The position numbers and the translations under genes were made by a program. Below the pieces are notes generated by a model, which saw only the letters and a list, made by a program, of their open reading frames with translations, made no database searches and was not told the DNA's origin. Shown here in pieces: positions 1 through 64,000 of a stretch of DNA of 64,000 nt. The stretch lies in the NCBI RefSeq assembly GCF_003716325.1, contig NZ_RDSR01000017.1:1-64000 (forward strand), given 5' to 3'. Every line of letters begins with the position of its first letter. Position 1 is the first letter of the stretch. This DNA comes from Cryobacterium tepidiphilum (lineage in GTDB: Bacteria > Actinomycetota > Actinomycetes > Actinomycetales > Microbacteriaceae).

Positions 1-184
1 GACATCCAGAAGCTGACGCTGACCATCATCACGACCCTGCATGAAACAAGTCTTAACCCAACCAACCGACCACCCCAGAGGCGCGCCTTAAACCGCCGAA
101 TTGTTCAGCAGCCTCCTAGAACCCGGACCGCAACCGTCGCATACTGAAAGGTGCGGTGACGGGCTTCGGGAAGAGGAGCATGCG
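1..184. other. leading intergenic stretch
   Basis: No convincing gene. One + frame (bases 3-44) ends with a histidine/aspartate-rich peptide and TGA and might be the last codons of a gene that begins before the window, but its codon usage is unlike the GC-rich genes here, so this is weak. A Shine-Dalgarno-like run (GGAAGAGGAG, about 169-178) at the right end belongs to the next gene. Confidence 0.4.
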
Positions 185-2326
185 ATGGCGGCATGGAACG
201 CGGATACGCTTGCGCGCACCGCAGGCGTCGGGGCGGTCACAATCGTCTTCGGCTCGTCATTCTGTGTCTCAGGAGCCAACGGTGACATTGACGCGAACCG
301 GCCCCACGGCTACTTCTTTCGAGACACGCGCCTCGTGTCTGAGTGGGACCTCTCCGTCAACGGACTCCCCGTTGAACCGCTGTCGTCCATGACCCCACAG
401 CCCTACCGGGCCACCTTCGTCGGGCGTGCCGGTCACGCGCCCGGACGCGCGGACTCGCCGCTCGTCGTGCAGCGGGAACGGCGAGTCGGAACCGGCCTTC
501 GGGAAGACATCACACTGCGCAACTTCTCCCGCGACGCCCTCGACTGCACGATCCAGCTTTCGTTCGACGCCGACTTCGCCGACATCTTCGAGGTGAAGGA
601 AGGCCGGGTGCAGCACAAGGGCGAGCACACGAGCATCCATCAGGCCGACCGCCTGGTGGTGGAGTCGGTGCGCGACGGAGAAGCGCGCGGGTTCGTCGTG
701 CACGCGCCGGATGCGACATTCGGACCAGACCGGCTCTCGTACCAGGTGACCGTCCCGGCCCATGGAAGCTGGATGCAGACCATCCAGGTGGTCCCGACGA
801 TCGATCACGTGGAGGTGGAGAGCAGTTTCCCGATCGACCAGCCGCTCAAGGAGTCCGAGCCGGCTCGCCGCTTCCTCGCCTGGCACTCCCACGTACCTGT
901 CGCATCCCTCGAGGACGACTCCATCGAAGACGTCATCGATCGCAGCCAGAAAGACATCGGGGCGCTGCGCATCTTCGACCCGCAGCATCCCGACCGCGCG
1001 GTGGTGGCCGCCGGCGCCCCGTGGTTCATGGCGCTCTTCGGCCGTGACTCCCTGCTCACCTCCTTGATGGCGCTGCCCGTCGATCCGTCGCTCGCCCTCG
1101 GCACGCTGCAGACCCTCGCGGGTCTGCAAGGCGACACGGTCGACCGGTTGACCGAGGAGCAGCCGGGCCGCATCCTGCACGAGGTGCGGCTCGGGTCCGA
1201 CGCCGGCCTCGCCCTCGGCGGCGGCAACGTCTATTACGGCACAGCGGATGCCACGCCGCTTTTCGTAGACCTGCTCGGCGAGCTGAGCCGCTGGGGCCTC
1301 TCCCCGGAGGCGCTCACCGACCTCCTGCCGCACGCCGATCGCGCCCTCGACTGGGCGCGCGATTACGGCGACCGCGACGGCGACGGCTTCATCGAATACC
1401 AGCGGATGAACGACCACGGCCTGATCAACCAGGGCTGGAAGGACTCATGGGACGGCATCAACTTCGCGGACGGCACCCTGGCCGAGCCGCCGATCGCGCT
1501 CTGCGAGATCCAGGGGTACCTCTACCGCGCCTACCTGTCCCGCGCGCTTCTCGCGAAGCAGCTGGAGAACGGTGACAGCGCCGCGAAGTGGACGAAGAAG
1601 GCGGCCGAGCTGAAGGCCGAGTTCAACAAGCGGTTCTGGCTCCCGGATCGCGGGTACTTCGCGATCGCCCTCGACAAGGACAAGCGTCCCGTGGACTCCT
1701 GCGCGTCGAACATGGGCCACTGCCTGTGGAGCGGCATCGTCGATGACGACAAGGCGGCATCCGTTGCAGAGCACCTGATGTCGCCCCAGATGTTCACCGG
1801 CTGGGGTGTGCGCACGCTCGCCTCGAACATGGGCGCATACAACCCGGCGAGCTATCACAACGGCTCCGTCTGGCCCCACGACAACGCGCTGATCGCCGCA
1901 GGGCTGATGCGCTATGGATTCGTGGAGGAGGCGCGGCGGATCGCGTTCGGACTGTTCGAGGCGGCCGACTTCTTCGGCGACCGACTGCCCGAGCTGTTCT
2001 GCGGATTCGACCGCAGTGAGTACACCGAGCCCGTGACGTATCCCAACTCCTGCTCCCCGCAGGCGTGGGCAGCCGCGACCCCGCTGTACCTCATCCGTAC
2101 CCTGCTGCGCTTCGACCCCAACGTTCCCACCCACGAAGTGTGGCTGGCCCCGGCACTTCCCGAGGATTTCGGCGACCTGCAGGTCGACAACCTTCCCCTT
2201 GCCGGAGCGCGACTCACGATCGACGTGGTGAACGAGAAGACGAGCGTTTCCGGCCTGCCGGAGAACATGACCCTGCACCGGGAGCCGCGACCCGTGCACG
2301 CAGAAATCGTTCACCTCTCCCGGTGA
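185..2326 (+). CDS. glycogen debranching (amylo-alpha-1,6-glucosidase-type) protein
   Basis: About 713 aa. The N-terminal part (residues ~10-210) looks like the beta-rich GDE N-terminal domain (GDIDANRPHGYFFRDTRLVSEW). The rest is an (alpha/alpha)6 glucosidase barrel with ALFGRDSL, GWKDSWDG and SYHNGSVWPHDN, typical of bacterial GDE_C/MGH1-like proteins. Likely role: hydrolysis of alpha-glucosidic linkages in glycogen-like or storage oligosaccharides in the cytoplasm; no signal peptide is seen. I chose ATG 185 because it follows a GGAAGAGGAG ribosome-binding site, whereas the frame is open further upstream without one. The glycosyltransferase gene follows at once, so the pair is probably one operon. 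The exact substrate is inferred from family only. Confidence 0.85.
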   Translation: MAAWNADTLARTAGVGAVTIVFGSSFCVSGANGDIDANRPHGYFFRDTRLVSEWDLSVNGLPVEPLSSMTPQPYRATFVGRAGHAPGRADSPLVVQRERRVGTGLREDITLRNFSRDALDCTIQLSFDADFADIFEVKEGRVQHKGEHTSIHQADRLVVESVRDGEARGFVVHAPDATFGPDRLSYQVTVPAHGSWMQTIQVVPTIDHVEVESSFPIDQPLKESEPARRFLAWHSHVPVASLEDDSIEDVIDRSQKDIGALRIFDPQHPDRAVVAAGAPWFMALFGRDSLLTSLMALPVDPSLALGTLQTLAGLQGDTVDRLTEEQPGRILHEVRLGSDAGLALGGGNVYYGTADATPLFVDLLGELSRWGLSPEALTDLLPHADRALDWARDYGDRDGDGFIEYQRMNDHGLINQGWKDSWDGINFADGTLAEPPIALCEIQGYLYRAYLSRALLAKQLENGDSAAKWTKKAAELKAEFNKRFWLPDRGYFAIALDKDKRPVDSCASNMGHCLWSGIVDDDKAASVAEHLMSPQMFTGWGVRTLASNMGAYNPASYHNGSVWPHDNALIAAGLMRYGFVEEARRIAFGLFEAADFFGDRLPELFCGFDRSEYTEPVTYPNSCSPQAWAAATPLYLIRTLLRFDPNVPTHEVWLAPALPEDFGDLQVDNLPLAGARLTIDVVNEKTSVSGLPENMTLHREPRPVHAEIVHLSR

Positions 2327-2331
2327 CCGGC

Positions 2332-3375
2332 ATGCGCATCGGCATCGTCGCGCCGCCCTGGCTGCCCGTGCCGCCGCCGGGGTACGGGGGGATCGAATCC
2401 GCCGTCGACACCCTCGCGGTGGCGCTCCAGGCGGCCGGCAACGAGGTGGTTCTGGCCGCGTCGGATGACAGCACCTGCCCGGTGGAGCGCCTTCCCGGCT
2501 TCCCGCCGGCCGACCCAACCGCCGTCGGCAGCACCCTCGAAGAACTGCGGCACGTGGCGCTCGCCTACCCGCAGCTGACGGGGGTCGACGTGATCCACGA
2601 CCACACCCTCGCCGGGCCGCTGTACCGCAACCGTCCGCCCCGCGTTCCCGTGGCCGCAACCGTGCACGGGCCCTTCGTCCCGGCGATGCTCGATGTCTAC
2701 CGAGCCATGTCCCGGGACGTATCCCTCGTCGCCATCTCGCACAGCCAGGCCGCCACCGCCGCAGGCGTGCGGGTGAGCAGGGTGATCCACCACGCCATCC
2801 AGTACGTCGACGTACCCGTGGGAGCCGGGCGAGGCGGCTACGCGTGCTTCCTGGGCCGGATGGATCCGAGCAAGGGGGTGCTCGAGGCGATCCGGATCGC
2901 TCGCATCGCGGGAATCCCGCTTCGCATCGCCGCCAAGATGCGCGACCACAGTGAGCACGACTACTTCACGGAGGTCATCCGCCCGCTCCTCGGACCGTCC
3001 GTGGAGTTCATCGGAGAACTGGGCACCGCTGAGAAGTACGACCTGCTGGGAGGCGCCCTTGCGCTCGTGAATCCGCTGCAGTGGGCTGAACCGTTCGGCA
3101 TGGTGATGATCGAGTCGCTGGCCGCCGGCACGCCGGTCGTCGCGACGCCGCGCGGGTCGGCTCCGGAGATCGTCGACGACGGCCGCACCGGGTACCTCCG
3201 AGACGGCGAAGCCGCTCTTGTGCAGGCACTGCAGCGGGCGGGGGAGCTCGACCGGGGACTGTGCCGCATGGCGGTCGAGGAGCGATTCGGTCCGGAGCGC
3301 ATGGCGAGCGAGCACCTCGAGCTGTACCGACGGATGCTCGGCGGGAATAGCCAGCCGCAGGCATCCGTTGTATAG
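2332..3375 (+). CDS. GT4-family glycosyltransferase
   Basis: About 347 aa with the GT-B fold of family 4. N-terminal acceptor-side domain with the GYGGIE loop (PPPGYGGIESAVDTLAVAL), a central FLGRMDPSKG segment, and the C-terminal nucleotide-sugar site EPFGMVMIESLAAGTPVVATPRGSAPEIV. It should move a sugar from an NDP or GDP donor; the acceptor is unknown. ATG 2332 gives the usual MRIGIVAPPW start. An in-frame GTG at 2323 overlaps the stop of the debranching gene and would add three residues, so translational coupling is likely. Its stop codon lies inside a candidate -10 box for the downstream tmRNA. Confidence 0.85.
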   Translation: MRIGIVAPPWLPVPPPGYGGIESAVDTLAVALQAAGNEVVLAASDDSTCPVERLPGFPPADPTAVGSTLEELRHVALAYPQLTGVDVIHDHTLAGPLYRNRPPRVPVAATVHGPFVPAMLDVYRAMSRDVSLVAISHSQAATAAGVRVSRVIHHAIQYVDVPVGAGRGGYACFLGRMDPSKGVLEAIRIARIAGIPLRIAAKMRDHSEHDYFTEVIRPLLGPSVEFIGELGTAEKYDLLGGALALVNPLQWAEPFGMVMIESLAAGTPVVATPRGSAPEIVDDGRTGYLRDGEAALVQALQRAGELDRGLCRMAVEERFGPERMASEHLELYRRMLGGNSQPQASVV

Positions 3376-3376
3376 T
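3371..3376 (+). promoter_or_regulatory. candidate tmRNA -10 box (TATAGT)
   Basis: TATAGT overlaps the stop of the glycosyltransferase gene. Initiation ~7 nt downstream would give a precursor with a ~70-nt 5' leader that contains the processing stem described around the tmRNA. No good -35 is visible, so this is tentative. Confidence 0.4.
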
Positions 3377-3384
3377 GAAAGGCT

Positions 3385-3404
3385 GCACCGGGAAAAGCCG
3401 GTGC
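3385..3404 (+). terminator. GC hairpin after the glycosyltransferase gene
   Basis: GCACCGG (3385-3391) and CCGGTGC (3398-3404) form a perfect 7-bp stem around a GAAAAG loop. There is no T tract, only GGATTT, so it is at best a weak terminator. It could equally be a structure at the 5' end of the tmRNA precursor. Confidence 0.4.
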
Positions 3405-3414
3405 GGATTTGGCA

Positions 3415-3437
3415 ACTCAACAGCGTGTGACAGGACC
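3415..3437 (+). repeat. left arm of inverted repeat flanking tmRNA
   Basis: ACTCAAC (3415-3421) and GTGTGACAGGACC (3425-3437) are complementary to 3833-3852 on the far side of the tmRNA, giving 20 paired bases with a 3-nt bulge (AGC). The arms lie just outside both mature ends, so the precursor can close on itself; see the partner arm. Confidence 0.7.
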
Positions 3438-3454
3438 CACCATCAGGTGACCAT

Positions 3455-3830
3455 GGGGATGATCGGTTTCGACATTGCCTGAGCAACTGTGAGAAGCGGG
3501 TCGAGGATGCAGGGTTATCTCGTAAACGATCTCTGCAAAACAATAAGTGCCAATTCAAAGCGCACTGACTTCGCCCTCGCTGCCTAAGCGAGCGCACTAA
3601 AGAAGTCCGTCAGGCCGGGAACGCCCTCTACCCGGACCCTGGCGCCAGCTAGAGGGCTTGCTCCTACATTGCGCCGCGGGGTGTAGGGGGACTCTAACGG
3701 AGGCTGGGCTCGTCGGATTAGGTGCCAGTGGCAAATTCCGGAGCCGAGTAGAACGCATTCACTGGATACACCCGTAGAAGGCACATGACCACAGCGATGG
3801 ACGGGGGTTCAATTCCCCCCATCTCCACCA
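3455..3830 (+). ncRNA. ssrA: transfer-messenger RNA (tmRNA)
   Basis: The 5' end GGGGAUGAUCGGUUUCGAC and the 3' end with a T-arm (GGTTCAATTCCCCC) and ATCTCCACCA form the tRNA-Ala-like domain; the acceptor stem GGGGAU/AUCUCC pairs with one G-U. The resume codon is most likely GCC at 3549, and the tag frame 3549-3587 reads ANSKRTDFALAA followed by TAA, a normal actinobacterial degradation tag ending in ALAA. Role: with SmpB and EF-Tu it rescues ribosomes stalled on broken mRNAs and marks the product for proteolysis. smpB is not in this window. CCA is encoded at 3828-3830. Confidence 0.96.
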
Positions 3831-3832
3831 CT

Positions 3833-3852
3833 GGTCCTGTCACACGTTGAGT
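3833..3852 (+). repeat. right arm of inverted repeat flanking tmRNA
   Basis: Reverse complement of 3415-3437 apart from a 3-nt bulge. It begins two bases after the encoded CCA. Such a stem would hold the ends of pre-tmRNA together and place the cleavage sites in single-stranded sequence. Confidence 0.7.
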
Positions 3853-4038
3853 GAGTGCCGCTGTTGGCTGGCGCCGATCCCGCATGGGCTGTCCGTGGGG
3901 CACATGGCGCCGCCGGTTGCGAAAGCAGGACCGATCAGGCGGATGTCATCAAAAACAGGAGAGATCGACCTGATTTCAGCGGCAGATCCTGTTTCCGCAA
4001 CGGATGCCGGGGGTCGGTGACGAAAGCGGCGGGTGCGG

Positions 4039-4971
4039 TCACGACGAGCGATGCGTCGACGCCGACATCTGCTTCGCGGCCTCCACGAGCATCCCGGTCA
4101 TCGCGTGCTCGACGGGCGTCGGACGGCTCTCTTTCATGCGGCCGAGAAGGATGCGGCGGTGCGGCACCTCGCCGGAGAGCGGCACGACCCGCACGTCGTT
4201 GCGCAGCACGCTGAGCGCGAGACGCGGCACCAGGGAGATGCCGAGGCCCACGGCCACCATCGCCTGCGCCTCCTGGTAGTCGTTCGCCTCGTAGGCGACC
4301 TTCGGGTAGAACCCGTGGTGGTTCGTCGCGCGCACGATCGCCTCGATCATCGGGTGGCGTTCGGCGCGCACCACCCAGTACTCGTCGAGGAGCTCGCGCA
4401 CTTCCACCGTCGACCGGGACGCGAGCGGGTGGTTCTTCGACACCACGAGGTCGGTGGGGTCGTCCATGAGGTGCAGGAGCGTCAGGTCGGGCAGGTCCAG
4501 CCGCGACCACTGGTACTCCCACAGCAGGCTCATCGAGATCTCCCGGCTGGTGAGGCGGTCGATGAGGGCCTGGTTGCGGAAGCTGCTCACCGAGAGTTCG
4601 ATGCTCGGATACTCGCCTCGGAACCGGCTGATCGCCGCCGGCAGCAGCGACGACCCTACCGTGGGGAAGGTGCCCATGTGCAGCGAGCCGGAGCGGACGC
4701 CCGCGATGTCGTCGAGGGAGTGCTGTAACGAACGCAGCTGACCCTGGATCTGCTCGGCGTGGTCGACGACCGCCTGACCCGCGTCGGTGAGGAAGATCCC
4801 ACGGCTGTGGCGCTGCAGAAGCGGCTGCCCGGCCTCGATCTCGAGCTTGCGGAGTTGCTGCGAGATGGCCGAGACAGAATAGCCGAGCGCATCCGCCGCC
4901 TTCGTCATCGTGCCGTGGTGCGCCACCTTCGCAAGCAGGAGCACGCGTTCGGCGCTGGCGGTTCCGATCAT
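4039..4971 (-). CDS. LysR-family transcriptional regulator
   Basis: About 310 aa. Residues ~5-64 are the LysR winged helix-turn-helix (GTMTKAADALGYSVSAISQQLRKLEIEAGQPLLQRHSRG); the remainder is the periplasmic-binding-like effector domain. It lies 25 bp downstream of, and in the same direction as, the HpcH/HpaI aldolase gene and borders the polycarboxylate island, so it probably regulates that cluster in response to a pathway intermediate. The start is supported by a TAACCT -10 box six bases before the ATG, which implies a leaderless transcript. The ligand is not predictable. Confidence 0.9.
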   Translation of the reverse strand: MIGTASAERVLLLAKVAHHGTMTKAADALGYSVSAISQQLRKLEIEAGQPLLQRHSRGIFLTDAGQAVVDHAEQIQGQLRSLQHSLDDIAGVRSGSLHMGTFPTVGSSLLPAAISRFRGEYPSIELSVSSFRNQALIDRLTSREISMSLLWEYQWSRLDLPDLTLLHLMDDPTDLVVSKNHPLASRSTVEVRELLDEYWVVRAERHPMIEAIVRATNHHGFYPKVAYEANDYQEAQAMVAVGLGISLVPRLALSVLRNDVRVVPLSGEVPHRRILLGRMKESRPTPVEHAMTGMLVEAAKQMSASTHRSS

Positions 4972-4977
4972 GAGTGA

Positions 4978-4983
4978 AGGTTA
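4978..4983 (-). promoter_or_regulatory. leaderless -10 box of the LysR gene
   Basis: Reading the minus strand, TAACCT is followed by six bases and the ATG. It sits inside GTTAGCTTAAC, whose GTTA/TAAC ends are an inverted repeat that could be an autoregulatory LysR half-site pair. Confidence 0.5.
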
Positions 4984-4996
4984 GCTTAACGGATGC

Positions 4997-5785
4997 TCAG
5001 CCGCGTTGCGTGAGGGCCGTGAGCTCGTCCCACCCGGCCCGGTAGGCGTTCGCCAGGATCATCTCGGGCTGGTGGTAGACGATGAACCGTGCCCCCAGCT
5101 CGATCCATTCGCGCGCGTCCTCGGGGGAGTAGGCGAGCACGCCGGCCGTTCCACCGGCGGCGGCAACCCGTCCCACGAAGTCGCGCGCGGCCGCGAGCAC
5201 GTCGGGGTGATTCGGGGCGTACCCGAGGCCGAGCTTCACCGACAGGTCGCCCCGGCCCAGCATGAGAACGTCGATGCCCTCGGCGATGATGGCCTCGACG
5301 TTCTCGAGGCCCACGGGCGTCTCGATGAGGCACACGGTCGCGACCGACTCATTCGACCAGGCCAGGAATTTTCCGAAGTCGTGCCGCTGCGCGCCGTGGC
5401 CCGAAGCCCGCGCCGCGGAGCAGAGCGTGCGGTCACCGGCCGGCGGGTAGTGTGAGAGCCGGAAGATCGCCCGCGCATCGTCCGCCGTCTCGATCATCGG
5501 CAGCACGATGCCGCCCGCACCGGTGTCGAGCGCCCAGAGGATCTCCTTCTCGTCGACGTGGCGGAGGCGCACCAGCGGCGTCACTCCCGCGGCCTCGCAG
5601 GCCCGCACCATGGTGAGCACCGTCTGCTCATCGGCGCCGGCGTGCTCCATGTCAATGATGAGGAAGTCGTACCCGATCGCACCGAGGATCTCCCCGATCG
5701 CGGGTTCCTGCAGCAGCGTGAGGCTGCCGAGCGCGATCCCGCCGTCCCGGAGCGTGCTGCTGACTCTGTTGCGCTGTGGGTACAT
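4997..5785 (-). CDS. HpcH/HpaI-family aldolase
   Basis: About 262 aa, normal size for class II metal-dependent 4-hydroxy-2-oxoacid aldolases. Visible motifs are IIDMEHAG near residue 45, GAGGIVLPMIETADDA, and LIETPVGLENVEAI...GRGDLS, which carry the metal-ligand glutamate and aspartate. Expected reaction: reversible retro-aldol cleavage giving pyruvate or oxaloacetate plus an aldehyde. ATG 5785 has a GAGGGAGCC ribosome-binding site. It is divergent from the MmgE/PrpD genes across a 126-bp gap. In this cluster it is a good candidate for the carbon-chain cleaving step, an inference from neighbours. Confidence 0.88.
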   Translation of the reverse strand: MYPQRNRVSSTLRDGGIALGSLTLLQEPAIGEILGAIGYDFLIIDMEHAGADEQTVLTMVRACEAAGVTPLVRLRHVDEKEILWALDTGAGGIVLPMIETADDARAIFRLSHYPPAGDRTLCSAARASGHGAQRHDFGKFLAWSNESVATVCLIETPVGLENVEAIIAEGIDVLMLGRGDLSVKLGLGYAPNHPDVLAAARDFVGRVAAAGGTAGVLAYSPEDAREWIELGARFIVYHQPEMILANAYRAGWDELTALTQRG

Positions 5786-5911
5786 CTGAGGCTCCCTCGC
5801 TGTCGATGCGTCGTCACGACCATATCGTCCGGAGTCCGAGTTCCACACTTGACGCACCGGCCCTCGACCCGCGACGCTACTACCGGGCGTCTCCCTCACC
5901 CGCGGAGCCGA

Positions 5912-7306
5912 ATGCCCGATCCCTTCCGACAACGACGACCGGAGACGCTCATCACTGCTGCAAGCCGATTGGCCGACCATTTCACCTCGATGACCTGGGA
6001 CAGCGTGCCCACCGAACAGGCAGACCAGCTCGGGCGGTTCCTCTTCGACTACCTCGGCGTGGCGGTGAACGGCAGCCAGACGGCCACCGGGCGCATCCTG
6101 GGCGACTTCGCCGCTGAGCAGGGCGGGCCGGAACAGGCGAGCGTCATCGGCCACGCCGGGCGCGCGACGGCGGTGAACGCCGCGTTCGCCAACGCCGTGT
6201 CGGAGCACAGCATCGAACTCGACGACATCGACGAACTGGCCCTGTTCCACTACGGGCCGCCGGTGCTCTCCGCCGCGCTCGCCGTTGCGCAGTGGCAGCG
6301 CCGTGACGGGCGCGCCTTCCTGACGGCGGTCCTCGCCGGGTGCGAGGCCATGTCCCGGATCAGCCGCGCCACCAACAACGCGCTGCGCAACCGCGGCTTC
6401 CACACCACGCCCACGTGCGGTGTGTTCGGCGCGGCCGTGAGCGCCGGACTGCTGCTCGGGCTCGACCGTGACCAGCTCACCAGCGCGCTCGGCCTGGCCG
6501 GGGCGCAGGCCTCGGGACTCATGGAGATGTACGGCCCATCGATGCAGAAGCGATTCAACCCTGGCCCGGCTGCCCGAAACGGCGTCACCGCCGCCATCCT
6601 CGCGCAGAAGGGCTTCACGGGCGCCGACACGATCCTCGAGGGTGAACGCGGATTCGGGAACGCCTTCGCCGACGGCCTCGACGCCGACGCCCTGCTCGAC
6701 GGCCTCGGCACCGACATACCCGTGCTCATCGAGCACAAGCCGTACTCCGCGGCGCGCCCGATCCACAACGCGATCGACTGTGCCCTCGACATCCGCTCGC
6801 GCATGGGCGACGCCGTGCAGCGGCATGTGAGCGACATCACCGGCATCACCGTCCGCAGGCATCCCGACTGGGCCGGGTACCACCTGAACCCGGCCCCGCA
6901 GACCTTCCATGAGGCCCAGGTGAGCCTGCCGTACGCCGTCGCCGCGGCGTTCACCTTCGGCCGCGCCCTGCCCGACCAGTTCGCCGGCGAGAACCTCTGC
7001 CGGGACGACCTGCGCGCCCTCAGCGCGCGCGTCATCGTGGAGCCCGACGAGTCGTTGGCGCGCGGCGTCTCCTGCGCGATGACCGTCGACTTCGCCGACG
7101 GACGCCGCGAGACGAGCGTGGTCGACGACCCGAAAGGTTCGATCCTGAACCCGATGACGACCGCCGACCTGCGCGAGAAGTTCCGGTTTCTCACGACCGG
7201 ACTGCTGCCGGCGGATGCCCCGGAGCGGGTGGAGGCGATGGTCGCCGACCTGCCCAACCAGGCCGACCTCGACGGACTGTTCGACCTGCTGGTGGTCAAG
7301 GCATGA
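5912..7306 (+). CDS. MmgE/PrpD family protein (first copy)
   Basis: About 464 aa, all-helical MmgE/PrpD family, which includes 2-methylcitrate dehydratase PrpD and cis-aconitate decarboxylase. The family signature is seen in EHSIELDDIDELALFHYGPPVLSAALAVAQ and HTTPTCGVFGAAVSAGLLLGLD, and in HKPYSAARPIHNAIDCAL. It likely dehydrates or decarboxylates a tricarboxylic acid in the cytoplasm; which of these cannot be decided. The frame is open upstream, but ATG 5912 gives the family-typical N-terminus (ITAASRLADHF). Its stop overlaps the next start by four bases, so the two paralogues are translationally coupled. Confidence 0.88.
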   Translation: MPDPFRQRRPETLITAASRLADHFTSMTWDSVPTEQADQLGRFLFDYLGVAVNGSQTATGRILGDFAAEQGGPEQASVIGHAGRATAVNAAFANAVSEHSIELDDIDELALFHYGPPVLSAALAVAQWQRRDGRAFLTAVLAGCEAMSRISRATNNALRNRGFHTTPTCGVFGAAVSAGLLLGLDRDQLTSALGLAGAQASGLMEMYGPSMQKRFNPGPAARNGVTAAILAQKGFTGADTILEGERGFGNAFADGLDADALLDGLGTDIPVLIEHKPYSAARPIHNAIDCALDIRSRMGDAVQRHVSDITGITVRRHPDWAGYHLNPAPQTFHEAQVSLPYAVAAAFTFGRALPDQFAGENLCRDDLRALSARVIVEPDESLARGVSCAMTVDFADGRRETSVVDDPKGSILNPMTTADLREKFRFLTTGLLPADAPERVEAMVADLPNQADLDGLFDLLVVKA

Positions 7307-8673
7307 GGGACGGCGCGACCGCGCAGCTCGCCGGCTTCGCGGCACGCCTGCGCTTCGACGACCTGCCGGACGCCGTCGTCGAGCACGCCAAGCTGTGCCT
7401 GCTCGACACAATCGGCTGCGGGCTGTTCGGATCGACCCTTCCGTGGGTGGAAATCCTGCGCGAGACGATCGCTGCCGTCGACGACGGTCGTCGCGCGCGC
7501 CTGTGGGGGAGCGGTGGGGCCGCATCCGTCCCGAATGCCGCGCTCATCAACGGAACCGCCGTGCACGCCTTCGAACTCGACGACCTGCACCCGCGCTCGA
7601 TCCTGCACCCGGGCGCGGTCGTGGTGAGCGCCGCCATGGCGGCGGCCGCGCACACCGGCTCGCGCTCGGGACGGGATCTCGTGACCGCGCTCGTCGCGGG
7701 CTACGAGGTCGGTTCGCGGGTGGGGATGTCGATGGGGGCGGCGCACCTGTCGCAGGGCTGGCACCCCACCGGAACACACGGCACCCTCGCGGCAGCCGCG
7801 GGCGCCGGCTCGATGCTGGGGCTGGGCGACGACCAGATGCTCCACGCCCTCGGCACCGCCGGTTCGCAGTCGTCCGGGCTGATGTCCGCCCAGTTCTCGT
7901 CGATGGTCAAGCGGCTGAACGCGGGCCATGCCGCGCAGTCGGGCGTCACCGCCGCCCTGCTCGCGGAGCACGGCTTCCTGGGCATCCCCGACCTGCTCGA
8001 GAACAGCTACGGCGGTTACCTGTCCACGTTCTCGCCGAGCTCCGACATCGCCCTCGTCACCGAGGGCCTGGGGGAGGACTGGCAGGTGCTGCGGGTGGGC
8101 TTCAAGCCGTACTCGACCAACGGGAGCTGCCACCCGGCGATCGACGCACTGCTGGCGATGGAAGCGGAACACGGCATCACCGCAGCCGACGTCGACCGGG
8201 TCGAGATCGACTGCAGCACCGCCACCTTCAAGCACGTGGGCTGGCCGTACGAGCCGGTGAGCGTCACGAGCGCACAGATGAACCTTCCCTACATCGTCGC
8301 GGTCGTGCTCGCCGACGGCGACGCGTTCATCGACCAGTTCTCACCGGAGCGCATCACCGACCCGGAGCTCATCGAGTTCTCCCGGCGCGTGAAGGTGACC
8401 GCCGACCCGGAGATCGATGCGGCCGGGGACACGGCCCGGCACCTGACGAGGATCGCGGTGTTCCTGCACGACGGGCGCGTGCTCCGGGACGAGCGCAGGC
8501 ACGCGAGCGGCAGCGCCGCCTCACCGCTGCCCGCCGACGCCGTTGAGCGGAAGTTCTTCAAGCTGGCCCGCACCGCCGTTCCCGACGACGCCGCGAAGCG
8601 GATCAGGGACCTGGTCGCCACGATCGACGACCTGCCCGACCTGGCGGACTTCGCGTCCGCACTCGCCGGGTAG
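7303..8673 (+). CDS. MmgE/PrpD family protein (second copy)
   Basis: About 456 aa, paralogue of the preceding gene with motifs AFELDDLHPRSILHPGAVVVSAAMAAA and GWHPTGTHGTLAAAAGAGSMLGL. Unlike the first copy it carries the more usual GWHPTGTHG loop, so it may be the better model for the dehydratase active site, and the two could differ in substrate or act together. It starts inside the end of the first copy (ATGA overlap) and ends three bases before the convergent MFS gene. Confidence 0.88.
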   Translation: MRDGATAQLAGFAARLRFDDLPDAVVEHAKLCLLDTIGCGLFGSTLPWVEILRETIAAVDDGRRARLWGSGGAASVPNAALINGTAVHAFELDDLHPRSILHPGAVVVSAAMAAAAHTGSRSGRDLVTALVAGYEVGSRVGMSMGAAHLSQGWHPTGTHGTLAAAAGAGSMLGLGDDQMLHALGTAGSQSSGLMSAQFSSMVKRLNAGHAAQSGVTAALLAEHGFLGIPDLLENSYGGYLSTFSPSSDIALVTEGLGEDWQVLRVGFKPYSTNGSCHPAIDALLAMEAEHGITAADVDRVEIDCSTATFKHVGWPYEPVSVTSAQMNLPYIVAVVLADGDAFIDQFSPERITDPELIEFSRRVKVTADPEIDAAGDTARHLTRIAVFLHDGRVLRDERRHASGSAASPLPADAVERKFFKLARTAVPDDAAKRIRDLVATIDDLPDLADFASALAG

Positions 8674-8676
8674 CGC

Positions 8677-9858
8677 TCAGCCGTCCGCCGCTGCGGTCGA
8701 GTTCGGAACCGCCGAACTCGACCAGGCGGCGAACGCCAGGAGGATCCCGGTGGCCACCAGCACGCCCGGCGCGCCGGTCGCACTCGCGAACGTGCCGACC
8801 GTCGCCGGAAGGGCCGTCTGCCCCAGCCGGTTTGACGCCAGCCTCATCGACATCGCGAGACCGCGCGTTCCCGGCGGCGCGAGATCCGACACCCACGACA
8901 GGGTGATCGGCTGGCAGGTTCCCATCACGAACCCGTACACGCCCGACAGCACGACGAGCCAGAGCGGGGGCAGGGGAAGCGCGATGCACGCCAGCGCGAG
9001 CGCGGAGACGCTGATCGTCGAGATCAGCAGCCGCCGTCGCCCGGCCAGGAGCACCATGCGCCCCAGGGACAACCGCGAGGCCATCGACATCACCGAACGC
9101 GCGACGAGCATGGCGCTCACGACACCCGTCGAGATGCCGCGCTCGTGGCCGAGCGCGGGCGTGTAGGCGAGGAAGATGTCGAGCGACGAGAGCACAATGC
9201 TCGTGGCGATGAGGGACTGCGGGAGACCCCGGGTGCGCAGCAGTACGCCCGCGGTGCTGAGCATGCCGGGCGGCGACTCCGGCCGGTCGTGCGGCGAGCT
9301 CGTCATGAACAGCGACATCACCAGCATGGCGATGCTCAATGCCCCGCAGGACAGGAAGATCAGGTGCAGCGGCGGCAGCGACTCGGTGCCGCCGGGGAGG
9401 ACTAGCAGCAGCGGGCCCAGTGTCTGGCCGACCGACGCCGAGAACGTGTAGAGGCCGAAGACCGAGTCGAACTTCTGCCGGTTGGTGGTGTTCCCGACCA
9501 TCGCCTGCTGTCCGATGAGCGACACCAGGTGGCCGAGCCCGAGCAGCGCCGTGGCGACGATGATCAGGGCAACGGATGACAGGCCCGTCGTCGCGAGGAT
9601 CGTCGCGGCGACGATGGCGATGGCACCGGCAACCAGCAGCCACCGTTCGCCGAAGCGGTCGTTCACGTGCCCGACCGGGAGCGCCAGCAGCAGCCCCGGC
9701 AGCGCGAACGCCGCCGAGATCACGCCGAGCAACGCGGGCGACGCGCCGGCGTCGAGGGCCGCGTACGACAGGCTGGGGCGCATGGCGTACACGATCGCCT
9801 GGATGATCACGGCCTGCGACAGGATGAGCAGCAGGCGGAGGGGAGGGGTGCGGGTCAC
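8677..9858 (-). CDS. MFS transporter
   Basis: About 393 aa with roughly 12 hydrophobic segments. The loop-2/3 motif GHVNDRFGERW matches MFS motif A. GTG 9858 follows an AAGG ribosome-binding sequence. It sits between the MmgE/PrpD pair and the Ldh2-type dehydrogenase, so it probably moves a carboxylate used or released by the island. A second transport system (TctC/TctA) lies 3.5 kb away, which suggests either two substrates or import plus export. Specificity unknown. Confidence 0.85.
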   Translation of the reverse strand: MTRTPPLRLLLILSQAVIIQAIVYAMRPSLSYAALDAGASPALLGVISAAFALPGLLLALPVGHVNDRFGERWLLVAGAIAIVAATILATTGLSSVALIIVATALLGLGHLVSLIGQQAMVGNTTNRQKFDSVFGLYTFSASVGQTLGPLLLVLPGGTESLPPLHLIFLSCGALSIAMLVMSLFMTSSPHDRPESPPGMLSTAGVLLRTRGLPQSLIATSIVLSSLDIFLAYTPALGHERGISTGVVSAMLVARSVMSMASRLSLGRMVLLAGRRRLLISTISVSALALACIALPLPPLWLVVLSGVYGFVMGTCQPITLSWVSDLAPPGTRGLAMSMRLASNRLGQTALPATVGTFASATGAPGVLVATGILLAFAAWSSSAVPNSTAAADG

Positions 9859-9931
9859 AGACGGCCTTGCGTATTCATGAACGATGGGTTAAGGGATTGG
9901 CGACAGCCGGGGCTCCTGCGGCGGGCGCGCC

Positions 9932-11017
9932 TCAGGCGGCGGCCCCGTCCGGGTCGGCGATGGTGAACGCGACGCCGCACGTTCCGGCGAGCGTGCGGAG
10001 GTCCTCGAACGTCTTGTCGGGCAGCGAGACGCCGGCCTCGCGACTGGCGGCCTCCGCCCGTGCCTCGAGCTCGCCCGGGTAGAAGATCTCCGCCACTCCC
10101 GCCGCGCGCGGCACGGCCTTGGTGGAGTCGATGAGGTCGTCGATCCGCTCCCCGAACGCCGCGTCGCCGAGCATGGTGTCGACCTTGAGCGCGACGACGA
10201 GCTGCCCGCACCCGCTCGATCCCTCGGGGACATAGGGGCCGACGACGCCCGTGGCGAAGGAGCTCCCGGTCAGCACGCCCGACAGGATGTCCATCATGAA
10301 CGAGATGCCGTAACCCTTGTGGCCCCCCACCGGCAGCATGATCCCCTCGAGGGCCGCCTTCGGATCCGTCGTCGGCGCACCGTCGCGATCGATCGCCCAG
10401 TCGGAGGGGATCGGCTGCCCCTTCTCGAGGGCGGAATAGATCTTTCCGCGGGCGACGCTCGTGTTGGCGATGTCGAGGATGACGGGCGGGTGGCTGCCGC
10501 CGGGCGCGGCGATGGACCACGGGTTCGCGCCCACCGTCTTCTCCTTGCCGCCCCACGGCGCCATCGCCGGGCTGCTGTTGGTGGTGAGGATGCCCACGCA
10601 GCCGGCGTCCGCCATCCGCCTGGTCCAGTAGGCGGCCGTGCCGAAGTGGTTGCTGTTGCGAACGGCCACGACGCCCACCCCGTGTGCCCCGGCACGCCGG
10701 ACGGCGTCGTCGCAGGCGAGGCTCGTGAGCACCTGGCCGATGCCGTCGTGCCCGTCCATGACGGCGAGTGCCCCCGTGTCCACGACCGTGGTCGGGCGGG
10801 TGACGGACTGCATGGCGCCGGAACGGAGCCGCGCCGCATACCAGGGGAGACGAAGCATGCCGTGGGAGGCATGCCCCATCATGTCGGCGGTGACGAGGCT
10901 GTCGCTCACGAGGACGGCATCGTCCTCGGGAACGCCGAGCGCGACGAGGATGCCCGTTCCGAGCGAGGTGAGGGCCGTGGGGGAGACCAGGTGGACGGTG
11001 GATGGAATCTGGGACAT
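9932..11017 (-). CDS. malate/L-lactate dehydrogenase (Ldh2) family oxidoreductase
   Basis: About 361 aa. Family motifs are GHASHGMLRLPWYAARL near residues 50-65, the catalytic-region SNHFGTAAYWTRR, and GANPWSIAAPGG. The family (malate, sulfolactate, ureidoglycolate and 2,3-diketogulonate reductases) interconverts 2-hydroxy and 2-oxo acids with NAD(P)H. An AAGGATG ribosome-binding site precedes ATG 11017. It is divergent from the PrpF-type gene across a 201-bp region with phased repeats. Its substrate is probably an intermediate of the island. Confidence 0.88.
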   Translation of the reverse strand: MSQIPSTVHLVSPTALTSLGTGILVALGVPEDDAVLVSDSLVTADMMGHASHGMLRLPWYAARLRSGAMQSVTRPTTVVDTGALAVMDGHDGIGQVLTSLACDDAVRRAGAHGVGVVAVRNSNHFGTAAYWTRRMADAGCVGILTTNSSPAMAPWGGKEKTVGANPWSIAAPGGSHPPVILDIANTSVARGKIYSALEKGQPIPSDWAIDRDGAPTTDPKAALEGIMLPVGGHKGYGISFMMDILSGVLTGSSFATGVVGPYVPEGSSGCGQLVVALKVDTMLGDAAFGERIDDLIDSTKAVPRAAGVAEIFYPGELEARAEAASREAGVSLPDKTFEDLRTLAGTCGVAFTIADPDGAAA

Positions 11018-11218
11018 GGCAGCATCCTTGCACGCGCGGAACCGCCCTCCGGCGCGCGATCAGTCATAAAGAACTGCTTAAGTGTCCGTGCACAACTCTG
11101 GACTTGCTTAAGTGGGCTTGACAGTCCAAGTTTGTAGAAACCGATTCCAGCGGGTGTGCTTCACACCGTGATCCAGCCCCTGGTGCCTGTGTCGTCCTGT
11201 AGCCAAAGAGGTCTTGAG
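11018..11218. promoter_or_regulatory. divergent control region with phased direct repeats
   Basis: The core TGCTTAAGTG occurs twice, at 11075-11084 and 11105-11114, exactly 30 bp apart, about three DNA turns. Each copy contains the palindrome CTTAAG. Between them GTCC...GGAC forms a further inverted repeat around GTGCAC. A TTGACA hexamer is at 11118-11123, but I see no convincing -10 at the right distance. The layout suggests an operator pair serving both divergent transcripts. Confidence 0.55.
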
Positions 11219-12358
11219 ATGAGAATCCCGACAACCGTGATGCGCGGTGGAACGAGCAAAGCGCTGTTCTTCCACGAGAAGGACCTGCCGGAGGCGGGCA
11301 CGCTGCGGGACGAGTTCATCCTGGCCGCCTATGGCAGCCCCGACCCGTTCCGCCGGCAGATCGACGGCATGGGCGGAGCGGTGTCCTCGACCAGCAAGGT
11401 CGCCATCATCGGCGACGGCGCCGAACACGGAGTCGACGTCACGTATGAGTTCGGCCAGGTCGGCATCGACCAGCCCCTGATCGACCGACGCGGCAACTGC
11501 GGCAACATCTCATCTGCCGTCGGGCCCTTCGCCGTGGACGAAGGCCTCGTGACCCCGACCGACCCGATCACGCAGGTGCGATTCCTCAACACGAACACCA
11601 ACAAGGTGATCGTGGCCCATGTGCCCACCCGGAATGGTCGCTTCGACCCGAACGGCGACTTCGAGCTGCCCGGTATCCCGGGAACCGGCTCCCGGCTGCG
11701 CCTGGACTACCTTAACCCCGGCGGATCCGTCACCGGCAAGCTCCTCCCGAGCGGAAACGTCGTCGACGAACTCGACGTCCCCGGGCTCGGCACCATCCCG
11801 GTCTCCCTGGTCGACGCCGCCAACCCCCTCGTGTTCGTTCGCTGGGAGGACCTGGGCCTCAAGGGCACCGAGCTTCCCGCCGACCTCGACGCCGACGCGG
11901 AGTTCCGCGCTCAGGTCGAGCGGATCCGGGCGCACGCGTCGGTCCTCGCCGGGATCGCCGACACCGTCGAAGACGCCACCAGGCTTGCGCCCTCCGTGCC
12001 CAAGCTCTCCTTCGTGGGGTCGCCCCGCGACTACCGCACCACCAGCGGCACCGACATCCGGGCCGACCAGATGAGTGTTCGGGCCGCGATGATGTCGATG
12101 GGCTGGCTGCACCCGTCATACCCGCTGACCGGCGCGATCGCGACATCCGTGGCCGCGAACATCCCCGGAACCCTCGTTCACGACGTCGCCGTCACCGAGG
12201 GCGACCAGGTGATCATCGGTCACCCCTCAGGACTCCTGCCCATGTCGGTCGACATCGAGCAGGACGGAGCCGGCTGGAAAGTCAACAGCGTTTCCGGCTA
12301 CAGGACGGCACGGAGGCTCATGGAAGGCTTCGTGCTCGTTCCCGACGAACGGCTCTGA
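11219..12358 (+). CDS. PrpF/4-oxalomesaconate tautomerase family isomerase
   Basis: About 379 aa. It starts MRIPTTVMRGGTSKALFFHEKDLP, the N-terminal hallmark of PrpF proteins with the GGTSK lysine, and has RRGNCGNISSAVGPFAV, the second-domain CGN motif with the catalytic-type cysteine. The family moves double bonds in aconitate-like acids: trans-2-methylaconitate isomerisation, aconitate isomerase, oxalomesaconate tautomerase. ATG 11219 follows AAAGAGG. It heads the + strand operon that continues with the TctC-type protein. Substrate inferred from family and neighbours. Confidence 0.88.
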   Translation: MRIPTTVMRGGTSKALFFHEKDLPEAGTLRDEFILAAYGSPDPFRRQIDGMGGAVSSTSKVAIIGDGAEHGVDVTYEFGQVGIDQPLIDRRGNCGNISSAVGPFAVDEGLVTPTDPITQVRFLNTNTNKVIVAHVPTRNGRFDPNGDFELPGIPGTGSRLRLDYLNPGGSVTGKLLPSGNVVDELDVPGLGTIPVSLVDAANPLVFVRWEDLGLKGTELPADLDADAEFRAQVERIRAHASVLAGIADTVEDATRLAPSVPKLSFVGSPRDYRTTSGTDIRADQMSVRAAMMSMGWLHPSYPLTGAIATSVAANIPGTLVHDVAVTEGDQVIIGHPSGLLPMSVDIEQDGAGWKVNSVSGYRTARRLMEGFVLVPDERL

Positions 12359-12415
12359 ACACCCCAGTTCCTGTCCCCCCGGATTGGGAACGTTGCACCT
12401 ACAAGGGAGTAGAAC

Positions 12416-13549
12416 GTGAAAAAGAAGCACATGAGAAGCGCTGCGATCGCAGCGATCGGTGTCGTCGCGAGCCTCGTGCTCGCCGGATGCTCGGTACCCC
12501 AGCAGGGCGGCGGCGGCAAGGCGGGCGGCGACACCAGCGCCGACGCCAAGATGCCGTCCCAGGTGACGATGGTCGTGCCGTTCGCGGCCGGCGGCGGAAC
12601 CGACACGTGGGCACGATTCATCGCCCCGTACCTGCAGCAGACCGTTGAGGGCAGCCCGAAGATCGTCGTCGAGAACGTCGAGGGCGGCGAGTCCATCACG
12701 GGGGCCAACCAGTTCGTGACGAGCGGCGGCACCGACGGCAAGCAGCTCCTGGTCACCTCCGGCAGCACGTACCTGCCCGCCCTCCTCAACCGCAAGGAAG
12801 TCAAGTACGACTTCACCAAGCTCATCCCGCTCATGGTCAACGGCACCGGCGGCGCCGTGTACGTCTCGCCGAAGACCGGCATCAAGAAGGCTTCCGACCT
12901 CGCCGGGTACGACAAGACCCTCGTCTACGGCGGCATCAGCGCCACCGGCAACGACCTCGTCACCCTGCTCGCCATGGATGTGCTCGGTATTCCGATCAAG
13001 GCCACGTTCGGCTTCGAGGGCCGCGGCCCGGCCCGCCTGGCACTGGAGCGCGGTGAGATCAACCTCGACTACCAGACCACCTCGGCGTACATCAGCCAGG
13101 TCGAGCCGATGGTCGAAGAGGGCAAGGCGACCCCGCTGTTCTCCTTCGGCGTTCCGGAGAACGGCAAGATCGTGCGCGACCCGGCCCTGCCCGACCTGCC
13201 CACCCTGGAAGAGGTCTACCAGAACATCAACGGCTCCGAGCCGAGCGGAACGGCCTACGACGCGTACCGTGCCTTCCTGACCGCGGGCTACTTCTACCAG
13301 AAGGGCCTGTGGGCGAACGAGGGAACGCCCGACTCGATCGTCAACGCCTGGCGTGACGCCGCCACCACGTTGTCGAAGGACGCGACCTTCAACGAGAAGG
13401 CCAAGGACGCCCTGGGCGGCTACCCGCTCATCTCGGGAGCCGAGGCCAAGGACGACCTGAAGCAGGCGTTCTCCATCAAGGACGAGGTGCGTCAGTACAC
13501 CCTTGACCTGCTCAAGGACAAGTACGACGTCACGCTCGAAACCAAGTAA
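12416..13549 (+). CDS. tripartite tricarboxylate transporter substrate-binding lipoprotein (TctC/Bug type)
   Basis: About 377 aa. A lipoprotein signal ends in LAGC with Cys25, so it should be anchored outside the membrane. The ligand-loop motif VPFAAGGGTDTWAR is typical of Bug/TctC receptors that bind carboxylates. GTG 12416 is preceded by AAGGGAG. It lies 97 bp before the permease gene, with a strong hairpin between them. It delivers the substrate to the TctA-type permease; the ligand is probably a di- or tricarboxylate. Confidence 0.9.
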   Translation: MKKKHMRSAAIAAIGVVASLVLAGCSVPQQGGGGKAGGDTSADAKMPSQVTMVVPFAAGGGTDTWARFIAPYLQQTVEGSPKIVVENVEGGESITGANQFVTSGGTDGKQLLVTSGSTYLPALLNRKEVKYDFTKLIPLMVNGTGGAVYVSPKTGIKKASDLAGYDKTLVYGGISATGNDLVTLLAMDVLGIPIKATFGFEGRGPARLALERGEINLDYQTTSAYISQVEPMVEEGKATPLFSFGVPENGKIVRDPALPDLPTLEEVYQNINGSEPSGTAYDAYRAFLTAGYFYQKGLWANEGTPDSIVNAWRDAATTLSKDATFNEKAKDALGGYPLISGAEAKDDLKQAFSIKDEVRQYTLDLLKDKYDVTLETK

Positions 13550-13560
13550 CACCTGATGCC

Positions 13561-13599
13561 GGCCGTGCTGGGCGGGACGTGAGTCCGCCCGGCACGGCC
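13561..13599 (+). terminator. intra-operon stem-loop between tctC and tctA
   Basis: GGCCGTGCTGGGCGG (13561-13575) pairs with CCGCCCGGCACGGCC (13585-13599), 15 bp with one G-U, loop of nine. There is no T tract. Such a hairpin between a binding-protein gene and its membrane gene usually stabilises or partly terminates the message so that the binding protein is made in excess. Confidence 0.55.
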
Positions 13600-13646
13600 C
13601 CCTTCATTCGCGAACCCGCCCAAGAAGCCACAAGGACAACCAGTCA

Positions 13647-15635
13647 ATGGATGCAGCCCTTTCCGCACTCGGATCGTTCCTCGATCCGACCATGTTCATC
13701 TATCTCGGCATCGGGGTGATCGCCGGTCTCATCGTTGGCGTCATACCGGGTCTCGGCGGGACTGCGGCCGTTGCCATCCTCCTGCCGTTCATCTTCGTGC
13801 TCGACCCGCACCCGGCCATGGCGCTCATCATCGGCGCCGTCGCGGTGGTGCACCACTCGGATGCGATCGCATCCATCCTGATGGGCATACCCGGCTCGTC
13901 GTCGGCGGCAGTGTTGCTGCTCGACGGGCATGAGATGGCCAAACAGGGCAAGGGGGCCAAGGCTCTCTCCCTCGCATTCATGTCGTCGATGGCCGGCGGA
14001 CTGATCGGCGCCATCGGCCTCACCGTCTCCATCCCGCTCGCCCGGCCTCTCGTGCTGCTGTTCGGTTCACCCGAGATCTTCATGCTCACCGTGCTCGGCA
14101 TCTCGCTGACCGCCCTGCTGTCCAAGGGGAACCTCCTCAAGGGCCTCATCGCCGGCGCGTTCGGCGTTCTCCTCGGCCAGGTCGGCGCGGCGCCGGCCTC
14201 CCCGGACTACCGGTTCAACTTCGGCCAGCTGTGGCTCTCCAACGGCATCGACCTCGTCGCTGTCGCGCTCGCGATCTTCGGGCTGGCCGAGGTCATCCAC
14301 CTCGTCGCCGCCAAGACGGCCGTCGCGAACGTCACGACGCTCGGCACCGGCTGGCTCGACGGCGTCAAGGAGTTCTTCCCCAACTTCATCCACGTTCTCC
14401 GGGGTGCGCTCATCGGCATGTGGGCCGGCGTCCTCCCCGGCGTCGGCGCCACCGCGGGCACCTGGATGGCGTACGGGCAGGCCCAGGCCACGGCCAAGGG
14501 CGAGAGCAAGAAGAAGTTCGGCAAGGGCGACCCGCGCGGCGTCATCGCCCCCGAGTCCGCCGCCAACTCCGTCGAGGCCGGTGACCTGATCCCGACGCTC
14601 CTGTTCGGCATCCCCGGTGGCGCCCCGTCGGCACTGCTCCTCGGCGCGCTTCTGATCTTCGGCATCGAGCCGGGGCCGCGAATCATCACCGACCACCTCG
14701 ACACGATCTACGTCATCATCTGGTCGTTCGCGATCGCGAGCATCGTCGGCTCGCTGTTGTGCTTCGTGATCGCCAAGCCGCTCTCCAAGCTGTCGTTCGT
14801 GCGGTTCCCCCTCCTGGCAGCGGGCCTCATCCCGATCCTCTTCATGGCCGGCTTCCAGGGATCGCTGCAGCTGCAGATCCTCCCGCTCATGCTCGTCATC
14901 GGCGTCGTCGGCTGGCTGATGAAGGTCTTCGACTTCCCGCGCGCCCCGTTCCTGATCGGCTTCGTGCTCAGCATCCCGCTCGAGCGCTACTACTACCTCA
15001 CCGACAACCTCTACAGCTTCTCCGAGTGGGCACTCCGCCCCGGGGTGCTGATCATGGCCGCGATCCTCGTGCTGCCGCTCGTGCTTGCGGGCATCCGCAT
15101 GATCCGCGCGCGGCGACGCCCCCAGCCGGTTGTCGACGAGATCCCCGAGGACGACGACGAGGCAACGAGCGAGCTCGGCCCGCGTAAGTGGTCGATCTTC
15201 GTGTCGGGCGGGTTCTTCGTGATCTTCGTCTTCGCCTTCATTCTCGCCCAGCAGTTCGCCCTGGCGGCCCGCCTGCTACCCAATGTCATCACGATCATCG
15301 GGGCGCTGCTGTCCCTCGCCTCGTTCATCATCGAATGGCGCAAGTTCAGGAAGGAGGGGCCAGCGTCGGAGGAGTCAACCCACAAGTGGCGGCACCTGCT
15401 TCGGATCACCGGCATGTCCACGCTGTGGCTGCTGACCTTCGTCGTGCTCACCTTCGTCTTCGGACTCATCATCGCAACGGCGATCTACATCCCGCTGTTC
15501 CTGTGGATCGTCGCCAAGCCCAAGCGCTGGTGGACGCTCATGACCTACCCGCTCGTCATCATCGCCGCGCTGCTGCTCGCACAGCAGTTCGCCGGCCTCA
15601 CCATGCCGGTCGGCTACATCAACTTCGGAATCTAG
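13647..15635 (+). CDS. tctA: TctA-type tricarboxylate permease with fused TctB-like tail
   Basis: About 662 aa, longer than ordinary TctA (~500 aa). Residues 1-490 are the large TctA subunit with the repeated loops GVIPGLGGTAAVAILLPF and GVLPGVGATAGTWMAYGQ. An acidic linker (~495-511) leads to residues ~513-662, which have about four hydrophobic helices and resemble the small TctB subunit. No separate tctB gene is present, so the fusion probably replaces it. With the upstream binding protein it forms an ion-driven carboxylate importer. ATG 13647 is the first in-frame start; the next gene follows after 13 bp. Confidence 0.9.
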   Translation: MDAALSALGSFLDPTMFIYLGIGVIAGLIVGVIPGLGGTAAVAILLPFIFVLDPHPAMALIIGAVAVVHHSDAIASILMGIPGSSSAAVLLLDGHEMAKQGKGAKALSLAFMSSMAGGLIGAIGLTVSIPLARPLVLLFGSPEIFMLTVLGISLTALLSKGNLLKGLIAGAFGVLLGQVGAAPASPDYRFNFGQLWLSNGIDLVAVALAIFGLAEVIHLVAAKTAVANVTTLGTGWLDGVKEFFPNFIHVLRGALIGMWAGVLPGVGATAGTWMAYGQAQATAKGESKKKFGKGDPRGVIAPESAANSVEAGDLIPTLLFGIPGGAPSALLLGALLIFGIEPGPRIITDHLDTIYVIIWSFAIASIVGSLLCFVIAKPLSKLSFVRFPLLAAGLIPILFMAGFQGSLQLQILPLMLVIGVVGWLMKVFDFPRAPFLIGFVLSIPLERYYYLTDNLYSFSEWALRPGVLIMAAILVLPLVLAGIRMIRARRRPQPVVDEIPEDDDEATSELGPRKWSIFVSGGFFVIFVFAFILAQQFALAARLLPNVITIIGALLSLASFIIEWRKFRKEGPASEESTHKWRHLLRITGMSTLWLLTFVVLTFVFGLIIATAIYIPLFLWIVAKPKRWWTLMTYPLVIIAALLLAQQFAGLTMPVGYINFGI

Positions 15636-15648
15636 AAGAGAGAAGAAC

Positions 15649-17205
15649 ATGAACGACTCAAGCGCGGGGCAGTCCCGCACGGTCAACGACGACTATGACG
15701 TCGTGGTGGTGGGGGCGGGGAACGCCGCCCTGGTCTCGGCGCTGGCGGCCAAGGACGCCGGCGCGAAGGTGCTGGTGCTCGAAGCCGCACCCGAGGCGGA
15801 GCGCGGCGGCAACAGCCGCTTCACCGGCGGCATCTTCCGCATCGCGCACGAGGGCATGGACTCGCTGCTGCCGCTGATCACTGAAGAATCCGCCGAGTGG
15901 AAGGACCGGGTCGTCGTCAAGCCGTACCCGGTCGAGGTGTACCGCGCCGAATACGACCACGTCTGCCGTGGCCGCAACGACGACGGCCTCACCCGCCACA
16001 CCATCGAGGACTCCTACGCAACCGTCAAGTGGATGGTGGACCACGGCATCCGCTTCGAACTGACCGTCGGCAAGCTCATCGACCCGGAGAAGATCAGCGG
16101 CGACGAGCGCTACGAGTTGCCGCCGGGCGGCGCGCTCCGCGCCCGGGACGAGGGCGTCGGCCTCATCGAGGACCTCTTCGAGGCCGTGGAGAAGGCCGGC
16201 ATCGACGTCTGGTACGACTCGCCGGTGTGCGAGCTGATCATGGAGGGCTCCACCTGCCGCGGCGTCGTCATCCAGAACATCGACGGCTTCACCGAGGTGC
16301 ACGCCGTGCCGGTGCTCGCCGCGGGCGGTTTCGAGGCGAATCCGGAGATGCGCAACCGCTGGCTCGGCCCCGGCTGGGACCTCGTCAAGGTGCGCGGCAC
16401 CAAGTACAACATGGGTGCCGTTCTCAACGCGGCGATGGACGCAGGCGCGAAGCCGGTCGGGCACTGGGGCGGCTGCCACGCCGTGCCGCTCGACGCCAAC
16501 GCGCCCGACGTCGGCGACCTGCGCCTGACCGACAAGATGAGCCGCTACAGCTACCCCTTCGCGCTGCTGATCAACTCCGACGCCGAGCGCTTCGTCGACG
16601 AGGGCGAGAACCACGTCTGGCTCACGTACGCAAAGACCGGCCGGGCCGTGCTGGCCCAGCCCGGTGCCTGGGCGTTCCAGCTGTTCGACCAGAAGGTCGC
16701 GCACCTGCTCGAGCCGCGCTACTCCACCGGCACCCCGATCGTCGCCGACACGCTGCCGGAGCTCGCCGAGAAGCTCGGCGTGGGCGCCGACGCGCTCGTG
16801 CAGACGGTGGACACCTACAACGCGGCGTGCTCGGGCGGGGACTTCAACCCCTTCGAGACCGACGGGCTGAGCGCCACCCCCGACGGCCAGCCGGTCAAGT
16901 CGAACTGGGCGCAGCCGATCGACCAGGGCCCGTTCATCGCCTACACCGTGACCTGCGGCATCACCTTCACGTTCGGGGGCCTCAAAATCGACAACCAGGC
17001 GCGGGTCAAGGACAACGCCGAACGCGTCATGCCCGGGCTCTACGCCACGGGCGAGCTCACCGGCGGGTTCTTCTACCACAACTACCCGGCCGGTGCCGGG
17101 CTCGTGCGCGGTGCCGTCTTCGGCCGCCTCGCCGGGGCCGGAGCCGCGGCAGAAGCACTGGGAACCGGAACCGCAGCGAGCCTGGAAGAGATGGTGAACG
17201 TATGA
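15649..17205 (+). CDS. tcuA: FAD-dependent tricarballylate dehydrogenase-like protein (TcuA family)
   Basis: About 518 aa. It has an N-terminal Rossmann dinucleotide fold (VVVVGAGNAALVSALAAKDAGAKVLVLE, residues ~18-45), the GGNSRFTGG loop, and the C-terminal CGITFTFGGLKI and NYPAGAGLVRG segments shared by TcuA and fumarate-reductase flavoproteins. TcuA oxidises tricarballylate to cis-aconitate. No TcuB (the partner that reoxidises the flavin) is found here. It is co-directional with tctA, and its last codons overlap the next start (ATGA). An alternative is desaturation of another polycarboxylate. Confidence 0.85.
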   Translation: MNDSSAGQSRTVNDDYDVVVVGAGNAALVSALAAKDAGAKVLVLEAAPEAERGGNSRFTGGIFRIAHEGMDSLLPLITEESAEWKDRVVVKPYPVEVYRAEYDHVCRGRNDDGLTRHTIEDSYATVKWMVDHGIRFELTVGKLIDPEKISGDERYELPPGGALRARDEGVGLIEDLFEAVEKAGIDVWYDSPVCELIMEGSTCRGVVIQNIDGFTEVHAVPVLAAGGFEANPEMRNRWLGPGWDLVKVRGTKYNMGAVLNAAMDAGAKPVGHWGGCHAVPLDANAPDVGDLRLTDKMSRYSYPFALLINSDAERFVDEGENHVWLTYAKTGRAVLAQPGAWAFQLFDQKVAHLLEPRYSTGTPIVADTLPELAEKLGVGADALVQTVDTYNAACSGGDFNPFETDGLSATPDGQPVKSNWAQPIDQGPFIAYTVTCGITFTFGGLKIDNQARVKDNAERVMPGLYATGELTGGFFYHNYPAGAGLVRGAVFGRLAGAGAAAEALGTGTAASLEEMVNV

Positions 17206-18215
17206 GCCGACTGCAGGTGGTCGTCCTCGACGACCGGGAGGGGCTCATCGGGCGCTCTCCCGGCATGACCCGGATGCGGAAACTCGCCGATGTGCGCGTG
17301 CTCACCGGATCGCTGGACCAGCTTACCGACGACCAGCTCTCCACGGTGCAGGTGCTCATGCCGATGCGGGAGCGCACCAAGCTCGATGCTGCCACGCTGG
17401 CACGGATGCCGTCGTTGGAGCTGGTGCTGCAGACGGGCGGGCACGCCTATCACCTCGACGCCGACTACACGGCCGAGCACGGCATCCCGGTGGCGCTCGG
17501 GCGTCGCGCCTACGGGCCGAAGGCGGCCATCCCGGAGCTCACCTTCGCCCTCGCGATCGATGCCCTGCGGATGATCCCGCAGGCCGACCAGTCGATGCGT
17601 GGCGGGGAGTGGAAGCCGTTCCTCGGTCGCACCCTGAGCGGTCGCACCCTCGGCATCCTCGGTTACGGGCGGCACGGAGTCAACGTGGCGCGCATCGCCA
17701 AGGCGTTCGGGATGAAGGTGCTGGCCTGGCAGCGCACGCCGGGGCAGGAGGGAACCGCGGACGTGCAACGCGTCGGACTCGACGAGCTGCTGGCAGAGAG
17801 CGACGTGCTGAGCATCCACTTGAAGCTCACCGACGAATCGCGCGGCCTGCTCGATGCGGAGAAGCTCGCCCGGATGAAGCCGGGATCGGTGCTCGTGAAC
17901 ACCGCCCGCGGCGCCATCGTTGACGAGGAGGCGCTGATCGAGGCGCTGAAGTCCGGGCCGATGTCGGCGGCGGCGCTCGACGTGTTCGCCCACGAGCCCC
18001 TTGCCGAGGACTCACCGCTGCGCTCCCTGCCGAACGTGGTGCTGACCCCGCACATCGGCTGGACCGTCGAGGAGGTGCTGACCGAGTTCGCCGACATCGC
18101 CGCCGACCAGCTGGGAGCGTACCTCGACGGACGGCTGGATCGCAAGGAGCTGCAGGACGGGGGCGTGACGCTCGCGGCCGCCGCTCACGGGGGCCTGACC
18201 GACGACGGGGCCTGA
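17202..18215 (+). CDS. D-isomer-specific 2-hydroxyacid dehydrogenase
   Basis: About 337 aa. NAD-binding core GILGYGRHGVNVARIAKAFGMKVLAWQR; catalytic-domain blocks PGSVLVNTARGAIVDEEAL, DVFAHEPL and LPNVVLTPHIGW with the catalytic histidine. Family reaction: NAD(P)H-linked interconversion of 2-oxo and D-2-hydroxy acids. ATG 17202 overlaps the TcuA stop, so it is coupled to it. With the Ldh2-type enzyme it gives the island two unrelated hydroxyacid dehydrogenases, perhaps for opposite stereoisomers (inference). Confidence 0.88.
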   Translation: MSRLQVVVLDDREGLIGRSPGMTRMRKLADVRVLTGSLDQLTDDQLSTVQVLMPMRERTKLDAATLARMPSLELVLQTGGHAYHLDADYTAEHGIPVALGRRAYGPKAAIPELTFALAIDALRMIPQADQSMRGGEWKPFLGRTLSGRTLGILGYGRHGVNVARIAKAFGMKVLAWQRTPGQEGTADVQRVGLDELLAESDVLSIHLKLTDESRGLLDAEKLARMKPGSVLVNTARGAIVDEEALIEALKSGPMSAAALDVFAHEPLAEDSPLRSLPNVVLTPHIGWTVEEVLTEFADIAADQLGAYLDGRLDRKELQDGGVTLAAAAHGGLTDDGA

Positions 18216-18235
18216 GGCGGCGTGGACGTGAGCCG

Positions 18236-18817
18236 GTGAGGAGGCGCACGGGATCGCCGCGCGACCGCCGGCACGCAGCGCTGAACGCGCTCGTGCTGTT
18301 GGCCGGCGGCTTCGCGGGTGCCGCCCTGCTCTCCGTGCTGCACGTTCCGGCCGGCGCACTGATCGGGTCGGTGCTCGGGAGCATGGCGGCGAACAAGATC
18401 GCCCAGGCCGTGGTGCGCCGCCGTGCCCGGGCGGCCACGAGACTCCCGTCCGTCTCCCGCGCCCTGCCTGCGCCGGTGCGCGTGGTCGGCCAGGTCATCC
18501 TCGGCGTGCTCGCGGGGGAGCGGCTGAACACCGAGACGCTCACCACCCTGCTGCATTCCCTTCTGCCCGTGGTGCTGAGCGTCGTGCTCATGCTCCTGCT
18601 GACGATGGCGCTGGCACGCTACCTCGTCGTGCGCCGGAACGTCGACCCGCTCACCGCCGTCATGTCCGCGGCTCCGGGCGGCATCAGCGTGCTCGCCATC
18701 ACCGCCCAGCGCCAGGGGGCCGTCATGCACGTCGTGCTGGCCATTCACCTGTTCCGGGTGCTGGTCGTGGTGCTGCTCGTGCTCCCGCTGGTGCTGCAGT
18801 GGCTGAGGGCGCACTGA
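18236..18817 (+). CDS. AbrB-family membrane protein, first half
   Basis: About 193 aa with four to six hydrophobic segments and the AbrB-duplication block LLSVLHVPAGALIGSVLGSM...SAAPGGISVLAITAQRQGA. In the membrane AbrB family the usual protein is a tandem duplication of ~350 aa; here each half is a separate gene, this one and the next. GTG 18236 is the only reasonable start after the dehydrogenase stop. The family is often found by carboxylate transport genes, but its function is not established. Confidence 0.7.
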   Translation: MRRRTGSPRDRRHAALNALVLLAGGFAGAALLSVLHVPAGALIGSVLGSMAANKIAQAVVRRRARAATRLPSVSRALPAPVRVVGQVILGVLAGERLNTETLTTLLHSLLPVVLSVVLMLLLTMALARYLVVRRNVDPLTAVMSAAPGGISVLAITAQRQGAVMHVVLAIHLFRVLVVVLLVLPLVLQWLRAH

Positions 18818-18830
18818 GGGGGAAGCGACG

Positions 18831-19352
18831 GTGACCGTGGAGTTGTTGGTGCTGCTGGCCAGCGGTGCGGCAGGGGCCGTTCTCGGCGGCCTGCTGCGAC
18901 TGCCGATGTGGCCGATCACGGGCGCGCTGCTCGGCTCGGCGGTGGCGAACGTGCTGCTCGCGACGACCGTGAGCATGCCCGCAGGGCTGAGCTTCTTCGC
19001 GCAGGTGCTCGTCGGCACCGCCGTGGGTGCATCGGTGCTGCCCGGCTTCGTGAAGCAGTTGCGCACGCTGATCCTGCCCGCCGTGGCGGTCACGGCCATC
19101 CTGGTGGCCGCGGGGCTGAGTGCGGCGGTGCTGATGAGCGCCTGGGGCCTGGTCGGGCCGCGAGAGTCCCTGCTCGGGATGATCCCGGGTGGGGTCGGGG
19201 AGATGGTGGCGGCATCCGCTGCCCTGGGCGCCGACAGTGCGCTCGTCGCCGGCATGCACGTGATCCGGCTGCTGATCACCCTGTGGACCCTGCCGCTGCT
19301 GGTGCGCTGGGCGATGTCGTGGCGGCGCGGGCCGCGCGAGGCTGAACAGTGA
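18831..19352 (+). CDS. AbrB-family membrane protein, second half
   Basis: About 173 aa, homologous in layout to the preceding gene: GGLLRLPMWPITGALLGSAVANVLL and GMIPGGVGEMVAASAALGADSALVAGMHVIR match the AbrB repeat. GTG 18831, 13 bp after the first half. Together the two would rebuild the normal duplicated protein as a heterodimer in the membrane. It ends the + strand operon and is followed by a long inverted repeat. Confidence 0.7.
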   Translation: MTVELLVLLASGAAGAVLGGLLRLPMWPITGALLGSAVANVLLATTVSMPAGLSFFAQVLVGTAVGASVLPGFVKQLRTLILPAVAVTAILVAAGLSAAVLMSAWGLVGPRESLLGMIPGGVGEMVAASAALGADSALVAGMHVIRLLITLWTLPLLVRWAMSWRRGPREAEQ

Positions 19353-19356
19353 CACG

Positions 19357-19413
19357 TGAGGGGTCGCGTATCGACCTCAAGCCGGCGTGGGAAGGTCGAT
19401 ACCCGACCCCTCA
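19357..19413. repeat. 21-bp-arm inverted repeat between convergent genes
   Basis: Arms 19357-19377 and 19393-19413 are complementary except at one position, with a 15-nt loop. It lies between the end of the AbrB pair and the end of the isopropylmalate-dehydrogenase-like gene. It may serve as a bidirectional terminator, though no T tract follows, or be a REP-like element similar in architecture to the one at 22190. Confidence 0.7.
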
Positions 19414-19462
19414 GAGTTCCGAAGGTGGCCTCGGGCCCGATCGCTCAGCCGAGCCCGATCGC

Positions 19463-20581
19463 TCAGCCGAGCGCGCCGATGACCGCCTGCGTCACCGACT
19501 CCGTGCCGCCCTCTGGGCCGCCGCTCGGCAGGATCGACACCCTGCCCGTCGCGAAGGCGCTCTCAACCGCCGCTTCGATGCGCGCCGCCGTCGCCTCCTG
19601 CCCGCAGTGCCGGAGCAGCAGCGCGCCGCTCAGGATCTGCGACACCGGGTTTGCGAGGTTCTTGCCGGCGATCATGGGTGCACTGCCATGGATCGGCTCG
19701 AAGTACGCGGCCTCGGCGCCGATGTTGCCCGACGGGCACATGCCGAGCCCGCCCACGGTGCCGGCCCCAAGGTCGCTCAGGATGTCGCCCAGGAAGTTCT
19801 CCATGACGAGCACGTCGAAGCGCTCGGGTTCGACGACGAGGGCGTGCGCCGCGGCGTCGGCGTAGAGGTGGTCGGCCTCGATGTCGGGGTACCGGGCGGC
19901 GACCTCATCGAACACGTCCCGGAACAGGGCGAAGCTGCGCAGCACGTTGCTCTTGTCGACGCAGGTCACCCGGCGCACGCCGTCGCGCGGGGCGCCGCGT
20001 CGCTGCCGCGCCTGCTCGAACGCGAAGCGCACGACCCGCTCGGTGCCGGCGCGTGTGATCAGCATCTGGTCGGATGCCGCGTGGTGGTTCCTGACGCCGG
20101 CGCCACGGGAGAGGTAGAGGCCCTCCGTGTTCTCGCGCACGATCACGTAGTCGATGGAACCGGGCTCGGAGCGCATGACGGTGCGCACGCCCGGCAGGAG
20201 GCGGATCGGGCGCACATTCGCGAAGGTGTCGAGCCCGATGCGGAGCAGCCCGCCGAGCAGTCCGCCCTCGGTGCCGTCGGGTTTCCGCACCTCGGGGAGA
20301 CCCACCGGCCCCTTGAGCACGCCATCGGCCGCGCGGAGCCGGTCGAGTGCCCCGGGCAGCAGGGCGTCGCCGGTCTCCGCGTACACCGCGGCGCCGGCGG
20401 GCTCCTCGCGCAGCACCAGCTCGACGCCGTCGCGAGCGGATGCCTCGGTCATCACCGCGAGGGCGCTTTCGACCAGCTCGGGGCCGATCCCGTCGCCGGG
20501 GATCACGCTCACCTGCACGGTGGATCGGGCGGGGGTGCCGGGGTGCCCGGCGGAGCCGGCGTCGGTGGCTGGGATGCTCAT
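19463..20581 (-). CDS. isocitrate/isopropylmalate dehydrogenase family oxidoreductase
   Basis: About 372 aa. Motifs in order: [38 protein letters not shown] with the conserved lysine, ENFLGDILSDLGAG with metal-ligand aspartates, and EPIHGSAPMIAGKNLANP. Family reaction: NAD(P)-dependent oxidation and beta-decarboxylation of a 2-hydroxyacid such as isocitrate, isopropylmalate or tartrate. True leuB lies at 56 kb, so this paralogue is catabolic. I chose ATG 20581 because AAGGAAG lies ahead of it, although ATG 20607 is open. It is divergent from the second TcuA-type gene. Confidence 0.88.
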   Translation of the reverse strand: MSIPATDAGSAGHPGTPARSTVQVSVIPGDGIGPELVESALAVMTEASARDGVELVLREEPAGAAVYAETGDALLPGALDRLRAADGVLKGPVGLPEVRKPDGTEGGLLGGLLRIGLDTFANVRPIRLLPGVRTVMRSEPGSIDYVIVRENTEGLYLSRGAGVRNHHAASDQMLITRAGTERVVRFAFEQARQRRGAPRDGVRRVTCVDKSNVLRSFALFRDVFDEVAARYPDIEADHLYADAAAHALVVEPERFDVLVMENFLGDILSDLGAGTVGGLGMCPSGNIGAEAAYFEPIHGSAPMIAGKNLANPVSQILSGALLLRHCGQEATAARIEAAVESAFATGRVSILPSGGPEGGTESVTQAVIGALG

Positions 20582-20623
20582 TCGTGTCACTTCCTTGTCG
20601 ACCATTGAGGCTGTCTCCATCAG

Positions 20624-20631
20624 TGTATACA
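20624..20631. promoter_or_regulatory. TGTATACA palindrome in divergent promoter region
   Basis: A perfect 8-bp palindrome in the 80-bp gap between the divergent dehydrogenase and second TcuA-type genes. TGTATACA is the core of operators known for GntR-superfamily regulators such as B. subtilis GntR, and a GntR/FCD gene lies 1.6 kb away, so it is a likely target (inference). Confidence 0.45.
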
Positions 20632-20661
20632 GTTGAACACAGACATTTCGAGGAGGTACGG

Positions 20662-22155
20662 ATGCCAACATCCCCCAGTTCCAGTGAGACAACCGAGCGC
20701 GTCGACGTCATCGTCGTCGGCGGCGGTAATGCCGGTTTCTCGGCCGCACATGCTGCTCGCCAGCGTGGCCGGTCGGTCGTCGTGCTCGAAAAGGGCGCGA
20801 AAGACATGTCCGGCGGCAACAGCTACTACACCGCCGGCGCCACGCGCTTCAACCACAACGGTCTCGACGACATCCGTGACTTCATCGAGCCCGACGAGCG
20901 CATTGCGGTCACCGAGGTTCCGCCGTACTCCCCGGAGGAGTATGCGGCCGACCTGGCAAAGGTGACCGGTGGCAAGAACGACCCCGACCTGACCGAGGTC
21001 ATCGTGCGGGAGAGCCAGGACACCGTCCGCTGGCTGAACTCCCTGGGCCTCAAGTACCGGCTGATGTACGAGCGGCAGGCCTACGAACGCGCCGATGGCA
21101 CCTACCTGTTCTGGGGTGGCCTGCACGTCGGAAACGTGGGCGGGGGCGAAGGCCTCATGGCCGACCACACCCGCGTCGCCGGTGAACTCGGCGTCGAGGT
21201 GCGGTACGGCGTCAACGTGACCGGGCTCGTCACCGACGGCGACACCGTCACCGGGGTGACCTACACCACCGCCGACGGCGCCGCCGGGCAGTTGAACGCC
21301 GACTCCGTCGTGCTCGCCGCGGGCGGATTCGAGACGAACCCGGAACTCCGCGAGGAGTACCTCGGCCAGGGCTGGGCCAACGCGAAGGTGCGCGGAACGC
21401 CGTACAACGACGGCTCCATGCTGGCCGCCGCCCTCGAGCTCGGCGCCCAGCGCGGCGGCGACTGGAGCACCTGCCACAGCGTGCAGTGGGACGCCTTCAC
21501 GCCTCAGAACGAGAGCAACCGTGAGCTCACCAACCGCCTCACCCGGGGCGGCTACCCGCTCGGGATCATCGTGAACAAGGCCGGCAAGCGCTTCTGCGAC
21601 GAGGGCTCCGACTTCCGCAACTACACCTACGCGAAACTCGGCAGGGAGATCCTCAAGCAGGAGGGATCCGTCGCGTGGCAGGTGTTCGACGCCACGAAGC
21701 GGCCGATGCTGCGCAGCGAGGAATATGACATGCCGGGCATCTCGGTCGAGACGGCTGACACCATCGAGGAACTCGCCGGGAAGATCGGGGTGGACAAAGA
21801 GGCCCTCGCCGCCACGATCCGCGAGTTCAATGCGTCCATCGACCTCAGCATCCCCTGGGATCCCACCATCAAGGACGGCCGGGTGGCGCACGTCGAACCG
21901 CCCAAGAGCAACTGGGCCGATCCCCTCGAGCAGGGACCGTTCTACGCCTTCGCCGTCACCTGCGGCATCACGTTCACCTTCGGGGGACTGAAGGCCGACA
22001 CGTACGGCCGGGTGCTGAACGCGGCCGGTGAGCCGATCCCCGGCCTCCTGGTGTGCGGCGAGATGCTCGGCGGCCTGTTCAGCGAGAACTACCCCGGCGG
22101 CAGCGGCCTCGCCGCGGGAATGGTGTTCGGCCGTCGCGCCGGTAGCATCGCCTGA
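20662..22155 (+). CDS. tcuA: FAD-dependent tricarballylate dehydrogenase-like protein (second TcuA paralogue)
   Basis: About 497 aa. FAD fold VDVIVVGGGNAGFSAAHAARQRGRSVVVLEKG, then MSGGNSYYTAGATRFNHNG, and the C-terminal CGITFTFGGLKADTYGRV and NYPGGSGLAAGMVFGRRAG, as in the first copy. The N-terminal GGNSYYTAGATR loop is closest to the TcuA pattern I know, so this copy is the stronger candidate for tricarballylate oxidation. Strong ribosome-binding site GAGGAGG before ATG 20662. Divergent from the dehydrogenase; followed by a 9-bp hairpin and then gntR. No TcuB partner nearby. Confidence 0.85.
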   Translation: MPTSPSSSETTERVDVIVVGGGNAGFSAAHAARQRGRSVVVLEKGAKDMSGGNSYYTAGATRFNHNGLDDIRDFIEPDERIAVTEVPPYSPEEYAADLAKVTGGKNDPDLTEVIVRESQDTVRWLNSLGLKYRLMYERQAYERADGTYLFWGGLHVGNVGGGEGLMADHTRVAGELGVEVRYGVNVTGLVTDGDTVTGVTYTTADGAAGQLNADSVVLAAGGFETNPELREEYLGQGWANAKVRGTPYNDGSMLAAALELGAQRGGDWSTCHSVQWDAFTPQNESNRELTNRLTRGGYPLGIIVNKAGKRFCDEGSDFRNYTYAKLGREILKQEGSVAWQVFDATKRPMLRSEEYDMPGISVETADTIEELAGKIGVDKEALAATIREFNASIDLSIPWDPTIKDGRVAHVEPPKSNWADPLEQGPFYAFAVTCGITFTFGGLKADTYGRVLNAAGEPIPGLLVCGEMLGGLFSENYPGGSGLAAGMVFGRRAGSIA

Positions 22156-22161
22156 GTGGCC

Positions 22162-22185
22162 GGGAGGCGGAATCGCCCGCCTCCC
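22162..22185 (+). terminator. hairpin terminator after second TcuA gene
   Basis: GGGAGGCGG (22162-22170) and CCGCCTCCC (22177-22185) form a perfect 9-bp GC stem with a 6-nt loop, seven bases after the stop codon. There is no T run. Confidence 0.5.
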
Positions 22186-22189
22186 AGCA

Positions 22190-22250
22190 CGCGAGTGAGC
22201 ACTTTCTGCGGTTATGGATGCGCTATTCCCGCAGAAACTGCTCACTCGCG
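22190..22250. repeat. 22-bp-arm inverted repeat upstream of gntR
   Basis: Arms 22190-22211 and 22229-22250 are complementary with one mismatch around a 17-nt loop. It ends 30 bp before the gntR start codon. It shares the GAGTG...CACTC ends with the REP-like units at 33.6 kb. Confidence 0.75.
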
Positions 22251-22280
22251 CCGGTCGCGAACGACGATGAGGACAGTGCT

Positions 22281-22952
22281 GTGAGTGGAGAGAACGCAAG
22301 CCCGGAGCGGGTGGACGGCGAGACGATCTTCGCCGTGCTCCGCCGCGAGATCCTGACGGGCGTGCACCCGCCCGGTGCGGCGTTCCGCGAGGTGAGCCTG
22401 TCGGAGCGGTTCGGCGTGTCACGCACCCCGGTGCGGGAGGCGCTGGGCCGGCTCCAGCACGAGCGCCTCCTGGAGCGTGCCACCCGCGGACTGCAGGTGC
22501 CGCACCTCGACCCGCAGGAGGTCATCCAGATCTACGATCTCCGCATCATGCTCGAGGAAGAGGCGGCGGGGCAGGCGGCGCAGAACCGCCGCTCTGCCGA
22601 TCTCATGCGGCTGGAGGCGCTCATGGAGCGGGACCGGGCGCTCGTGGACCCCGACAACCAGGCGCAGATCAGCACGAACCTGGAGTTCCACGCCGCCTTC
22701 TGGGCGGCCGCCCACAACCGGGTGTTGGAAGACCTTCTCGGCAGGCTTTCCACGCACTCCGTCCACGCCCCGCACTCGACCTTGTCGGTCGGTCACCGGT
22801 GGGACGACGCCCTCGACGAGCACGGGGCGCTCGTGGACGCCATCCGGAATCGCGACGTGCAGGCCGCGCGGGACATCGCGCGCAGGCACATGGAAACCGC
22901 GCGCACGCTTCGCCTGCAATTGCTGCGTGACGCGGCGGTATCCGCTGTCTAG
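22281..22952 (+). CDS. GntR-family regulator (FCD domain)
   Basis: About 223 aa. N-terminal winged helix with AFREVSLSERFGVSRTPVREALGRLQHERLLERA, the GntR signature, and a C-terminal all-helical FCD ligand domain (~95-215) with metal/acid-binding histidines in LEFHAAFW and LDEHGALVDAI...ARRHM. FCD regulators typically respond to organic acids. GTG 22281 follows GAGGA; an upstream in-frame ATG at 22218 lies inside the inverted repeat and is less likely. It is likely to control the island's second operon. Confidence 0.88.
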   Translation: MSGENASPERVDGETIFAVLRREILTGVHPPGAAFREVSLSERFGVSRTPVREALGRLQHERLLERATRGLQVPHLDPQEVIQIYDLRIMLEEEAAGQAAQNRRSADLMRLEALMERDRALVDPDNQAQISTNLEFHAAFWAAAHNRVLEDLLGRLSTHSVHAPHSTLSVGHRWDDALDEHGALVDAIRNRDVQAARDIARRHMETARTLRLQLLRDAAVSAV

Positions 22953-23770
22953 TCGCTGAGGCCGTCGCCGGGCAGGAGTCGCAGCGCGGCGAGCGTCTCC
23001 TCGTGCAGCAGGCCGTTGGTCGCCAGCGCGCTGCCGTGCCACGGGCCGGCGGCGCCGTCGACCGATGTGAACAGTCCGCCCGCCTCCTCGACGATGGGCA
23101 CCAGCGCGGCCATGTCGTAGGGCTTGAGGTCGAACTCGCCCACAATATCGACGAGACCCTCGGCCAGCAGCATGTACGGCCACATGTCGCCGTAGGCGCG
23201 GTCGCGCCACACCCGCCGGCTGAGGTCGATCACCTGGTCGAGGTAGCCGGCGTCGTCCCATTGGCGGATGCTCTGGAAACTGAGCGAGGCATCCGCCAGG
23301 TCGGCGACACCCGAGACGGCGATCCGGCGGGGCTCGCCGCCGGACTCCTGCAGCCACGCTCCGCCGCCCGTTCGTGCCCACCAGCGCTTGCCGAGGGCGG
23401 GTGCGCTCACGACGCCGGCGACGGGGACGCCGTCGAGGGCGAGGGCGATGAGCGTTCCCCAGACGGGCACGCCGCGAAGGAAGTTCGCCGTACCGTCGAT
23501 GGGGTCGATGATCCACTGGCGGCGGGCGTCACCGGTGGTCCCGAACTCCTCGCCGTAGAAGGCGTCGTCGGGGCGGTGCTCGGCCACAAGAGCCTTGATC
23601 GCCTGCTCGACCGCCCGGTCGGCGTCGGTCACGGGGCTGCGGTCCGGCTTCGTCGCCACCTCCAGGTCGAGCGCCCGGAAGCGGTGTGCCGAGATCGCAT
23701 CGGCGGCATCGGCGAGCCGCAAAGCGAGGTCGAGGTCGTCGTCAAGGGAGAATTCAGGGGAGTGGGCCAC
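22949..23770 (-). CDS. hisN: histidinol-phosphatase (inositol monophosphatase family)
   Basis: About 273 aa. It has the IMPase-fold metal motifs GEEFG and WIIDPIDGTANFLRGVPVWGTLIALALDGVPVAGVVSAPALGKRWWA, followed by FDLKPYDMAALVPIVEEAGG. The FLRGVPVWGTLIAL run is typical of actinobacterial HisN, which removes phosphate from histidinol-phosphate in histidine synthesis with Mg2+. The frame is open to 23887, but GTG 23770 is chosen because TATCCT sits six bases upstream, a leaderless promoter. It overlaps the end of gntR tail-to-tail. Activity on other sugar phosphates is possible. Confidence 0.85.
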   Translation of the reverse strand: MAHSPEFSLDDDLDLALRLADAADAISAHRFRALDLEVATKPDRSPVTDADRAVEQAIKALVAEHRPDDAFYGEEFGTTGDARRQWIIDPIDGTANFLRGVPVWGTLIALALDGVPVAGVVSAPALGKRWWARTGGGAWLQESGGEPRRIAVSGVADLADASLSFQSIRQWDDAGYLDQVIDLSRRVWRDRAYGDMWPYMLLAEGLVDIVGEFDLKPYDMAALVPIVEEAGGLFTSVDGAAGPWHGSALATNGLLHEETLAALRLLPGDGLSD

Positions 23771-23776
23771 GGTCCA

Positions 23777-23782
23777 AGGATA
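23777..23782 (-). promoter_or_regulatory. leaderless -10 box of hisN
   Basis: On the minus strand TATCCT, then six bases, then GTG. This spacing decides the start codon for hisN. Confidence 0.5.
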
Positions 23783-23816
23783 CTGAGTGGCCCTGGCGTA
23801 AAGGCAGATGCCTCGA

Positions 23817-23847
23817 TTGGCATGAGAGCCGCCGGTGATGTTAGTCT
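23817..23847 (+). promoter_or_regulatory. tRNA-Lys promoter
   Basis: TTGGCA (23817-23822), 19-bp spacer, TAGTCT (23842-23847), about 37 bp before the mature tRNA. Confidence 0.5.
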
Positions 23848-23883
23848 TGGTCGTCGGTTCGGGTCGGAAGATCTGAAACCTTC

Positions 23884-23959
<76 letters not shown>

Positions 23960-23960
23960 A

Positions 23961-23996
23961 AGCCCCGGCAGATCTCGCCATCTGCCGGGGCTTTTT
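23961..23996 (+). terminator. rho-independent terminator after tRNA-Lys
   Basis: AGCCCCGGCAGAT (23961-23973) and ATCTGCCGGGGCT (23980-23992) form a perfect 13-bp stem with a 6-nt loop followed by a T run to 23996. It begins two bases after the CCA. It may also stop the opposite-strand HesB-like gene. Confidence 0.85.
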
Positions 23997-24013
23997 CATG
24001 CCTTGCGCGAAGG

Positions 24014-24298
24014 CTAGGCAGGATCGCCGATGGCGAAGCTCACGGCGCCCTCGGTGTCGACCTGGGCGTCGAGGACTTTGTCCGCGAGCGTGGCCGCGGC
24101 GTGCTCTTCGAGGAACACGCGGGCGCCGGCCTGCTCGACGACCTCGTCCTTGGGCTCGGGCGCTGCCACGAGCGCCAGGGCGAAGTCCATGCTGTCGGAC
24201 TCCGTGGCGCTGATGCGCAGCCCGCCGGCGTCCGAGTCCGCCGCCTGACTGGCGATGGTCTTGACGATCGTGCGTGCATCTTCCGTGAGGGTGAGCAT
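24014..24298 (-). CDS. HesB/IscA-like protein lacking cysteines
   Basis: About 94 aa. The sequence (MLTLTEDARTIVKTIA...GGLRISA...VFLEEHAAATLADKVLDAQV) follows the HesB/A-type iron-sulfur carrier fold as annotated in actinobacteria, but there is no cysteine anywhere, so it cannot hold a cluster in the usual way. Function unknown; perhaps a structural or regulatory relative. GGAAGGAG precedes ATG 24298. Confidence 0.65.
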   Translation of the reverse strand: MLTLTEDARTIVKTIASQAADSDAGGLRISATESDSMDFALALVAAPEPKDEVVEQAGARVFLEEHAAATLADKVLDAQVDTEGAVSFAIGDPA

Positions 24299-24455
24299 GA
24301 GTGCTCCTTCCGGTTGCTGGTCGAAGTCCCCCACCTTTCCGCACTCCGCGGGCACGTTCAAGGCGCGACTGCGGATTGTGTGCGGGTTCACACGTAATCG
24401 TGGCTCGCTGGCGCTCGATACCGACGAGTTCCTCGCGGTTCGCGATGCGCGGGCT

Positions 24456-24499
24456 GAACGCCAGTACGCGGGCTGAATTCAGCCCGCGTACTGGCGTTC
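24456..24499. repeat. 44-bp perfect palindrome
   Basis: The 22-nt arms are exactly complementary with no spacer, centred on GAATTC between 24477 and 24478. On RNA it would form a long hairpin; on supercoiled DNA it could extrude a cruciform. No T tract follows. Confidence 0.9.
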
Positions 24500-24568
24500 G
24501 ACCCGCGTGGCCGCGCCTGCCCCGAACTGGGGTCGTGGCACCAGGGATACCGCCGGTAACCTAGTGAT

Positions 24569-24667
24569 CGGGCTGCCGTATATCTCTATTCGGGTTAGAG
24601 ATGGACGGGAGACCCCAATACAAGTCAGGCCCCCGACCGCGTCCTCGTGACCGGCCGGGGGCCTTTC
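24569..24667 (+). ncRNA. candidate small RNA
   Basis: A TAACCT box at 24557-24562 would start a transcript near 24569. It would contain the hairpin ATCTCTA/TAGAGAT (24582-24602), a single-stranded AC-rich linker, and a final GC stem AGGCCCCCG (24627-24635) with CGGGGGCCT (24656-24664) followed by TTT. No -35 is convincing, and I do not recognise an RNA family. The final stem could instead be a terminator for other transcripts. Confidence 0.35.
24627..24667 (+). terminator. GC-rich hairpin with short T run
   Basis: AGGCCCCCG pairs with CGGGGGCCT over 9 bp; CTTTC follows on the + strand. On the minus strand no T run follows, so it favours + strand termination. Confidence 0.55.
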
Positions 24668-24680
24668 TCGTGCGAGCGGG

Positions 24681-25148
24681 TCAGGCCTTCCCCTCGGCCG
24701 ACTTCCGCTCCGCCTTCGCCTTGCCCTCGGCGAGGTAGGCCAGCCGGTGCAGCGTCTCGACGTTGCGGGCGTGCACCATGCTCTCGCGCACGGCGCCGGG
24801 AACGAACCGGGCGGGGCCGGCGACCGTGTCCTCGATCATCCGCACCCTGCACCCGTTCTCCGTCTCGCGCACGTCGATGGTGACGTGCGCCTCGCCGACC
24901 GGCCACGCCCGCGCCTTCAACAGCGCGTGCCGGGGCGGATCCCACTCCAGCATCGACGTGGCGTCATTCAGCAGCACCGGCCAGACACCGAAGGAATGGT
25001 GCAACGCACTCGACGGAGCTGGCCACGCCTCGTCGACCCCGCGCATCCGTGATGCACCCACCACCCAGCCCGGGTAGAGCCATCCGTTGCCGAGCACCTC
25101 GAACACATGGCGCGGCTCGCACTCCATGGTGCGGTAATTGGTCGCCAT
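24681..25148 (-). CDS. SRPBCC (START-like) family protein
   Basis: About 155 aa. The N-terminus NYRTMECEPRHVFEVLGNGWLYPGWVVGASRMR and the beta-strand/alpha pattern are those of small SRPBCC/polyketide-cyclase-like ligand-binding proteins; the C-terminus is a lysine/alanine-rich tail. It is the last gene of a three-gene operon, starting 4 bp after the phytoene-dehydrogenase-like gene, with AAAGGATG as ribosome-binding site. It probably binds or helps process a hydrophobic small molecule handled by the neighbouring oxidoreductase (inference). Confidence 0.75.
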   Translation of the reverse strand: MATNYRTMECEPRHVFEVLGNGWLYPGWVVGASRMRGVDEAWPAPSSALHHSFGVWPVLLNDATSMLEWDPPRHALLKARAWPVGEAHVTIDVRETENGCRVRMIEDTVAGPARFVPGAVRESMVHARNVETLHRLAYLAEGKAKAERKSAEGKA

Positions 25149-25152
25149 CAGG

Positions 25153-26625
25153 TCATCCTTTCGAGCCGGGGGAGAGGTCGGGCCCGTCGGTCATGCCGTA
25201 CTCGTGTCGCAGCGCCGACAGGGCGGCGCGCCAGCCGCAGAGCCCGTGCACGCCCGGGCCCGGAGGGGTGGACGACGAACAGAGGTAGACGCCGGGCAGC
25301 GGGGTCCGCCAGGGATCGGTGGAGAGCACCGGGCGCATCAGGAGCTGCTTCATGGTCACCTCGCCCGAGGCGATGTCTCCGCCCACATAGTTCGGGTCGT
25401 GGTTCTCAAGGTCGAGGGCGGTGCGGCTCGACGCCGCGAGAATCGTGTCGCGGAAACCGGGCGCGAAGCGCTCGATCTGTCGCGTGACGTGCTCCTGCTG
25501 GTCCACCCCCGAGTTCTGCGGCACGTGCGTGTACGCCCAGAGCACGTGCCGCCCCTCCGGCGCGCGACTGGGATCGAAGAGGGTCGGCTGCGACACCAGC
25601 ACATACGGGTCATCGGCGTGCTTCCCGCGCGCCACCTGGTTCTCGGCGCGGGCGATCTCCGCCCGGGTGCCGCCCACGTGAACGGTGCCGGCGCTTCGGA
25701 GCTCGGGGTTCTGCCACGGCACCGGATCCGACAGCGCGTAGTCCACCTTCGCGACGGCATTGCCGTACCGGAACGAGCGGAGCATCTGGCGGTACCCGGG
25801 CGGCAGCTCTTCGCCCGCCATCCGCAGCAGGGCGCGCGGCGTGACGTCGAGGAGCACCACCCGGGCAGGAGGAAGCTCATCAAGACTCCTGATGTAGCTG
25901 TCCGTGACGATCTCGCCGCCGTGCGCGACCAGGTCGTCGGCGAGCGCCCCGATGATGGAGCCGCTCCCGCCCAGCGGCACCGGCCAGCCGACCGAATGGG
26001 CGAAGGTGGCGAGGGTGAGTCCGGCGCCCGCGGTGGCGAGGCTCGGCAGCGACCGGATGGAGTGCGCGAACACGCCGGTGAGCATCGCCGGCGCCACTTC
26101 CCGCGAGAACCGCAGGTTCCACAGCGGGCTGCCCTGTTCGAGCACCCGCAAACCGAAACGGATGAGGGTGGCCGGGTGCGCGGGGATCCGCAACAGCTGG
26201 TCGCCGGTGAGCTCGGCCACCTCGCGCGAGTGCTCCACCAGCGGGGTGAACAGGTTCCGCCACGCGGGCCCGTCCGCGCCGAGGCCCGCCACGGTGCGTT
26301 CCAGGTCGTGCCAGGCGATGCCGGCGTTGCCGCCGGGCAACGGATGCCCATAGGAGATGTCGGGGATGGCCAGCCCGATGCGTTCGGGCAGCCCGAACCG
26401 GCGGAAGAACTCCGACGCGAGCGCCATCGGGTGCACGGCCGAGCACACGTCGTGCAGGAATCCCGGGAGGGTGAGCTCGCGCGTGCTCGCGCCGCCGCCG
26501 ATGTGCGATTCCTTCTCGTACACGCGCACGCTCAGGCCCGCGCGTGCCATGGTCACGGCCGCGGCGAGGCCGTTCGGGCCGGAGCCGACGACGATCGCGT
26601 CGACGTCGGTGCGGGCGGCCGTCAT
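25153..26625 (-). CDS. phytoene-dehydrogenase-like NAD(P)/FAD oxidoreductase
   Basis: About 490 aa. N-terminal FAD fold DVDAIVVGSGPNGLAAAVTMARAGLSVRVYEKESHIGGGASTREL and the C-terminal FAD-contact region PLPGVYLCSSSTPPGPGVHGLCGW place it in the CrtI/COG1233 family. No true carotenoid genes are nearby, so the substrate need not be phytoene. It overlaps the LLM gene upstream by four bases (ATGA) and is followed at 4 bp by the SRPBCC gene, indicating one operon. Confidence 0.82.
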   Translation of the reverse strand: MTAARTDVDAIVVGSGPNGLAAAVTMARAGLSVRVYEKESHIGGGASTRELTLPGFLHDVCSAVHPMALASEFFRRFGLPERIGLAIPDISYGHPLPGGNAGIAWHDLERTVAGLGADGPAWRNLFTPLVEHSREVAELTGDQLLRIPAHPATLIRFGLRVLEQGSPLWNLRFSREVAPAMLTGVFAHSIRSLPSLATAGAGLTLATFAHSVGWPVPLGGSGSIIGALADDLVAHGGEIVTDSYIRSLDELPPARVVLLDVTPRALLRMAGEELPPGYRQMLRSFRYGNAVAKVDYALSDPVPWQNPELRSAGTVHVGGTRAEIARAENQVARGKHADDPYVLVSQPTLFDPSRAPEGRHVLWAYTHVPQNSGVDQQEHVTRQIERFAPGFRDTILAASSRTALDLENHDPNYVGGDIASGEVTMKQLLMRPVLSTDPWRTPLPGVYLCSSSTPPGPGVHGLCGWRAALSALRHEYGMTDGPDLSPGSKG

Positions 26626-27605
26626 CCGCGGTCCAGCGCACGCAGCTTGTCGAGGAGCGGCCCTGCCGCCTGGGCCAGGAAGTCGTCCTGTCCCTCGTCG
26701 CCCACCTGGACGATCGCGATGTCGGTGTAGCCGGCCTCGATGAACGCCCTGGCGCTCTCGGCCAGTTCATCGAGGTCCGGTCCGCACGCGAGGGACGAGG
26801 CGACGTCCTCCGGCCGGACGAATTGCGACGCCCCGGCGAAGGCCTCGGGTGTGGGCAGGTTCGCGTTGACCGGCCAGCCGCCCGAGAACCAGCGGAACTG
26901 CTCGTGCGCCCGCTCCACCGCCGCCTGCTTGTCGTGGCCCCAGCAGATCGGCAGTTGCCCGATGATGCGAGCGGATGCCCCGTCGTCGCCGTGGGCCAAG
27001 CGCCACGCGTCCACGAGCGCGCGGTCGGGGATCGTGGAGATGAAGTGGTCGGCCAGCGGCGCGAACTGGGTGACCGACTTCGGCCCGGAGACCGCGATCC
27101 CGATGGGGACGCCGTCGTCCGGGAGATCCCAGATCTTCGCCGAGTCGACGCGGAAGTACTCGCCCTCCCAGGTCACGGTGTCACCGGAGTGCAGTTCACG
27201 GATGATGCGCACCGCCTCCTCGAGCATGTCGTGGCGTGCGTCGACGGCCGGCCAGCCCTCGCCGACGGCGTGCTCGTTGAGGTTCTCGCCGGAACCGAGG
27301 CCGAGGATGAACCGGCCGTCGGCGAGCAGCTGCATCGTGGCCGCCTTCTGCGCGATCACCGCCGGGTGGTAGCGGACGGTCGGGCAGGTGACGTAGGTGG
27401 CGAGCTCCACGCGGCTGGTCGCCTGAGCGACGGCGCCGAGCACCGACCAGGCGTAGGGCGCATGCCCCTGCGACGACAGCCAGGGGGAGTAGTGGTCGCT
27501 GGAGACCTCGAAGTCGTACCCCGCGTTCTCCGCGGCGATCGCGTACCGCACCAGGTCCTTCGGCCCGCTCTGTTCGGTCATGAGGGTATAGCCGAATCGC
27601 GTCAT
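26622..27605 (-). CDS. LLM-class F420-dependent oxidoreductase
   Basis: About 327 aa. It resembles the F420-dependent glucose-6-phosphate-dehydrogenase-like subfamily: MTRFGYTLMTEQSGPKDLVRYAIAAENAGYDFEVSSDHYSPW, then LATYVTCPTVRYHPAVIAQKAATMQLLADGRFILGLGSGENLNEH, and the C-terminal PDLDELAESARAFIEAGYTDIAI. Substrate uncertain: the subfamily includes hydroxymycolate and other dehydrogenases besides sugar phosphates. It implies that the host makes cofactor F420. First gene of the operon that continues with the CrtI-like and SRPBCC proteins. Confidence 0.85.
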   Translation of the reverse strand: MTRFGYTLMTEQSGPKDLVRYAIAAENAGYDFEVSSDHYSPWLSSQGHAPYAWSVLGAVAQATSRVELATYVTCPTVRYHPAVIAQKAATMQLLADGRFILGLGSGENLNEHAVGEGWPAVDARHDMLEEAVRIIRELHSGDTVTWEGEYFRVDSAKIWDLPDDGVPIGIAVSGPKSVTQFAPLADHFISTIPDRALVDAWRLAHGDDGASARIIGQLPICWGHDKQAAVERAHEQFRWFSGGWPVNANLPTPEAFAGASQFVRPEDVASSLACGPDLDELAESARAFIEAGYTDIAIVQVGDEGQDDFLAQAAGPLLDKLRALDRG

Positions 27606-27665
27606 GCTGCCACGCTGTCACCGGTCCTGCGCATCGTCAAGCCGTGCACGGCGCGGCAGCAGCGG

Positions 27666-28259
27666 TCAGTCGTCGAAGCCGCGGGCGGTGAGGGCCTCGC
27701 CGATCGCGTCCGCGGCGTACAGCGACCGCACCACCACCGGCACCGCGAGGGCGACGAGGGAGCGTTCCTGCCCGCGCGCCCGGCGCGCTTCGGCCACCTC
27801 CTTCACGATATCGGTGACGAGGGGAACACACCGGATCACGAGGGCGATGAGCAGCCCCACCCGGTCGGCGTCCACGAACCGGCCCCAGGGCCGGAGCAGA
27901 GCTTCGCAGGCCGCCAGCACACTGCTCACCGTGGTGGTGAGGGTGAAGAGCGCGGCGAGAGCCACCGCGATGATGAGCCGTGCGGCCATGAGACCGGCCT
28001 CCGGCCACCCGGCGAACAACGCCTGCAGGGGCACGGCGACGATCAGCAGCCAGAGCACCGGTGCCACCTGCCGCCAGGCGACGCCGAGCGGCACCCGGGC
28101 GAGGGCGAAGAGGGCGGCCAGGAGCGTGGAGGCGACCGCGACGGCGACCGGTCCGCGCATGAATGCGAGCAGGGACACGCCGACCGCGAGCAGCAGCAGC
28201 TTCAGCAGCGTGGGCGTACGGTGCACGACCGAGCGGCCCGGCAGGTAGAGCCCGATCAC
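27666..28259 (-). CDS. bioN: ECF transporter transmembrane (T) component
   Basis: About 197 aa, several membrane helices, with the EcfT coupling-helix region LVDADRVGLLIALVIRCVPLVTDIVKEVAEARRARG (Ala-Arg-Arg motif). It couples ATP hydrolysis by the A component to the S component BioY. GTG 28259 follows AAAGGAG. Last gene of the bioY-ATPase-T operon. Confidence 0.88.
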   Translation of the reverse strand: MIGLYLPGRSVVHRTPTLLKLLLLAVGVSLLAFMRGPVAVAVASTLLAALFALARVPLGVAWRQVAPVLWLLIVAVPLQALFAGWPEAGLMAARLIIAVALAALFTLTTTVSSVLAACEALLRPWGRFVDADRVGLLIALVIRCVPLVTDIVKEVAEARRARGQERSLVALAVPVVVRSLYAADAIGEALTARGFDD

Positions 28260-28290
28260 GGCAGTGCTCCTTTCATCGTCCGCGCCCTAT

Positions 28291-28971
28291 TCAGGCCAGC
28301 AGCGCGTCGTAGGCGGCGAGGGCGACCGCCGGCGTCGCATCCGCTGCCACGCGGCCCTCGTCGATGACGATGACCCGGTCGAAGGCCGGCAGCAGCTCCA
28401 GCTGGTGCGTGACGACGATCACCTGCTGGGGCAGGCCCGCCAGCAGCGCGCCGATCCGGCGGCCGTTGCGGGCGTCGAGCAGGGTTGTCGGCTCGTCGGC
28501 CACGACGATGGCCGGCTCGGCGACCAGCACCGCGGCGAGCGCCAGCAGCTGCTTCTGGCCGCCGGAGAGACGGTGCGACGGATGCTCCGCGTGGCCGGCG
28601 AGCCCGAACCGGTCCAGCGCGGCGTCGGTGCGAGTCGAGATCTCGGCGGCGCTCAGCCCTCGCCCGCGCAGGGTGAAGGCGACATCCTCCCGGACGGTCG
28701 GCATGACGATCTGGTTGTCGGGGTTGGTGAACACGAACCCCACCCGGCGGCGCACCTCGCGGCCGCGGCGTCCCACGTCCAGGCCGTCGACGGTGACGCG
28801 CCCGACGTCCGGAGTCACGAGGCCGTTGATCATCCGGGCGAGCGTGGACTTGCCGGAGCCGTTGGCGCCCACGATGCCGATCCGGTGCTCGGCCAGGCGC
28901 AGCGTGATGTCGCGGAGCACCTCGCGCTCGCCGAACGCGTGCGAGACCTGCGCGAACTCGACGACGCTCAC
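28291..28971 (-). CDS. bioM: ECF transporter ATP-binding (A) component
   Basis: About 226 aa ABC ATPase: Walker A GANGSGKST, Q-loop FTNPDNQ, signature HRLSGGQKQLLALA, Walker B AIVVADEPT, H-loop VTHQ. It powers the biotin ECF importer. The frame is open upstream, but GTG 28971 overlaps the bioY stop (GTGA) and yields the normal start VSVVEFAQVSHAFG. Confidence 0.9.
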   Translation of the reverse strand: MSVVEFAQVSHAFGEREVLRDITLRLAEHRIGIVGANGSGKSTLARMINGLVTPDVGRVTVDGLDVGRRGREVRRRVGFVFTNPDNQIVMPTVREDVAFTLRGRGLSAAEISTRTDAALDRFGLAGHAEHPSHRLSGGQKQLLALAAVLVAEPAIVVADEPTTLLDARNGRRIGALLAGLPQQVIVVTHQLELLPAFDRVIVIDEGRVAADATPAVALAAYDALLA

Positions 28972-29582
28972 GGGGTGAGGACGGCGGCCCTGTCGCGCCG
29001 GACACCGGGGATGAGGCCCGGGTAGGCCCGGTGCACCTGCCGCGCCACGAGCACGGTGATGACGACCTTGATCAGGTCGCCCGGAAGGAAGACGACGCAA
29101 CCGGCGAACGCCGACCAGAGCGGCAGCCCCAGGTTGAGTGCCGTGACGGGAGCACCGACGAGGTACACCGCCACGACGCCGCCGAGGAAGGTCGCACCGA
29201 GCGCCGGCCAGAACGGATACCGCGGCAACAGCCGGGCGGTGAGCCAGCCGGTCACGGCGGCCCCGAGGAGCCAGCCGTACGGATACCCGGCTGCGGGCGA
29301 CGTGGTGAACCAGACGATGCCGCCGCGACCCCCGGAGAGGAGCGGCAGGCCCGCCGCGGCCAGCGCGTCGAACAGGAGCACGGCGAGGAACCCCTTGCGG
29401 GCGCCGAGGATCGCTCCGGCCAGCATGACCCCGAGGGTCTGGAACGTGATCGGAACGGCCAGGCCGCCGATGCTCAGGCCGCCGGGCAGCCCGAGGGCGG
29501 CGATCAGTGCGGCGAAGATCGCGATCTGGGCGAGGTCGCGGGCCGTGAGCGAGCGGGGGCGCCGGGAAGAAGCTGCGGTCAT
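28968..29582 (-). CDS. bioY: biotin transporter S component BioY
   Basis: About 204 aa with six hydrophobic segments. Family motifs: PITFQTLGVMLAGAILGARKGFLAVLLFDALAAAGLPLLSGGRGG, AAGYPYGWLLGAAVTGWL and FLPGDLIKVVI. It binds biotin in the membrane and with the A and T components imports it. ATG 29582 with GGTGAG is preferred to the upstream ATG at 29612. No BioQ- or BirA-type operator is clearly recognised. Confidence 0.92.
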   Translation of the reverse strand: MTAASSRRPRSLTARDLAQIAIFAALIAALGLPGGLSIGGLAVPITFQTLGVMLAGAILGARKGFLAVLLFDALAAAGLPLLSGGRGGIVWFTTSPAAGYPYGWLLGAAVTGWLTARLLPRYPFWPALGATFLGGVVAVYLVGAPVTALNLGLPLWSAFAGCVVFLPGDLIKVVITVLVARQVHRAYPGLIPGVRRDRAAVLTP

Positions 29583-29659
29583 GCTCACCAATTTAAAAGG
29601 TATGCCGGGCACGGCGCAGACGACGTCCTACAAAGAAACGCCGGGATCTCTGGACGGCG

Positions 29660-31459
29660 TCACTTCGCGACCGACTGCGTGGGGGACTGGCTGCCCGCGA
29701 CGATCGCGTCGACGGCACGCACGAGTGCGAGGTGCGAGAAGGCCTGCGGCGTGTTGCCCGCCTGGTGCCCGCTGTGCACGTCGTATTCCTCCGAGAGCAG
29801 CCCCACGTCGTTGGGAAGCTCGGCGAGGCGGTCCATCAGCTTCTTGGCGTCGTCCATCCGTCCCGAGGTCGCATACTGCTCCACGAGCCAGTAGGAGCAG
29901 GCCAGGAACGGATGCTCGCCCGGCGGCAGGCCATCGACCGACGCATGCGTGATGTAGCGCATGAGCAGGCCGTCCCGCAGCAGGTCCTCCTCGATGGCGG
30001 CCACGGTCCCCAGCATCCGCGGGTCGTCGGGCTCGCAGTAGCCCACCTGGGGGAGCACCAGCAGCGACGCGTCCACCTGCTCGCTGCCGAAGAACTGGGT
30101 GTAGCTGTTGCGGGACACGCTGAACCCGCGGTCCTCGATGTCGCGTCGCACACGGTCGCGCATCGCTTCCCAGCGCTTCAAGGGTCCTTCCAGCCCGAAC
30201 TCGGTGATGCCGCGCACCGCACGGTCGAAGGCCGCCCACACCATCACCCGGGAGTGGGTGAACTCGCGAGCCGGGCCGCGCATCTCCCACAGGCCCTGGT
30301 CGGGGCGGTGCCAGTTCTGTTCCAGGAAGGCCATCAGCGCACGCTGCAGCGGCCAGGAGAACTGGGTCTCCTCCACGCCGGCGACGCGTGCAGCGTGCAG
30401 GGCCACCATGACCTCCCCGATCACGTCGGACTGGAACTGGGCGACCGCGGCGTTCCCCACCCGCACGGGCGTGGAGTCCCGGTAGCCGGGAAGGCTCGGC
30501 AGCACGCGCTCCGGCAGGTAACGCTCGCCGGCCAGCCCGTACATGATCTGCACGTCGTTCGGGTCGCCGGCGATGGCGCGCAGCAGCCACAGCCGCCACT
30601 GCTCCGCCTCGTTCTCGTAGCCGTGCGAGAGCAGCACCTCGAGGGCGAGGGACGCGTCGCGGAGCCACACGTACCGGTAGTCCCAGTTGCGGTTGCCGCC
30701 GAAGCTCTCGGGCAGCGATGTCGTGGCGGCGGCCACGATGCCGCCGGTCGTCTCATGGGTGAGGGCGCGAAGCACCAGCATCGAGCGGATGACGTCGGAA
30801 TAGTACGGGCCCTCGTGGCTGCAGGCCTTGGCCCACTTGTTCCACCATTCCTCCGTCTGCTCGAACGCCTTGTCGACATCCGTTGCCGAGGGCGTCGGCC
30901 GGTGGGAGGGATACCAGGTCATCTGGATGTCGACGCGGTCGCCGTCGGAGACGGTGAAGTCCGAGGTGTGACGGTGATCCGACGGCCGCAGGTGCGGGCC
31001 ACGCACCACGATGGCGTCGGGGCCGGCGACGGCGATGAGGCCGTTCACCGGTTCGTCCTGCAACTGGCGCACCCATGGCACGGTGGACGCGTAGGAGAAA
31101 CGGATGCGCAGGTCCTGCGTCATCTCCACCGAGCCGGAGACCCCGCGCACCAAGCGCACCAGGTCGGCGCGCCCGTCGCCGTGCGGCATGAAGTCGATGA
31201 CTTCGGCGACGCCGGTCTCGGTCGTCCAGGTGGTCTTCAGGATGAAGGTGTCGCCGATGTATTCACGCTCGCACGTGGCGTCCAGGTCGGCGGGGCGCAC
31301 CAGCCAGCGGCCGTGGTCCTCGTTGCCGAGGAGGGCCCCGAACAGCGAGGCGGAGTCGTAACGCGGAAGGCAGAGCCAATCGATACTGCCGTTGCGTCCG
31401 ACCATGGCCCCGGAGTGGCAATCGCTGATGAGTGCATAGTCTTCGATGTTCAGTGCCAT
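29660..31459 (-). CDS. glycoside hydrolase family 15 protein (glucoamylase/trehalase type)
   Basis: About 599 aa. N-terminal beta-domain starting MALNIEDYALISDCHSGAMVGRNGSIDWLCLPRYDSASLFGALLG, typical of bacterial GH15, then the (alpha/alpha)6 barrel with FGGNRNWDYRYVWLRDASLALEVLL (acid-base region) and the C-terminal ACSYWLVEQYATSGRMDDA...GLLSEEYDV with the catalytic-base glutamate. No signal peptide. It likely releases glucose from maltooligosaccharides or trehalose; the choice is not visible. Divergent from the Zwf-like gene across 29 bp. Confidence 0.88.
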   Translation of the reverse strand: MALNIEDYALISDCHSGAMVGRNGSIDWLCLPRYDSASLFGALLGNEDHGRWLVRPADLDATCEREYIGDTFILKTTWTTETGVAEVIDFMPHGDGRADLVRLVRGVSGSVEMTQDLRIRFSYASTVPWVRQLQDEPVNGLIAVAGPDAIVVRGPHLRPSDHRHTSDFTVSDGDRVDIQMTWYPSHRPTPSATDVDKAFEQTEEWWNKWAKACSHEGPYYSDVIRSMLVLRALTHETTGGIVAAATTSLPESFGGNRNWDYRYVWLRDASLALEVLLSHGYENEAEQWRLWLLRAIAGDPNDVQIMYGLAGERYLPERVLPSLPGYRDSTPVRVGNAAVAQFQSDVIGEVMVALHAARVAGVEETQFSWPLQRALMAFLEQNWHRPDQGLWEMRGPAREFTHSRVMVWAAFDRAVRGITEFGLEGPLKRWEAMRDRVRRDIEDRGFSVSRNSYTQFFGSEQVDASLLVLPQVGYCEPDDPRMLGTVAAIEEDLLRDGLLMRYITHASVDGLPPGEHPFLACSYWLVEQYATSGRMDDAKKLMDRLAELPNDVGLLSEEYDVHSGHQAGNTPQAFSHLALVRAVDAIVAGSQSPTQSVAK

Positions 31460-31476
31460 TCGTCCATACTTCCAGC

Positions 31477-31482
31477 TAGCGT
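31477..31482 (+). promoter_or_regulatory. leaderless -10 box of the Zwf-like gene
   Basis: TAGCGT, then six bases, then ATG 31489. Confidence 0.45.
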
Positions 31483-31488
31483 CGGAAT

Positions 31489-32865
31489 ATGGACCAGACG
31501 ATCTCAACTCTCTTGATTCTCGGAGCCAGCGGAGACTTGTCGTCCCGGTTGCTGCTGCCCGCCCTCGGCCAGCTCCTCACCAAGCAGCCCGGCTACGACG
31601 TGCACCTCGTCGGCTCGGGCATCGAAGACCTGGGTCCCGACGCGTGGAAGACGCTCGTCAGCACCGCGTTCGCGTCGACCGATTCCCAGGGCCCCGCCGT
31701 CGACTCCTTGCTGGCCGGCACCCACTACCAGCAGGCCGACGTCACGAAGGCCGACGATCTGACGACGCTGCTGGGGCTGTGCACCGGTGCCCCGGCGATC
31801 TACTTCGCCCTCCCGCCGGCGGTCACCGCTAAGGTCTGCGACGCGCTCTCCGAGATCGACCTGCCCGAGGGCACCCAGCTGGCGATGGAGAAGCCGTTCG
31901 GAACCGACGAACGGGGCGCACGGGAGCTGAACGCGCGCATCGCCCGGCTCGTGCCCGAGAACCAGGTGCATCGCGTCGACCACTTCCTCGGCCACTCCAC
32001 CGTGTTCAACATACTGGGGCTGCGCTTCGCCAACCAGATCTTCGAGCCGGTCTGGGACAGCAACCACATCGAGAAGGTCGACATCGTGTTCGACGAGCAA
32101 CTGGGACTCGAGGGGCGGGCGCGGTACTACGACCACGCCGGCGCTCTGGTCGACATGCTGCAGAGCCACCTGCTGCAGGTGCTGTCGATCGTGGCCATGG
32201 AACCGCCCGCCACCCTGGAGGCCGGTGACCTGCGCGACGCCAAGGGCATGGTGCTGCGTGCCACCCACGTCTACGACGACGACCCCGCCGCCCACAGCCG
32301 CCGCGCCCGCTACACGGCGGGATCCATCGCCGACCGCCACTTCGTCTCCTACGTCGACGAGCCCGGGGTCGACCCGGCGAACCACACCGAGACCCTCGCC
32401 GAGGTCACCGTGGGGATCGAGAACTGGCGCTGGGCCGGCGTGCCGTTCACGCTCCGCTCCGGGAAGGCACTCGGCGAACGCCGGCGGGAGGTCGTCATCA
32501 CGTTCAAGCCCGCCGCCCACATCCCCACCGGCCTGACCGGCGCTAAGGAGCCGACGGTGCTGCGCATCTTCATCGGGCCCGACAAGATGTCGCTGGAACT
32601 CAACATCAACGGCCCGGGCGACCCGTACACGATCGAGCGCGTGAGCCTCGACGCCACGTTCGAGGCCGGCCAGTACCGGGCCTACGGCGAAGTGCTCGGG
32701 GGCATCCTCGCCGGCGATCCGTCCTTGTCGGTGCGCGGCGACACCGCGGAGCAGTGCTGGCGGATCGTGCAGCCCGTGCTCGACGCCTGGCGGGCCGACG
32801 AGGTGCCGCTCGACGAGTATGCGGCCGGCTCCGAGGGGCCGGCGAACTGGAACCGCGTGGGCTGA
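31489..32865 (+). CDS. zwf: glucose-6-phosphate dehydrogenase family protein with altered active-site motif
   Basis: About 458 aa. NAD(P)-binding LGASGDLSSRLLLPAL (residues ~11-26), the EKPFG block (134-138) and the catalytic block RVDHFLGHSTVFN (from 162). Canonical enzymes read GASGDLAKRKL and RIDHYLGK, so both the early lysine and the substrate-phosphate lysine are replaced here. The catalytic histidine is kept. It may therefore be a divergent dehydrogenase with a different sugar or cofactor preference. Likely leaderless. Ends three bases before a convergent hypothetical gene. Confidence 0.8.
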   Translation: MDQTISTLLILGASGDLSSRLLLPALGQLLTKQPGYDVHLVGSGIEDLGPDAWKTLVSTAFASTDSQGPAVDSLLAGTHYQQADVTKADDLTTLLGLCTGAPAIYFALPPAVTAKVCDALSEIDLPEGTQLAMEKPFGTDERGARELNARIARLVPENQVHRVDHFLGHSTVFNILGLRFANQIFEPVWDSNHIEKVDIVFDEQLGLEGRARYYDHAGALVDMLQSHLLQVLSIVAMEPPATLEAGDLRDAKGMVLRATHVYDDDPAAHSRRARYTAGSIADRHFVSYVDEPGVDPANHTETLAEVTVGIENWRWAGVPFTLRSGKALGERRREVVITFKPAAHIPTGLTGAKEPTVLRIFIGPDKMSLELNINGPGDPYTIERVSLDATFEAGQYRAYGEVLGGILAGDPSLSVRGDTAEQCWRIVQPVLDAWRADEVPLDEYAAGSEGPANWNRVG

Positions 32866-32868
32866 GCC

Positions 32869-33273
32869 TCAGGCGACCAGCCGGGTCTCCGCGCCGCGCA
32901 CGGGGAGTTCGACGGGGTCGGTGACGGTGGCGCGGCGCGGGTCCGCCCAGACCGAGATCGGCGCGGGTTCCCAGGGGAGCGCGACCGGCTCCTGGATGTC
33001 CGCCGCGAGGGTTTCGCCGCGCAGCGCCGCCCTCTCGCGCTCCAGCAGCCCGGCCAGGTCCCGGGCGATCTCGCCGGCCTTCAGGTCGTGGAAGATCGTG
33101 TCGGTGTCGTCGCTCGAGCGGGGGACGAGCGTCCAGGCGCCCTGCGCACCGACGAGTTTCGAGAGGGCGCCCTGCAGCAGGTCGAGGGTTTCCTGGGCGG
33201 AGAGTTCAGGCGCGGGAACCGGAACGGCCGGAGCCTTGACGGCTGCGGCCACGTGACGTCGACGACCAAACAC
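32869..33273 (-). CDS. hypothetical protein
   Basis: About 134 aa, soluble, proline/alanine-rich N-terminus (VFGRRRHVAAAVKAPAVPVPAPELSAQETLDLLQGALSKLVG). I do not recognise a family. GTG 33273 is preferred because AAAGGGG lies ahead of it; the frame extends to 33351 without a ribosome-binding site. It converges on the Zwf-like gene. Confidence 0.6.
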   Translation of the reverse strand: MFGRRRHVAAAVKAPAVPVPAPELSAQETLDLLQGALSKLVGAQGAWTLVPRSSDDTDTIFHDLKAGEIARDLAGLLERERAALRGETLAADIQEPVALPWEPAPISVWADPRRATVTDPVELPVRGAETRLVA

Positions 33274-33365
33274 GGCAGGCCCCTTTCGAACCGGAAAACG
33301 AGATGTGTTTCCCGAGTCTGGGGCACGGCAGGGTGAACGCCGACGGGACACGCCGAAGATTCAAG

Positions 33366-33575
33366 TTAAGAATGAAGCTTAAGCTTCTCGTGCTCGTCGT
33401 TGCGCTCCCGCGCGTCGATGATCACGGTGCCGATCGCCGTCGCCGTGCTGAGGGCCCAGCCGAGCCAGAGCAGGAGCAGTCTCCAGTCGCGAGGCCCGGT
33501 GCGCGTGGCGCGCACGGCATTCCATCCCCCCGAGACCACGCCGATCATCGCACTGCTGAACACAAATTTGCGCAT
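33366..33575 (-). CDS. small membrane protein of unknown function
   Basis: About 69 aa. One or two hydrophobic stretches (KFVFSSAMIGVVSGGWNAV and WRLLLLWLGWALSTATAIGTVII) and a charged C-terminus rich in Lys/Glu. A strong GGGAGGAC ribosome-binding site precedes ATG 33575, which is the main reason to call it. Confidence 0.6.
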   Translation of the reverse strand: MRKFVFSSAMIGVVSGGWNAVRATRTGPRDWRLLLLWLGWALSTATAIGTVIIDARERNDEHEKLKLHS

Positions 33576-33620
33576 GCCTGTCCTCCCGCCCCCACGCTAC
33601 CCCCGACACCCCCTTTCGCC

Positions 33621-33675
33621 AGTGCGGGCCAACTGCCGCCTTGGGGAACGAGAGGCGGCCGAAAGGCCGCACTCG
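33621..33675 (+). repeat. REP-like unit A
   Basis: A 55-nt unit that can fold two ways: outer stem AGTGCGG with CCGCACT plus inner GCCGCCT/AGGCGGC, or a compact GCGGCC-GAAA-GGCCGC tetraloop hairpin (33655-33670). A second copy starts 85 bp downstream, 50 of 55 bases identical. Confidence 0.75.
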
Positions 33676-33705
33676 CGCGGTACTCCTCCCGTGGTCATTT
33701 TCGCG

Positions 33706-33760
33706 AGTGCGGGTGAAGTGCCGCCTTGGGGAACGACGGGCGGCCGAAAGGCCGCACTCG
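33706..33760 (+). repeat. REP-like unit B
   Basis: Second copy of unit A in the same orientation, with the same GAAA tetraloop hairpin and the same outer pairing. Confidence 0.75.
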
Positions 33761-33761
33761 T

Positions 33762-33781
33762 GGGCGGGGCGGGGGGCGGGG
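33762..33781 (+). promoter_or_regulatory. G-quadruplex motif
   Basis: Four G runs of 3, 4, 6 and 4 separated by single cytosines, the tightest class of G4 motif, about 45 bp upstream of the first TetR-type operator. Confidence 0.6.
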
Positions 33782-33824
33782 CGCGGCGCCGGGGGGCGGG
33801 GAGGCTGGGAGGACGCTGGGGAAC

Positions 33825-33857
33825 TGACCGATCGGACAAAGTCTGACCGATCGGTCA
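33825..33857. promoter_or_regulatory. tandem TetR-type operators
   Basis: TGACCGATCGGACA (33825-33838) and the perfect palindrome TGACCGATCGGTCA (33844-33857), 19 bp apart, directly in front of the tetR -10 box. This fits autorepression of the tetR-MMPL-YhgE operon. Confidence 0.75.
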
Positions 33858-33859
33858 AT

Positions 33860-33865
33860 TAGACT
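33860..33865 (+). promoter_or_regulatory. leaderless -10 box of tetR
   Basis: TAGACT two bases after the operator palindrome, then six bases, then GTG 33872. Confidence 0.55.
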
Positions 33866-33871
33866 TTCGCT

Positions 33872-34492
33872 GTGATTGCGAACAGTACTGACCGGCATCC
33901 GTTGCGGCACAACGCCGGGGACGACCTGCGCCTCATCGCCCTGCAGCAGTTCTCCTCGGTCGGCTTCGCCGGCGCGTCCCTCCAGCAGATCGCCGACGCG
34001 GCGGGCTACTCCAAGTCGAGCGTGCTCTACCACTTCGCCTCCAAGGAGGCCCTGCTCGAGGAAGCGCTCACCCCTGCCATCGCGCGCCTCAGGGAGATGG
34101 TGGACCAGCTGGCGGCAGACCCCGACCGAGTGCGCGCCCGGGCTCGATTCATCGACGACTTCATCGACTTCCTGCTGCAGTTCCGGCTCGAGGTGCACAC
34201 CTTCATCAACCAGGGCCAGTCGCTGCGGCACGTCCCCGTCGTCGACCGGGCGCAGGGACTCATCGTGCGGCTGGCCGACGTGCTGTGCGACGAGACCGCC
34301 AGCATCGAGGATCGCCTTCGATTCGGCATCGCCCTCGGCGGCGCCGCCTACACGCTCGTCGCCGGCCTCACCTTCTTCAACGACGAGATCGCACCGGCAG
34401 CGGATGTCCGGCCGGCGCTCCGCGCGGTCGTCACCGAGCTCCTCGCGCCGGTCTCCGTCGCGGGTTCCTCCGCGCCCGGAACGGAGAACTGA
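33872..34492 (+). CDS. TetR-family transcriptional regulator
   Basis: About 206 aa. N-terminal helix-turn-helix: LRLIALQQFSSVGFAGASLQQIADAAGYSKSSVLYHFASKEALLEEAL. The C-terminal helical part should bind a drug or lipid-like effector. GTG 33872 is supported by the -10 box six bases away and by tandem palindromic operators just upstream. It is the first gene of an operon with an MMPL transporter (gap 3 bp) and a YhgE protein, so it most likely represses that export system. Confidence 0.92.
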   Translation: MIANSTDRHPLRHNAGDDLRLIALQQFSSVGFAGASLQQIADAAGYSKSSVLYHFASKEALLEEALTPAIARLREMVDQLAADPDRVRARARFIDDFIDFLLQFRLEVHTFINQGQSLRHVPVVDRAQGLIVRLADVLCDETASIEDRLRFGIALGGAAYTLVAGLTFFNDEIAPAADVRPALRAVVTELLAPVSVAGSSAPGTEN

Positions 34493-34495
34493 CCC

Positions 34496-37402
34496 ATGGC
34501 CATCCTCCTGCAACGGCTCGGCCGGTTCGCCTTCCGCCGCGCCTGGCTCGTCATCGGCGTCTGGCTCGTCGTGCTCGCGGGCATCCTCGGCGGCGGCGCC
34601 GCCCTCGGCGGTCAGACCCAGGAGTCCTTCGCGATCCCCGGGACCGAATCCCAGGACACCATCGACAAGCTGGCCGAGGTGTTCCCTGCCGCGGGTGGCG
34701 CCCAGGTGCAGGCCGTGTACCGGGCGCCCGACGGGGCATCCGTCAGCGATCCCCGCTACAAAGACGCGATCGAGGAGATGGCCACCGCCCTACAGAAGGT
34801 GCCGGGCGTCGAGTCGGCGATCACGCCGTTCTCGCCATACGCGTCCGACGCGGTCTCCGACGACTCCTCGACGGCGTTCACCCAGGTGCAGCTGACGGGC
34901 GCGTCAACGGATGTCACACCCGAGACCCTGAAGGCGGTCACCGCGACGGCGTCCATCGGGGAAGCGGCGGGACTCACCGTGGCCTTCGGCGGCCAGGTCT
35001 TCCAGGACAACACCTTCGGCATCACGATCACAGAGGTCTTCGGCGTCGTCTTCGCCGGCGTCGTGCTCATCATCACCTTCGGCTCGCTGCTGGCCGCCGG
35101 CATGCCGCTCCTCATGGCGCTCATCGGGGTCGGGGTGGCCATCGGCGGCGTCACGGCCGTCTCCGCCTTCGCCACCGTCTCGAGCACGGCACCCATGCTC
35201 GCTCTCATGCTGGGCCTCGCGGTCGGCATCGACTACTCGCTGTTCATCCTCTCCCGGCATCGCCTTCAGCTGGCCCGCGGCATGGATGCGGAGGAATCCG
35301 CCGCCATCTCGGTCGCGACAGCGGGAGGAGCGGTCGTCTTCGCCGGGCTCACCGTGATCATCGCCCTGCTCGGGCTTCTCGTCGTCGGCATCCCGTTCCT
35401 CTCGGTGATGGGGGTCGCCGCCGCGTTCGCCGTGCTCGTCGCGATGCTCGTCGCCCTCACCCTGCTCCCGGCCGTCCTCGGCCTGCTCGGGAGCCGGCTG
35501 GCACCGCGGCCGGGCAGCCGCACGTTCCGCCGGGCCGTCGCGGGCGATGCCGGCAGCCCGACGCTCGGCCGGCGCTGGGTCGGCCTCGTCCTCAGGGCGC
35601 CCGCGGTCGCGGTCGTCGCGGTCGTCGCCGTCCTCGCCGTCCTGGCCGTCCCGGCGCTCAGCCTCGATCTGAACCTTCCCGACGGTGCGAGCGAGCCGGC
35701 AGGGTCCACCCAGCGCCAGGCCTTCGAGATGATCGAGGACGGCTTCGGGCCCGGCTACAACGGGCCGCTCATCGTGGCCGTCGACATCACCCAGACCACC
35801 GACATCGTCGCCGACCTCGCCGGCATCCGCACCGAGCTGCAGCAACTCCCGGACGTGGCCTACGTGGGCAAGGGGTTGCCGAACGAGACCGTCGACACGG
35901 CCATCATCCAGGTCATGCCGGAGAGCGCGCCGAACGCGGCCGAGACGAAACAGCTCGTGCAGTCCATCCGCGATCTCGCGCCCGGCATCGAGGCCGAGTT
36001 CGGCACCCCGATCGCCGTCACCGGTGCCACCGCCGTTTCGATCGACATCTCGAACCGGCTGAGCAACGCGCTGATCCCGTTCGCCCTCATCGTGGTCGGC
36101 CTGTCGATCATCCTGCTGATGATGGTCTTCCGCTCGGTCTTCGTGCCGGTCAAGGCCGCGGTCGGGTTCCTCCTCTCGGTGTTCGCGTCTCTCGGCGCGA
36201 CGGTCGCCATCTTCCAGTGGGGCTGGTTCGCGGATGCCCTCGGCGTGGAGCCCGGCCCCATCCTCAGCTTCCTGCCGATCCTGCTCATGGCCGTCCTGTT
36301 CGGCCTGGCCATGGACTACGAGGTCTTCCTCGTCTCCGGCATGCGGGAGGAATTCGTGAAGACCGGCCGGCCGCGACAGGCCATCACCGGCGGCTTCACG
36401 CACGCGGCGCGGGTCGTCACCGCCGCCGCCCTCATCATGTTCTTCGTCTTCTTCGCGTTCGTCCCCGAAGGGTCCGACGTGATCAAGGGCATCGCCTTCG
36501 CCCTCGCCGTCGGCGTCTTCCTCGACGCCTTCCTGGTGCGCATGACCCTGGTGCCCGGCGCCATGGCGTTGGCCGGCCGTGCTGCGTGGTGGCTGCCGCC
36601 GTTCCTCGCGCGCGTCCTCCCCAACGTGGACATCGAGGGCGAAGGGCTGCGCGATCACCTGGCTGCCCGCGAATGGGCCGGGGAACAGGGGCTGGCCATC
36701 ACGGCCGACGCCCTCGTGGCCGGCTCGCCGGCGCACCCCATCGGCCCCATCGACGTCCGGGTGCCGCGCGGCGGACTGGTCTTCCTCACCGGCCCGGTCG
36801 CCGAGCGCAGGGCGCTCGCCGCCACCCTGTCCGGCCGCCTCGACCCGGTGTCCGGGCGCCTCCAGGTGCACGGCATCCCGCTCCCGTCCGAGCGGTCCCG
36901 TGCCCTCGGCGCCGTCGCGCTCTGCCAGGTCGCCGGAGTCCACGAAGAGGTGCAGTCGGCGACCGTCGCCGACGTGATCGCCGAGCGCCTCGCCCTGACG
37001 CTGCCCTGGTTCCGGAGCCGGGTGCGCGCGGGACAGATCGACGAGTGGGTGCGCCGCGTGCGTCACGCGCTGGAGACGGCGACCAAGGAGCATCCTGCCC
37101 TGACCGCCGCCACGCCGATCGCCTCGCTCGCACCACTCGAGCGCGCCGCCGTCCGCGCCGCCGCCGCGCTCGCCGAGAAGCCTGCCGTCGTCGTGGTCGA
37201 CCTGGGCGAAGAACGCGCCGAACGGCGCGTGGCCGGCGTCCTCGGCGCCCTGGCCCCGACAACCACCACGATCGTGCTGAGCGCCGCGGCCGTCGCCTCC
37301 ACCGCCAAGAGCAGCACCGGCAGCCGCGACCTCCGCCGCATCCTGCTCGGCGCGGCGCCCCTCACCGACCCCGACCCGATCGACAGGAAGGCCGTGCTGT
37401 GA
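34496..37402 (+). CDS. MMPL/RND-type exporter with C-terminal degenerate ABC-ATPase-like domain
   Basis: About 968 aa. Residues 1-700 are a normal MMPL protein: two repeats of six helices, each with an extracellular loop domain and the proton-relay type motifs GLAVGIDYSLFILSRHR (~240) and FGLAMDYEVFLVSGMREE (~602). Residues ~738-968 resemble an ABC ATPase: LVFLTGPVAERRALAATLSGRLDPVSGRLQVHG in P-loop position but without GKS/T, LAPLERAAVRAAAAL where LSGGQ belongs, and PAVVVVDLGEE in Walker B position. This part probably does not hydrolyse ATP. The protein likely exports lipids or hydrophobic toxins across the membrane. Confidence 0.85.
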   Translation: MAILLQRLGRFAFRRAWLVIGVWLVVLAGILGGGAALGGQTQESFAIPGTESQDTIDKLAEVFPAAGGAQVQAVYRAPDGASVSDPRYKDAIEEMATALQKVPGVESAITPFSPYASDAVSDDSSTAFTQVQLTGASTDVTPETLKAVTATASIGEAAGLTVAFGGQVFQDNTFGITITEVFGVVFAGVVLIITFGSLLAAGMPLLMALIGVGVAIGGVTAVSAFATVSSTAPMLALMLGLAVGIDYSLFILSRHRLQLARGMDAEESAAISVATAGGAVVFAGLTVIIALLGLLVVGIPFLSVMGVAAAFAVLVAMLVALTLLPAVLGLLGSRLAPRPGSRTFRRAVAGDAGSPTLGRRWVGLVLRAPAVAVVAVVAVLAVLAVPALSLDLNLPDGASEPAGSTQRQAFEMIEDGFGPGYNGPLIVAVDITQTTDIVADLAGIRTELQQLPDVAYVGKGLPNETVDTAIIQVMPESAPNAAETKQLVQSIRDLAPGIEAEFGTPIAVTGATAVSIDISNRLSNALIPFALIVVGLSIILLMMVFRSVFVPVKAAVGFLLSVFASLGATVAIFQWGWFADALGVEPGPILSFLPILLMAVLFGLAMDYEVFLVSGMREEFVKTGRPRQAITGGFTHAARVVTAAALIMFFVFFAFVPEGSDVIKGIAFALAVGVFLDAFLVRMTLVPGAMALAGRAAWWLPPFLARVLPNVDIEGEGLRDHLAAREWAGEQGLAITADALVAGSPAHPIGPIDVRVPRGGLVFLTGPVAERRALAATLSGRLDPVSGRLQVHGIPLPSERSRALGAVALCQVAGVHEEVQSATVADVIAERLALTLPWFRSRVRAGQIDEWVRRVRHALETATKEHPALTAATPIASLAPLERAAVRAAAALAEKPAVVVVDLGEERAERRVAGVLGALAPTTTTIVLSAAAVASTAKSSTGSRDLRRILLGAAPLTDPDPIDRKAVL

Positions 37403-39303
37403 TGAGCAACGGGCTGCACAGAATCACCGCAGGCACCCGGCGGAACGCGCTCACCGCGCTCGCCGTGGCCGGCCTCGTCGCCGTACCGCTCGCCGTCGCC
37501 GGGCTCTTCGCCGGCGCCTTCGGCAGCGCGAACGACCGCGTCGACACCATCCCCGCGATCGTCGTGAACAACGACGAGATGGTCAGCACCACCGGCGCCG
37601 ACGGCGCCGAACAGAACGTGCTCGCCGGGCGGCAGCTGGTGACCCAGCTCACCGGTGGCGACGACGCCGGATTCGACTGGACCATCTCCAACACCGCGTC
37701 GGCCAGGCGGGCCCTGGCCGACGGCTCCGCCTACGCGGTCCTCACCATCCCCGAGGACTTCTCGGCGTCGATCACCTCGCTGTCGACCGCCACGCCCCGC
37801 CAGGCGAACATCGAGATCCGAACGGATGACGCCCACTCGTACCTCGCGGGCTCCACCGCCCAGGCACTCGGGCAGGCCATGTCCGGCGCCTTCGGCCGCG
37901 CGATCACCGAGCGGTACCTGGCCGGCTTCTACCGGCAGCTGGGCACCATGGGTACCTCGCTGCACGCGGCCGCCGACGGCGCAACGGATGTCGCCACCGG
38001 CGCCGGGGACCTGGCGAAGGGACTCGACACCCTCGCTTCGGGCGCCGGGTCGGCGGCCGCGGGAGCCGCCGACGCCGCATCGGGCGCGGCGTCCCTCTCC
38101 GGCGGTGTCGCCGACTACACCTCGGGCGTCGACACCCTGGCGGACGGTCTCGGCGATGCCGCGGACGGCGCGCGGGGCCTCGACCGGCTGGGCGACGGCT
38201 GGTCGCAGTACACCGACGGCGTCGGACAGGCGGCGGCCGGGTTCGAGGACCTCCGGTCGGCCATCCTGGCGGACCCCGCCAACAGCTCCTACGCGCAGTC
38301 CCTCGCCGGCTTCCAGGACACCCTCGACACCCTCGCCGAGCAGGGCCGGACCCTGAGCGGCCAGACCGACGGCGCCCTCGGATCGGTCCAGGACGGCATC
38401 GCGCAGGGTGCGGCGGGCGCGAACGCCCTCTCCGACCAGTCGGCCGCGCTGCGCACCGGCGCATCGGACCTCGCCGCCGGTGTGTCCACACTCTCGGGTG
38501 GGGTGACGAAGCTCGCCTCCGGCACGTCGCAATCCGCCGCCGGCGCCCACAGGCTGAGCGATGGGGCCCGAAAACTGGCCACGGGCCTCGGCTCCGGCGC
38601 CGACCAGGCCGACGCCGCGGGCGACCAGGATCCCGCGGCCACCGCGCACATCGTGGCCGAACCGGTGACCGTGAGCACGAGCCGCGCGAACGCCATCGAC
38701 GGCATCGGTCCCGTCATCGGCATGCTGGCCGTGCCGATCTCACTCTGGATCGGCGCCCTCGTGATCTTCCTCTTCCTCCGGCCGGTGACGGCGCTGGGGC
38801 TGGCCTCCACCGCTCCCACCCTTCGGCTGGTGCTTCGCGGACTCTGGCGCACCGGCGGGATCGTCGCCGGCCAGGCGGTCGTCGTCGTCGCCCTGCTGCA
38901 CGGCACGCTCGGCGTGCACTGGTCACTGCTGCCGGCCACCCTCGCCTTCGGGCTGCTGACCGCCCTCGCCTTCACGAGCGTGCACTACCTGCTGGCCGTC
39001 GGACTCGGCCGGGCCGGGGTGGTGGTCTCGCTGGTGCTGCTCGCACTGCAGCTCACCTCCGCCGGCGGTCTCTACCCGATCGAGGTCGTCGCGGGACCGT
39101 TCCGGGCGGCCAGCCCGTTCCTGCCGCTCACCTGGGCCGTGCAGGGCATGCAGGGGATCGTGTCCGGTGGGCACGGGGTCGGCGCGGCGGTGACCGCGCT
39201 GTTCCTGTTCGCGGTGGCCGCGGCCGCTCTGTCGCTGGGGATCGTCTCGGCCAGGCGCCGGGAAGTGCCGTGGAGGCCAGCTGTTATCCTGAAAAACGTG
39301 TGA
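37402..39303 (+). CDS. YhgE/Pip-family membrane protein
   Basis: About 633 aa. An N-terminal helix (ALTALAVAGLVAVPLAVAGLFAGAF), a long extracellular part with heptad-like Ala/Gly/Asp repeats of the Pip type (LAKGLDTLASGAGSAAAGAADAASGAASLSGGVADYTSGVDTLADGL), and five or so C-terminal helices of ABC-2-permease type. ATG 37402 overlaps the MMPL stop by one base, so it is coupled. The family includes phage-infection proteins and membrane exporters; with the MMPL protein it probably forms one export assembly (inference). Confidence 0.85.
   Translation: MSNGLHRITAGTRRNALTALAVAGLVAVPLAVAGLFAGAFGSANDRVDTIPAIVVNNDEMVSTTGADGAEQNVLAGRQLVTQLTGGDDAGFDWTISNTASARRALADGSAYAVLTIPEDFSASITSLSTATPRQANIEIRTDDAHSYLAGSTAQALGQAMSGAFGRAITERYLAGFYRQLGTMGTSLHAAADGATDVATGAGDLAKGLDTLASGAGSAAAGAADAASGAASLSGGVADYTSGVDTLADGLGDAADGARGLDRLGDGWSQYTDGVGQAAAGFEDLRSAILADPANSSYAQSLAGFQDTLDTLAEQGRTLSGQTDGALGSVQDGIAQGAAGANALSDQSAALRTGASDLAAGVSTLSGGVTKLASGTSQSAAGAHRLSDGARKLATGLGSGADQADAAGDQDPAATAHIVAEPVTVSTSRANAIDGIGPVIGMLAVPISLWIGALVIFLFLRPVTALGLASTAPTLRLVLRGLWRTGGIVAGQAVVVVALLHGTLGVHWSLLPATLAFGLLTALAFTSVHYLLAVGLGRAGVVVSLVLLALQLTSAGGLYPIEVVAGPFRAASPFLPLTWAVQGMQGIVSGGHGVGAAVTALFLFAVAAAALSLGIVSARRREVPWRPAVILKNV
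39285..39290 (+). promoter_or_regulatory. candidate otsAB -10 box
   Basis: TATCCT inside the 3' end of the YhgE gene; it would give a ~58-nt leader before the AUC start. No clear -35. Confidence 0.35.
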
Positions 39304-39354
39304 CAGCCGCACAGTGCCGGCCGCATCGGCCAGCCGTATCGGAACGGAGGAACC

Positions 39355-41601
39355 ATCAGTACTCCCACCCCATCCCGTCGATCCGGGCAGCAGACCGGCC
39401 GTTATTCGCTCGTCGTGGTCTCGAATCGGCTGCCCGTGGACTTCGAGGTCGGACCTGACGGGGCCGAGAGCTGGACCACCTCGCCCGGCGGACTGGTCAC
39501 CGCGCTCGAACCGCTCATGCGGGCCTCCGACGGCGCCTGGGTGGGCTGGCCGGGCGTCGCCGACCGGAGTTTCGAGCCGTTCGAGAACGACGGCATCTCC
39601 ATCGTCCCGGTCCGGCTGAGCAAGCAGGACATCGAGCGCTACTACGAGGGCTTCTCCAACGACACGCTCTGGCCGCTCTACCACGACGTCATCTCCCCGC
39701 CCAGCTACCACCGCGAGTGGTGGGACTCCTACGTCGCCGTCAACCGTCGGTTCGCGCAGGCAGCCGCCGACGTGGCCGCCACGGGGGCGACCGTCTGGGT
39801 GCAGGACTACCAGCTGCAGCTGGTGCCGCGCATGCTCCGGGAAGCGCGGCCTGACCTCGTCATCGGCTTCTTCAACCACATCCCCTTCCCGCCGTACGGC
39901 ATCTACTCCCAATTGCCCTGGCGCAAGCAGATCATCGACGGGCTCCTGGGCGCCGACCTCATCGGCTTCCAGCGCTCCGCCGACGCCAGCAACTTCTCCA
40001 GCGCCGTTCGCCGGCTCTTCGGCTTCACCACGCGCGGCATGGCCATCGACGTTCCCGACGGTGACCTCGGCCGCACCCGCCGGGTCATCGCCAAGCCCTT
40101 CCCGATCTCCATCGATGCCGCCAGCTTCGAGGAGCTCGCCCGGCGACCCGAGATCCAGGCGCGGGCGAAGCAGATCCGGGAGGACCTCGGCAACCCGAAG
40201 AAGATCATGCTCGGCGTCGACCGCCTCGACTACACCAAGGGCATCGGGCACCGCATCAAGGCGTACGGCGAGCTGCTGCGCGACGGCCGCCTCGCCGTCG
40301 ACGACGTGGTGCTGGTGCAGGTCGCGAGCCCGTCCCGGGAACGGGTGGGCGCATACATGGCCCTGCGCGACGAGATCGAGCTCATGGTGGGCCGGCTGAA
40401 CGGCGACTACTCGACCATCAGCCACGCCGCCATCAGCTACCACCACCACGGCTACCCCCGCGAGGAGATGGTGGCCCTGTACCTCGCGTCCGACATCATG
40501 CTGGTGACCGCGCTGCGCGACGGCATGAACCTCGTGGCCAAGGAGTATGTGGCGGTCCGGTTCGACAACGACGGCGTGCTCGTGCTGAGCGAGTTCGCCG
40601 GGGCCGCGGACGAACTGCGGAAAGCGGTACGCATCAACCCGCACGACATCGACGGCGTCAAGGACGCCATCATCGACGCCGTCGAGATGCCGCCCCGCGA
40701 ACGGTCGAAGCGGATGCGCGCCCTTCGCCGAAAGGTCTTCGACAACGACGTCGCCGCCTGGTCGGCGAGCTTCCTGGAGACCCTGACCGGGGGAGCAGCC
40801 GTGCAACCGGGTGTTCCGGAGAACCTGGTGGCGGCGCTCCGCCGCCTGGCCCGGGCCGACACTCTCCTCGTGGCTCTCGACTTCGACGGGACCCTGGCAC
40901 CCCATGTGGACCAGCCGGAGGACGCGCGGGCGGTCGAGGGTGTGCGGGAGGCCGTCGAGCGGCTTCTGCGCCAGGACGGCGTGCGCGTCGCGCTCGTCTC
41001 CGGCCGGGCCCTGGTGAGCCTCCGCCAGGTCGCCGAGCCGCCGGAGAAGGTGTTGCTCACCGGCTCCCACGGCGTGGAAGTGCAGCTGGACACCCCGGGG
41101 ATCGAACTCAACCTCGCGCAGGCCGAGCGTGAACAGATCGAGACGCTCTCCCGCGTGCTCGAGCGCATCAGCGGCGGCGTGGCCGGGTCGTTCGTCGAAC
41201 GCAAACCCGCCGGACTGGCCCTGCACACCCGGCTCGCCACGAGCGAGGAGGGCCGCGCCGCACAGCGTGAGGCCATGGAACAGGTGGGGGAGATCCTGCC
41301 GGGCATCACCGTGCGGGAGGGCAAGAACGTGCTCGAATTCTCAGTGCGTTCCGGTGACAAGGGTGAAGCCCTGGAGCAGTTGCGACGGCACGCCCGTGCC
41401 GACGCGGTGCTCTACGCCGGGGACGACGTGACCGACGAGGACGGCTTCGCCGTGCTGAACGACAACGATCTCGGCCTCAAGGTCGGGCCCGGCGCATCGC
41501 TCGCCGGGCACCGGGTGCGCGGGCCAGAAGAAGTCGCCCAGGTGCTGGCCCTGCTCGCCGACTTCCGGGGCATCGACCGCGCCGCCGACAGCACGGAGTG
41601 A
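39355..41601 (+). CDS. otsA: bifunctional trehalose-6-phosphate synthase/phosphatase, probable AUC start
   Basis: About 748 aa. Residues ~18-480 are GT20 OtsA: YSLVVVSNRLPVDFE, YHRE.., VWVQDYQLQLVPRMLRE, IGFFNHIPFPPYGIYSQLPW, LGVDRLDYTKGI, LVAKEYVAV. The C-terminal ~240 residues are HAD-type OtsB with VALDFDGTLAPHVDQP and YAGDDVTDEDGF. It makes trehalose from UDP-glucose and glucose-6-phosphate. No ATG, GTG or TTG lies in frame between the preceding stop and GTG 39415, which would cut into the first beta strand. GGAGG (39346-39350) stands four bases before ATC 39355, the same spacing as at other genes here, giving an N-terminus (M)STPTPSRRSG. Confidence 0.85.
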   Translation: MSTPTPSRRSGQQTGRYSLVVVSNRLPVDFEVGPDGAESWTTSPGGLVTALEPLMRASDGAWVGWPGVADRSFEPFENDGISIVPVRLSKQDIERYYEGFSNDTLWPLYHDVISPPSYHREWWDSYVAVNRRFAQAAADVAATGATVWVQDYQLQLVPRMLREARPDLVIGFFNHIPFPPYGIYSQLPWRKQIIDGLLGADLIGFQRSADASNFSSAVRRLFGFTTRGMAIDVPDGDLGRTRRVIAKPFPISIDAASFEELARRPEIQARAKQIREDLGNPKKIMLGVDRLDYTKGIGHRIKAYGELLRDGRLAVDDVVLVQVASPSRERVGAYMALRDEIELMVGRLNGDYSTISHAAISYHHHGYPREEMVALYLASDIMLVTALRDGMNLVAKEYVAVRFDNDGVLVLSEFAGAADELRKAVRINPHDIDGVKDAIIDAVEMPPRERSKRMRALRRKVFDNDVAAWSASFLETLTGGAAVQPGVPENLVAALRRLARADTLLVALDFDGTLAPHVDQPEDARAVEGVREAVERLLRQDGVRVALVSGRALVSLRQVAEPPEKVLLTGSHGVEVQLDTPGIELNLAQAEREQIETLSRVLERISGGVAGSFVERKPAGLALHTRLATSEEGRAAQREAMEQVGEILPGITVREGKNVLEFSVRSGDKGEALEQLRRHARADAVLYAGDDVTDEDGFAVLNDNDLGLKVGPGASLAGHRVRGPEEVAQVLALLADFRGIDRAADSTE

Positions 41602-41637
41602 GACAGCACCGTGCACGGAGCCGCCGGTCGTGCGTTC

Positions 41638-41643
41638 TAGACT
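41638..41643 (+). promoter_or_regulatory. leaderless -10 box of ilvD
   Basis: TAGACT, then six bases, then ATG 41650; no Shine-Dalgarno sequence. Confidence 0.55.
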
Positions 41644-41649
41644 CTTAGC

Positions 41650-43344
41650 ATGCCTGAGATCGACATGAAACCCCGCAGCCGCGACGTCACCGACGGAATC
41701 GAAGCCACCACCTCCCGCGGAATGCTTCGCGCCGTGGGCATGGGTGACGCGGACTGGGACAAGCCGCAGATCGGCATCGCAAGCTCCTGGAACGAGATCA
41801 CGCCCTGCAACCTCTCGCTCGACCGGCTCGCCCAGGCCTCCAAGGAAGGCGTGCACTCGGGCGGGGGATACCCCCTCCAGTTCGGCACCATCTCGGTCTC
41901 CGACGGCATCTCGATGGGCCACGAGGGCATGCACTTCTCGCTGGTCTCGCGTGAGGTCATCGCCGACTCCGTCGAGACCGTCATGATGGCCGAGCGCCTC
42001 GACGGCTCCGTGCTGCTGGCCGGCTGCGACAAGTCGCTCCCGGGAATGCTCATGGCCGCCGCGCGGCTCGACCTCGCATCCGTCTTCCTGTACGCGGGAT
42101 CCATCGCGCCGGGCTGGGTGAAGCTCTCCGACGGCACCGAGAAGGACATCACGATCATCGACTCCTTCGAGGCGGTCGGAGCGGTGAAGGCCGGCCGTAT
42201 GAGCGTCGAGGACGCCAAGCGCATCGAGTGTGCCTTCGCCCCGGGTGAGGGCGCCTGTGGCGGTATGTACACCGCCAACACCATGGCGAGCGTCGCGGAG
42301 GCCCTCGGCATGAGCCTCCCCGGGTCGGCGTCGCCCGCCTCCGCCGACCGCCGCCGCGACTACTACGCCCACCGCTCGGGCGAGGCCGTCGTCAACATGC
42401 TGCGCCTCGGCATCACCGCGCGCGACATCCTCACCCCGAAGGCCTTCGAGAACGCCATCGCCGTCGCCATGGCCTTCGGCGGCTCCACCAACGTGATCCT
42501 GCACCTGCTCGCCATCGCCAACGAGGCCGAGGTCGAACTGACCCTCGACGACTTCAACCGCATCGGCAGCAAGGTCCCGCACATCGGTGACCTGAAGCCG
42601 TTCGGCAACTACGTCATGAACGACGTCGACCGGCACGGCGGCGTTCCCACCGTCATGAAGGCCCTCCTCGACGCCGGCCTCCTGCACGGCGACGCGCTCA
42701 CCGTGACCGGCAAGACCGTGGCCGAGAACCTGGCCGAGATCAACCCGCCGGCACTCGACGGCGAGGTGCTGCACACCCTCGACGACCCGATCCACCAGAG
42801 CGGCGGGCTCACCGTGCTGAAGGGCACGCTCGCGCCGGAAGGGGCCGTCGTCAAGACCGCCGGATTCGACGCCGCCGTGTTCGAGGGCCCCGCCCGCGTG
42901 TTCGAGCGCGAACGCGCCGCCATGGACGCGCTCACCGAGGGCCGCATCCAGAAGGGCGACGTCGTCGTCATCCGTTACGAAGGCCCCAAGGGCGGCCCCG
43001 GCATGCGCGAGATGCTCGCCGTGACGGCCGCCATCAAGGGCGCGGGGCTCGGCAGTGATGTACTACTATTGACGGACGGTCGATTCTCAGGCGGCACAAC
43101 CGGACTGTGCATCGGCCACGTAGCACCCGAAGCGACGGACGCAGGTCCGATCGCCTTCGTGCGCGATGGTGATCTGATACGGGTCGATATCGCAGCTCGC
43201 TCGCTTGACCTACTTGTCGACGACGCAGAGCTGGCCGCCCGCCGAGAAGGCTGGGCCCCTCTTCCCCCGCGCTATACCCGCGGCGTCCTGGCCAAGTACG
43301 CCAAGCTCGTGCGTTCGGCCGCCCACGGCGCCGTCACAGGATAA
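41650..43344 (+). CDS. ilvD: dihydroxy-acid dehydratase
   Basis: About 564 aa, normal length. Motifs: [57 protein letters not shown] and the C-terminal [24 protein letters not shown]. It converts 2,3-dihydroxy acids to 2-oxo acids in isoleucine and valine synthesis, with an Fe-S cluster. The transcript appears leaderless. Codons from about 43051 to 43265 shift strongly to A/T endings (for example GTA CTA CTA TTG), unlike the rest. ilvB follows after 40 bp. Confidence 0.95.
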
Positions 43345-43384
43345 GCGCGCCCACCATCCGTTTCAACGTAGGGAAGCACCGTCC

Positions 43385-45184
43385 ATGACCACGGAACAGA
43401 CCCCCGTGCCCACCCCGTCCAGTCCATCGTCCGACCAGCCCGAGATCCTCACCGGGTCGGGCGCCATCCTGCGGTCCCTCGAGAACCTCGGCGTCACCGA
43501 CGTCTTCGGCATCCCCGGCGGCGCCGTCATCCCGTTCTACGACGAGATCATGGCGCAGGATGCCGTGCGCCACATCTTGGTGCGCCACGAGCAGGGCGCC
43601 GGCCACGCCGCCGAAGGCTATGCGGCCGCATCGGGACGCGTCGGCGTCGCCATCGCGACCTCCGGCCCCGGGGCGACGAACCTGGTCACCGCCATCGCCG
43701 ACGCCTACATGGACTCCGTGCCGATGCTGGCCATCACCGGCCAGGTGTTCTCCACCCTCATGGGCACGGATGCCTTCCAGGAGGCCGACATCGTCGGCAT
43801 CACCATGCCGATCACCAAGCACTCCTTCCTCGTCAAGCGCGCCGAAGACATCCCCGCCGCGATCGCCTCGGCGCACCACATCGCCTCCACCGGGCGTCCC
43901 GGCCCCGTGCTCGTGGACATCACCAAGGACGCGCAGCAGAACTCGGCACCCTTCATCTGGCCGCCGAAGCTCGACCTGCCCGGCTACCGGCCGATCACGA
44001 AGGCGCACGGCAAGCAGGTGCAGGCGGCGGCGAACCTGCTGGCCACGGCCCGCAAGCCCGTCTTCTACGTCGGCGGCGGCGTCATCCGCTCGCACGCCTC
44101 GGCCGAACTGCTCGAACTCGCCGAGGCCAGCGGCGTGCCCGTCGTCACGACGCTGATGGCGCGCGGCGCCTTCCCCGATTCGCACACCCAGCACCTGGGG
44201 ATGCCCGGCATGCACGGGTCGGTGCCCGCCGTGCTCGCGCTGCAGGAGAGCGACCTCATCGTCTCGCTCGGCGCGCGCTTCGACGACCGCGTCACCGGCA
44301 AGGTGTCGGAGTTCGCACCCCACGCGGCCATCGTGCACGTCGACGTCGACCCGGCGGAGATCTCGAAGATCCGCACGGCCGATGTGCCCATCGTCGGTGA
44401 TGCCAAGGACGTCATCGCTGACCTCATCGTCGCCTTCCGCGAGGCCACGGGAGGCACCGCCCCCGACCTGTCGGAGTGGTGGACGTACCTCGATGGCCTC
44501 CGCACCCAGTTCCCGCTGGGCTTCACCGAACCGACCGACGGCCTGCTCTCGCCCCAGTACGTCATCCAGCGCATCGGCGAACTCACCGGCCCGGAGGCCG
44601 TGTACGCCGCCGGTGTCGGGCAGCACCAGATGTGGTCGGCGCAGTTCATCAAGTACGAGCGCCCCAACTCCTGGCTGAACTCCGGCGGCGCCGGCACCAT
44701 GGGGTACTCCGTGCCCGCCGCCATGGGGGCGAAGGTGGCCGAGCCGGACCGGGTGGTCTGGGCGATCGACGGCGACGGATGCTTCCAGATGACCAACCAG
44801 GAACTGGCCACCTGCGTGATCAACAAGATCCCGATCAAGGTCGCGATCATCAACAACTCGTCGCTCGGCATGGTCCGGCAGTGGCAGACGCTTTTCTACG
44901 ACGGCCGTCACTCGTTCACCGACCTGAACACCGGGCACGACACGGCGATGATCCCCGACTTCGTGAAGCTCGCCGATGCCTACGGCGCGCTGGGCATCCG
45001 GGTGAAGACCCGTGACGAGGTCGACGCCGCCATCACGAAGGCGCTCGAGACGAACGACCGTCCGGTCGTCATCGACTTCATCGTGAGCCGCGACGCCATG
45101 GTGTGGCCGATGGTGCCACAGGGAGTGAGCAACAGCTTCGTGCAGTATGCCAAAGACCACGCCCCGACCTGGGGAGAGGAGTAA
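43385..45184 (+). CDS. ilvB: acetolactate synthase large subunit
   Basis: About 599 aa thiamine-diphosphate enzyme: N-terminal [35 protein letters not shown], the [13 protein letters not shown] glutamate, the FAD-linked middle domain, and the ThDP-binding [16 protein letters not shown]...[16 protein letters not shown]. First common step of branched-chain amino acid synthesis. The frame is open upstream inside ilvD; ATG 43385 with AGGGAAG is preferred. ilvN follows after 3 bp. Confidence 0.95.
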
Positions 45185-45187
45185 GCC

Positions 45188-46760
<1,573 letters not shown>

Positions 46761-46775
46761 TCCGCTGAACACGAC

Positions 46776-46812
46776 ACGGCGGGACCAACCGATTCGGTTG
46801 GTCCCGCCGTTT
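46776..46812 (+). terminator. rho-independent terminator of the ilv operon
   Basis: A perfect 15-bp stem, 46776-46790 with 46796-46810, loop GATTC, short T run to 46812; 16 bp after the ilvC stop. Confidence 0.85.
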
Positions 46813-46855
46813 CATGCGCGCGGCCGTCTTGTGAGCTGTCGCGCCTGCGGATCGC

Positions 46856-46861
46856 TAACCT
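46856..46861 (+). promoter_or_regulatory. leaderless -10 box
   Basis: TAACCT, seven bases, ATG 46869. Confidence 0.5.
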
Positions 46862-46868
46862 AGGCAGT

Positions 46869-47339
46869 ATGGCCACTGAACCGGACGACGACGCCCTCCG
46901 CTGGGCGGGCGACACCGATCCGACCCTTGACGCGCCGGTCGCCGGTGCGGCAGCGCGACCGCGAGAAGACCCGGAGCTCCCCGACGGCTGGAGCGTGCCG
47001 AAGCCGCGACGGGACCGTGCCGATCCCGTCGCCGTCACCGCACCGGCTGCCGGCTCGTTCGCGCTGGTCGGGATGGGGGTCGTCGCCGGCATCTACTTCC
47101 TCTACACGGTCGGCTGGTTCCTCAGTGCCTCCCGCGTGGGCAATCCGCTGGCCGACCCCGTCGGCGCCTTCATGTTCTCGCTCGGCGCCTGGCTCGCGGT
47201 GGCCGCGCCGCTGATCTGGTTCGGCGCGGTTGTCTGGCTCACCGACGAGCGGCCCCGCGCCAGGGCCGGCTGGCTGATCGCCGGTGTGGTGCTTCTCGTC
47301 CCGGTGCCGGTCATCCTCGGGGTCGGGGGAGTGTCATGA
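46869..47339 (+). CDS. predicted membrane protein of unknown function
   Basis: About 156 aa. An acidic soluble N-terminus (MATEPDDDALRWAGDTDPTLDAP) is followed by three hydrophobic helices (around SFALVGMGVVAGIYFLYTVGWFL, FMFSLGAWLAVAAPLIWFGAVVWL and WLIAGVVLLVPVPVILG). No family recognised; such DNA-polymerase-III-subunit-like annotated membrane proteins are common in Microbacteriaceae. It overlaps the next gene by four bases. Confidence 0.7.
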   Translation: MATEPDDDALRWAGDTDPTLDAPVAGAAARPREDPELPDGWSVPKPRRDRADPVAVTAPAAGSFALVGMGVVAGIYFLYTVGWFLSASRVGNPLADPVGAFMFSLGAWLAVAAPLIWFGAVVWLTDERPRARAGWLIAGVVLLVPVPVILGVGGVS

Positions 47340-47683
47340 ACGCCGACACACCGGCAGAACGCGTCACCCCCTTCTGGTTGACGGTGACGATCGCGGTCAT
47401 CTTCGGCCTGTTCTACGCGTACGACGCCTGGGAGGCGGTCGGCAACCTCGTGGGGCTCAACCTGCAGGCGCAGAGCCTCGACACCCGGCTCAGCGGCTTC
47501 GGCTGGGGCGTGCTCATCGGCGGCATCGCGCTGCCCATCGTGGTCTACGCGGTGGCCTTCTGGCTCGGCCACAAGCGCTCCGCGACCGTGCAGGCCCTGC
47601 TGCTCCTGGCCGGGCTGGCGCTCGTCGCCGTGCTCGCGCTCGACATGTTCGTCGTGTTCGGACTCGGCCGCCTCATCGTCTGA
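47336..47683 (+). CDS. predicted membrane protein of unknown function
   Basis: About 115 aa with three predicted helices (FWLTVTIAVIFGLFYAYDAW, GWGVLIGGIALPIVVYAVAFWLG, QALLLLAGLALVAVLALDMFVVF). ATG 47336 overlaps the preceding stop (ATGA), so the two membrane proteins are co-translated and probably act together. Function unknown. Confidence 0.7.
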   Translation: MNADTPAERVTPFWLTVTIAVIFGLFYAYDAWEAVGNLVGLNLQAQSLDTRLSGFGWGVLIGGIALPIVVYAVAFWLGHKRSATVQALLLLAGLALVAVLALDMFVVFGLGRLIV

Positions 47684-47702
47684 GTCTTCAGGAGATCAGC
47701 GA

Positions 47703-48098
47703 TCAGACGATCGCGAGCACGAGCAGCGCCATCAGCAGCAGCTGACCGGCGAGCCGCGGCAGCAGGGGCACCGCGACGCGGCCGAACCGTTTCGGGTGCC
47801 GCGCCGCGTACGCATTGGCCGGGAAGACGGCCACGAGGAAGACGACGAGGCACATGCCAGCGACGACCGCCGTCGGCGGCCACAGCAGGCCGATGCCGCC
47901 CGCGATCTCGCAGACCCCCGTGAGCACGACGAGGACCCGCGGGGTGAACAGCCCGGCCGAACGCAGCCCGGGCGGGATCATCGCCGACATGGTGCGCTTC
48001 ACACCGGGAACGAAATGGGTGATCCCCATTCCGATGAACGCGAGGGCCAGAACGAGCCGCAGAACGAACTGGAGGATAAGGACCGTCATGCTGCTCAT
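47703..48098 (-). CDS. DoxX-like membrane protein
   Basis: About 131 aa, four hydrophobic segments, with the family pattern LRLVLALAFIGMGITHFVPGVKRTMSAMIPP...LTGVCEIAGGIGLL. Function in the family is poorly defined (respiratory or redox links). ATG 48098; CAGAAT six bases upstream on the minus strand suggests another leaderless promoter. Convergent with the preceding gene. Confidence 0.75.
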   Translation of the reverse strand: MSSMTVLILQFVLRLVLALAFIGMGITHFVPGVKRTMSAMIPPGLRSAGLFTPRVLVVLTGVCEIAGGIGLLWPPTAVVAGMCLVVFLVAVFPANAYAARHPKRFGRVAVPLLPRLAGQLLLMALLVLAIV

Positions 48099-48176
48099 CG
48101 TTCCATTCTGCCGGGGTATCCCTTGCCGGGTTCCGCGACCCGGCACATGATGGAAGCCGGAGTACGAGGAGGCGGA

Positions 48177-48635
48177 ATGTTCGAACGCGGCACGAAGATC
48201 GAGAAACTGCACGGCATCGACAGGATGGTCCGGAACGTGGAGACGGGCCGGTTCGAGCGCAGCCTCTCCGGACTGACCGCGGTGGGGGCGGTCGTCACGG
48301 CCGCCGAGATCTACTTCGAACACGACAGCGCCAGCTTCGGCAACAAGTGGATGTGGGCGCCCGTCATCCTCGGGCCGGTCGGGGCCGTGGCAGGAATCGC
48401 CGGCGTCGTGAGCAAGCCGCTCGCCAAGACGCTGCTCCCTCTCGCATCCGTCACCATCATCGCGAACGGGCTGCAGGGGACCTGGCTGCACGCCCGCGGG
48501 ATCGCCCAGAAACCGGGCGGATGGCGCAACTGGCGCTACAACGTCGAGATGGGCCCGCCGCTTCTGGCCCCGTTGCTGGTCACGCTCGTCGGCGGCATGG
48601 GGGTGCTCGCGGCGATCCTGAGGCGGGAGAAATGA
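48177..48635 (+). CDS. hypothetical membrane protein of the sugar-acid cluster
   Basis: About 152 aa. Helices around LTAVGAVVTAAEIYFEH, WAPVILGPVGAVAGIAGVV, TLLPLASVTIIANGLQGTWLHARGI and LLVTLVGGMGVLAAI. I do not recognise a family, but its gene overlaps the gluconate-dehydrogenase-type subunit gene by four bases and may supply its membrane partner. ATG 48177 follows GAGGAGG; earlier in-frame ATGs lack a site. Confidence 0.7.
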   Translation: MFERGTKIEKLHGIDRMVRNVETGRFERSLSGLTAVGAVVTAAEIYFEHDSASFGNKWMWAPVILGPVGAVAGIAGVVSKPLAKTLLPLASVTIIANGLQGTWLHARGIAQKPGGWRNWRYNVEMGPPLLAPLLVTLVGGMGVLAAILRREK

Positions 48636-49270
48636 ACCAGCTTCCGCTCGACCCCGCCGACGGAGGCGGCCGTTTCCCGGGATTCGACGTCATCGCCCAA
48701 TCCGGCCATTGGGACCGGGCGACCCAGTCCGTGGTCGGCTCGCGGCTCGGCCTGCTCCCGCACGTGCGATTCTTCACACCCGAGGAGGAGGTTGTGGCGC
48801 GGGCCCTCTTCGACCAGATTCTCGACCAGCGGGAGGAACCGCGCGTGCCGGTGTTCAACATGGTGGACGTGCGACTCGCCGAGCAGCAGACCGACGGCTG
48901 GCACTACGAGAGCCTTCCCGCCGACGCGGAGGCGTGGCGACGATCACTCCGGGCCCTGAGCGACGACGCCGACGCCCGGCACGGCGTTGGCTTCGCCGAC
49001 TGCGCCTGGGAGCAGCAGTCGGCGATCCTGGACGCCGTGCAGAAGCGCGGCGACGACGACTGGCACGGCTTCCCGGCGTCGCGGGTCTGGTCGTTGTGGA
49101 CCCGCTACGCGTGCACGGCCTTCTACTCGCATCCGTGGGCCTGGAACGAGATCGGATTCGCCGGGCCCGCCTACCCGCGCGGTTACAAGAACATGGGCGT
49201 CGACCGGCTCGAACCCTTCGAGGTGCGCGATATCCGGCCCCATGACGACCCCGCGCGGCGGGACAGCTGA
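48632..49270 (+). CDS. gluconate 2-dehydrogenase subunit 3 family protein
   Basis: About 212 aa. RFFTPEEEVVARALFDQILDQ...VPVFNMVDVRLAEQQTDGWHYESLPAD...TRYACTAFYSHPWAWNEIGFAGPAYPRGYKNMGVDRLEPFE matches the small (gamma) subunit family that partners GMC flavoproteins. Unlike many members it has no twin-arginine signal, so the complex is probably cytoplasmic-facing. Overlaps the GMC gene (TGATG). Confidence 0.82.
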   Translation: MNQLPLDPADGGGRFPGFDVIAQSGHWDRATQSVVGSRLGLLPHVRFFTPEEEVVARALFDQILDQREEPRVPVFNMVDVRLAEQQTDGWHYESLPADAEAWRRSLRALSDDADARHGVGFADCAWEQQSAILDAVQKRGDDDWHGFPASRVWSLWTRYACTAFYSHPWAWNEIGFAGPAYPRGYKNMGVDRLEPFEVRDIRPHDDPARRDS

Positions 49271-50898
49271 TGGGCAGGGTCGAGGACCGCAATCAGTCTG
49301 CCTGGCTGCTGCTGCCCGATGGCTCCCGGCCGGAGCCGCGGCTGCGTGACCAGATGCGTCGCTTCGCCGACGACGATGAGGTCGACCTCGTCATCGTCGG
49401 CTGCGGCGCCGGGGGGTCGACGCTGCTGCAACGGATGGCGCGTGCGGGCTGGAAGGTCGTGGCGCTTGACGCCGGACCGTTCTGGGAGCCCGAGACCGAC
49501 TGGGTCAGCGACGAGGCCGGATCGCACCACCTGTACTGGGAGGAGCCCCGGGTGATCGGAGGGTCCGACCCGGTTCCTCTCGGATCCAACAACTCCGGCC
49601 GCGGGGTGGGCGGTTCGATGGTGCACTACGCCGGCTACACCCCGCGCTTCCACCCGAGCGACTTCCACACCCGGTCGCTCGACGGCGTCGGTGCGGACTG
49701 GCCGTTCGCCTACGAGGACCTGAAGCCGTACTACAGCGACATCGAGAACGAACTGCCCGTCGCCGGTGAGGACTGGCCCTGGGGCGACCCGCACTCGTAC
49801 CCGCAACGCCCGCACCCGGTCTCCGGGAACGGGGAGCTCTTCATGCGCGGCGCCGACGCCGAGGGCATCACCGCCAAGGTGGGGCCCGTGGCGATCAGCA
49901 ACGGTCGATTCGGGCATCGGCCGCACTGCATCTACCGGGGCTTCTGCCTGCAGGGCTGCAAGGTCAACGCGAAGGCGTCGCCGCTGATCACCCACATCCC
50001 CGACGCCCTCGACCACGGCGCCGAGGTGCGCGCCGACTCCATGGTCAGCAGCATCGAGATCGATGAGCGCACCGGCCGCGCCACCGGCGTGCACTACATC
50101 CAGGACGGCCGGAGCCGTTTCCAGCGCGCTCGCATGGTCGCCATCGCCGGGTACTCCATCGAGACGCCCAGGCTGCTGCTGAACTCCACCTCGAAGCGGT
50201 TCCCCGACGGCCTCTGCAACGATTTCGACCAGGTCGGCCGGTACCTCATGGTGCAGGGTGCACCGCAGACCGCCGGCCGATTCGAGTCAGAGGTGCGCAT
50301 GTGGAAGGGCCCGCCGCCGGAGGTCAGCACCGAGGACTTCTACGAGACCGATCCGTCCAAGCCGTACAAGCGCGGCTTCTCCATCCAGAGCGTCTCTCCG
50401 ATGCCCATCGCCTGGGCCGAGCACGTCATGGCGCAGGGTCACTGGGGCGCCGCGCTCCGGCACTACATGAGCGACTACGTGCACTGGGCCTCCTACGGCG
50501 CACTGTGCGAGTTCCTGCCGCAGCCCGACAACCGGGTGACCCTCGCCGAGGAGACCGACCGCCACGGACTGCGCGTCGCGAAGTTCGACTATTCGCAGTG
50601 CGACAACGACCGGCAGCTGCTGGCCGCGGCGCAGGGCGTGATGGAGCGCATCCTCACCGCGGCGGGCGCCAGCGAGGTCATCACCATCCAGCGGTTCGCG
50701 CACCTGGTCGGCGGCGCACGCATGGCGGACAACGAGCGCGACGGCGTGGTCGACGGCGACGGCGTGACCTTCGCCGTCCCCAACCTGCTGATCACCGACG
50801 GCAGCGTGCTCCCCACGCAGGGGAGCGCCAACCCGGCGCTGACGATCATGGCCGTCGCCGCCCGCGCGGCCGACCGCCTCATCCGCCGGAAAGGCTGA
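49270..50898 (+). CDS. GMC-family oxidoreductase (gluconate 2-dehydrogenase-like flavoprotein)
   Basis: About 542 aa. FAD fold DLVIVGCGAGGSTLLQRMARAGWKVVALDAGPFW, SGRGVGGSMVHYAGYTPRFHPSDF, HCIYRGFCLQGCKVNAKASPL and the C-terminal ITDGSVLPTQGSANPALTIMAVAARAADRLI. It likely oxidises a sugar, polyol or sugar acid and works with the subunit-3 gene before it. No cytochrome c subunit is encoded nearby, so the electron acceptor is unclear. Confidence 0.86.
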   Translation: MGRVEDRNQSAWLLLPDGSRPEPRLRDQMRRFADDDEVDLVIVGCGAGGSTLLQRMARAGWKVVALDAGPFWEPETDWVSDEAGSHHLYWEEPRVIGGSDPVPLGSNNSGRGVGGSMVHYAGYTPRFHPSDFHTRSLDGVGADWPFAYEDLKPYYSDIENELPVAGEDWPWGDPHSYPQRPHPVSGNGELFMRGADAEGITAKVGPVAISNGRFGHRPHCIYRGFCLQGCKVNAKASPLITHIPDALDHGAEVRADSMVSSIEIDERTGRATGVHYIQDGRSRFQRARMVAIAGYSIETPRLLLNSTSKRFPDGLCNDFDQVGRYLMVQGAPQTAGRFESEVRMWKGPPPEVSTEDFYETDPSKPYKRGFSIQSVSPMPIAWAEHVMAQGHWGAALRHYMSDYVHWASYGALCEFLPQPDNRVTLAEETDRHGLRVAKFDYSQCDNDRQLLAAAQGVMERILTAAGASEVITIQRFAHLVGGARMADNERDGVVDGDGVTFAVPNLLITDGSVLPTQGSANPALTIMAVAARAADRLIRRKG

Positions 50899-50921
50899 CA
50901 GGCACGAAGGAAGGCCCCACG

Positions 50922-52037
50922 ATGACGACACTGCACCACGACACGGTCATCGACACGGTGGACGCCCGCGCGTACACCGTGCCCACCGACGCCCCCGAGG
51001 CCGACGGCACCATCGCGTGGAACTCCACGACGATGGTGCTGGTGCGCGTGAGATCCGGTGACACGGTGGGCACCGGCTGGAGCTACGCGCCCCAGTCCTG
51101 CGCAGTCATGGTGACCGAAACGCTTGAGCGCTGGCTCACCGGGCAGAACGCCATGGACATCGGCGCCCGGTTCGACGCCATGGTGAAAGGGGTGCGGAAC
51201 GACGCCCGGCAGGGAGCCTTCGGGTACGCCATCTCAGCGGTCGACACCGCCCTGTGGGACCTGAAGGCACGCCTGCTCGGGCTGCCCCTGTTCCGGCTGC
51301 TGGGCGCGGTGCGGCCCGACGTGCCGGTCTACGGCAGCGGCGGGTTCACCACCTACTCCGAAAGGCAGCTCGCCGACCAGCTCGGCGGCTGGGTGCACGG
51401 GCAGCGGATACCGCGGGTGAAGATCAAGATCGGCCAGTCCTGGGGGCAGGACGCCCGGCGGGACCTGGACCGCATCGGCCAGGCCCGGGCGGTCATCGGC
51501 CCCGACGCGGAACTGTTCGTCGACGCGAACGGCGCGTACACCCGCAAGCAGGCGATCCGCGTGCTTCGGGCGGCCAGCGCGCACGACGTGCAGTGGTTCG
51601 AGGAGCCGGTGTCGTCCGATGACCTGGACGGCCTGCGCGAGGTGCGCGACGCGGTGGACGCCGACGTGGCAGCGGGGGAGTACGGGTTCGACCTCACCTA
51701 CTTCCGCCGGATGTGCCAGGCCCAGGCCGTGGACTGCCTGCAGGTGGATGCCACCCGCTGCGGGGGCATCACCGAGTGGCAGCGGGCGGCGGCCGTCGCC
51801 GGGTCGTTCGGGCTCCAGGTTTCGGCGCACTGCGCCCCGCACGTGCACGCGCATGTCGCGGCCGCGACACCCAACCTGCGGCACATCGAGTGGTTCCACG
51901 ACCACGTGCGCATCGAGGACATGTTCTTCGACGGCACCCTCGACCCGCAGGGCGGCACGGTGAGCCCCGACCCGACGGCACCCGGGAGCGGGCTCGACTT
52001 CCGGGAACCGGACGCCGAGCCCTTCCGGGTGCGCTGA
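50922..52037 (+). CDS. enolase-superfamily enzyme (mandelate racemase/muconate lactonizing type)
   Basis: About 371 aa. Catalytic lysine pair in RVKIKIGQSWG, metal ligands in LFVDANGAY (Asp), WFEEPVSSDD (Glu) and AAGEYGFDL (Glu), and the C-terminal SAHCAPHVHAHV histidine region. This set fits sugar-acid dehydratases or racemases. Co-directional with the GMC oxidoreductase, 23 bp away, so it could dehydrate the sugar acid made there (inference). ATG 50922 with GAAGGAAGG. Confidence 0.85.
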   Translation: MTTLHHDTVIDTVDARAYTVPTDAPEADGTIAWNSTTMVLVRVRSGDTVGTGWSYAPQSCAVMVTETLERWLTGQNAMDIGARFDAMVKGVRNDARQGAFGYAISAVDTALWDLKARLLGLPLFRLLGAVRPDVPVYGSGGFTTYSERQLADQLGGWVHGQRIPRVKIKIGQSWGQDARRDLDRIGQARAVIGPDAELFVDANGAYTRKQAIRVLRAASAHDVQWFEEPVSSDDLDGLREVRDAVDADVAAGEYGFDLTYFRRMCQAQAVDCLQVDATRCGGITEWQRAAAVAGSFGLQVSAHCAPHVHAHVAAATPNLRHIEWFHDHVRIEDMFFDGTLDPQGGTVSPDPTAPGSGLDFREPDAEPFRVR

Positions 52038-52047
52038 GCCGGCCCGG

Positions 52048-53883
52048 CTACCGCTCCTTCTCGTCGTCGTCGTGCCCGATGTGGAGTGCGCCCTTGACGC
52101 GCTCCACGCCCTCGGAGACGAGGGCCTCCGCCGAGTCGCGCACGACGCCCAGGGTGAACGGGTCCTTCTTCAGCAGCGCCTCGGCGGTGTTCTTGGCGAA
52201 CTCGAAGGTGATGTGCGGCGGAAGCGGCGGCACGTTCTTGCTGGTGTGGGCGTCGATCAGGGTGATGCCGCGGGTGGCGAACGCCGTGTCCCACGCCGCC
52301 GCCACGTCGTCGTCGCTCGTGACCCGGATGCCCGTGAAACCGAGGAGCTCCGCCCATCCCGCATAGTCGACCGATTCGACGTCCTGGGAGGTCTCCCATA
52401 CCGGGTTCGCGTCTTCCGTTCGCATCTCCCACGACACCTGGCTCAGGTCGTTGTTGTGCAGGACCATGATGATCAGCTGCGGGTTCTCCCACCGGTTCAT
52501 GTACTTCTTGATCGTGATGAGCTCGTTCATGCCGAGCATCTGGAAGGCACCATCGCCGATGGTGCAGATCACACTCCGGTCGGAGAACGCGAACTTCGCG
52601 GCGACCGCGTACGGCATCGCCGCGAGCATCGTCGCCAGGCGACCGGAGAGGTCGCCCATCATCCCGCGCTGCAGCCGGATGTGGTGGCCGTACCAGTCGG
52701 CCGTCGTGCCGGCATCCGCTGTGACGATGGCACGGGGCGGCAGGCGCTTGTTCAGTTCGAAGTACACCCGGCGCGGGTTGACCCCGTCGGGGTAGCTCAG
52801 CAGTGCCTGCGCTTCCATCTCGTTCTCCCACTCCACCATCTCGTGGGCGACCTTGTCCTGCCAGGACAGGTCGGTCTTCGCCTCCAGATGGGGGATGAGG
52901 GCCGCGAGCGTGGACTTCACGTCACCCCAGAGATTCAGTTCGGTCGGGTATCTCAGGCCCATCTGCTCCGGCTTCAGGTCGACCTGGATGGCGCGCGCCT
53001 GCCCGGTCTTGGGCAGGAACTGCGCATACGGGTAGTTCGTACCGAGGAGGACGAGCGTGTCGCAGTCGTCCATCTGGTTGAAGCTCGGGAGCGAGCCGAG
53101 AAGTCCGAGCTGCTGGCTGTGGTGCGGAACGTCGGCGGGGACGACCTGCTTGCCGCGCAGGGCTGTGATGATGCCGGCACCGGCCAGCCGCGCCGCCTCC
53201 AGCACCTCGTCAGTGGCGCCGTTCGCCCCGTGGCCCACCATGAAGGTGACCTTCCGGCCGGCGTTGATGATGCCGGCCGCGCGGATGATGTCCTCCTCCG
53301 GGGGGGTGATGGCCGTTGACGGAGCCACGGCGCTCGACCGCGATACCCAGTTGGCGCGCGGGGGCGCCTCGATCTCCATGCCCTGCACGTCGTGCGGGAT
53401 GATGATGACGGCCGGCCCGAGGTGCACGCGTGCCGAGCGGAACGCGGTATCGACGACGGCCTGCGCCTGCTCCGGCGCGACGATCGTCTTCACGTACACC
53501 GCGACGTCCGAGAACGTGCGTTCGAGGTTGCTCTCCTGCTGCCCGGAGGTGCCGAACGCGTCGAGGCCCTGTTGCCCGACGATCGCGACGACGGGCTGGT
53601 TGTCCATCTTGGCGTCGTAGAGGCCGTTGATCATGTGGAAGCCGCCGGGGCTTGACGTGGCCATGCAGACGCCCACCTCCCCGGTGAACTTCGCGTGCGC
53701 GGTGGCCATGAGGGCGCAGATCTCTTCATGCGTCGGACGCACGTACTCCAGCCCGTCGCCCGCCCGCTCGGCTTTGCCGAGGGCGCCGTCGAACTCCCCG
53801 ATCCCGTCGCCCGGGAATCCGAAGACCCGGCTCACCCCCCACTCGCGGATCCGCTGGATCACGAAGTCACTCACGGTTGTCAT
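52048..53883 (-). CDS. thiamine-diphosphate-requiring enzyme (pyruvate oxidase-like)
   Basis: About 611 aa. SDFVIQRIREWGVSRVFGFPGDGIGEFDGAL with THEEICALMATAHAKFTGEVGVCMATSSPGGFHMINGLYDAKMDNQPVVAIVGQ, and the ThDP site CTIGDGAFQMLGMNELITIKKYMNR...LHNND. Closest in pattern to PoxB-type pyruvate oxidases/acetolactate-synthase-like proteins. It probably decarboxylates pyruvate or a related 2-oxo acid. A hydrophilic C-terminal tail (HIGHDDDEKER) is present. AAAGAGG precedes ATG 53883. Convergent with the enolase-superfamily gene. Confidence 0.82.
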   Translation of the reverse strand: MTTVSDFVIQRIREWGVSRVFGFPGDGIGEFDGALGKAERAGDGLEYVRPTHEEICALMATAHAKFTGEVGVCMATSSPGGFHMINGLYDAKMDNQPVVAIVGQQGLDAFGTSGQQESNLERTFSDVAVYVKTIVAPEQAQAVVDTAFRSARVHLGPAVIIIPHDVQGMEIEAPPRANWVSRSSAVAPSTAITPPEEDIIRAAGIINAGRKVTFMVGHGANGATDEVLEAARLAGAGIITALRGKQVVPADVPHHSQQLGLLGSLPSFNQMDDCDTLVLLGTNYPYAQFLPKTGQARAIQVDLKPEQMGLRYPTELNLWGDVKSTLAALIPHLEAKTDLSWQDKVAHEMVEWENEMEAQALLSYPDGVNPRRVYFELNKRLPPRAIVTADAGTTADWYGHHIRLQRGMMGDLSGRLATMLAAMPYAVAAKFAFSDRSVICTIGDGAFQMLGMNELITIKKYMNRWENPQLIIMVLHNNDLSQVSWEMRTEDANPVWETSQDVESVDYAGWAELLGFTGIRVTSDDDVAAAWDTAFATRGITLIDAHTSKNVPPLPPHITFEFAKNTAEALLKKDPFTLGVVRDSAEALVSEGVERVKGALHIGHDDDEKER

Positions 53884-54119
53884 GTGCTACCTCTTTCATC
53901 GTCCCAGGGCGGGTGGCCCTCGTTCCACGGTAGTCAGATGCTCCCGAATTTCTAGGTGGGGCCCCAGCCGGCACGTGCCGGATCGGGAGAGGATCATTCA
54001 CTCGCGCGTCACACTGCGCATAGTGCGATGGCGCAGCCGATAGAGTTTTGTGATATCTGGCGCCTCGCGGTCGCGGCGCAAGCCTCCCATCCCGTCTGCC
54101 ACCGAAGGGTTCATTTTCC
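53884..54119. other. 236-bp promoter region between TPP enzyme and serA
   Basis: No gene. Near 54012-54025 CACT-GCGCAT-AGTG forms a short inverted repeat, followed by GATAGAGTTTTGTGATATCT, AT-rich for this genome and the likely serA promoter. Confidence 0.45.
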
Positions 54120-55712
54120 GTGCCGAAGCCAGTCGTCCTGATCGCCGAAGAACTTTCCCCCGCCACCGTCGACGCCCTCGGGCCCGACTTCGACATCCGT
54201 CACGTCGATGGAACCGACCGCCCGGCGCTGCTCGCCGAGCTCGCCGGCGCCGACGCGATCCTGGTGCGCTCGGCCACCAAGGTCGACGCGGAAGCCATTG
54301 CGGCCGCGAAGCAGCTCAGAGTCATCGCCCGCGCCGGTGTGGGCCTCGACAACGTGGACATCAAGGCGGCCACGGCGGCCGGCGTGATGGTGGTCAACGC
54401 GCCGACCTCCAACATCATCTCCGCCGCCGAACTCACCGTCGGGCACATCCTCAGCCTGGCCCGTCACATCCCGGCTGCACACGGGGCGCTCGCCGACGGC
54501 CAGTGGAAGCGCTCCAAGTACACGGGCGTGGAACTGTACGAGAAGACCATCGGCATCATCGGCCTCGGCCGCATCGGCGCCCTCATCGCCGCGCGCATGC
54601 AGGCGTTCGGCACGAACGTCATCGCGTACGACCCGTACATCACCTCCGCCCGCGCGCAGCAGCTCGGCGTGCAGCCGGTGAGCCTCGAGGAACTGCTCAA
54701 GCAGTCCGACTTCATCACCATCCACATGCCGAAGACGCCGGAGACCACCGGCATGATCAGCAGCGAGCAGCTTGCGCTGATGAAGCCCACCGCGTTCATC
54801 GTGAACGTCGCCCGCGGCGGCCTCATCGACGAAGACGCCCTCTACCAGGCCCTGCAGGATCACACGATCGCCGGCGCCGGCCTCGACGTCTTCGTCAGCG
54901 AGCCGCCGGCCGAGTCGCCGCTGCTCGGCCTCGAGAACATCATCGTCACCCCGCACCTCGGCGCCTCCACCGACGAGGCGCAGGAGAAGGCCGGCGTCTC
55001 GGTCGCGAAGTCGGTGCGCCTGGCGCTCTCGGGCGAACTCGTTCCCGACGCCGTCAACGTGGCCGGCGGCGTCATCGACCCCTACGTGCGCCCCGGCATC
55101 CCCCTGGTCGAGAAGCTCGGCCGCGTCTTCTCCGGCCTCGCCCAGCACAGCCCGCTCACGAGCGTCGACGTCGAGGTGCGCGGCGAACTCGTCGACTACG
55201 ACGTCAGCGTGCTGAAGCTCTCCGCCCTCAAGGGCATCTTCGGGAGCGTCGTGAGCGAGAACGTGTCGTACGTGAACGCGCCGCTCCTCGCCGAGCAGCG
55301 CGGCGTGGCCGTGCGCCTCCTCACTGACCCGGAGTCGCCGGAGTACCGCAACGTCATCACCCTGCGCGGCGCCCTGGCCGACGGCTCCCAGGTGTCGGTC
55401 TCGGGCACGCTCACCGGCACCAAGCAGATCGAGAAGATCGTGGAAGTGAACGGCTACGAGGTGGAGGTACCGTTCGCCGAGCACCTCATCGTCATGCTCT
55501 ACACCGACCGACCGGGGATCGTCGCCGTCTACGGCCGTGAGCTCGGTGACGCCGGCATCAACATCGCCGGCATGCAGATCGCCCGGCACGTGGCGGGCGG
55601 AACCGCCCTCAGCGTACTCACCGTCGACTCGCCGGTTCCGTCGGGGCTGCTGGCGTCGCTCAGCGACTCGATCTCGGCGGACCTGCTGGTGGAGATCGAC
55701 CTCAGCGAGTAG
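54120..55712 (+). CDS. serA: D-3-phosphoglycerate dehydrogenase
   Basis: About 530 aa, the long form. Residues ~1-315 are the 2-hydroxyacid dehydrogenase core (TIGIIGLGRIGALIAARMQAFG, NVARGGLIDEDAL, IIVTPHLGASTDEAQEKA), then an intervening allosteric domain and a C-terminal ACT domain (HLIVMLYTDRPGIVAVYGRELGDAGINIAGMQIAR) for serine feedback. First step of serine synthesis. GTG 54120 with GAAGGG some way upstream. Confidence 0.95.
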   Translation: MPKPVVLIAEELSPATVDALGPDFDIRHVDGTDRPALLAELAGADAILVRSATKVDAEAIAAAKQLRVIARAGVGLDNVDIKAATAAGVMVVNAPTSNIISAAELTVGHILSLARHIPAAHGALADGQWKRSKYTGVELYEKTIGIIGLGRIGALIAARMQAFGTNVIAYDPYITSARAQQLGVQPVSLEELLKQSDFITIHMPKTPETTGMISSEQLALMKPTAFIVNVARGGLIDEDALYQALQDHTIAGAGLDVFVSEPPAESPLLGLENIIVTPHLGASTDEAQEKAGVSVAKSVRLALSGELVPDAVNVAGGVIDPYVRPGIPLVEKLGRVFSGLAQHSPLTSVDVEVRGELVDYDVSVLKLSALKGIFGSVVSENVSYVNAPLLAEQRGVAVRLLTDPESPEYRNVITLRGALADGSQVSVSGTLTGTKQIEKIVEVNGYEVEVPFAEHLIVMLYTDRPGIVAVYGRELGDAGINIAGMQIARHVAGGTALSVLTVDSPVPSGLLASLSDSISADLLVEIDLSE

Positions 55713-55731
55713 CGCGGCCGACCACGCGTAA

Positions 55732-55773
55732 AACGGATGCAGGCCCCGGCGAACCGGGGCCTGCATCCGTTTG
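55732..55773. terminator. bidirectional terminator between serA and DUF6458 gene
   Basis: A perfect 19-bp stem, 55732-55750 with 55755-55773, loop CGAA. It begins with AAA and ends with TTT, so it can work on both strands. Confidence 0.85.
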
Positions 55774-55781
55774 TCGTCTCT

Positions 55782-56033
55782 CTAGATGTCGTCGACCGAC
55801 CGGCGCTGCTGGGTCACCTGCTCGCCGTTGACCGGGTCCACCCCGGTGCGCGTCGTGCTGACGCTGCTCCGGCGACGCATGAGGAGTGCGATGCCGATGA
55901 GAACGATGACCACCCCCGCGCCCATGAAGATGTAGCCGACGAGGTCGAGGTCGATCCAGTCGACGCTGAAGTTCAGCGCCCACACCAGGATGGCGCCGAC
56001 GACGAACAGGAAGATACCGAATCCGATACTCAT
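55782..56033 (-). CDS. small membrane protein (DUF6458-like)
   Basis: About 83 aa. Two helices, GFGIFLFVVGAILVWALNF and VGYIFMGAGVVIVLIGIALLM, then a basic tail ending in RRSVDDI. This short two-helix protein is typical of actinobacteria; function unknown. GAAAGCGAG precedes ATG 56033. Tail-to-tail with serA across the terminator. Confidence 0.8.
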   Translation of the reverse strand: MSIGFGIFLFVVGAILVWALNFSVDWIDLDLVGYIFMGAGVVIVLIGIALLMRRRSSVSTTRTGVDPVNGEQVTQQRRSVDDI

Positions 56034-56137
56034 GATGACTCGCTTTCGTCTGCTTGTCAGGTTTTGTCCAGCATAGGCACAACTTCGGCGGCAGTAGGGT
56101 TTAGCTACCGATATTTTTCTCTTCCTGCAGGAGCGCC

Positions 56138-57211
56138 ATGTCTCGACGAATCAAGCTCGCCCTCATCCCCGGAGACGGGATCGGACCCGAGGTCGTCGCC
56201 GAGGCTGTCAAGGTTCTCGACGCCGTCACGGCTACCGAGGACGTCACGTTCGAGAAGTCGACGTTCTCGCTCGGTGCGGCGCGCTTCCTCGAGACCGGCG
56301 ACGTGCTGCCCGACGACGAGCTGGAGGCCATCGCCTCCCACGACGCGATCCTGCTCGGCGCGGTCGGGGGAGTGCCGGGCGACCCGCGGCTCGCGGGGGC
56401 GAACATCGAGCGTGGGCTGCTGCTGAAGCTCCGGTTCACGCTCGACCACTACGTGAACCTGCGCCCGAGCGTGCTCTTCCCGGGGGTGCCGAGCCCGCTC
56501 GCGAACCCGGGTGAGGTTGACTTCGTCGTCGTGCGCGAAGGCACAGAGGGCCCGTACGTCGGCAACGGCGGCGCTATTCGCGCGGGGACCCCGCACGAGG
56601 TCGCCAACGAGGTCTCGGTGAACACCGCCTACGGCGTGGAGCGCGTCGTTCGCTTTGCGTTCGAGACCGCGAAGAGCCGCCCACGCAAGAAGCTGACCCT
56701 CGTGCACAAGACCAACGTGCTGGTGTTCTCCGGCAGTCTCTGGCAGCGCACCGTCAACGCCGTCGCCGTCGAGTACCCCGAGGTGACCGTCGATTACCTG
56801 CACGTCGACGCGGCGACGATTTTCCTCGTCACGAATCCCGGTATGTTTGACGTCATCGTCACGGACAACCTCTTCGGCGACATCCTCACCGACCTCGCCG
56901 CCGCGATCAGCGGCGGCATCGGGCTCGCGGCCTCCGGCAACATCAACCCGGGCGGCCGATTCCCCAGCATGTTCGAGCCGGTACATGGTTCGGCGCCCGA
57001 CATCGCGGGCAAGCAGCTGGCCGACCCGACGGCAGCGATCCTCTCCGTTGCCCTCCTGCTCGACCACCTCGGGTTCCCCGACGCGGCACAGCGCGTGCGT
57101 GCGGCCGTCACGGCCGACATCGCGGCTCGAGCAGACACGCCTTCGCGGCGGCGCACCACCGATGTCGGTGACGCGATCGTCGCCCACCTCCACGACAAGG
57201 GACTCGAATGA
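56138..57211 (+). CDS. leuB: 3-isopropylmalate dehydrogenase
   Basis: About 357 aa. [85 protein letters not shown] and [19 protein letters not shown]. This is the actinobacterial LeuB type. Third step of leucine synthesis. CAGGAG precedes ATG 56138. Stop overlaps ilvE (ATGA). Confidence 0.94.
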
Positions 57212-58329
57212 CCCCGACAGACACCCAGGAACACACCACCTACCCGCTCGCGTTCGCGCTGACCCCGTCGACGACGGCACGCGAGCAGGCGGAGCGGGAG
57301 CGGATCCTCGCCGATCCCGGGTTCGGCAAGCACTTCACCGACCACATGGTCGCCATCGACTGGACCATCGAGGACGGCTGGCACGACGCCCGGGTCGTTC
57401 CGTACGGACCGCTGCAGATCGACCCGGCGTCGTCGGTGCTGCACTACGGGCAGGAGATCTTCGAGGGGCTCAAGGCCTACCGGCACGAAGACGGCTCCAT
57501 CTGGACGTTCCGTCCCGAGAAGAACGCGGAACGCCTGCAGCGCTCCGCGCACCGCCTCGCGCTGCCCGAGCTCTCGACCGAGGACTTCCTCGAATCCATC
57601 AGGCAGGTCATCGCCGTGGATGGCTCCTGGGTGCCGAGCGGCGGGGAGACCAGCCTCTACCTTCGCCCGTTCATGATCGCCAACGAGGTGTTCCTGGGCG
57701 TGCGGGCGGCCAACAAGGTGAGCTACTACGTCATCGCGAGCCCGGCCGGCGCCTACTTCAGCCAGGGCGTCGCCCCGGTGAAGATCTGGCTGTCGACCGA
57801 ATACTCCCGAGCCGGGCGGGGCGGCACCGGCGCCGCCAAGTGCGGCGGCAACTACGCGGCCTCGCTGCTTCCGCAGATGGAGGCCTACGAGCACGGCTGC
57901 GCCCAGGTGCTCTTCCTCGACGGCGAGACCGGCCAGCACATCGATGAGCTCGGCGGCATGAACGTGATGTTCGTGTACGGCAGCGACCGGATCGTCACAC
58001 CGCGGCTGACCGGGACGATCCTCGAGGGTGTCACGCGCGACAGCATCCTGCAGCTCGCGCGCGACCGTGGCATGACGGTGGAGGAGCGCGACGTGACGAT
58101 CGACGAGTGGCGCGACGGAGTAGCATCCGGTGCCATCACCGAGGTCTTCGCGTGTGGCACGGCCGCCGTGGTCACGCCCATCTCGCAGCTGAAGGGCGCG
58201 GATGTGGAGATCGGCGACGCCGGCGCGCCGGCCGGCGCGATCACTCTGTCACTGCGGCAGGAACTCACCGACATCCAGTACGGCCGCGTGCCCGACCGGC
58301 ACGGCTGGCTGACCCGCCTCGACGCCTGA
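57208..58329 (+). CDS. ilvE: branched-chain amino acid aminotransferase
   Basis: About 373 aa PLP enzyme, fold type [67 protein letters not shown], and [19 protein letters not shown] with the PLP lysine. Last step of Ile, Leu and Val synthesis. Coupled to leuB, followed 18 bp later by the FAH-family gene. Confidence 0.95.
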
Positions 58330-58347
58330 GCAGGAAGGCCGCTTCAC

Positions 58348-59076
58348 GTGAAGATCGCACGATTCAGCCATGACGGAGCCATCGCATTCGGTGTGGTGGA
58401 CGACGACGACCTGGTGGTGCTGCAGGGCGACCCGATGTTCGCCGGCTACGAGCCGACGGGGGAGCGCGTGCCGCTGGCCGACGCCAAGCTGCTCGCCCCG
58501 GTGATCCCGCGCTCGAAGGTCGTGGTGCTTGAGGATGCCGACGACGACGGCTTCCTCTTCACACTGAAGCCGAACACGACGGTCATCGGCCCGGGCGACG
58601 CCATCGTGCTGCCCGCGCAGTCCGACGACGTCGTCGCCCACGGAGAGCTCGCGGCGGTCATCGGCCGCATCGCGAAGAACGTGACGGCGGCGGATGCCGG
58701 CGGCGTGATCTTCGGCTACACGGTGGCGAACAACGTGCTGGCCCGCGACCTGCAGGAGGAGGACGCGCAGTCCTCCCGGGCCATGAGCTTCGACTCGTTC
58801 TGCCCGCTGGGCCCGGTCATCGAGACGGAGCTCGCTGCGGCGCCGGAGGTCGAGGGGAGCGTGGGCGGACGGGTATTCCAGAGCGGCGATGCCGAGCAGG
58901 CGATGCAACGGATAAACGCTGCGGTCGCCTTCCTCTCCGGCATCTTCACGCTCCTGCCCGGCGACGTGATCGTCGCGGGCGCGAGCGGCGACGAAGGCGC
59001 GCTCGCCGACGGGGACACCGTCACGGTCGAGATCGCCGGCGTCGGCGCACTCGCGAACCCGGTGCGGAAGGCCTAG
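58348..59076 (+). CDS. fumarylacetoacetate hydrolase family protein
   Basis: About 242 aa. FAH fold with VVAHGELAAVIGRIAKNVTAADAGGVIFGYTVANNVLARDLQEEDAQSSRAMSFDSFCPLGPVIE and LPGDVIVAGASGDEGALADGDTVTVEIAGVGALANPV. Relatives hydrolyse acylpyruvates or oxaloacetate or isomerise them. Position between ilvE and gltX is common in this group, so it is probably a housekeeping metabolite-repair enzyme rather than an aromatic-degradation enzyme (inference). GTG 58348. Confidence 0.85.
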   Translation: MKIARFSHDGAIAFGVVDDDDLVVLQGDPMFAGYEPTGERVPLADAKLLAPVIPRSKVVVLEDADDDGFLFTLKPNTTVIGPGDAIVLPAQSDDVVAHGELAAVIGRIAKNVTAADAGGVIFGYTVANNVLARDLQEEDAQSSRAMSFDSFCPLGPVIETELAAAPEVEGSVGGRVFQSGDAEQAMQRINAAVAFLSGIFTLLPGDVIVAGASGDEGALADGDTVTVEIAGVGALANPVRKA

Positions 59077-59102
59077 TCGCACCGCGTGAGGGCTCGCTGC
59101 GC

Positions 59103-59489
59103 TCAGTCGCTCTGGCGGGTGCGCTTGGCGTTCTCCTTCTCGATCGCCTTCACCAGCCCGTCCTTCGACATGTCGGAGCGACCCGAGATGTCCAGGCGCT
59201 TCGCCACGTCGTAGAGGTGCTCCTTGCTGGCGTTCGCGTTGACGCCGCCGGCCGTGTCCGCGTCCGGGTCGCCGGCCGCCCGGTCGTCGGAGGGTCCGCG
59301 CTTCTCCTTCTCCTCCCAGTGGTCGCCGACCTTCTCGTACTCGTTCTTGAGCGCGGCGAAGGCCGTGCGGTGCGAGCGTTCGCCCTCGCCGTACTCCTTG
59401 ACCGCAGAGTCGTGCACCTTCGACCACAGGTCCTGCGCGTGCTTGGGTGAACGGCGGATGGTGTCTGGCATTTCCTCGGATGCGGGCAT
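59103..59489 (-). CDS. ChaB-domain protein
   Basis: About 128 aa, very hydrophilic. N-terminal [63 protein letters not shown] is a ChaB domain; the C-terminus [32 protein letters not shown] is an SAP/Rho-N-like helical motif that may bind nucleic acid. Role unknown. GAGGAGG precedes ATG 59489; the longer frame upstream has no site. Confidence 0.8.
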
Positions 59490-59560
59490 CGTTCCTCCTC
59501 GGTTCGTTGCGTCTCTTGCCGACGCTACCCCCGCCCCGCGGCCCACTCCACGCGGGCAAC

Positions 59561-59566
59561 TAGAAT
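59561..59566 (+). promoter_or_regulatory. near-leaderless -10 box of gltX
   Basis: TAGAAT, eight bases, ATG 59575; no Shine-Dalgarno sequence. Confidence 0.5.
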
Positions 59567-59574
59567 CGTCGGTG

Positions 59575-61095
59575 ATGTCTGAGACAACTGCACACCCGTT
59601 CTCCACCGCCACCGGCGCCGACGTTCGCGTTCGGTTCTGCCCGTCACCGACCGGCACGCCGCACGTGGGCCTCATCCGCACCGCGCTGTTCAACTGGGCG
59701 TACGCCCGGCACACCGGCGGCACGCTGGTCTTCCGCATCGAAGACACGGATGCCGCGCGCGACAGCGAGGAGAGCTTCGACCAGATCATCGAGGGACTCC
59801 GCTGGCTCCGTCTGGACTGGGACGAAGGCGTCGGCGAGGGTGGCCCGCATGCGCCGTACCGCCAGTCGGAGCGCTACGGCATCTACCGGGACGTGATCGA
59901 GAAGCTGAAGGCGTCGGGCCACATCTACGAGAGCTACGCCACCGGCGAGGAGATCGAGGCCCGCAACGTCTCGCTCGGCCGGGACCCGAAGATGGGTTAC
60001 GACAACTTCGAGCGCGACATCACCGAGGCCCAGCGTGAGGCGTACCGGGCGGAGGGCCGCTCGCCGGCGCTCCGGCTCCGGGTGCCCGACACCGACCTCA
60101 GCTTCGACGACCTCGTGCGAGGCGAGATCACGTTCCCGGCCGGCTCGTTCAGCGACTTCGTCGTGGTGCGCCCGAACGGGCATCCGTTGTACCCGTTCGT
60201 GAACCCCGTCGACGACGCGCTCATGGGCATCACCCACGTGCTGCGCGGCGAGGACCTGCTGTCGTCGACGCCGCGGCAGATCGCCCTGTACCACGCGCTC
60301 ATCGACATCGGTCTGACCACGTTCGTGCCCCGGTTCGGCCACCTGCCGTACGTGATGGGGGAGGGCAACAAGAAGCTCTCCAAGCGCGACCCCTCGTCGA
60401 ACCTGTTCCACCACCGCGACCGCGGCTTCATCCCCGAGGGCCTCGTCAACTACCTGGCGCTGCTGGGCTGGTCGCTCACCCACGACCGCGACGTGTTCTC
60501 CATCGAGGAGATGGTGGCCGCGTTCGACGTCGTGAACGTCAACCCGAACCCGGCCCGGTTCGATCTGAAGAAGGCGGAGTCGATCAACGGCGATCACGTC
60601 CGCCTGCTCGACCACGCCGACTTCGCCGAGCGCACCATTCCCTACCTCGTCGCCGCCGGCGTGGTGCAGGAGCCGCTGAACGACCGCGAGCGGGAGATCC
60701 TCGCCGAGGCGGCCCCGCTCGTGCAGGAGCGCATCGCCCTGCTCGGCGAGGCGCCCGCGATGCTCGGCTTCCTGTTCACGCCCGCCGCGGAGCTCGAGTA
60801 CCAGGAAGACGCCCGCTCGTCGCTCCCGCAGAACGCGGGCGAGATCCTCGCCGCGGCGAGCGGCGTGCTCGAGGAGGTGCCCGACGCCGAGTGGACCCAC
60901 GACCGGGTGCACACCGCGCTCACCGAGGCACTCATCGACGGCCTCGGGCTTAAACCCCGGGTCGCATTCGGACCGCTGCGGGTGGCCGTCTCGGGGCGCC
61001 GGGTGTCGCCGCCGCTGTTCGAATCGATGGAGATCCTCGGCAAGGCCGACTCCCTCGACCGGCTCTCCCGGTTGGCGCGCACCCTGGCGCCATGA
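59575..61095 (+). CDS. gltX: glutamyl-tRNA synthetase
   Basis: About 506 aa class I synthetase. HIGH-type motif in [38 protein letters not shown], and the KMSKS-type [13 protein letters not shown]. It charges tRNA-Glu (and tRNA-Gln in organisms using the amidotransferase route). The frame is open further upstream on the strand opposite the ChaB gene; ATG 59575 behind TAGAAT is the sensible start. Its stop overlaps the next gene (ATGA). Confidence 0.95.
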
Positions 61096-62054
61096 CCGAG
61101 CACGTAGACGCCCTCGTCATCGGCGCGGGCCCGGCCGGGCTCGCGGCATCGCTGAGCCTCGTGCGGGCGCGTCGCAGCGTGCTGCTCGTCGACAGCAATC
61201 GACCCCGCAATTCGGCGACGCTGCACGCGCATGGGTTCATCACCCGCGACGGCATCTCGCCGCTGGAGCTGCGCCGCCTGGGGCGCGCCGAGTTCGAAAG
61301 CTACCCGGGCGCTGCTTTCCACAGCGGGCTGGTGCGGTCGGTTCTGCCCGCCGACGAGGCCGGCGACGCCCGCTTCACCGTCACCACCAAGGGCATGCGG
61401 GGGGAGCCGAACCGGGAGGTCACAGCGCAGGCCGTGCTCATCGCGACCGGTCTGGTCGAGACGCTGCCGGCGCTTCCCAGCATCCGCGCCTGGTACGGCA
61501 CCAATCTGCACAGCTGCATCGACTGCGACGGCTATGAGAAAGCGGATGCCGCGCTCGCGTTGATCGGGGAGAGTTCCGACCTCGCCGAGCGGGCCTTCCT
61601 GCTCTCGCAGTGGTCGCGCGACCTCATGGTGTTCACGAACGGCGTCGGCGAGGTGACGGCCGAGGAAGAGGCCGCCCTCCGGCGACGTGGCATCAGCGTC
61701 GACCGCCGCGCCATCCGCGACATCGTGGGGGAGCAGGGCGCCATGACGGGCGTCGAGCTCGAAGACGGCGAGGTGATTCAGCGGGAAGGCGGGTTCGTGC
61801 GGCCGCAGTGGACGCCCGCCGCGCTGTCGTTCCTGCAGCACCTGCCGGTCGAAACGGATGCCGACGGCCTCATCCTCGTCGACGACCACGGGCGCACCTC
61901 TGTGCCCGGCCTGTACGCGGCCGGGGACTCGATCGCGCCCGGCGCGGGGCAGCTCATGGTGGCGGCGGGGACCGGGGCCCGCACCGCCGCAGCGGTCAAC
62001 CGTGACCTGCTCGGGTCGCTCCTCGATGTGTACCGGGACGGGCCCGGGGACTGA
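61092..62054 (+). CDS. thioredoxin-reductase-like NAD(P)/FAD oxidoreductase
   Basis: About 320 aa. FAD site [29 protein letters not shown], redox pair Cys142-Ile-Asp-Cys145 in [10 protein letters not shown], and the C-terminal [31 protein letters not shown]. The CIDC pair and the [18 protein letters not shown] segment set it in the TrxR-like side family (HAHGF) rather than housekeeping TrxB; partner unknown. Coupled to gltX by ATGA overlap. Confidence 0.84.
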
Positions 62055-62085
62055 CGCCCGCGCTCCTTGCTGACCGCGGCTCAGT

Positions 62086-62115
62086 TTGTCGAGGCCCGGC
62101 CGCGTGGGTTAGAGT
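62086..62115 (+). promoter_or_regulatory. tRNA-Gln promoter
   Basis: TTGTCG (62086-62091), 18-bp spacer, TAGAGT (62110-62115), about 30 bp before the mature tRNA. Confidence 0.6.
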
Positions 62116-62146
62116 TGCACGTCGGCCCGGTTGCCCGGGTGGACGG

Positions 62147-62218
62147 TGGGGTATGGTGTAATTGGCAACACGGCTGATTCTGGTTCAGTTGTTCTTGGTT
62201 CGAGTCCAGGTACCCCAG
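62147..62218 (+). tRNA. tRNA-Gln (anticodon CTG)
   Basis: Acceptor TGGGGTA/TACCCCA, D-arm TGTAATTGGCAACA, anticodon loop TTCTGGT (CTG) on stem GCTGA/TCAGT, T-arm TTGGTTCGAGTCCAG, discriminator G. CCA is not encoded (GCAT follows). Confidence 0.94.
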
Positions 62219-62224
62219 CATTTC

Positions 62225-62247
62225 GACCCGCCTCGTGCGGGTCTTTT
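62225..62247 (+). terminator. rho-independent terminator after tRNA-Gln
   Basis: GACCCGC (62225-62231) and GCGGGTC (62237-62243), loop CTCGT, then TTTT. Confidence 0.8.
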
Positions 62248-62450
62248 GCTTTAACAAAACCCACGCCCGCCCTACCGCGAACTGTGAGTCGTGCAATCGT
62301 CGCGCCCGTGCGAAAGGGTGGTCTACTCTCAGTTCGCGGGATGGGGAAGCGGGGTGCATGGGAGTGGTTCGAGTCGCACATTCCCCCAGTTCTGGAGTCA
62401 TTTCTGTGGACAACCTGCACGGGAGCCGTGGGGAGGGATAGAGTGCGCAC
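62248..62450. other. intergenic region before small membrane protein
   Basis: No gene seen. GC drops locally. A leaderless-type TAGAGT box lies at 62439-62444, six bases before the next start codon. Confidence 0.5.
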
Positions 62451-62975
62451 ATGAGCACTCCTCACTATGACAGCGGATCCTCTCTCCCTCCCTATCAGGC
62501 GAACGCCTCCGGACTGGGTTACACCGGCACGCGCCCGGCGCCGCCGACGCAGGTCACAACGGCCTTCTGGCTCTACATTGCTGCGGCGGCGCTCAGCATC
62601 GTGAGCATGATCATCTCGCTCGCGACGCTGGGGCCGAGGAGGGAAGAGGCACAACGCCAGCTTGAGTCGAGCGGGCAGCCCGTCTCGGGCAGCACCTTGG
62701 ACGCGATCATGACCGCCGCAGTCATCTTCAGCGTCGTGTTCGTCATCTTCTGGGTGGCCGTGTACGTCCTTTTTGCGTTCTTCATGAAGCGCGGCGCGAA
62801 CTGGGCTCGCTGGATACTCACGGTTCTCAGCGTCCTGTCGTTGTTCAGCATCCTGAGCAGCTACGGGGTTGGGGCACTGCAGGCGCTGGCGGCCGTCGTC
62901 GCGGCCGTTCTGATGTGGCTTGCTCCCGCGCGCGCGTACTTCCAAGCCGTGAAAGAGAGCAAGCAGCACGCTTAG
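62451..62975 (+). CDS. predicted membrane protein of unknown function
   Basis: About 174 aa. A Ser/Tyr/Pro-rich cytoplasmic N-terminus (MSTPHYDSGSSLPPYQANASGLGYTGTRP) and four hydrophobic helices, the first AFWLYIAAAALSIVSMIISLATL and the last LQALAAVVAAVLMWLAPARAYF. No family recognised. ATG 62451 is supported by the TAGAGT box six bases upstream (leaderless). Confidence 0.72.
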   Translation: MSTPHYDSGSSLPPYQANASGLGYTGTRPAPPTQVTTAFWLYIAAAALSIVSMIISLATLGPRREEAQRQLESSGQPVSGSTLDAIMTAAVIFSVVFVIFWVAVYVLFAFFMKRGANWARWILTVLSVLSLFSILSSYGVGALQALAAVVAAVLMWLAPARAYFQAVKESKQHA

Positions 62976-63053
62976 CAGCGCCCGCGGGCGCACGCTGGTC
63001 ACGATTCGATGACGAGTTGCGCCAGGACGCGTCTCACGTGAGAGGCTCCGAGC

Positions 63054-63348
63054 ATGCAACGCCGGAGCGCTCTCACCATCGGGGCCGTCCTGGCGCTCAG
63101 GCTGTCCGGCTGTGGCGGCGTCACGGCCTTTCCTCAGCCGCAGTCCTTGCCCACCGACCGAACTGGCGGTCGTCGCGCCGACCACTGAGGGGGACCCGAT
63201 CGTGACCTTCTACCGCACGGCCCCGGGCATGCAAGGGTTCGAGATGTATGTGAACGGGGCGTTCGATAGGTACGGGTCGGGGGACTGGAGCCACCTCACG
63301 TGCCCGGGCGGCGACGTGACCCTCCTGAACGGATGCGTCGAAGGCTAG
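63054..63348 (+). pseudogene. small lipoprotein gene split by a frameshift
   Basis: ATG 63054 opens MQRRSALTIGAVLALRLSGCGGVTAFPQPQSLP, a lipoprotein signal with lipobox LSGC, but this frame stops at 63188. From about 63148 the next frame continues without a break as TELAVVAPTTEGDPIVTFYRTAPGMQGFEMYVNGAFDRYGSGDWSHLTCPGGDVTLLNGCVEG to the TAG at 63346. One base gained or lost near 63135-63155 would join the two into a ~97-residue lipoprotein. Either a real frameshift or a sequencing error. Confidence 0.6.
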
Positions 63349-63350
63349 GC

Positions 63351-63989
63351 CTACAGGTCGAGCGACTCGTGCGGCTCCAGCGGGAAGAACTCGCCACCGT
63401 TCTGCTCGGTCGCGGCCTTGATGCGCCCGTTGGACATGTCTTTGCCCGCCCGCGAGAGCACCATCTCATGAGTCGGGAAGCTCCGTCGGGGCTTCACGGC
63501 GAGCACGTAATCGATGACCTCACTGATCTTCAGCCACGGGGCACCCGCCGGTACTGCCAACGTTCCAACGGCGACGCCCTCAGGCACGACGAAGGAGTCG
63601 CCGGCGTAGTAGAGCTCGTCGTTCACCAGCACGCCGACATTGTCGACCACGGGGATGGAGTCGTGGATGACGGCGTGTTTCCCGCCGAAGAATCGGAGGG
63701 TGAACGGCCCGGCCTCGAGCGTGTCGCCCGCCGAGACCACGGTGATGTCGTACCCGGACGCCGCCGCGGCAACGCCCGCCGGGGCGAAGATCCGCAGCCC
63801 GGAGTTCATGCTGATGATGCGGTCGAGCTGCTCCGGCGTCCAATGGTCGGCGTGCTCGTGCGTGATCACGACGGCTACGGCGCTCGACGTCTCGGTGAGG
63901 GCGGTCGTGAACGACCCGGGATCGATGAAGAGCTTCTGCCCGGCGCTCTCGAGAACCAGCGCCGCATGCTCCATCTTGGTCAATTTCAT
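63351..63989 (-). CDS. MBL-fold metal-dependent hydrolase
   Basis: About 212 aa. Metallo-beta-lactamase fold with THEHADHW (HxHxDH metal site), FFGGKHAVIHDSIPVVDNVGVLVNDELYYAGDSF and the C-terminal FPTHEMVLSRAGKD. UlaG/RomA-like small hydrolase; substrate unknown, possibly a phosphodiester or lactone. Converges on the frameshifted lipoprotein with a 2-bp gap. ATG 63989 lies at the window edge. Confidence 0.85.
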   Translation of the reverse strand: MKLTKMEHAALVLESAGQKLFIDPGSFTTALTETSSAVAVVITHEHADHWTPEQLDRIISMNSGLRIFAPAGVAAAASGYDITVVSAGDTLEAGPFTLRFFGGKHAVIHDSIPVVDNVGVLVNDELYYAGDSFVVPEGVAVGTLAVPAGAPWLKISEVIDYVLAVKPRRSFPTHEMVLSRAGKDMSNGRIKAATEQNGGEFFPLEPHESLDL

Positions 63990-64000
63990 GATCCGAGCTA

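Follow-up and report, generated by a model that had tools for sequence, protein, structure and literature searches.

Which compound does the gene island near the start of this contig serve, and do its families belong together in one pathway? The window, i.e., the whole stretch of 64,000 nucleotides of Cryobacterium tepidiphilum that was analysed, contains a bacterial set of 16 genes that probably imports and degrades an acid resembling aconitate or tricarballylate. In its make-up, the set resembles a merger of two simple pathways that are already known, extended by a further dehydrogenase. Profile and phmmer searches recover every family named in the initial annotation—LysR, HpcH/HpaI, two MmgE/PrpD proteins, MFS, Ldh_2, PrpF, and a TctC-like protein, as well as TctA-TctB, two TcuA-like flavoproteins, a D-2-hydroxyacid dehydrogenase, an IPMDH-like enzyme, and GntR-FCD—at the positions given in Table 1. 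Hence, the gene set stands. The count of three regulatory elements does not, since the called genes contain two regulators (LysR and GntR-FCD), and two AbrB proteins had been overlooked. The TTT-type transporter is present, with the correction that TctA and TctB form a single fused gene. That no described pathway has the same combination agrees with a search of the open-access literature.

Table 1. Features of the island in window coordinates.
Feature	Position	Strand	Basis and remarks
LysR-type regulator	4039..4971	-	PF00126/PF03466
HpcH/HpaI class II pyruvate aldolase family	4997..5785	-	PF03328; optional add-on
MmgE/PrpD protein 1	5990..7306	+	PF03972/PF19305
MmgE/PrpD protein 2	7303..8673	+	PF03972/PF19305; overlaps protein 1
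MFS carrier	8677..9858	-	PF07690
Ldh_2-family 2-hydroxyacid dehydrogenase	9932..11017	-	PF02615
Two CTTAAG palindromes, candidate LysR operators of the prpF promoter	11077..11112	.	motif search
PrpF-family double-bond isomerase	11219..12358	+	PF04303
TctC/Bug-type solute-binding protein	12416..13549	+	phmmer to BugD 2f5x, E=2.5e-11
TctA-TctB fused permease	13647..15635	+	PF01970 385.3 bits, PF07331 30.2 bits (cut-off 29.1)
TcuA-like FAD dehydrogenase 1	15649..17205	+	NF006130 497.8 bits (cut-off 369)
D-isomer-specific 2-hydroxyacid dehydrogenase (D-HADH)	17202..18215	+	PF02826/PF00389
AbrB-duplication membrane protein 1	18236..18817	+	PF05145, TIGR03082
AbrB-duplication membrane protein 2	18837..19352	+	PF05145, TIGR03082; GTG chosen as start codon
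IPMDH/isocitrate-dehydrogenase-family enzyme, distinct substrate-helix motif	19463..20605	-	PF00180
Divergent IPMDH/TcuA2 promoter; TGTATACA at 20624-20631 = candidate GntR operator	20606..20661	.	motif inspection
TcuA-like FAD dehydrogenase 2	20662..22155	+	NF006130 550.9 bits (cut-off 369)
GntR-FCD regulator	22218..22952	+	PF00392/PF07729

Nine loci, window included, were compared, with a close PrpF as the only selection criterion. A core of LysR, PrpF, TctC, fused TctAB, TcuA flavoprotein, and IPMDH-like enzyme occurs in all nine. Because loci selected by PrpF alone share this core, the neighbourhood is more than chance. The remaining members vary among the stretches compared: the MmgE pair is found in two of the nine loci, HpcH in two (one copy broken), Ldh_2 in four, and D-HADH in five. 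The HpcH of locus L011 consists of broken pieces only. In Cryobacterium Y50, the HpcH and MFS genes are broken.

The distribution of the island is rare and patchy. Among 299 genomes of the same family, a PrpF of at least 75% is found in three (the window's own genome, G148, and G244) and an IPMDH of at least 58% in four, i.e., these three and G061, a genome that is 75% complete. Two genomes that lack a close PrpF have the MmgE pair as well. Eight genomes of the family whose PrpF is distant were examined as short loci, three of these over ~19 kb. Loci L016 and L017 (PrpF 44% and 42%), which stem from the same genome scan as L011–L015, lack the island; both show weak aconitase-family matches inside the locus (27–28% over longer pieces), and L016 contains PrpF-MmgE pairs. 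Simple relatives are L087, which consists of LysR/PrpF-TctC-TctAB in the layout of the published trans-aconitate Tar system, and L089, which consists of LysR/PrpF-unassigned frame-TcuA. A same-genus search for an empty site with the flanking glycosyltransferase DNA, which gave any match in 18 of 57 genomes (own included), yielded only 30–111-base matches outside the own genome.

The LysR orthologue is directly divergent from prpF in Arthrobacter (L012), Streptomyces (L013–L015), and G526; in the window, the HpcH, MmgE, MFS, and Ldh_2 genes separate the two. GntR-FCD adjoins or diverges from TcuA in 7/9 loci. The CTTAAG palindromes probably serve LysR as operators at the promoter of prpF. CTTAA is found 5' of prpF in 9/9 loci, which share ancestry, versus 0/2000 Markov controls, and the full CTTAAG in eight of the nine upstream regions. 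CTTAA was chosen after inspection of the same upstream regions; hence, all 5-mers were compared, and only CTTAA and ACTTA occur in 9/9 of these regions of shared ancestry (Markov mean 0.005, 200 sets). With two of the three Streptomyces dropped, CTTAA, ACTTA, and AGCAA occur in 7/7 (Markov mean 0.055). Within the window alone, CTTAAG is not significant (three found; 14/100 shuffles reach three), and GTATAC is at chance level (one found, 0.98 expected). Sites of the GTATAC type that resemble that of the IPMDH/TcuA2 promoter are seen in G148, G244, and G526, by eye and with no control.

All three TTT components—TctA, TctB, and TctC—are present. Herein, the TctC-like protein has no Pfam match at 0.001 and is recognised by phmmer to Bug proteins only; an LAGC read by eye makes it a likely lipoprotein. 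The PrpF-family protein keeps the NCGN motif and a Lys where 5k87 has Glu, and these Lys and Cys motifs we take to be catalytic. Its distances from PA0793 (2h9f), methylitaconate isomerase, and PrpF are much the same (310.5, 307.7, and 303.7 bits). Both TcuA-like proteins score above the cut-off of NF006130 (Table 1) and below that of TIGR02485 (269.4 for TcuA1 and 258.8 for TcuA2 vs 372.55). Salmonella TcuA reportedly converts tricarballylate to cis-aconitate, and TcuB is said to be an FADH2:quinone oxidoreductase. No TcuB is found among the island's genes or genome-wide by TIGR02484 or a Shinella TcuB query, searches that had no positive control; among 14 control genomes, TIGR02484 gave a match in one, with a score under the cut-off.

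The IPMDH-like enzyme carries the motif DGTE(G/A)GLLGGLLRxGLDTFANVRP, which is kept in 9/9 orthologues and in 0/8 other family members compared. It stays under the cut-off of all 16 curated models listed, including the LeuB models NF002898 (297 vs 393) and TIGR00169 (247.3 vs 353.2). For the MmgE pair, the His/acidic/His/His/Lys/Lys substrate-binding set of the superfamily is kept by eye at 6/6 positions in both proteins. The position of the catalytic Tyr (Tyr145 of IDS epimerase) is Arg in MmgE1 and Leu in MmgE2, again by eye. Although IDS epimerase is the closest solved relative of protein 2, the lack of this Tyr speaks against a role as epimerases, and a one-base lyase type is therefore more likely. 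The pair scores 30.6 and 60.9 with the curated PrpD model NF042438 (cut-off 950). Known MmgE/PrpD substrates have a common 1,4-dicarboxylate C4 core, according to PMC12290011. HpcH is under the cut-off of the HpaI/GarL models.

A hydratase gene is linked to the set in several relatives. The island of G526 has an aconitase between IPMDH and TcuA2, which is 76% identical to AcnA of Rhodococcus opacus pLP414 and 72% identical to the AcnA at locus C26 of the window's genome. Inside the window's island, there is no aconitase; the genome encodes aconitase at C12 and C26, and tblastn finds the aconitase-family genes of C26 and C16. Locus C12 reads ABC-IPMDH-Ldh_2-AcnA, with two-component genes, PrpD-like and citrate-synthase-family genes, and copies of the island's Ldh_2 (75% identical, beside AcnA) and MFS carrier (61%).

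Related sets are found on plasmids. A Shinella plasmid carries TctC (46% identical to that of the window), fused TctAB, two PrpF-family genes, TcuA and TcuB, AcnA, Ldh_2, D-HADH, an RraA-type protein, IPMDH, AbrB, GntR, and LysR. A Hydrogenophaga plasmid has the order TctC-TcuA-LeuC-LeuD-TctC-PrpF, and pLP414 has AcnA near PrpF, AbrB, and TctA/TctB. PrpF neighbourhoods were viewed in 8/336 plasmid records, a non-random pick from the 30 matches listed: H24 has most of the set, H1, H2, H5, and H19 have part of it, H4 and H10 have no annotated TTT, TcuA, IPMDH, or aconitase, and H18 bears no annotation. IPMDH neighbourhoods were viewed in 6/712 records (H33, H34, H37, H45, H48, and H52), likewise picked non-randomly from 30 matches listed. 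These relatives, at 42–49% and with the two best (50%) excluded, have no annotated PrpF or TTT permease; they stand in other contexts, which counts against the main reading.

This main reading, to which we assign a probability of roughly 0.6, is that of a polycarboxylate island in which a LysR/PrpF-TTT core of the Tar type is combined with flavin desaturation by TcuA-type proteins and with an IPMDH-like dehydrogenase of its own. The most likely substrates are tricarballylate, trans-aconitate, or both, or else a homologue with a substituent. We infer every reaction and the substrate from the order of the genes and their families, from conservation and retained catalytic residues, and from linked hydratase genes; for the IPMDH and aconitase families, substrates follow general knowledge of these families. 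A substituted succinate or aconitate-type acid would be imported by TctC and TctAB, and the TcuA-like flavoproteins would introduce a double bond, which PrpF would shift or flip into a form acceptable to a hydratase. Water would then be added by an aconitase encoded elsewhere in the genome or possibly by the MmgE pair, and the IPMDH-like enzyme would turn the 3-substituted malate into a 2-oxo acid by oxidative decarboxylation. Optionally, D-HADH and Ldh_2 might convert 2-hydroxy into 2-oxo forms and back, with opposite chirality, and HpcH might cleave a 4-hydroxy-2-oxo acid. The co-occurring core, the G526 aconitase, the IPMDH-Ldh_2-AcnA run of C12, and the Shinella set support the sequence of uptake, flavin desaturation, isomerisation, hydration, and oxidation proposed in the initial annotation. 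A single fixed route that takes in every family is not borne out. Further points in favour of the main reading are the pLP414 and Hydrogenophaga plasmids, the simple relatives L087 and L089, the resemblance to the Tar layout together with the CTTAA boxes, the NF006130 scores of the TcuA-like proteins, and the C4 core common to known MmgE/PrpD substrates. Because MmgE, HpcH, Ldh_2, and D-HADH are not fixed members, the retro-aldol step is an optional extension. The minority status of MmgE, HpcH, and Ldh_2 counts against the main reading, as does the dedicated IPMDH, which should not be expected in a TCA-cycle host for plain tricarballylate or aconitate. The failure to find TcuB, the TIGR02485 scores of both flavoproteins, the near-equal distances of PrpF from its three relatives, and the lack of an aconitase inside the window's island weigh in the same direction.

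Possible, and held tentatively, is a substrate of the alkyl- or hydroxy-tricarballylate or alkylsuccinate type that would pass through the same steps. Here, the substituted malate would be the specific substrate of the IPMDH-like enzyme, and a side-chain hydroxyl would let HpcH cleave the product. The distinct IPMDH substrate helix kept from Streptomyces to Microbacteriaceae, the dedicated IPMDH in 9/9 loci, and HpcH in the window and the RraA-type protein in Shinella argue for such a homologue; against it, L087 with LysR, PrpF, and TTT only looks like a trans-aconitate system, the 72% identity between the G526 aconitase and C26 AcnA suggests an ordinary aconitate-like substrate, and HpcH occurs in 2/9 only. 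The island might conceivably, if doubtfully, encode a whole side pathway, so far undescribed, whose substrate would be an alkylsuccinate or a tricarballylate with a substituent. With enzymes of its own, this pathway would parallel the logic of oxidative decarboxylation known from citrate and leucine: desaturation, PrpF isomerisation, hydration, oxidative decarboxylation by an IPMDH subfamily that would be new, and cleavage by a pyruvate aldolase. It would have spread horizontally between Actinomycetota and Alphaproteobacteria.

A route for 2-hydroxyacids or hydroxy-polycarboxylates, in which D-HADH and Ldh_2 would jointly racemise the substrate and PrpF and TcuA would be secondary, is improbable. 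Two sulfolactate dehydrogenases together are reportedly able to racemise sulfolactate in a bacterium with slcHFG. The joint presence of TTT, Ldh_2, and D-HADH in four of the nine loci and Shinella fits this route, as does the best NCBIfam model of Ldh_2, L-sulfolactate dehydrogenase (NF040650); yet the latter scores 272.8 against a cut-off of 500, and G526 and three Streptomyces stretches lack both dehydrogenases while keeping PrpF, TcuA, and IPMDH. No desulfonating enzymes are found among the island's genes. PMC5812351 describes slcHFG as a TTT for sulfolactate. That unrelated polycarboxylate genes were assembled by transfer, with no single pathway, is highly improbable: the add-ons differ between loci, the MmgE pair is found elsewhere, and HpcH and MFS are broken in Cryobacterium Y50, but the core is constant, the gaps in the window's prpF-to-AbrB run measure –4 to 97 bases, operator candidates are common to the loci, and a similar set exists in an alphaproteobacterium.

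With the polycarboxylate reading, three families studied separately—Tar-type PrpF isomerases, TcuA flavoproteins, and IPMDH-like dehydrogenases—are joined in one conserved, apparently co-regulated module, which narrows the candidate substrates to a few. Should a substituted homologue prove to be the substrate, this would mean a carbon source not described so far, for which bacteria have a separate decarboxylating dehydrogenase. Labels such as TcuA, PrpF, and LeuB are approximate only in such loci.

Among known systems, Tar of Bacillus velezensis (tarR-tarAB) has, according to PMC11495376, a LysR gene divergent from a PrpF-superfamily aconitate isomerase and a transporter, with hexamer palindromes (TTATAA) in the shared promoter. 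The divergence from the isomerase recurs in L012, L013–L015, and G526. Compared with this description, the island has a TTT transporter, additional TcuA, IPMDH, AbrB pair, and GntR, the palindrome CTTAAG, and, in the window, inserted genes between LysR and prpF. A 4-oxalomesaconate route was considered as well; no ring-cleavage or LigJ-type gene is found among the island's genes. Salmonella tcuRABC likewise has a TcuA-type FAD dehydrogenase and a LysR-family regulator, TcuR, which we take to be LysR-type; in the island, no TcuB is found, and a plain Tcu system is rejected on this ground; PrpF, TTT, and IPMDH are added, and there are two TcuA paralogues. The methylcitrate cycle (prpBCD, acnD-prpF) shares PrpF and PrpD-superfamily proteins, and some relatives have an aconitase near PrpF. 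It is rejected since PrpB, PrpC, and AcnD are absent from the island's genes and the MmgE proteins are far under the PrpD cut-off; a PrpD-like and citrate-synthase-family pair is located at C12. Methylsuccinate isomerase, IDS epimerase, and cis-aconitate decarboxylase resemble the MmgE pair in the conserved carboxylate-binding and catalytic His/Lys residues, whereas the pair lacks the catalytic Tyr and is encoded by two overlapping genes. With the β-decarboxylating dehydrogenases (LeuB, tartrate, homoisocitrate, and isocitrate), the island's enzyme has PF00180 in common and differs in its substrate-recognition helix.

The island comprises 16 genes, which were called from open frames and codon-position GC and assigned to families by profile searches. 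All gene families named in the initial annotation are present; of the three regulators that it counted, two (LysR and GntR-FCD) are seen among the called genes, and two AbrB-duplication membrane proteins join its list. The run from prpF to the AbrB genes has intergenic gaps of -4 to 97 bases, which is consistent with one operon. At 25153-27605 of the window, the gene of an FAD amine-oxidase/carotenoid-type protein overlaps that of an F420-dependent LLM oxidoreductase.

Genes of the island, in window coordinates
Product	Position	Strand	Basis
LysR	4039-4971	-	profile search
HpcH/HpaI	4997-5785	-	profile search
MmgE/PrpD (MmgE1)	5990-7306	+	profile search
MmgE/PrpD (MmgE2)	7303-8673	+	profile search
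MFS	8677-9858	-	profile search
Ldh_2	9932-11017	-	profile search
PrpF	11219-12358	+	profile search
TctC-like	12416-13549	+	
TctA-TctB fusion	13647-15635	+	profile search
TcuA-like (TcuA1)	15649-17205	+	profile search
D-2-hydroxyacid dehydrogenase	17202-18215	+	profile search
AbrB-duplication membrane protein 1	18236-18817	+	profile search
AbrB-duplication membrane protein 2	18837-19352	+	profile search
IPMDH-like	19463-20605	-	profile search
TcuA-like (TcuA2)	20662-22155	+	profile search
GntR-FCD	22218-22952	+	profile search

PrpF keeps the SSTSK lysine and the NCGN cysteine motif and scores 310.5 bits against PA0793 (2h9f), 307.7 against methylitaconate isomerase, and 303.7 against PrpF. As judged by eye from the alignment, both MmgE proteins keep all six family positions and carry Leu or Arg at the position of Tyr145, the catalytic residue of IDS epimerase according to excerpts of PMC12290011. 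Because Tyr145 is replaced while the family positions are kept, lyase rather than epimerase chemistry would be expected. The isopropylmalate-dehydrogenase-like enzyme (IPMDH) scores below the cut-off of each of the 16 curated models listed. Its helix DGTE(G/A)GLLGGLLRxGLDTFANVRP is common to all nine orthologues and was not found in eight other family members compared; a more distant IPMDH, from genome G061, has a similar version (GVLGGILRNGLDAYANIRP). At L082, L083, and L085, loci on alphaproteobacterial plasmids, IPMDH-family genes (45-49% to the window) lie in or beside 3-oxo-tetronate kinase clusters. TcuA1 and TcuA2 both score over the NF006130 cut-off and under that of TIGR02485. The island contains no TcuB, and genome-wide searches with TIGR02484 or the Shinella TcuB, weak for want of a positive control, gave no match. 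In Cryobacterium Y50, an ETF-domain gene (L011:18084-18860) directly follows IPMDH; its product is possibly an electron acceptor for TcuA, or a mere neighbor.

A species-genome scan with PrpF alone as query gave seven loci, with the island in all five at 62-88% identity and in neither of the two at 42-44%. PrpF was also searched in overlapping genome sets: 299 genomes of the family, with E up to 1e-60, and 396 of the order and 394 of the class, with E up to 1e-90. Taken together, these searches found it at 75% in G148, G244, and G526 besides the window's own genome. Eight further family genomes carry it at 41-44%; for five others of the same genus, also within the 299, no match was obtained at 1e-60. 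The nine loci picked by close PrpF alone are the window, L011-L015, G148, G244, and G526; in these, the core of LysR, PrpF, TctC, TctAB, IPMDH, and at least one TcuA is invariant (9/9). At least one AbrB occurs in seven, as does GntR, the other two (L011, from Cryobacterium Y50, and L012, from an Arthrobacter) being covered only to ~2 kb beyond the IPMDH gene. D-2-hydroxyacid dehydrogenase is found in five, Ldh_2 and MFS in four each, two TcuA in three, and HpcH and the MmgE pair in two each (the pair in the window and G244); in Cryobacterium Y50, HpcH and MFS are fragments only. IPMDH at ≥58% occurs in 4/299 family genomes: the three PrpF-orthologue carriers and G061, a 75%-complete genome whose 15.7 kb IPMDH contig lacks the other island genes. 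MmgE2 homologues at 58-66% occur in three of the 299 besides the own genome (G244, G060, and G285); in G060 and G285, they have an MmgE1-like neighbor, and PrpF gave no match at 1e-60. In G060 (L071, 5196-11201), the MmgE1/MmgE2-like genes stand in a different context, with PEP-mutase/ICL-family and DUF6282 proteins between them. In G101, two MmgE genes adjoin a TcuA. The distribution of the island is rare and patchy, and we infer that it spread horizontally.

Upstream of prpF, CTTAA occurs in all nine loci (both strands counted), compared with a mean of 1.67/9 in first-order Markov controls, of which 0/2000 reached nine, the shared ancestry of the promoters being uncontrolled. Because CTTAA was picked after inspection of the same upstream regions, all 5-mers were compared: CTTAA and ACTTA are the sole 5-mers in 9/9 promoters, which share ancestry, and 200 Markov sets have a mean of 0.005 such 5-mers. 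Among hexamers, ACTTAA is found in nine and CTTAAG in eight loci; in the window, the palindrome CTTAAG stands twice, at 11077 and 11107. By eye and without control, GTATAC-type sites were seen 5' of TcuA2 in four loci (the window, G148, G244, and G526); in the Streptomyces loci, TTGCATGCAA-like sites precede both TcuA and prpF.

Characterized namesakes of TcuA, PrpF, IPMDH, and aconitase act on a C4 1,4-dicarboxylate bearing a substituent. For MmgE/PrpD, excerpts of PMC12290011 likewise give substituted C4 1,4-dicarboxylates. The simplest scheme would comprise desaturation, isomerization, hydration, and oxidative decarboxylation, which tricarballylate or trans-aconitate would fit as candidate substrate. 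Because IPMDH is dedicated and has a distinct substrate helix, the sequence hints at a substituted relative of these. Against a polycarboxylate scheme, six plasmid neighborhoods of IPMDH relatives at 42-49% have no annotated PrpF, and in three of them the relative adjoins 3-oxo-tetronate genes; judged by these contexts, this enzyme group is not tied to polycarboxylates. Against a fixed scheme, the genes for MmgE, HpcH, MFS, and the hydroxyacid dehydrogenases are optional. Searches of an open-access library brought up no recognized description of this gene combination.

For the hydration step, no aconitase is found among the island's genes. One of the nine loci, G526, has an aconitase between IPMDH and TcuA2. 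A Rhodococcus opacus plasmid encodes, near PrpF, AbrB, and TctA/TctB, an AcnA with 76% identity to this aconitase; for the AcnA at C26, elsewhere in the window's own genome, the value is 72%. That genome has three aconitase-family genes. Its C12 locus (L069, C12:155000-172000), in the order ABC transporter, IPMDH, Ldh_2 (75% identical to the island's), AcnA, is a second polycarboxylate locus. Near this AcnA lie genes for an MFS (61% identical to the island's), for a sensor kinase and a DpiA-like regulator, and for proteins of PrpD-like type (847.5 bits, under the cut-off of 950) and of the citrate synthase family. On a Hydrogenophaga plasmid, TcuA and PrpF flank LeuC-LeuD.

The fullest counterpart seen outside Actinomycetota lies at 185-234 kb of plasmid pbSHIWSC3 of the alphaproteobacterium Shinella. 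It carries TcuB-TcuA, AcnA, PrpF, GntR, AbrB, LysR, Ldh_2, D-2-hydroxyacid dehydrogenase, an RraA-type protein, IPMDH, a second PrpF-family protein, TctC, and a TctA permease long enough for a TctB fusion; MmgE, HpcH, and MFS are not annotated in these 49 kb. Pfam confirmed RraA-like, TctA, TctC, Iso_dh, and AbrB, with TctB at 25.1 bits, under the cut-off of 29.1. Identities to the window are 46% (TctC), 35% (TctAB), 44% and 36% (PrpF), 34-36% (TcuA), 40% (Ldh_2), 42% (D-2-hydroxyacid dehydrogenase), and 37% (IPMDH); the Shinella IPMDH is 48% identical to that of C12.

Simple relatives are Microbacteriaceae loci with a distant PrpF. One (L087) consists only of LysR|PrpF-TctC-TctAB; the others have LysR|PrpF plus an open frame of 467 residues (L088), or a frame of 477 residues and a TcuA 71% identical to TcuA2 (L089). 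L087 shares its plan with the Tar system for trans-aconitate, in which, according to excerpts of PMC11495376, LysR is transcribed divergently from an aconitate isomerase of the PrpF superfamily and from an importer; the Tar promoter contains three TTATAA palindromes.
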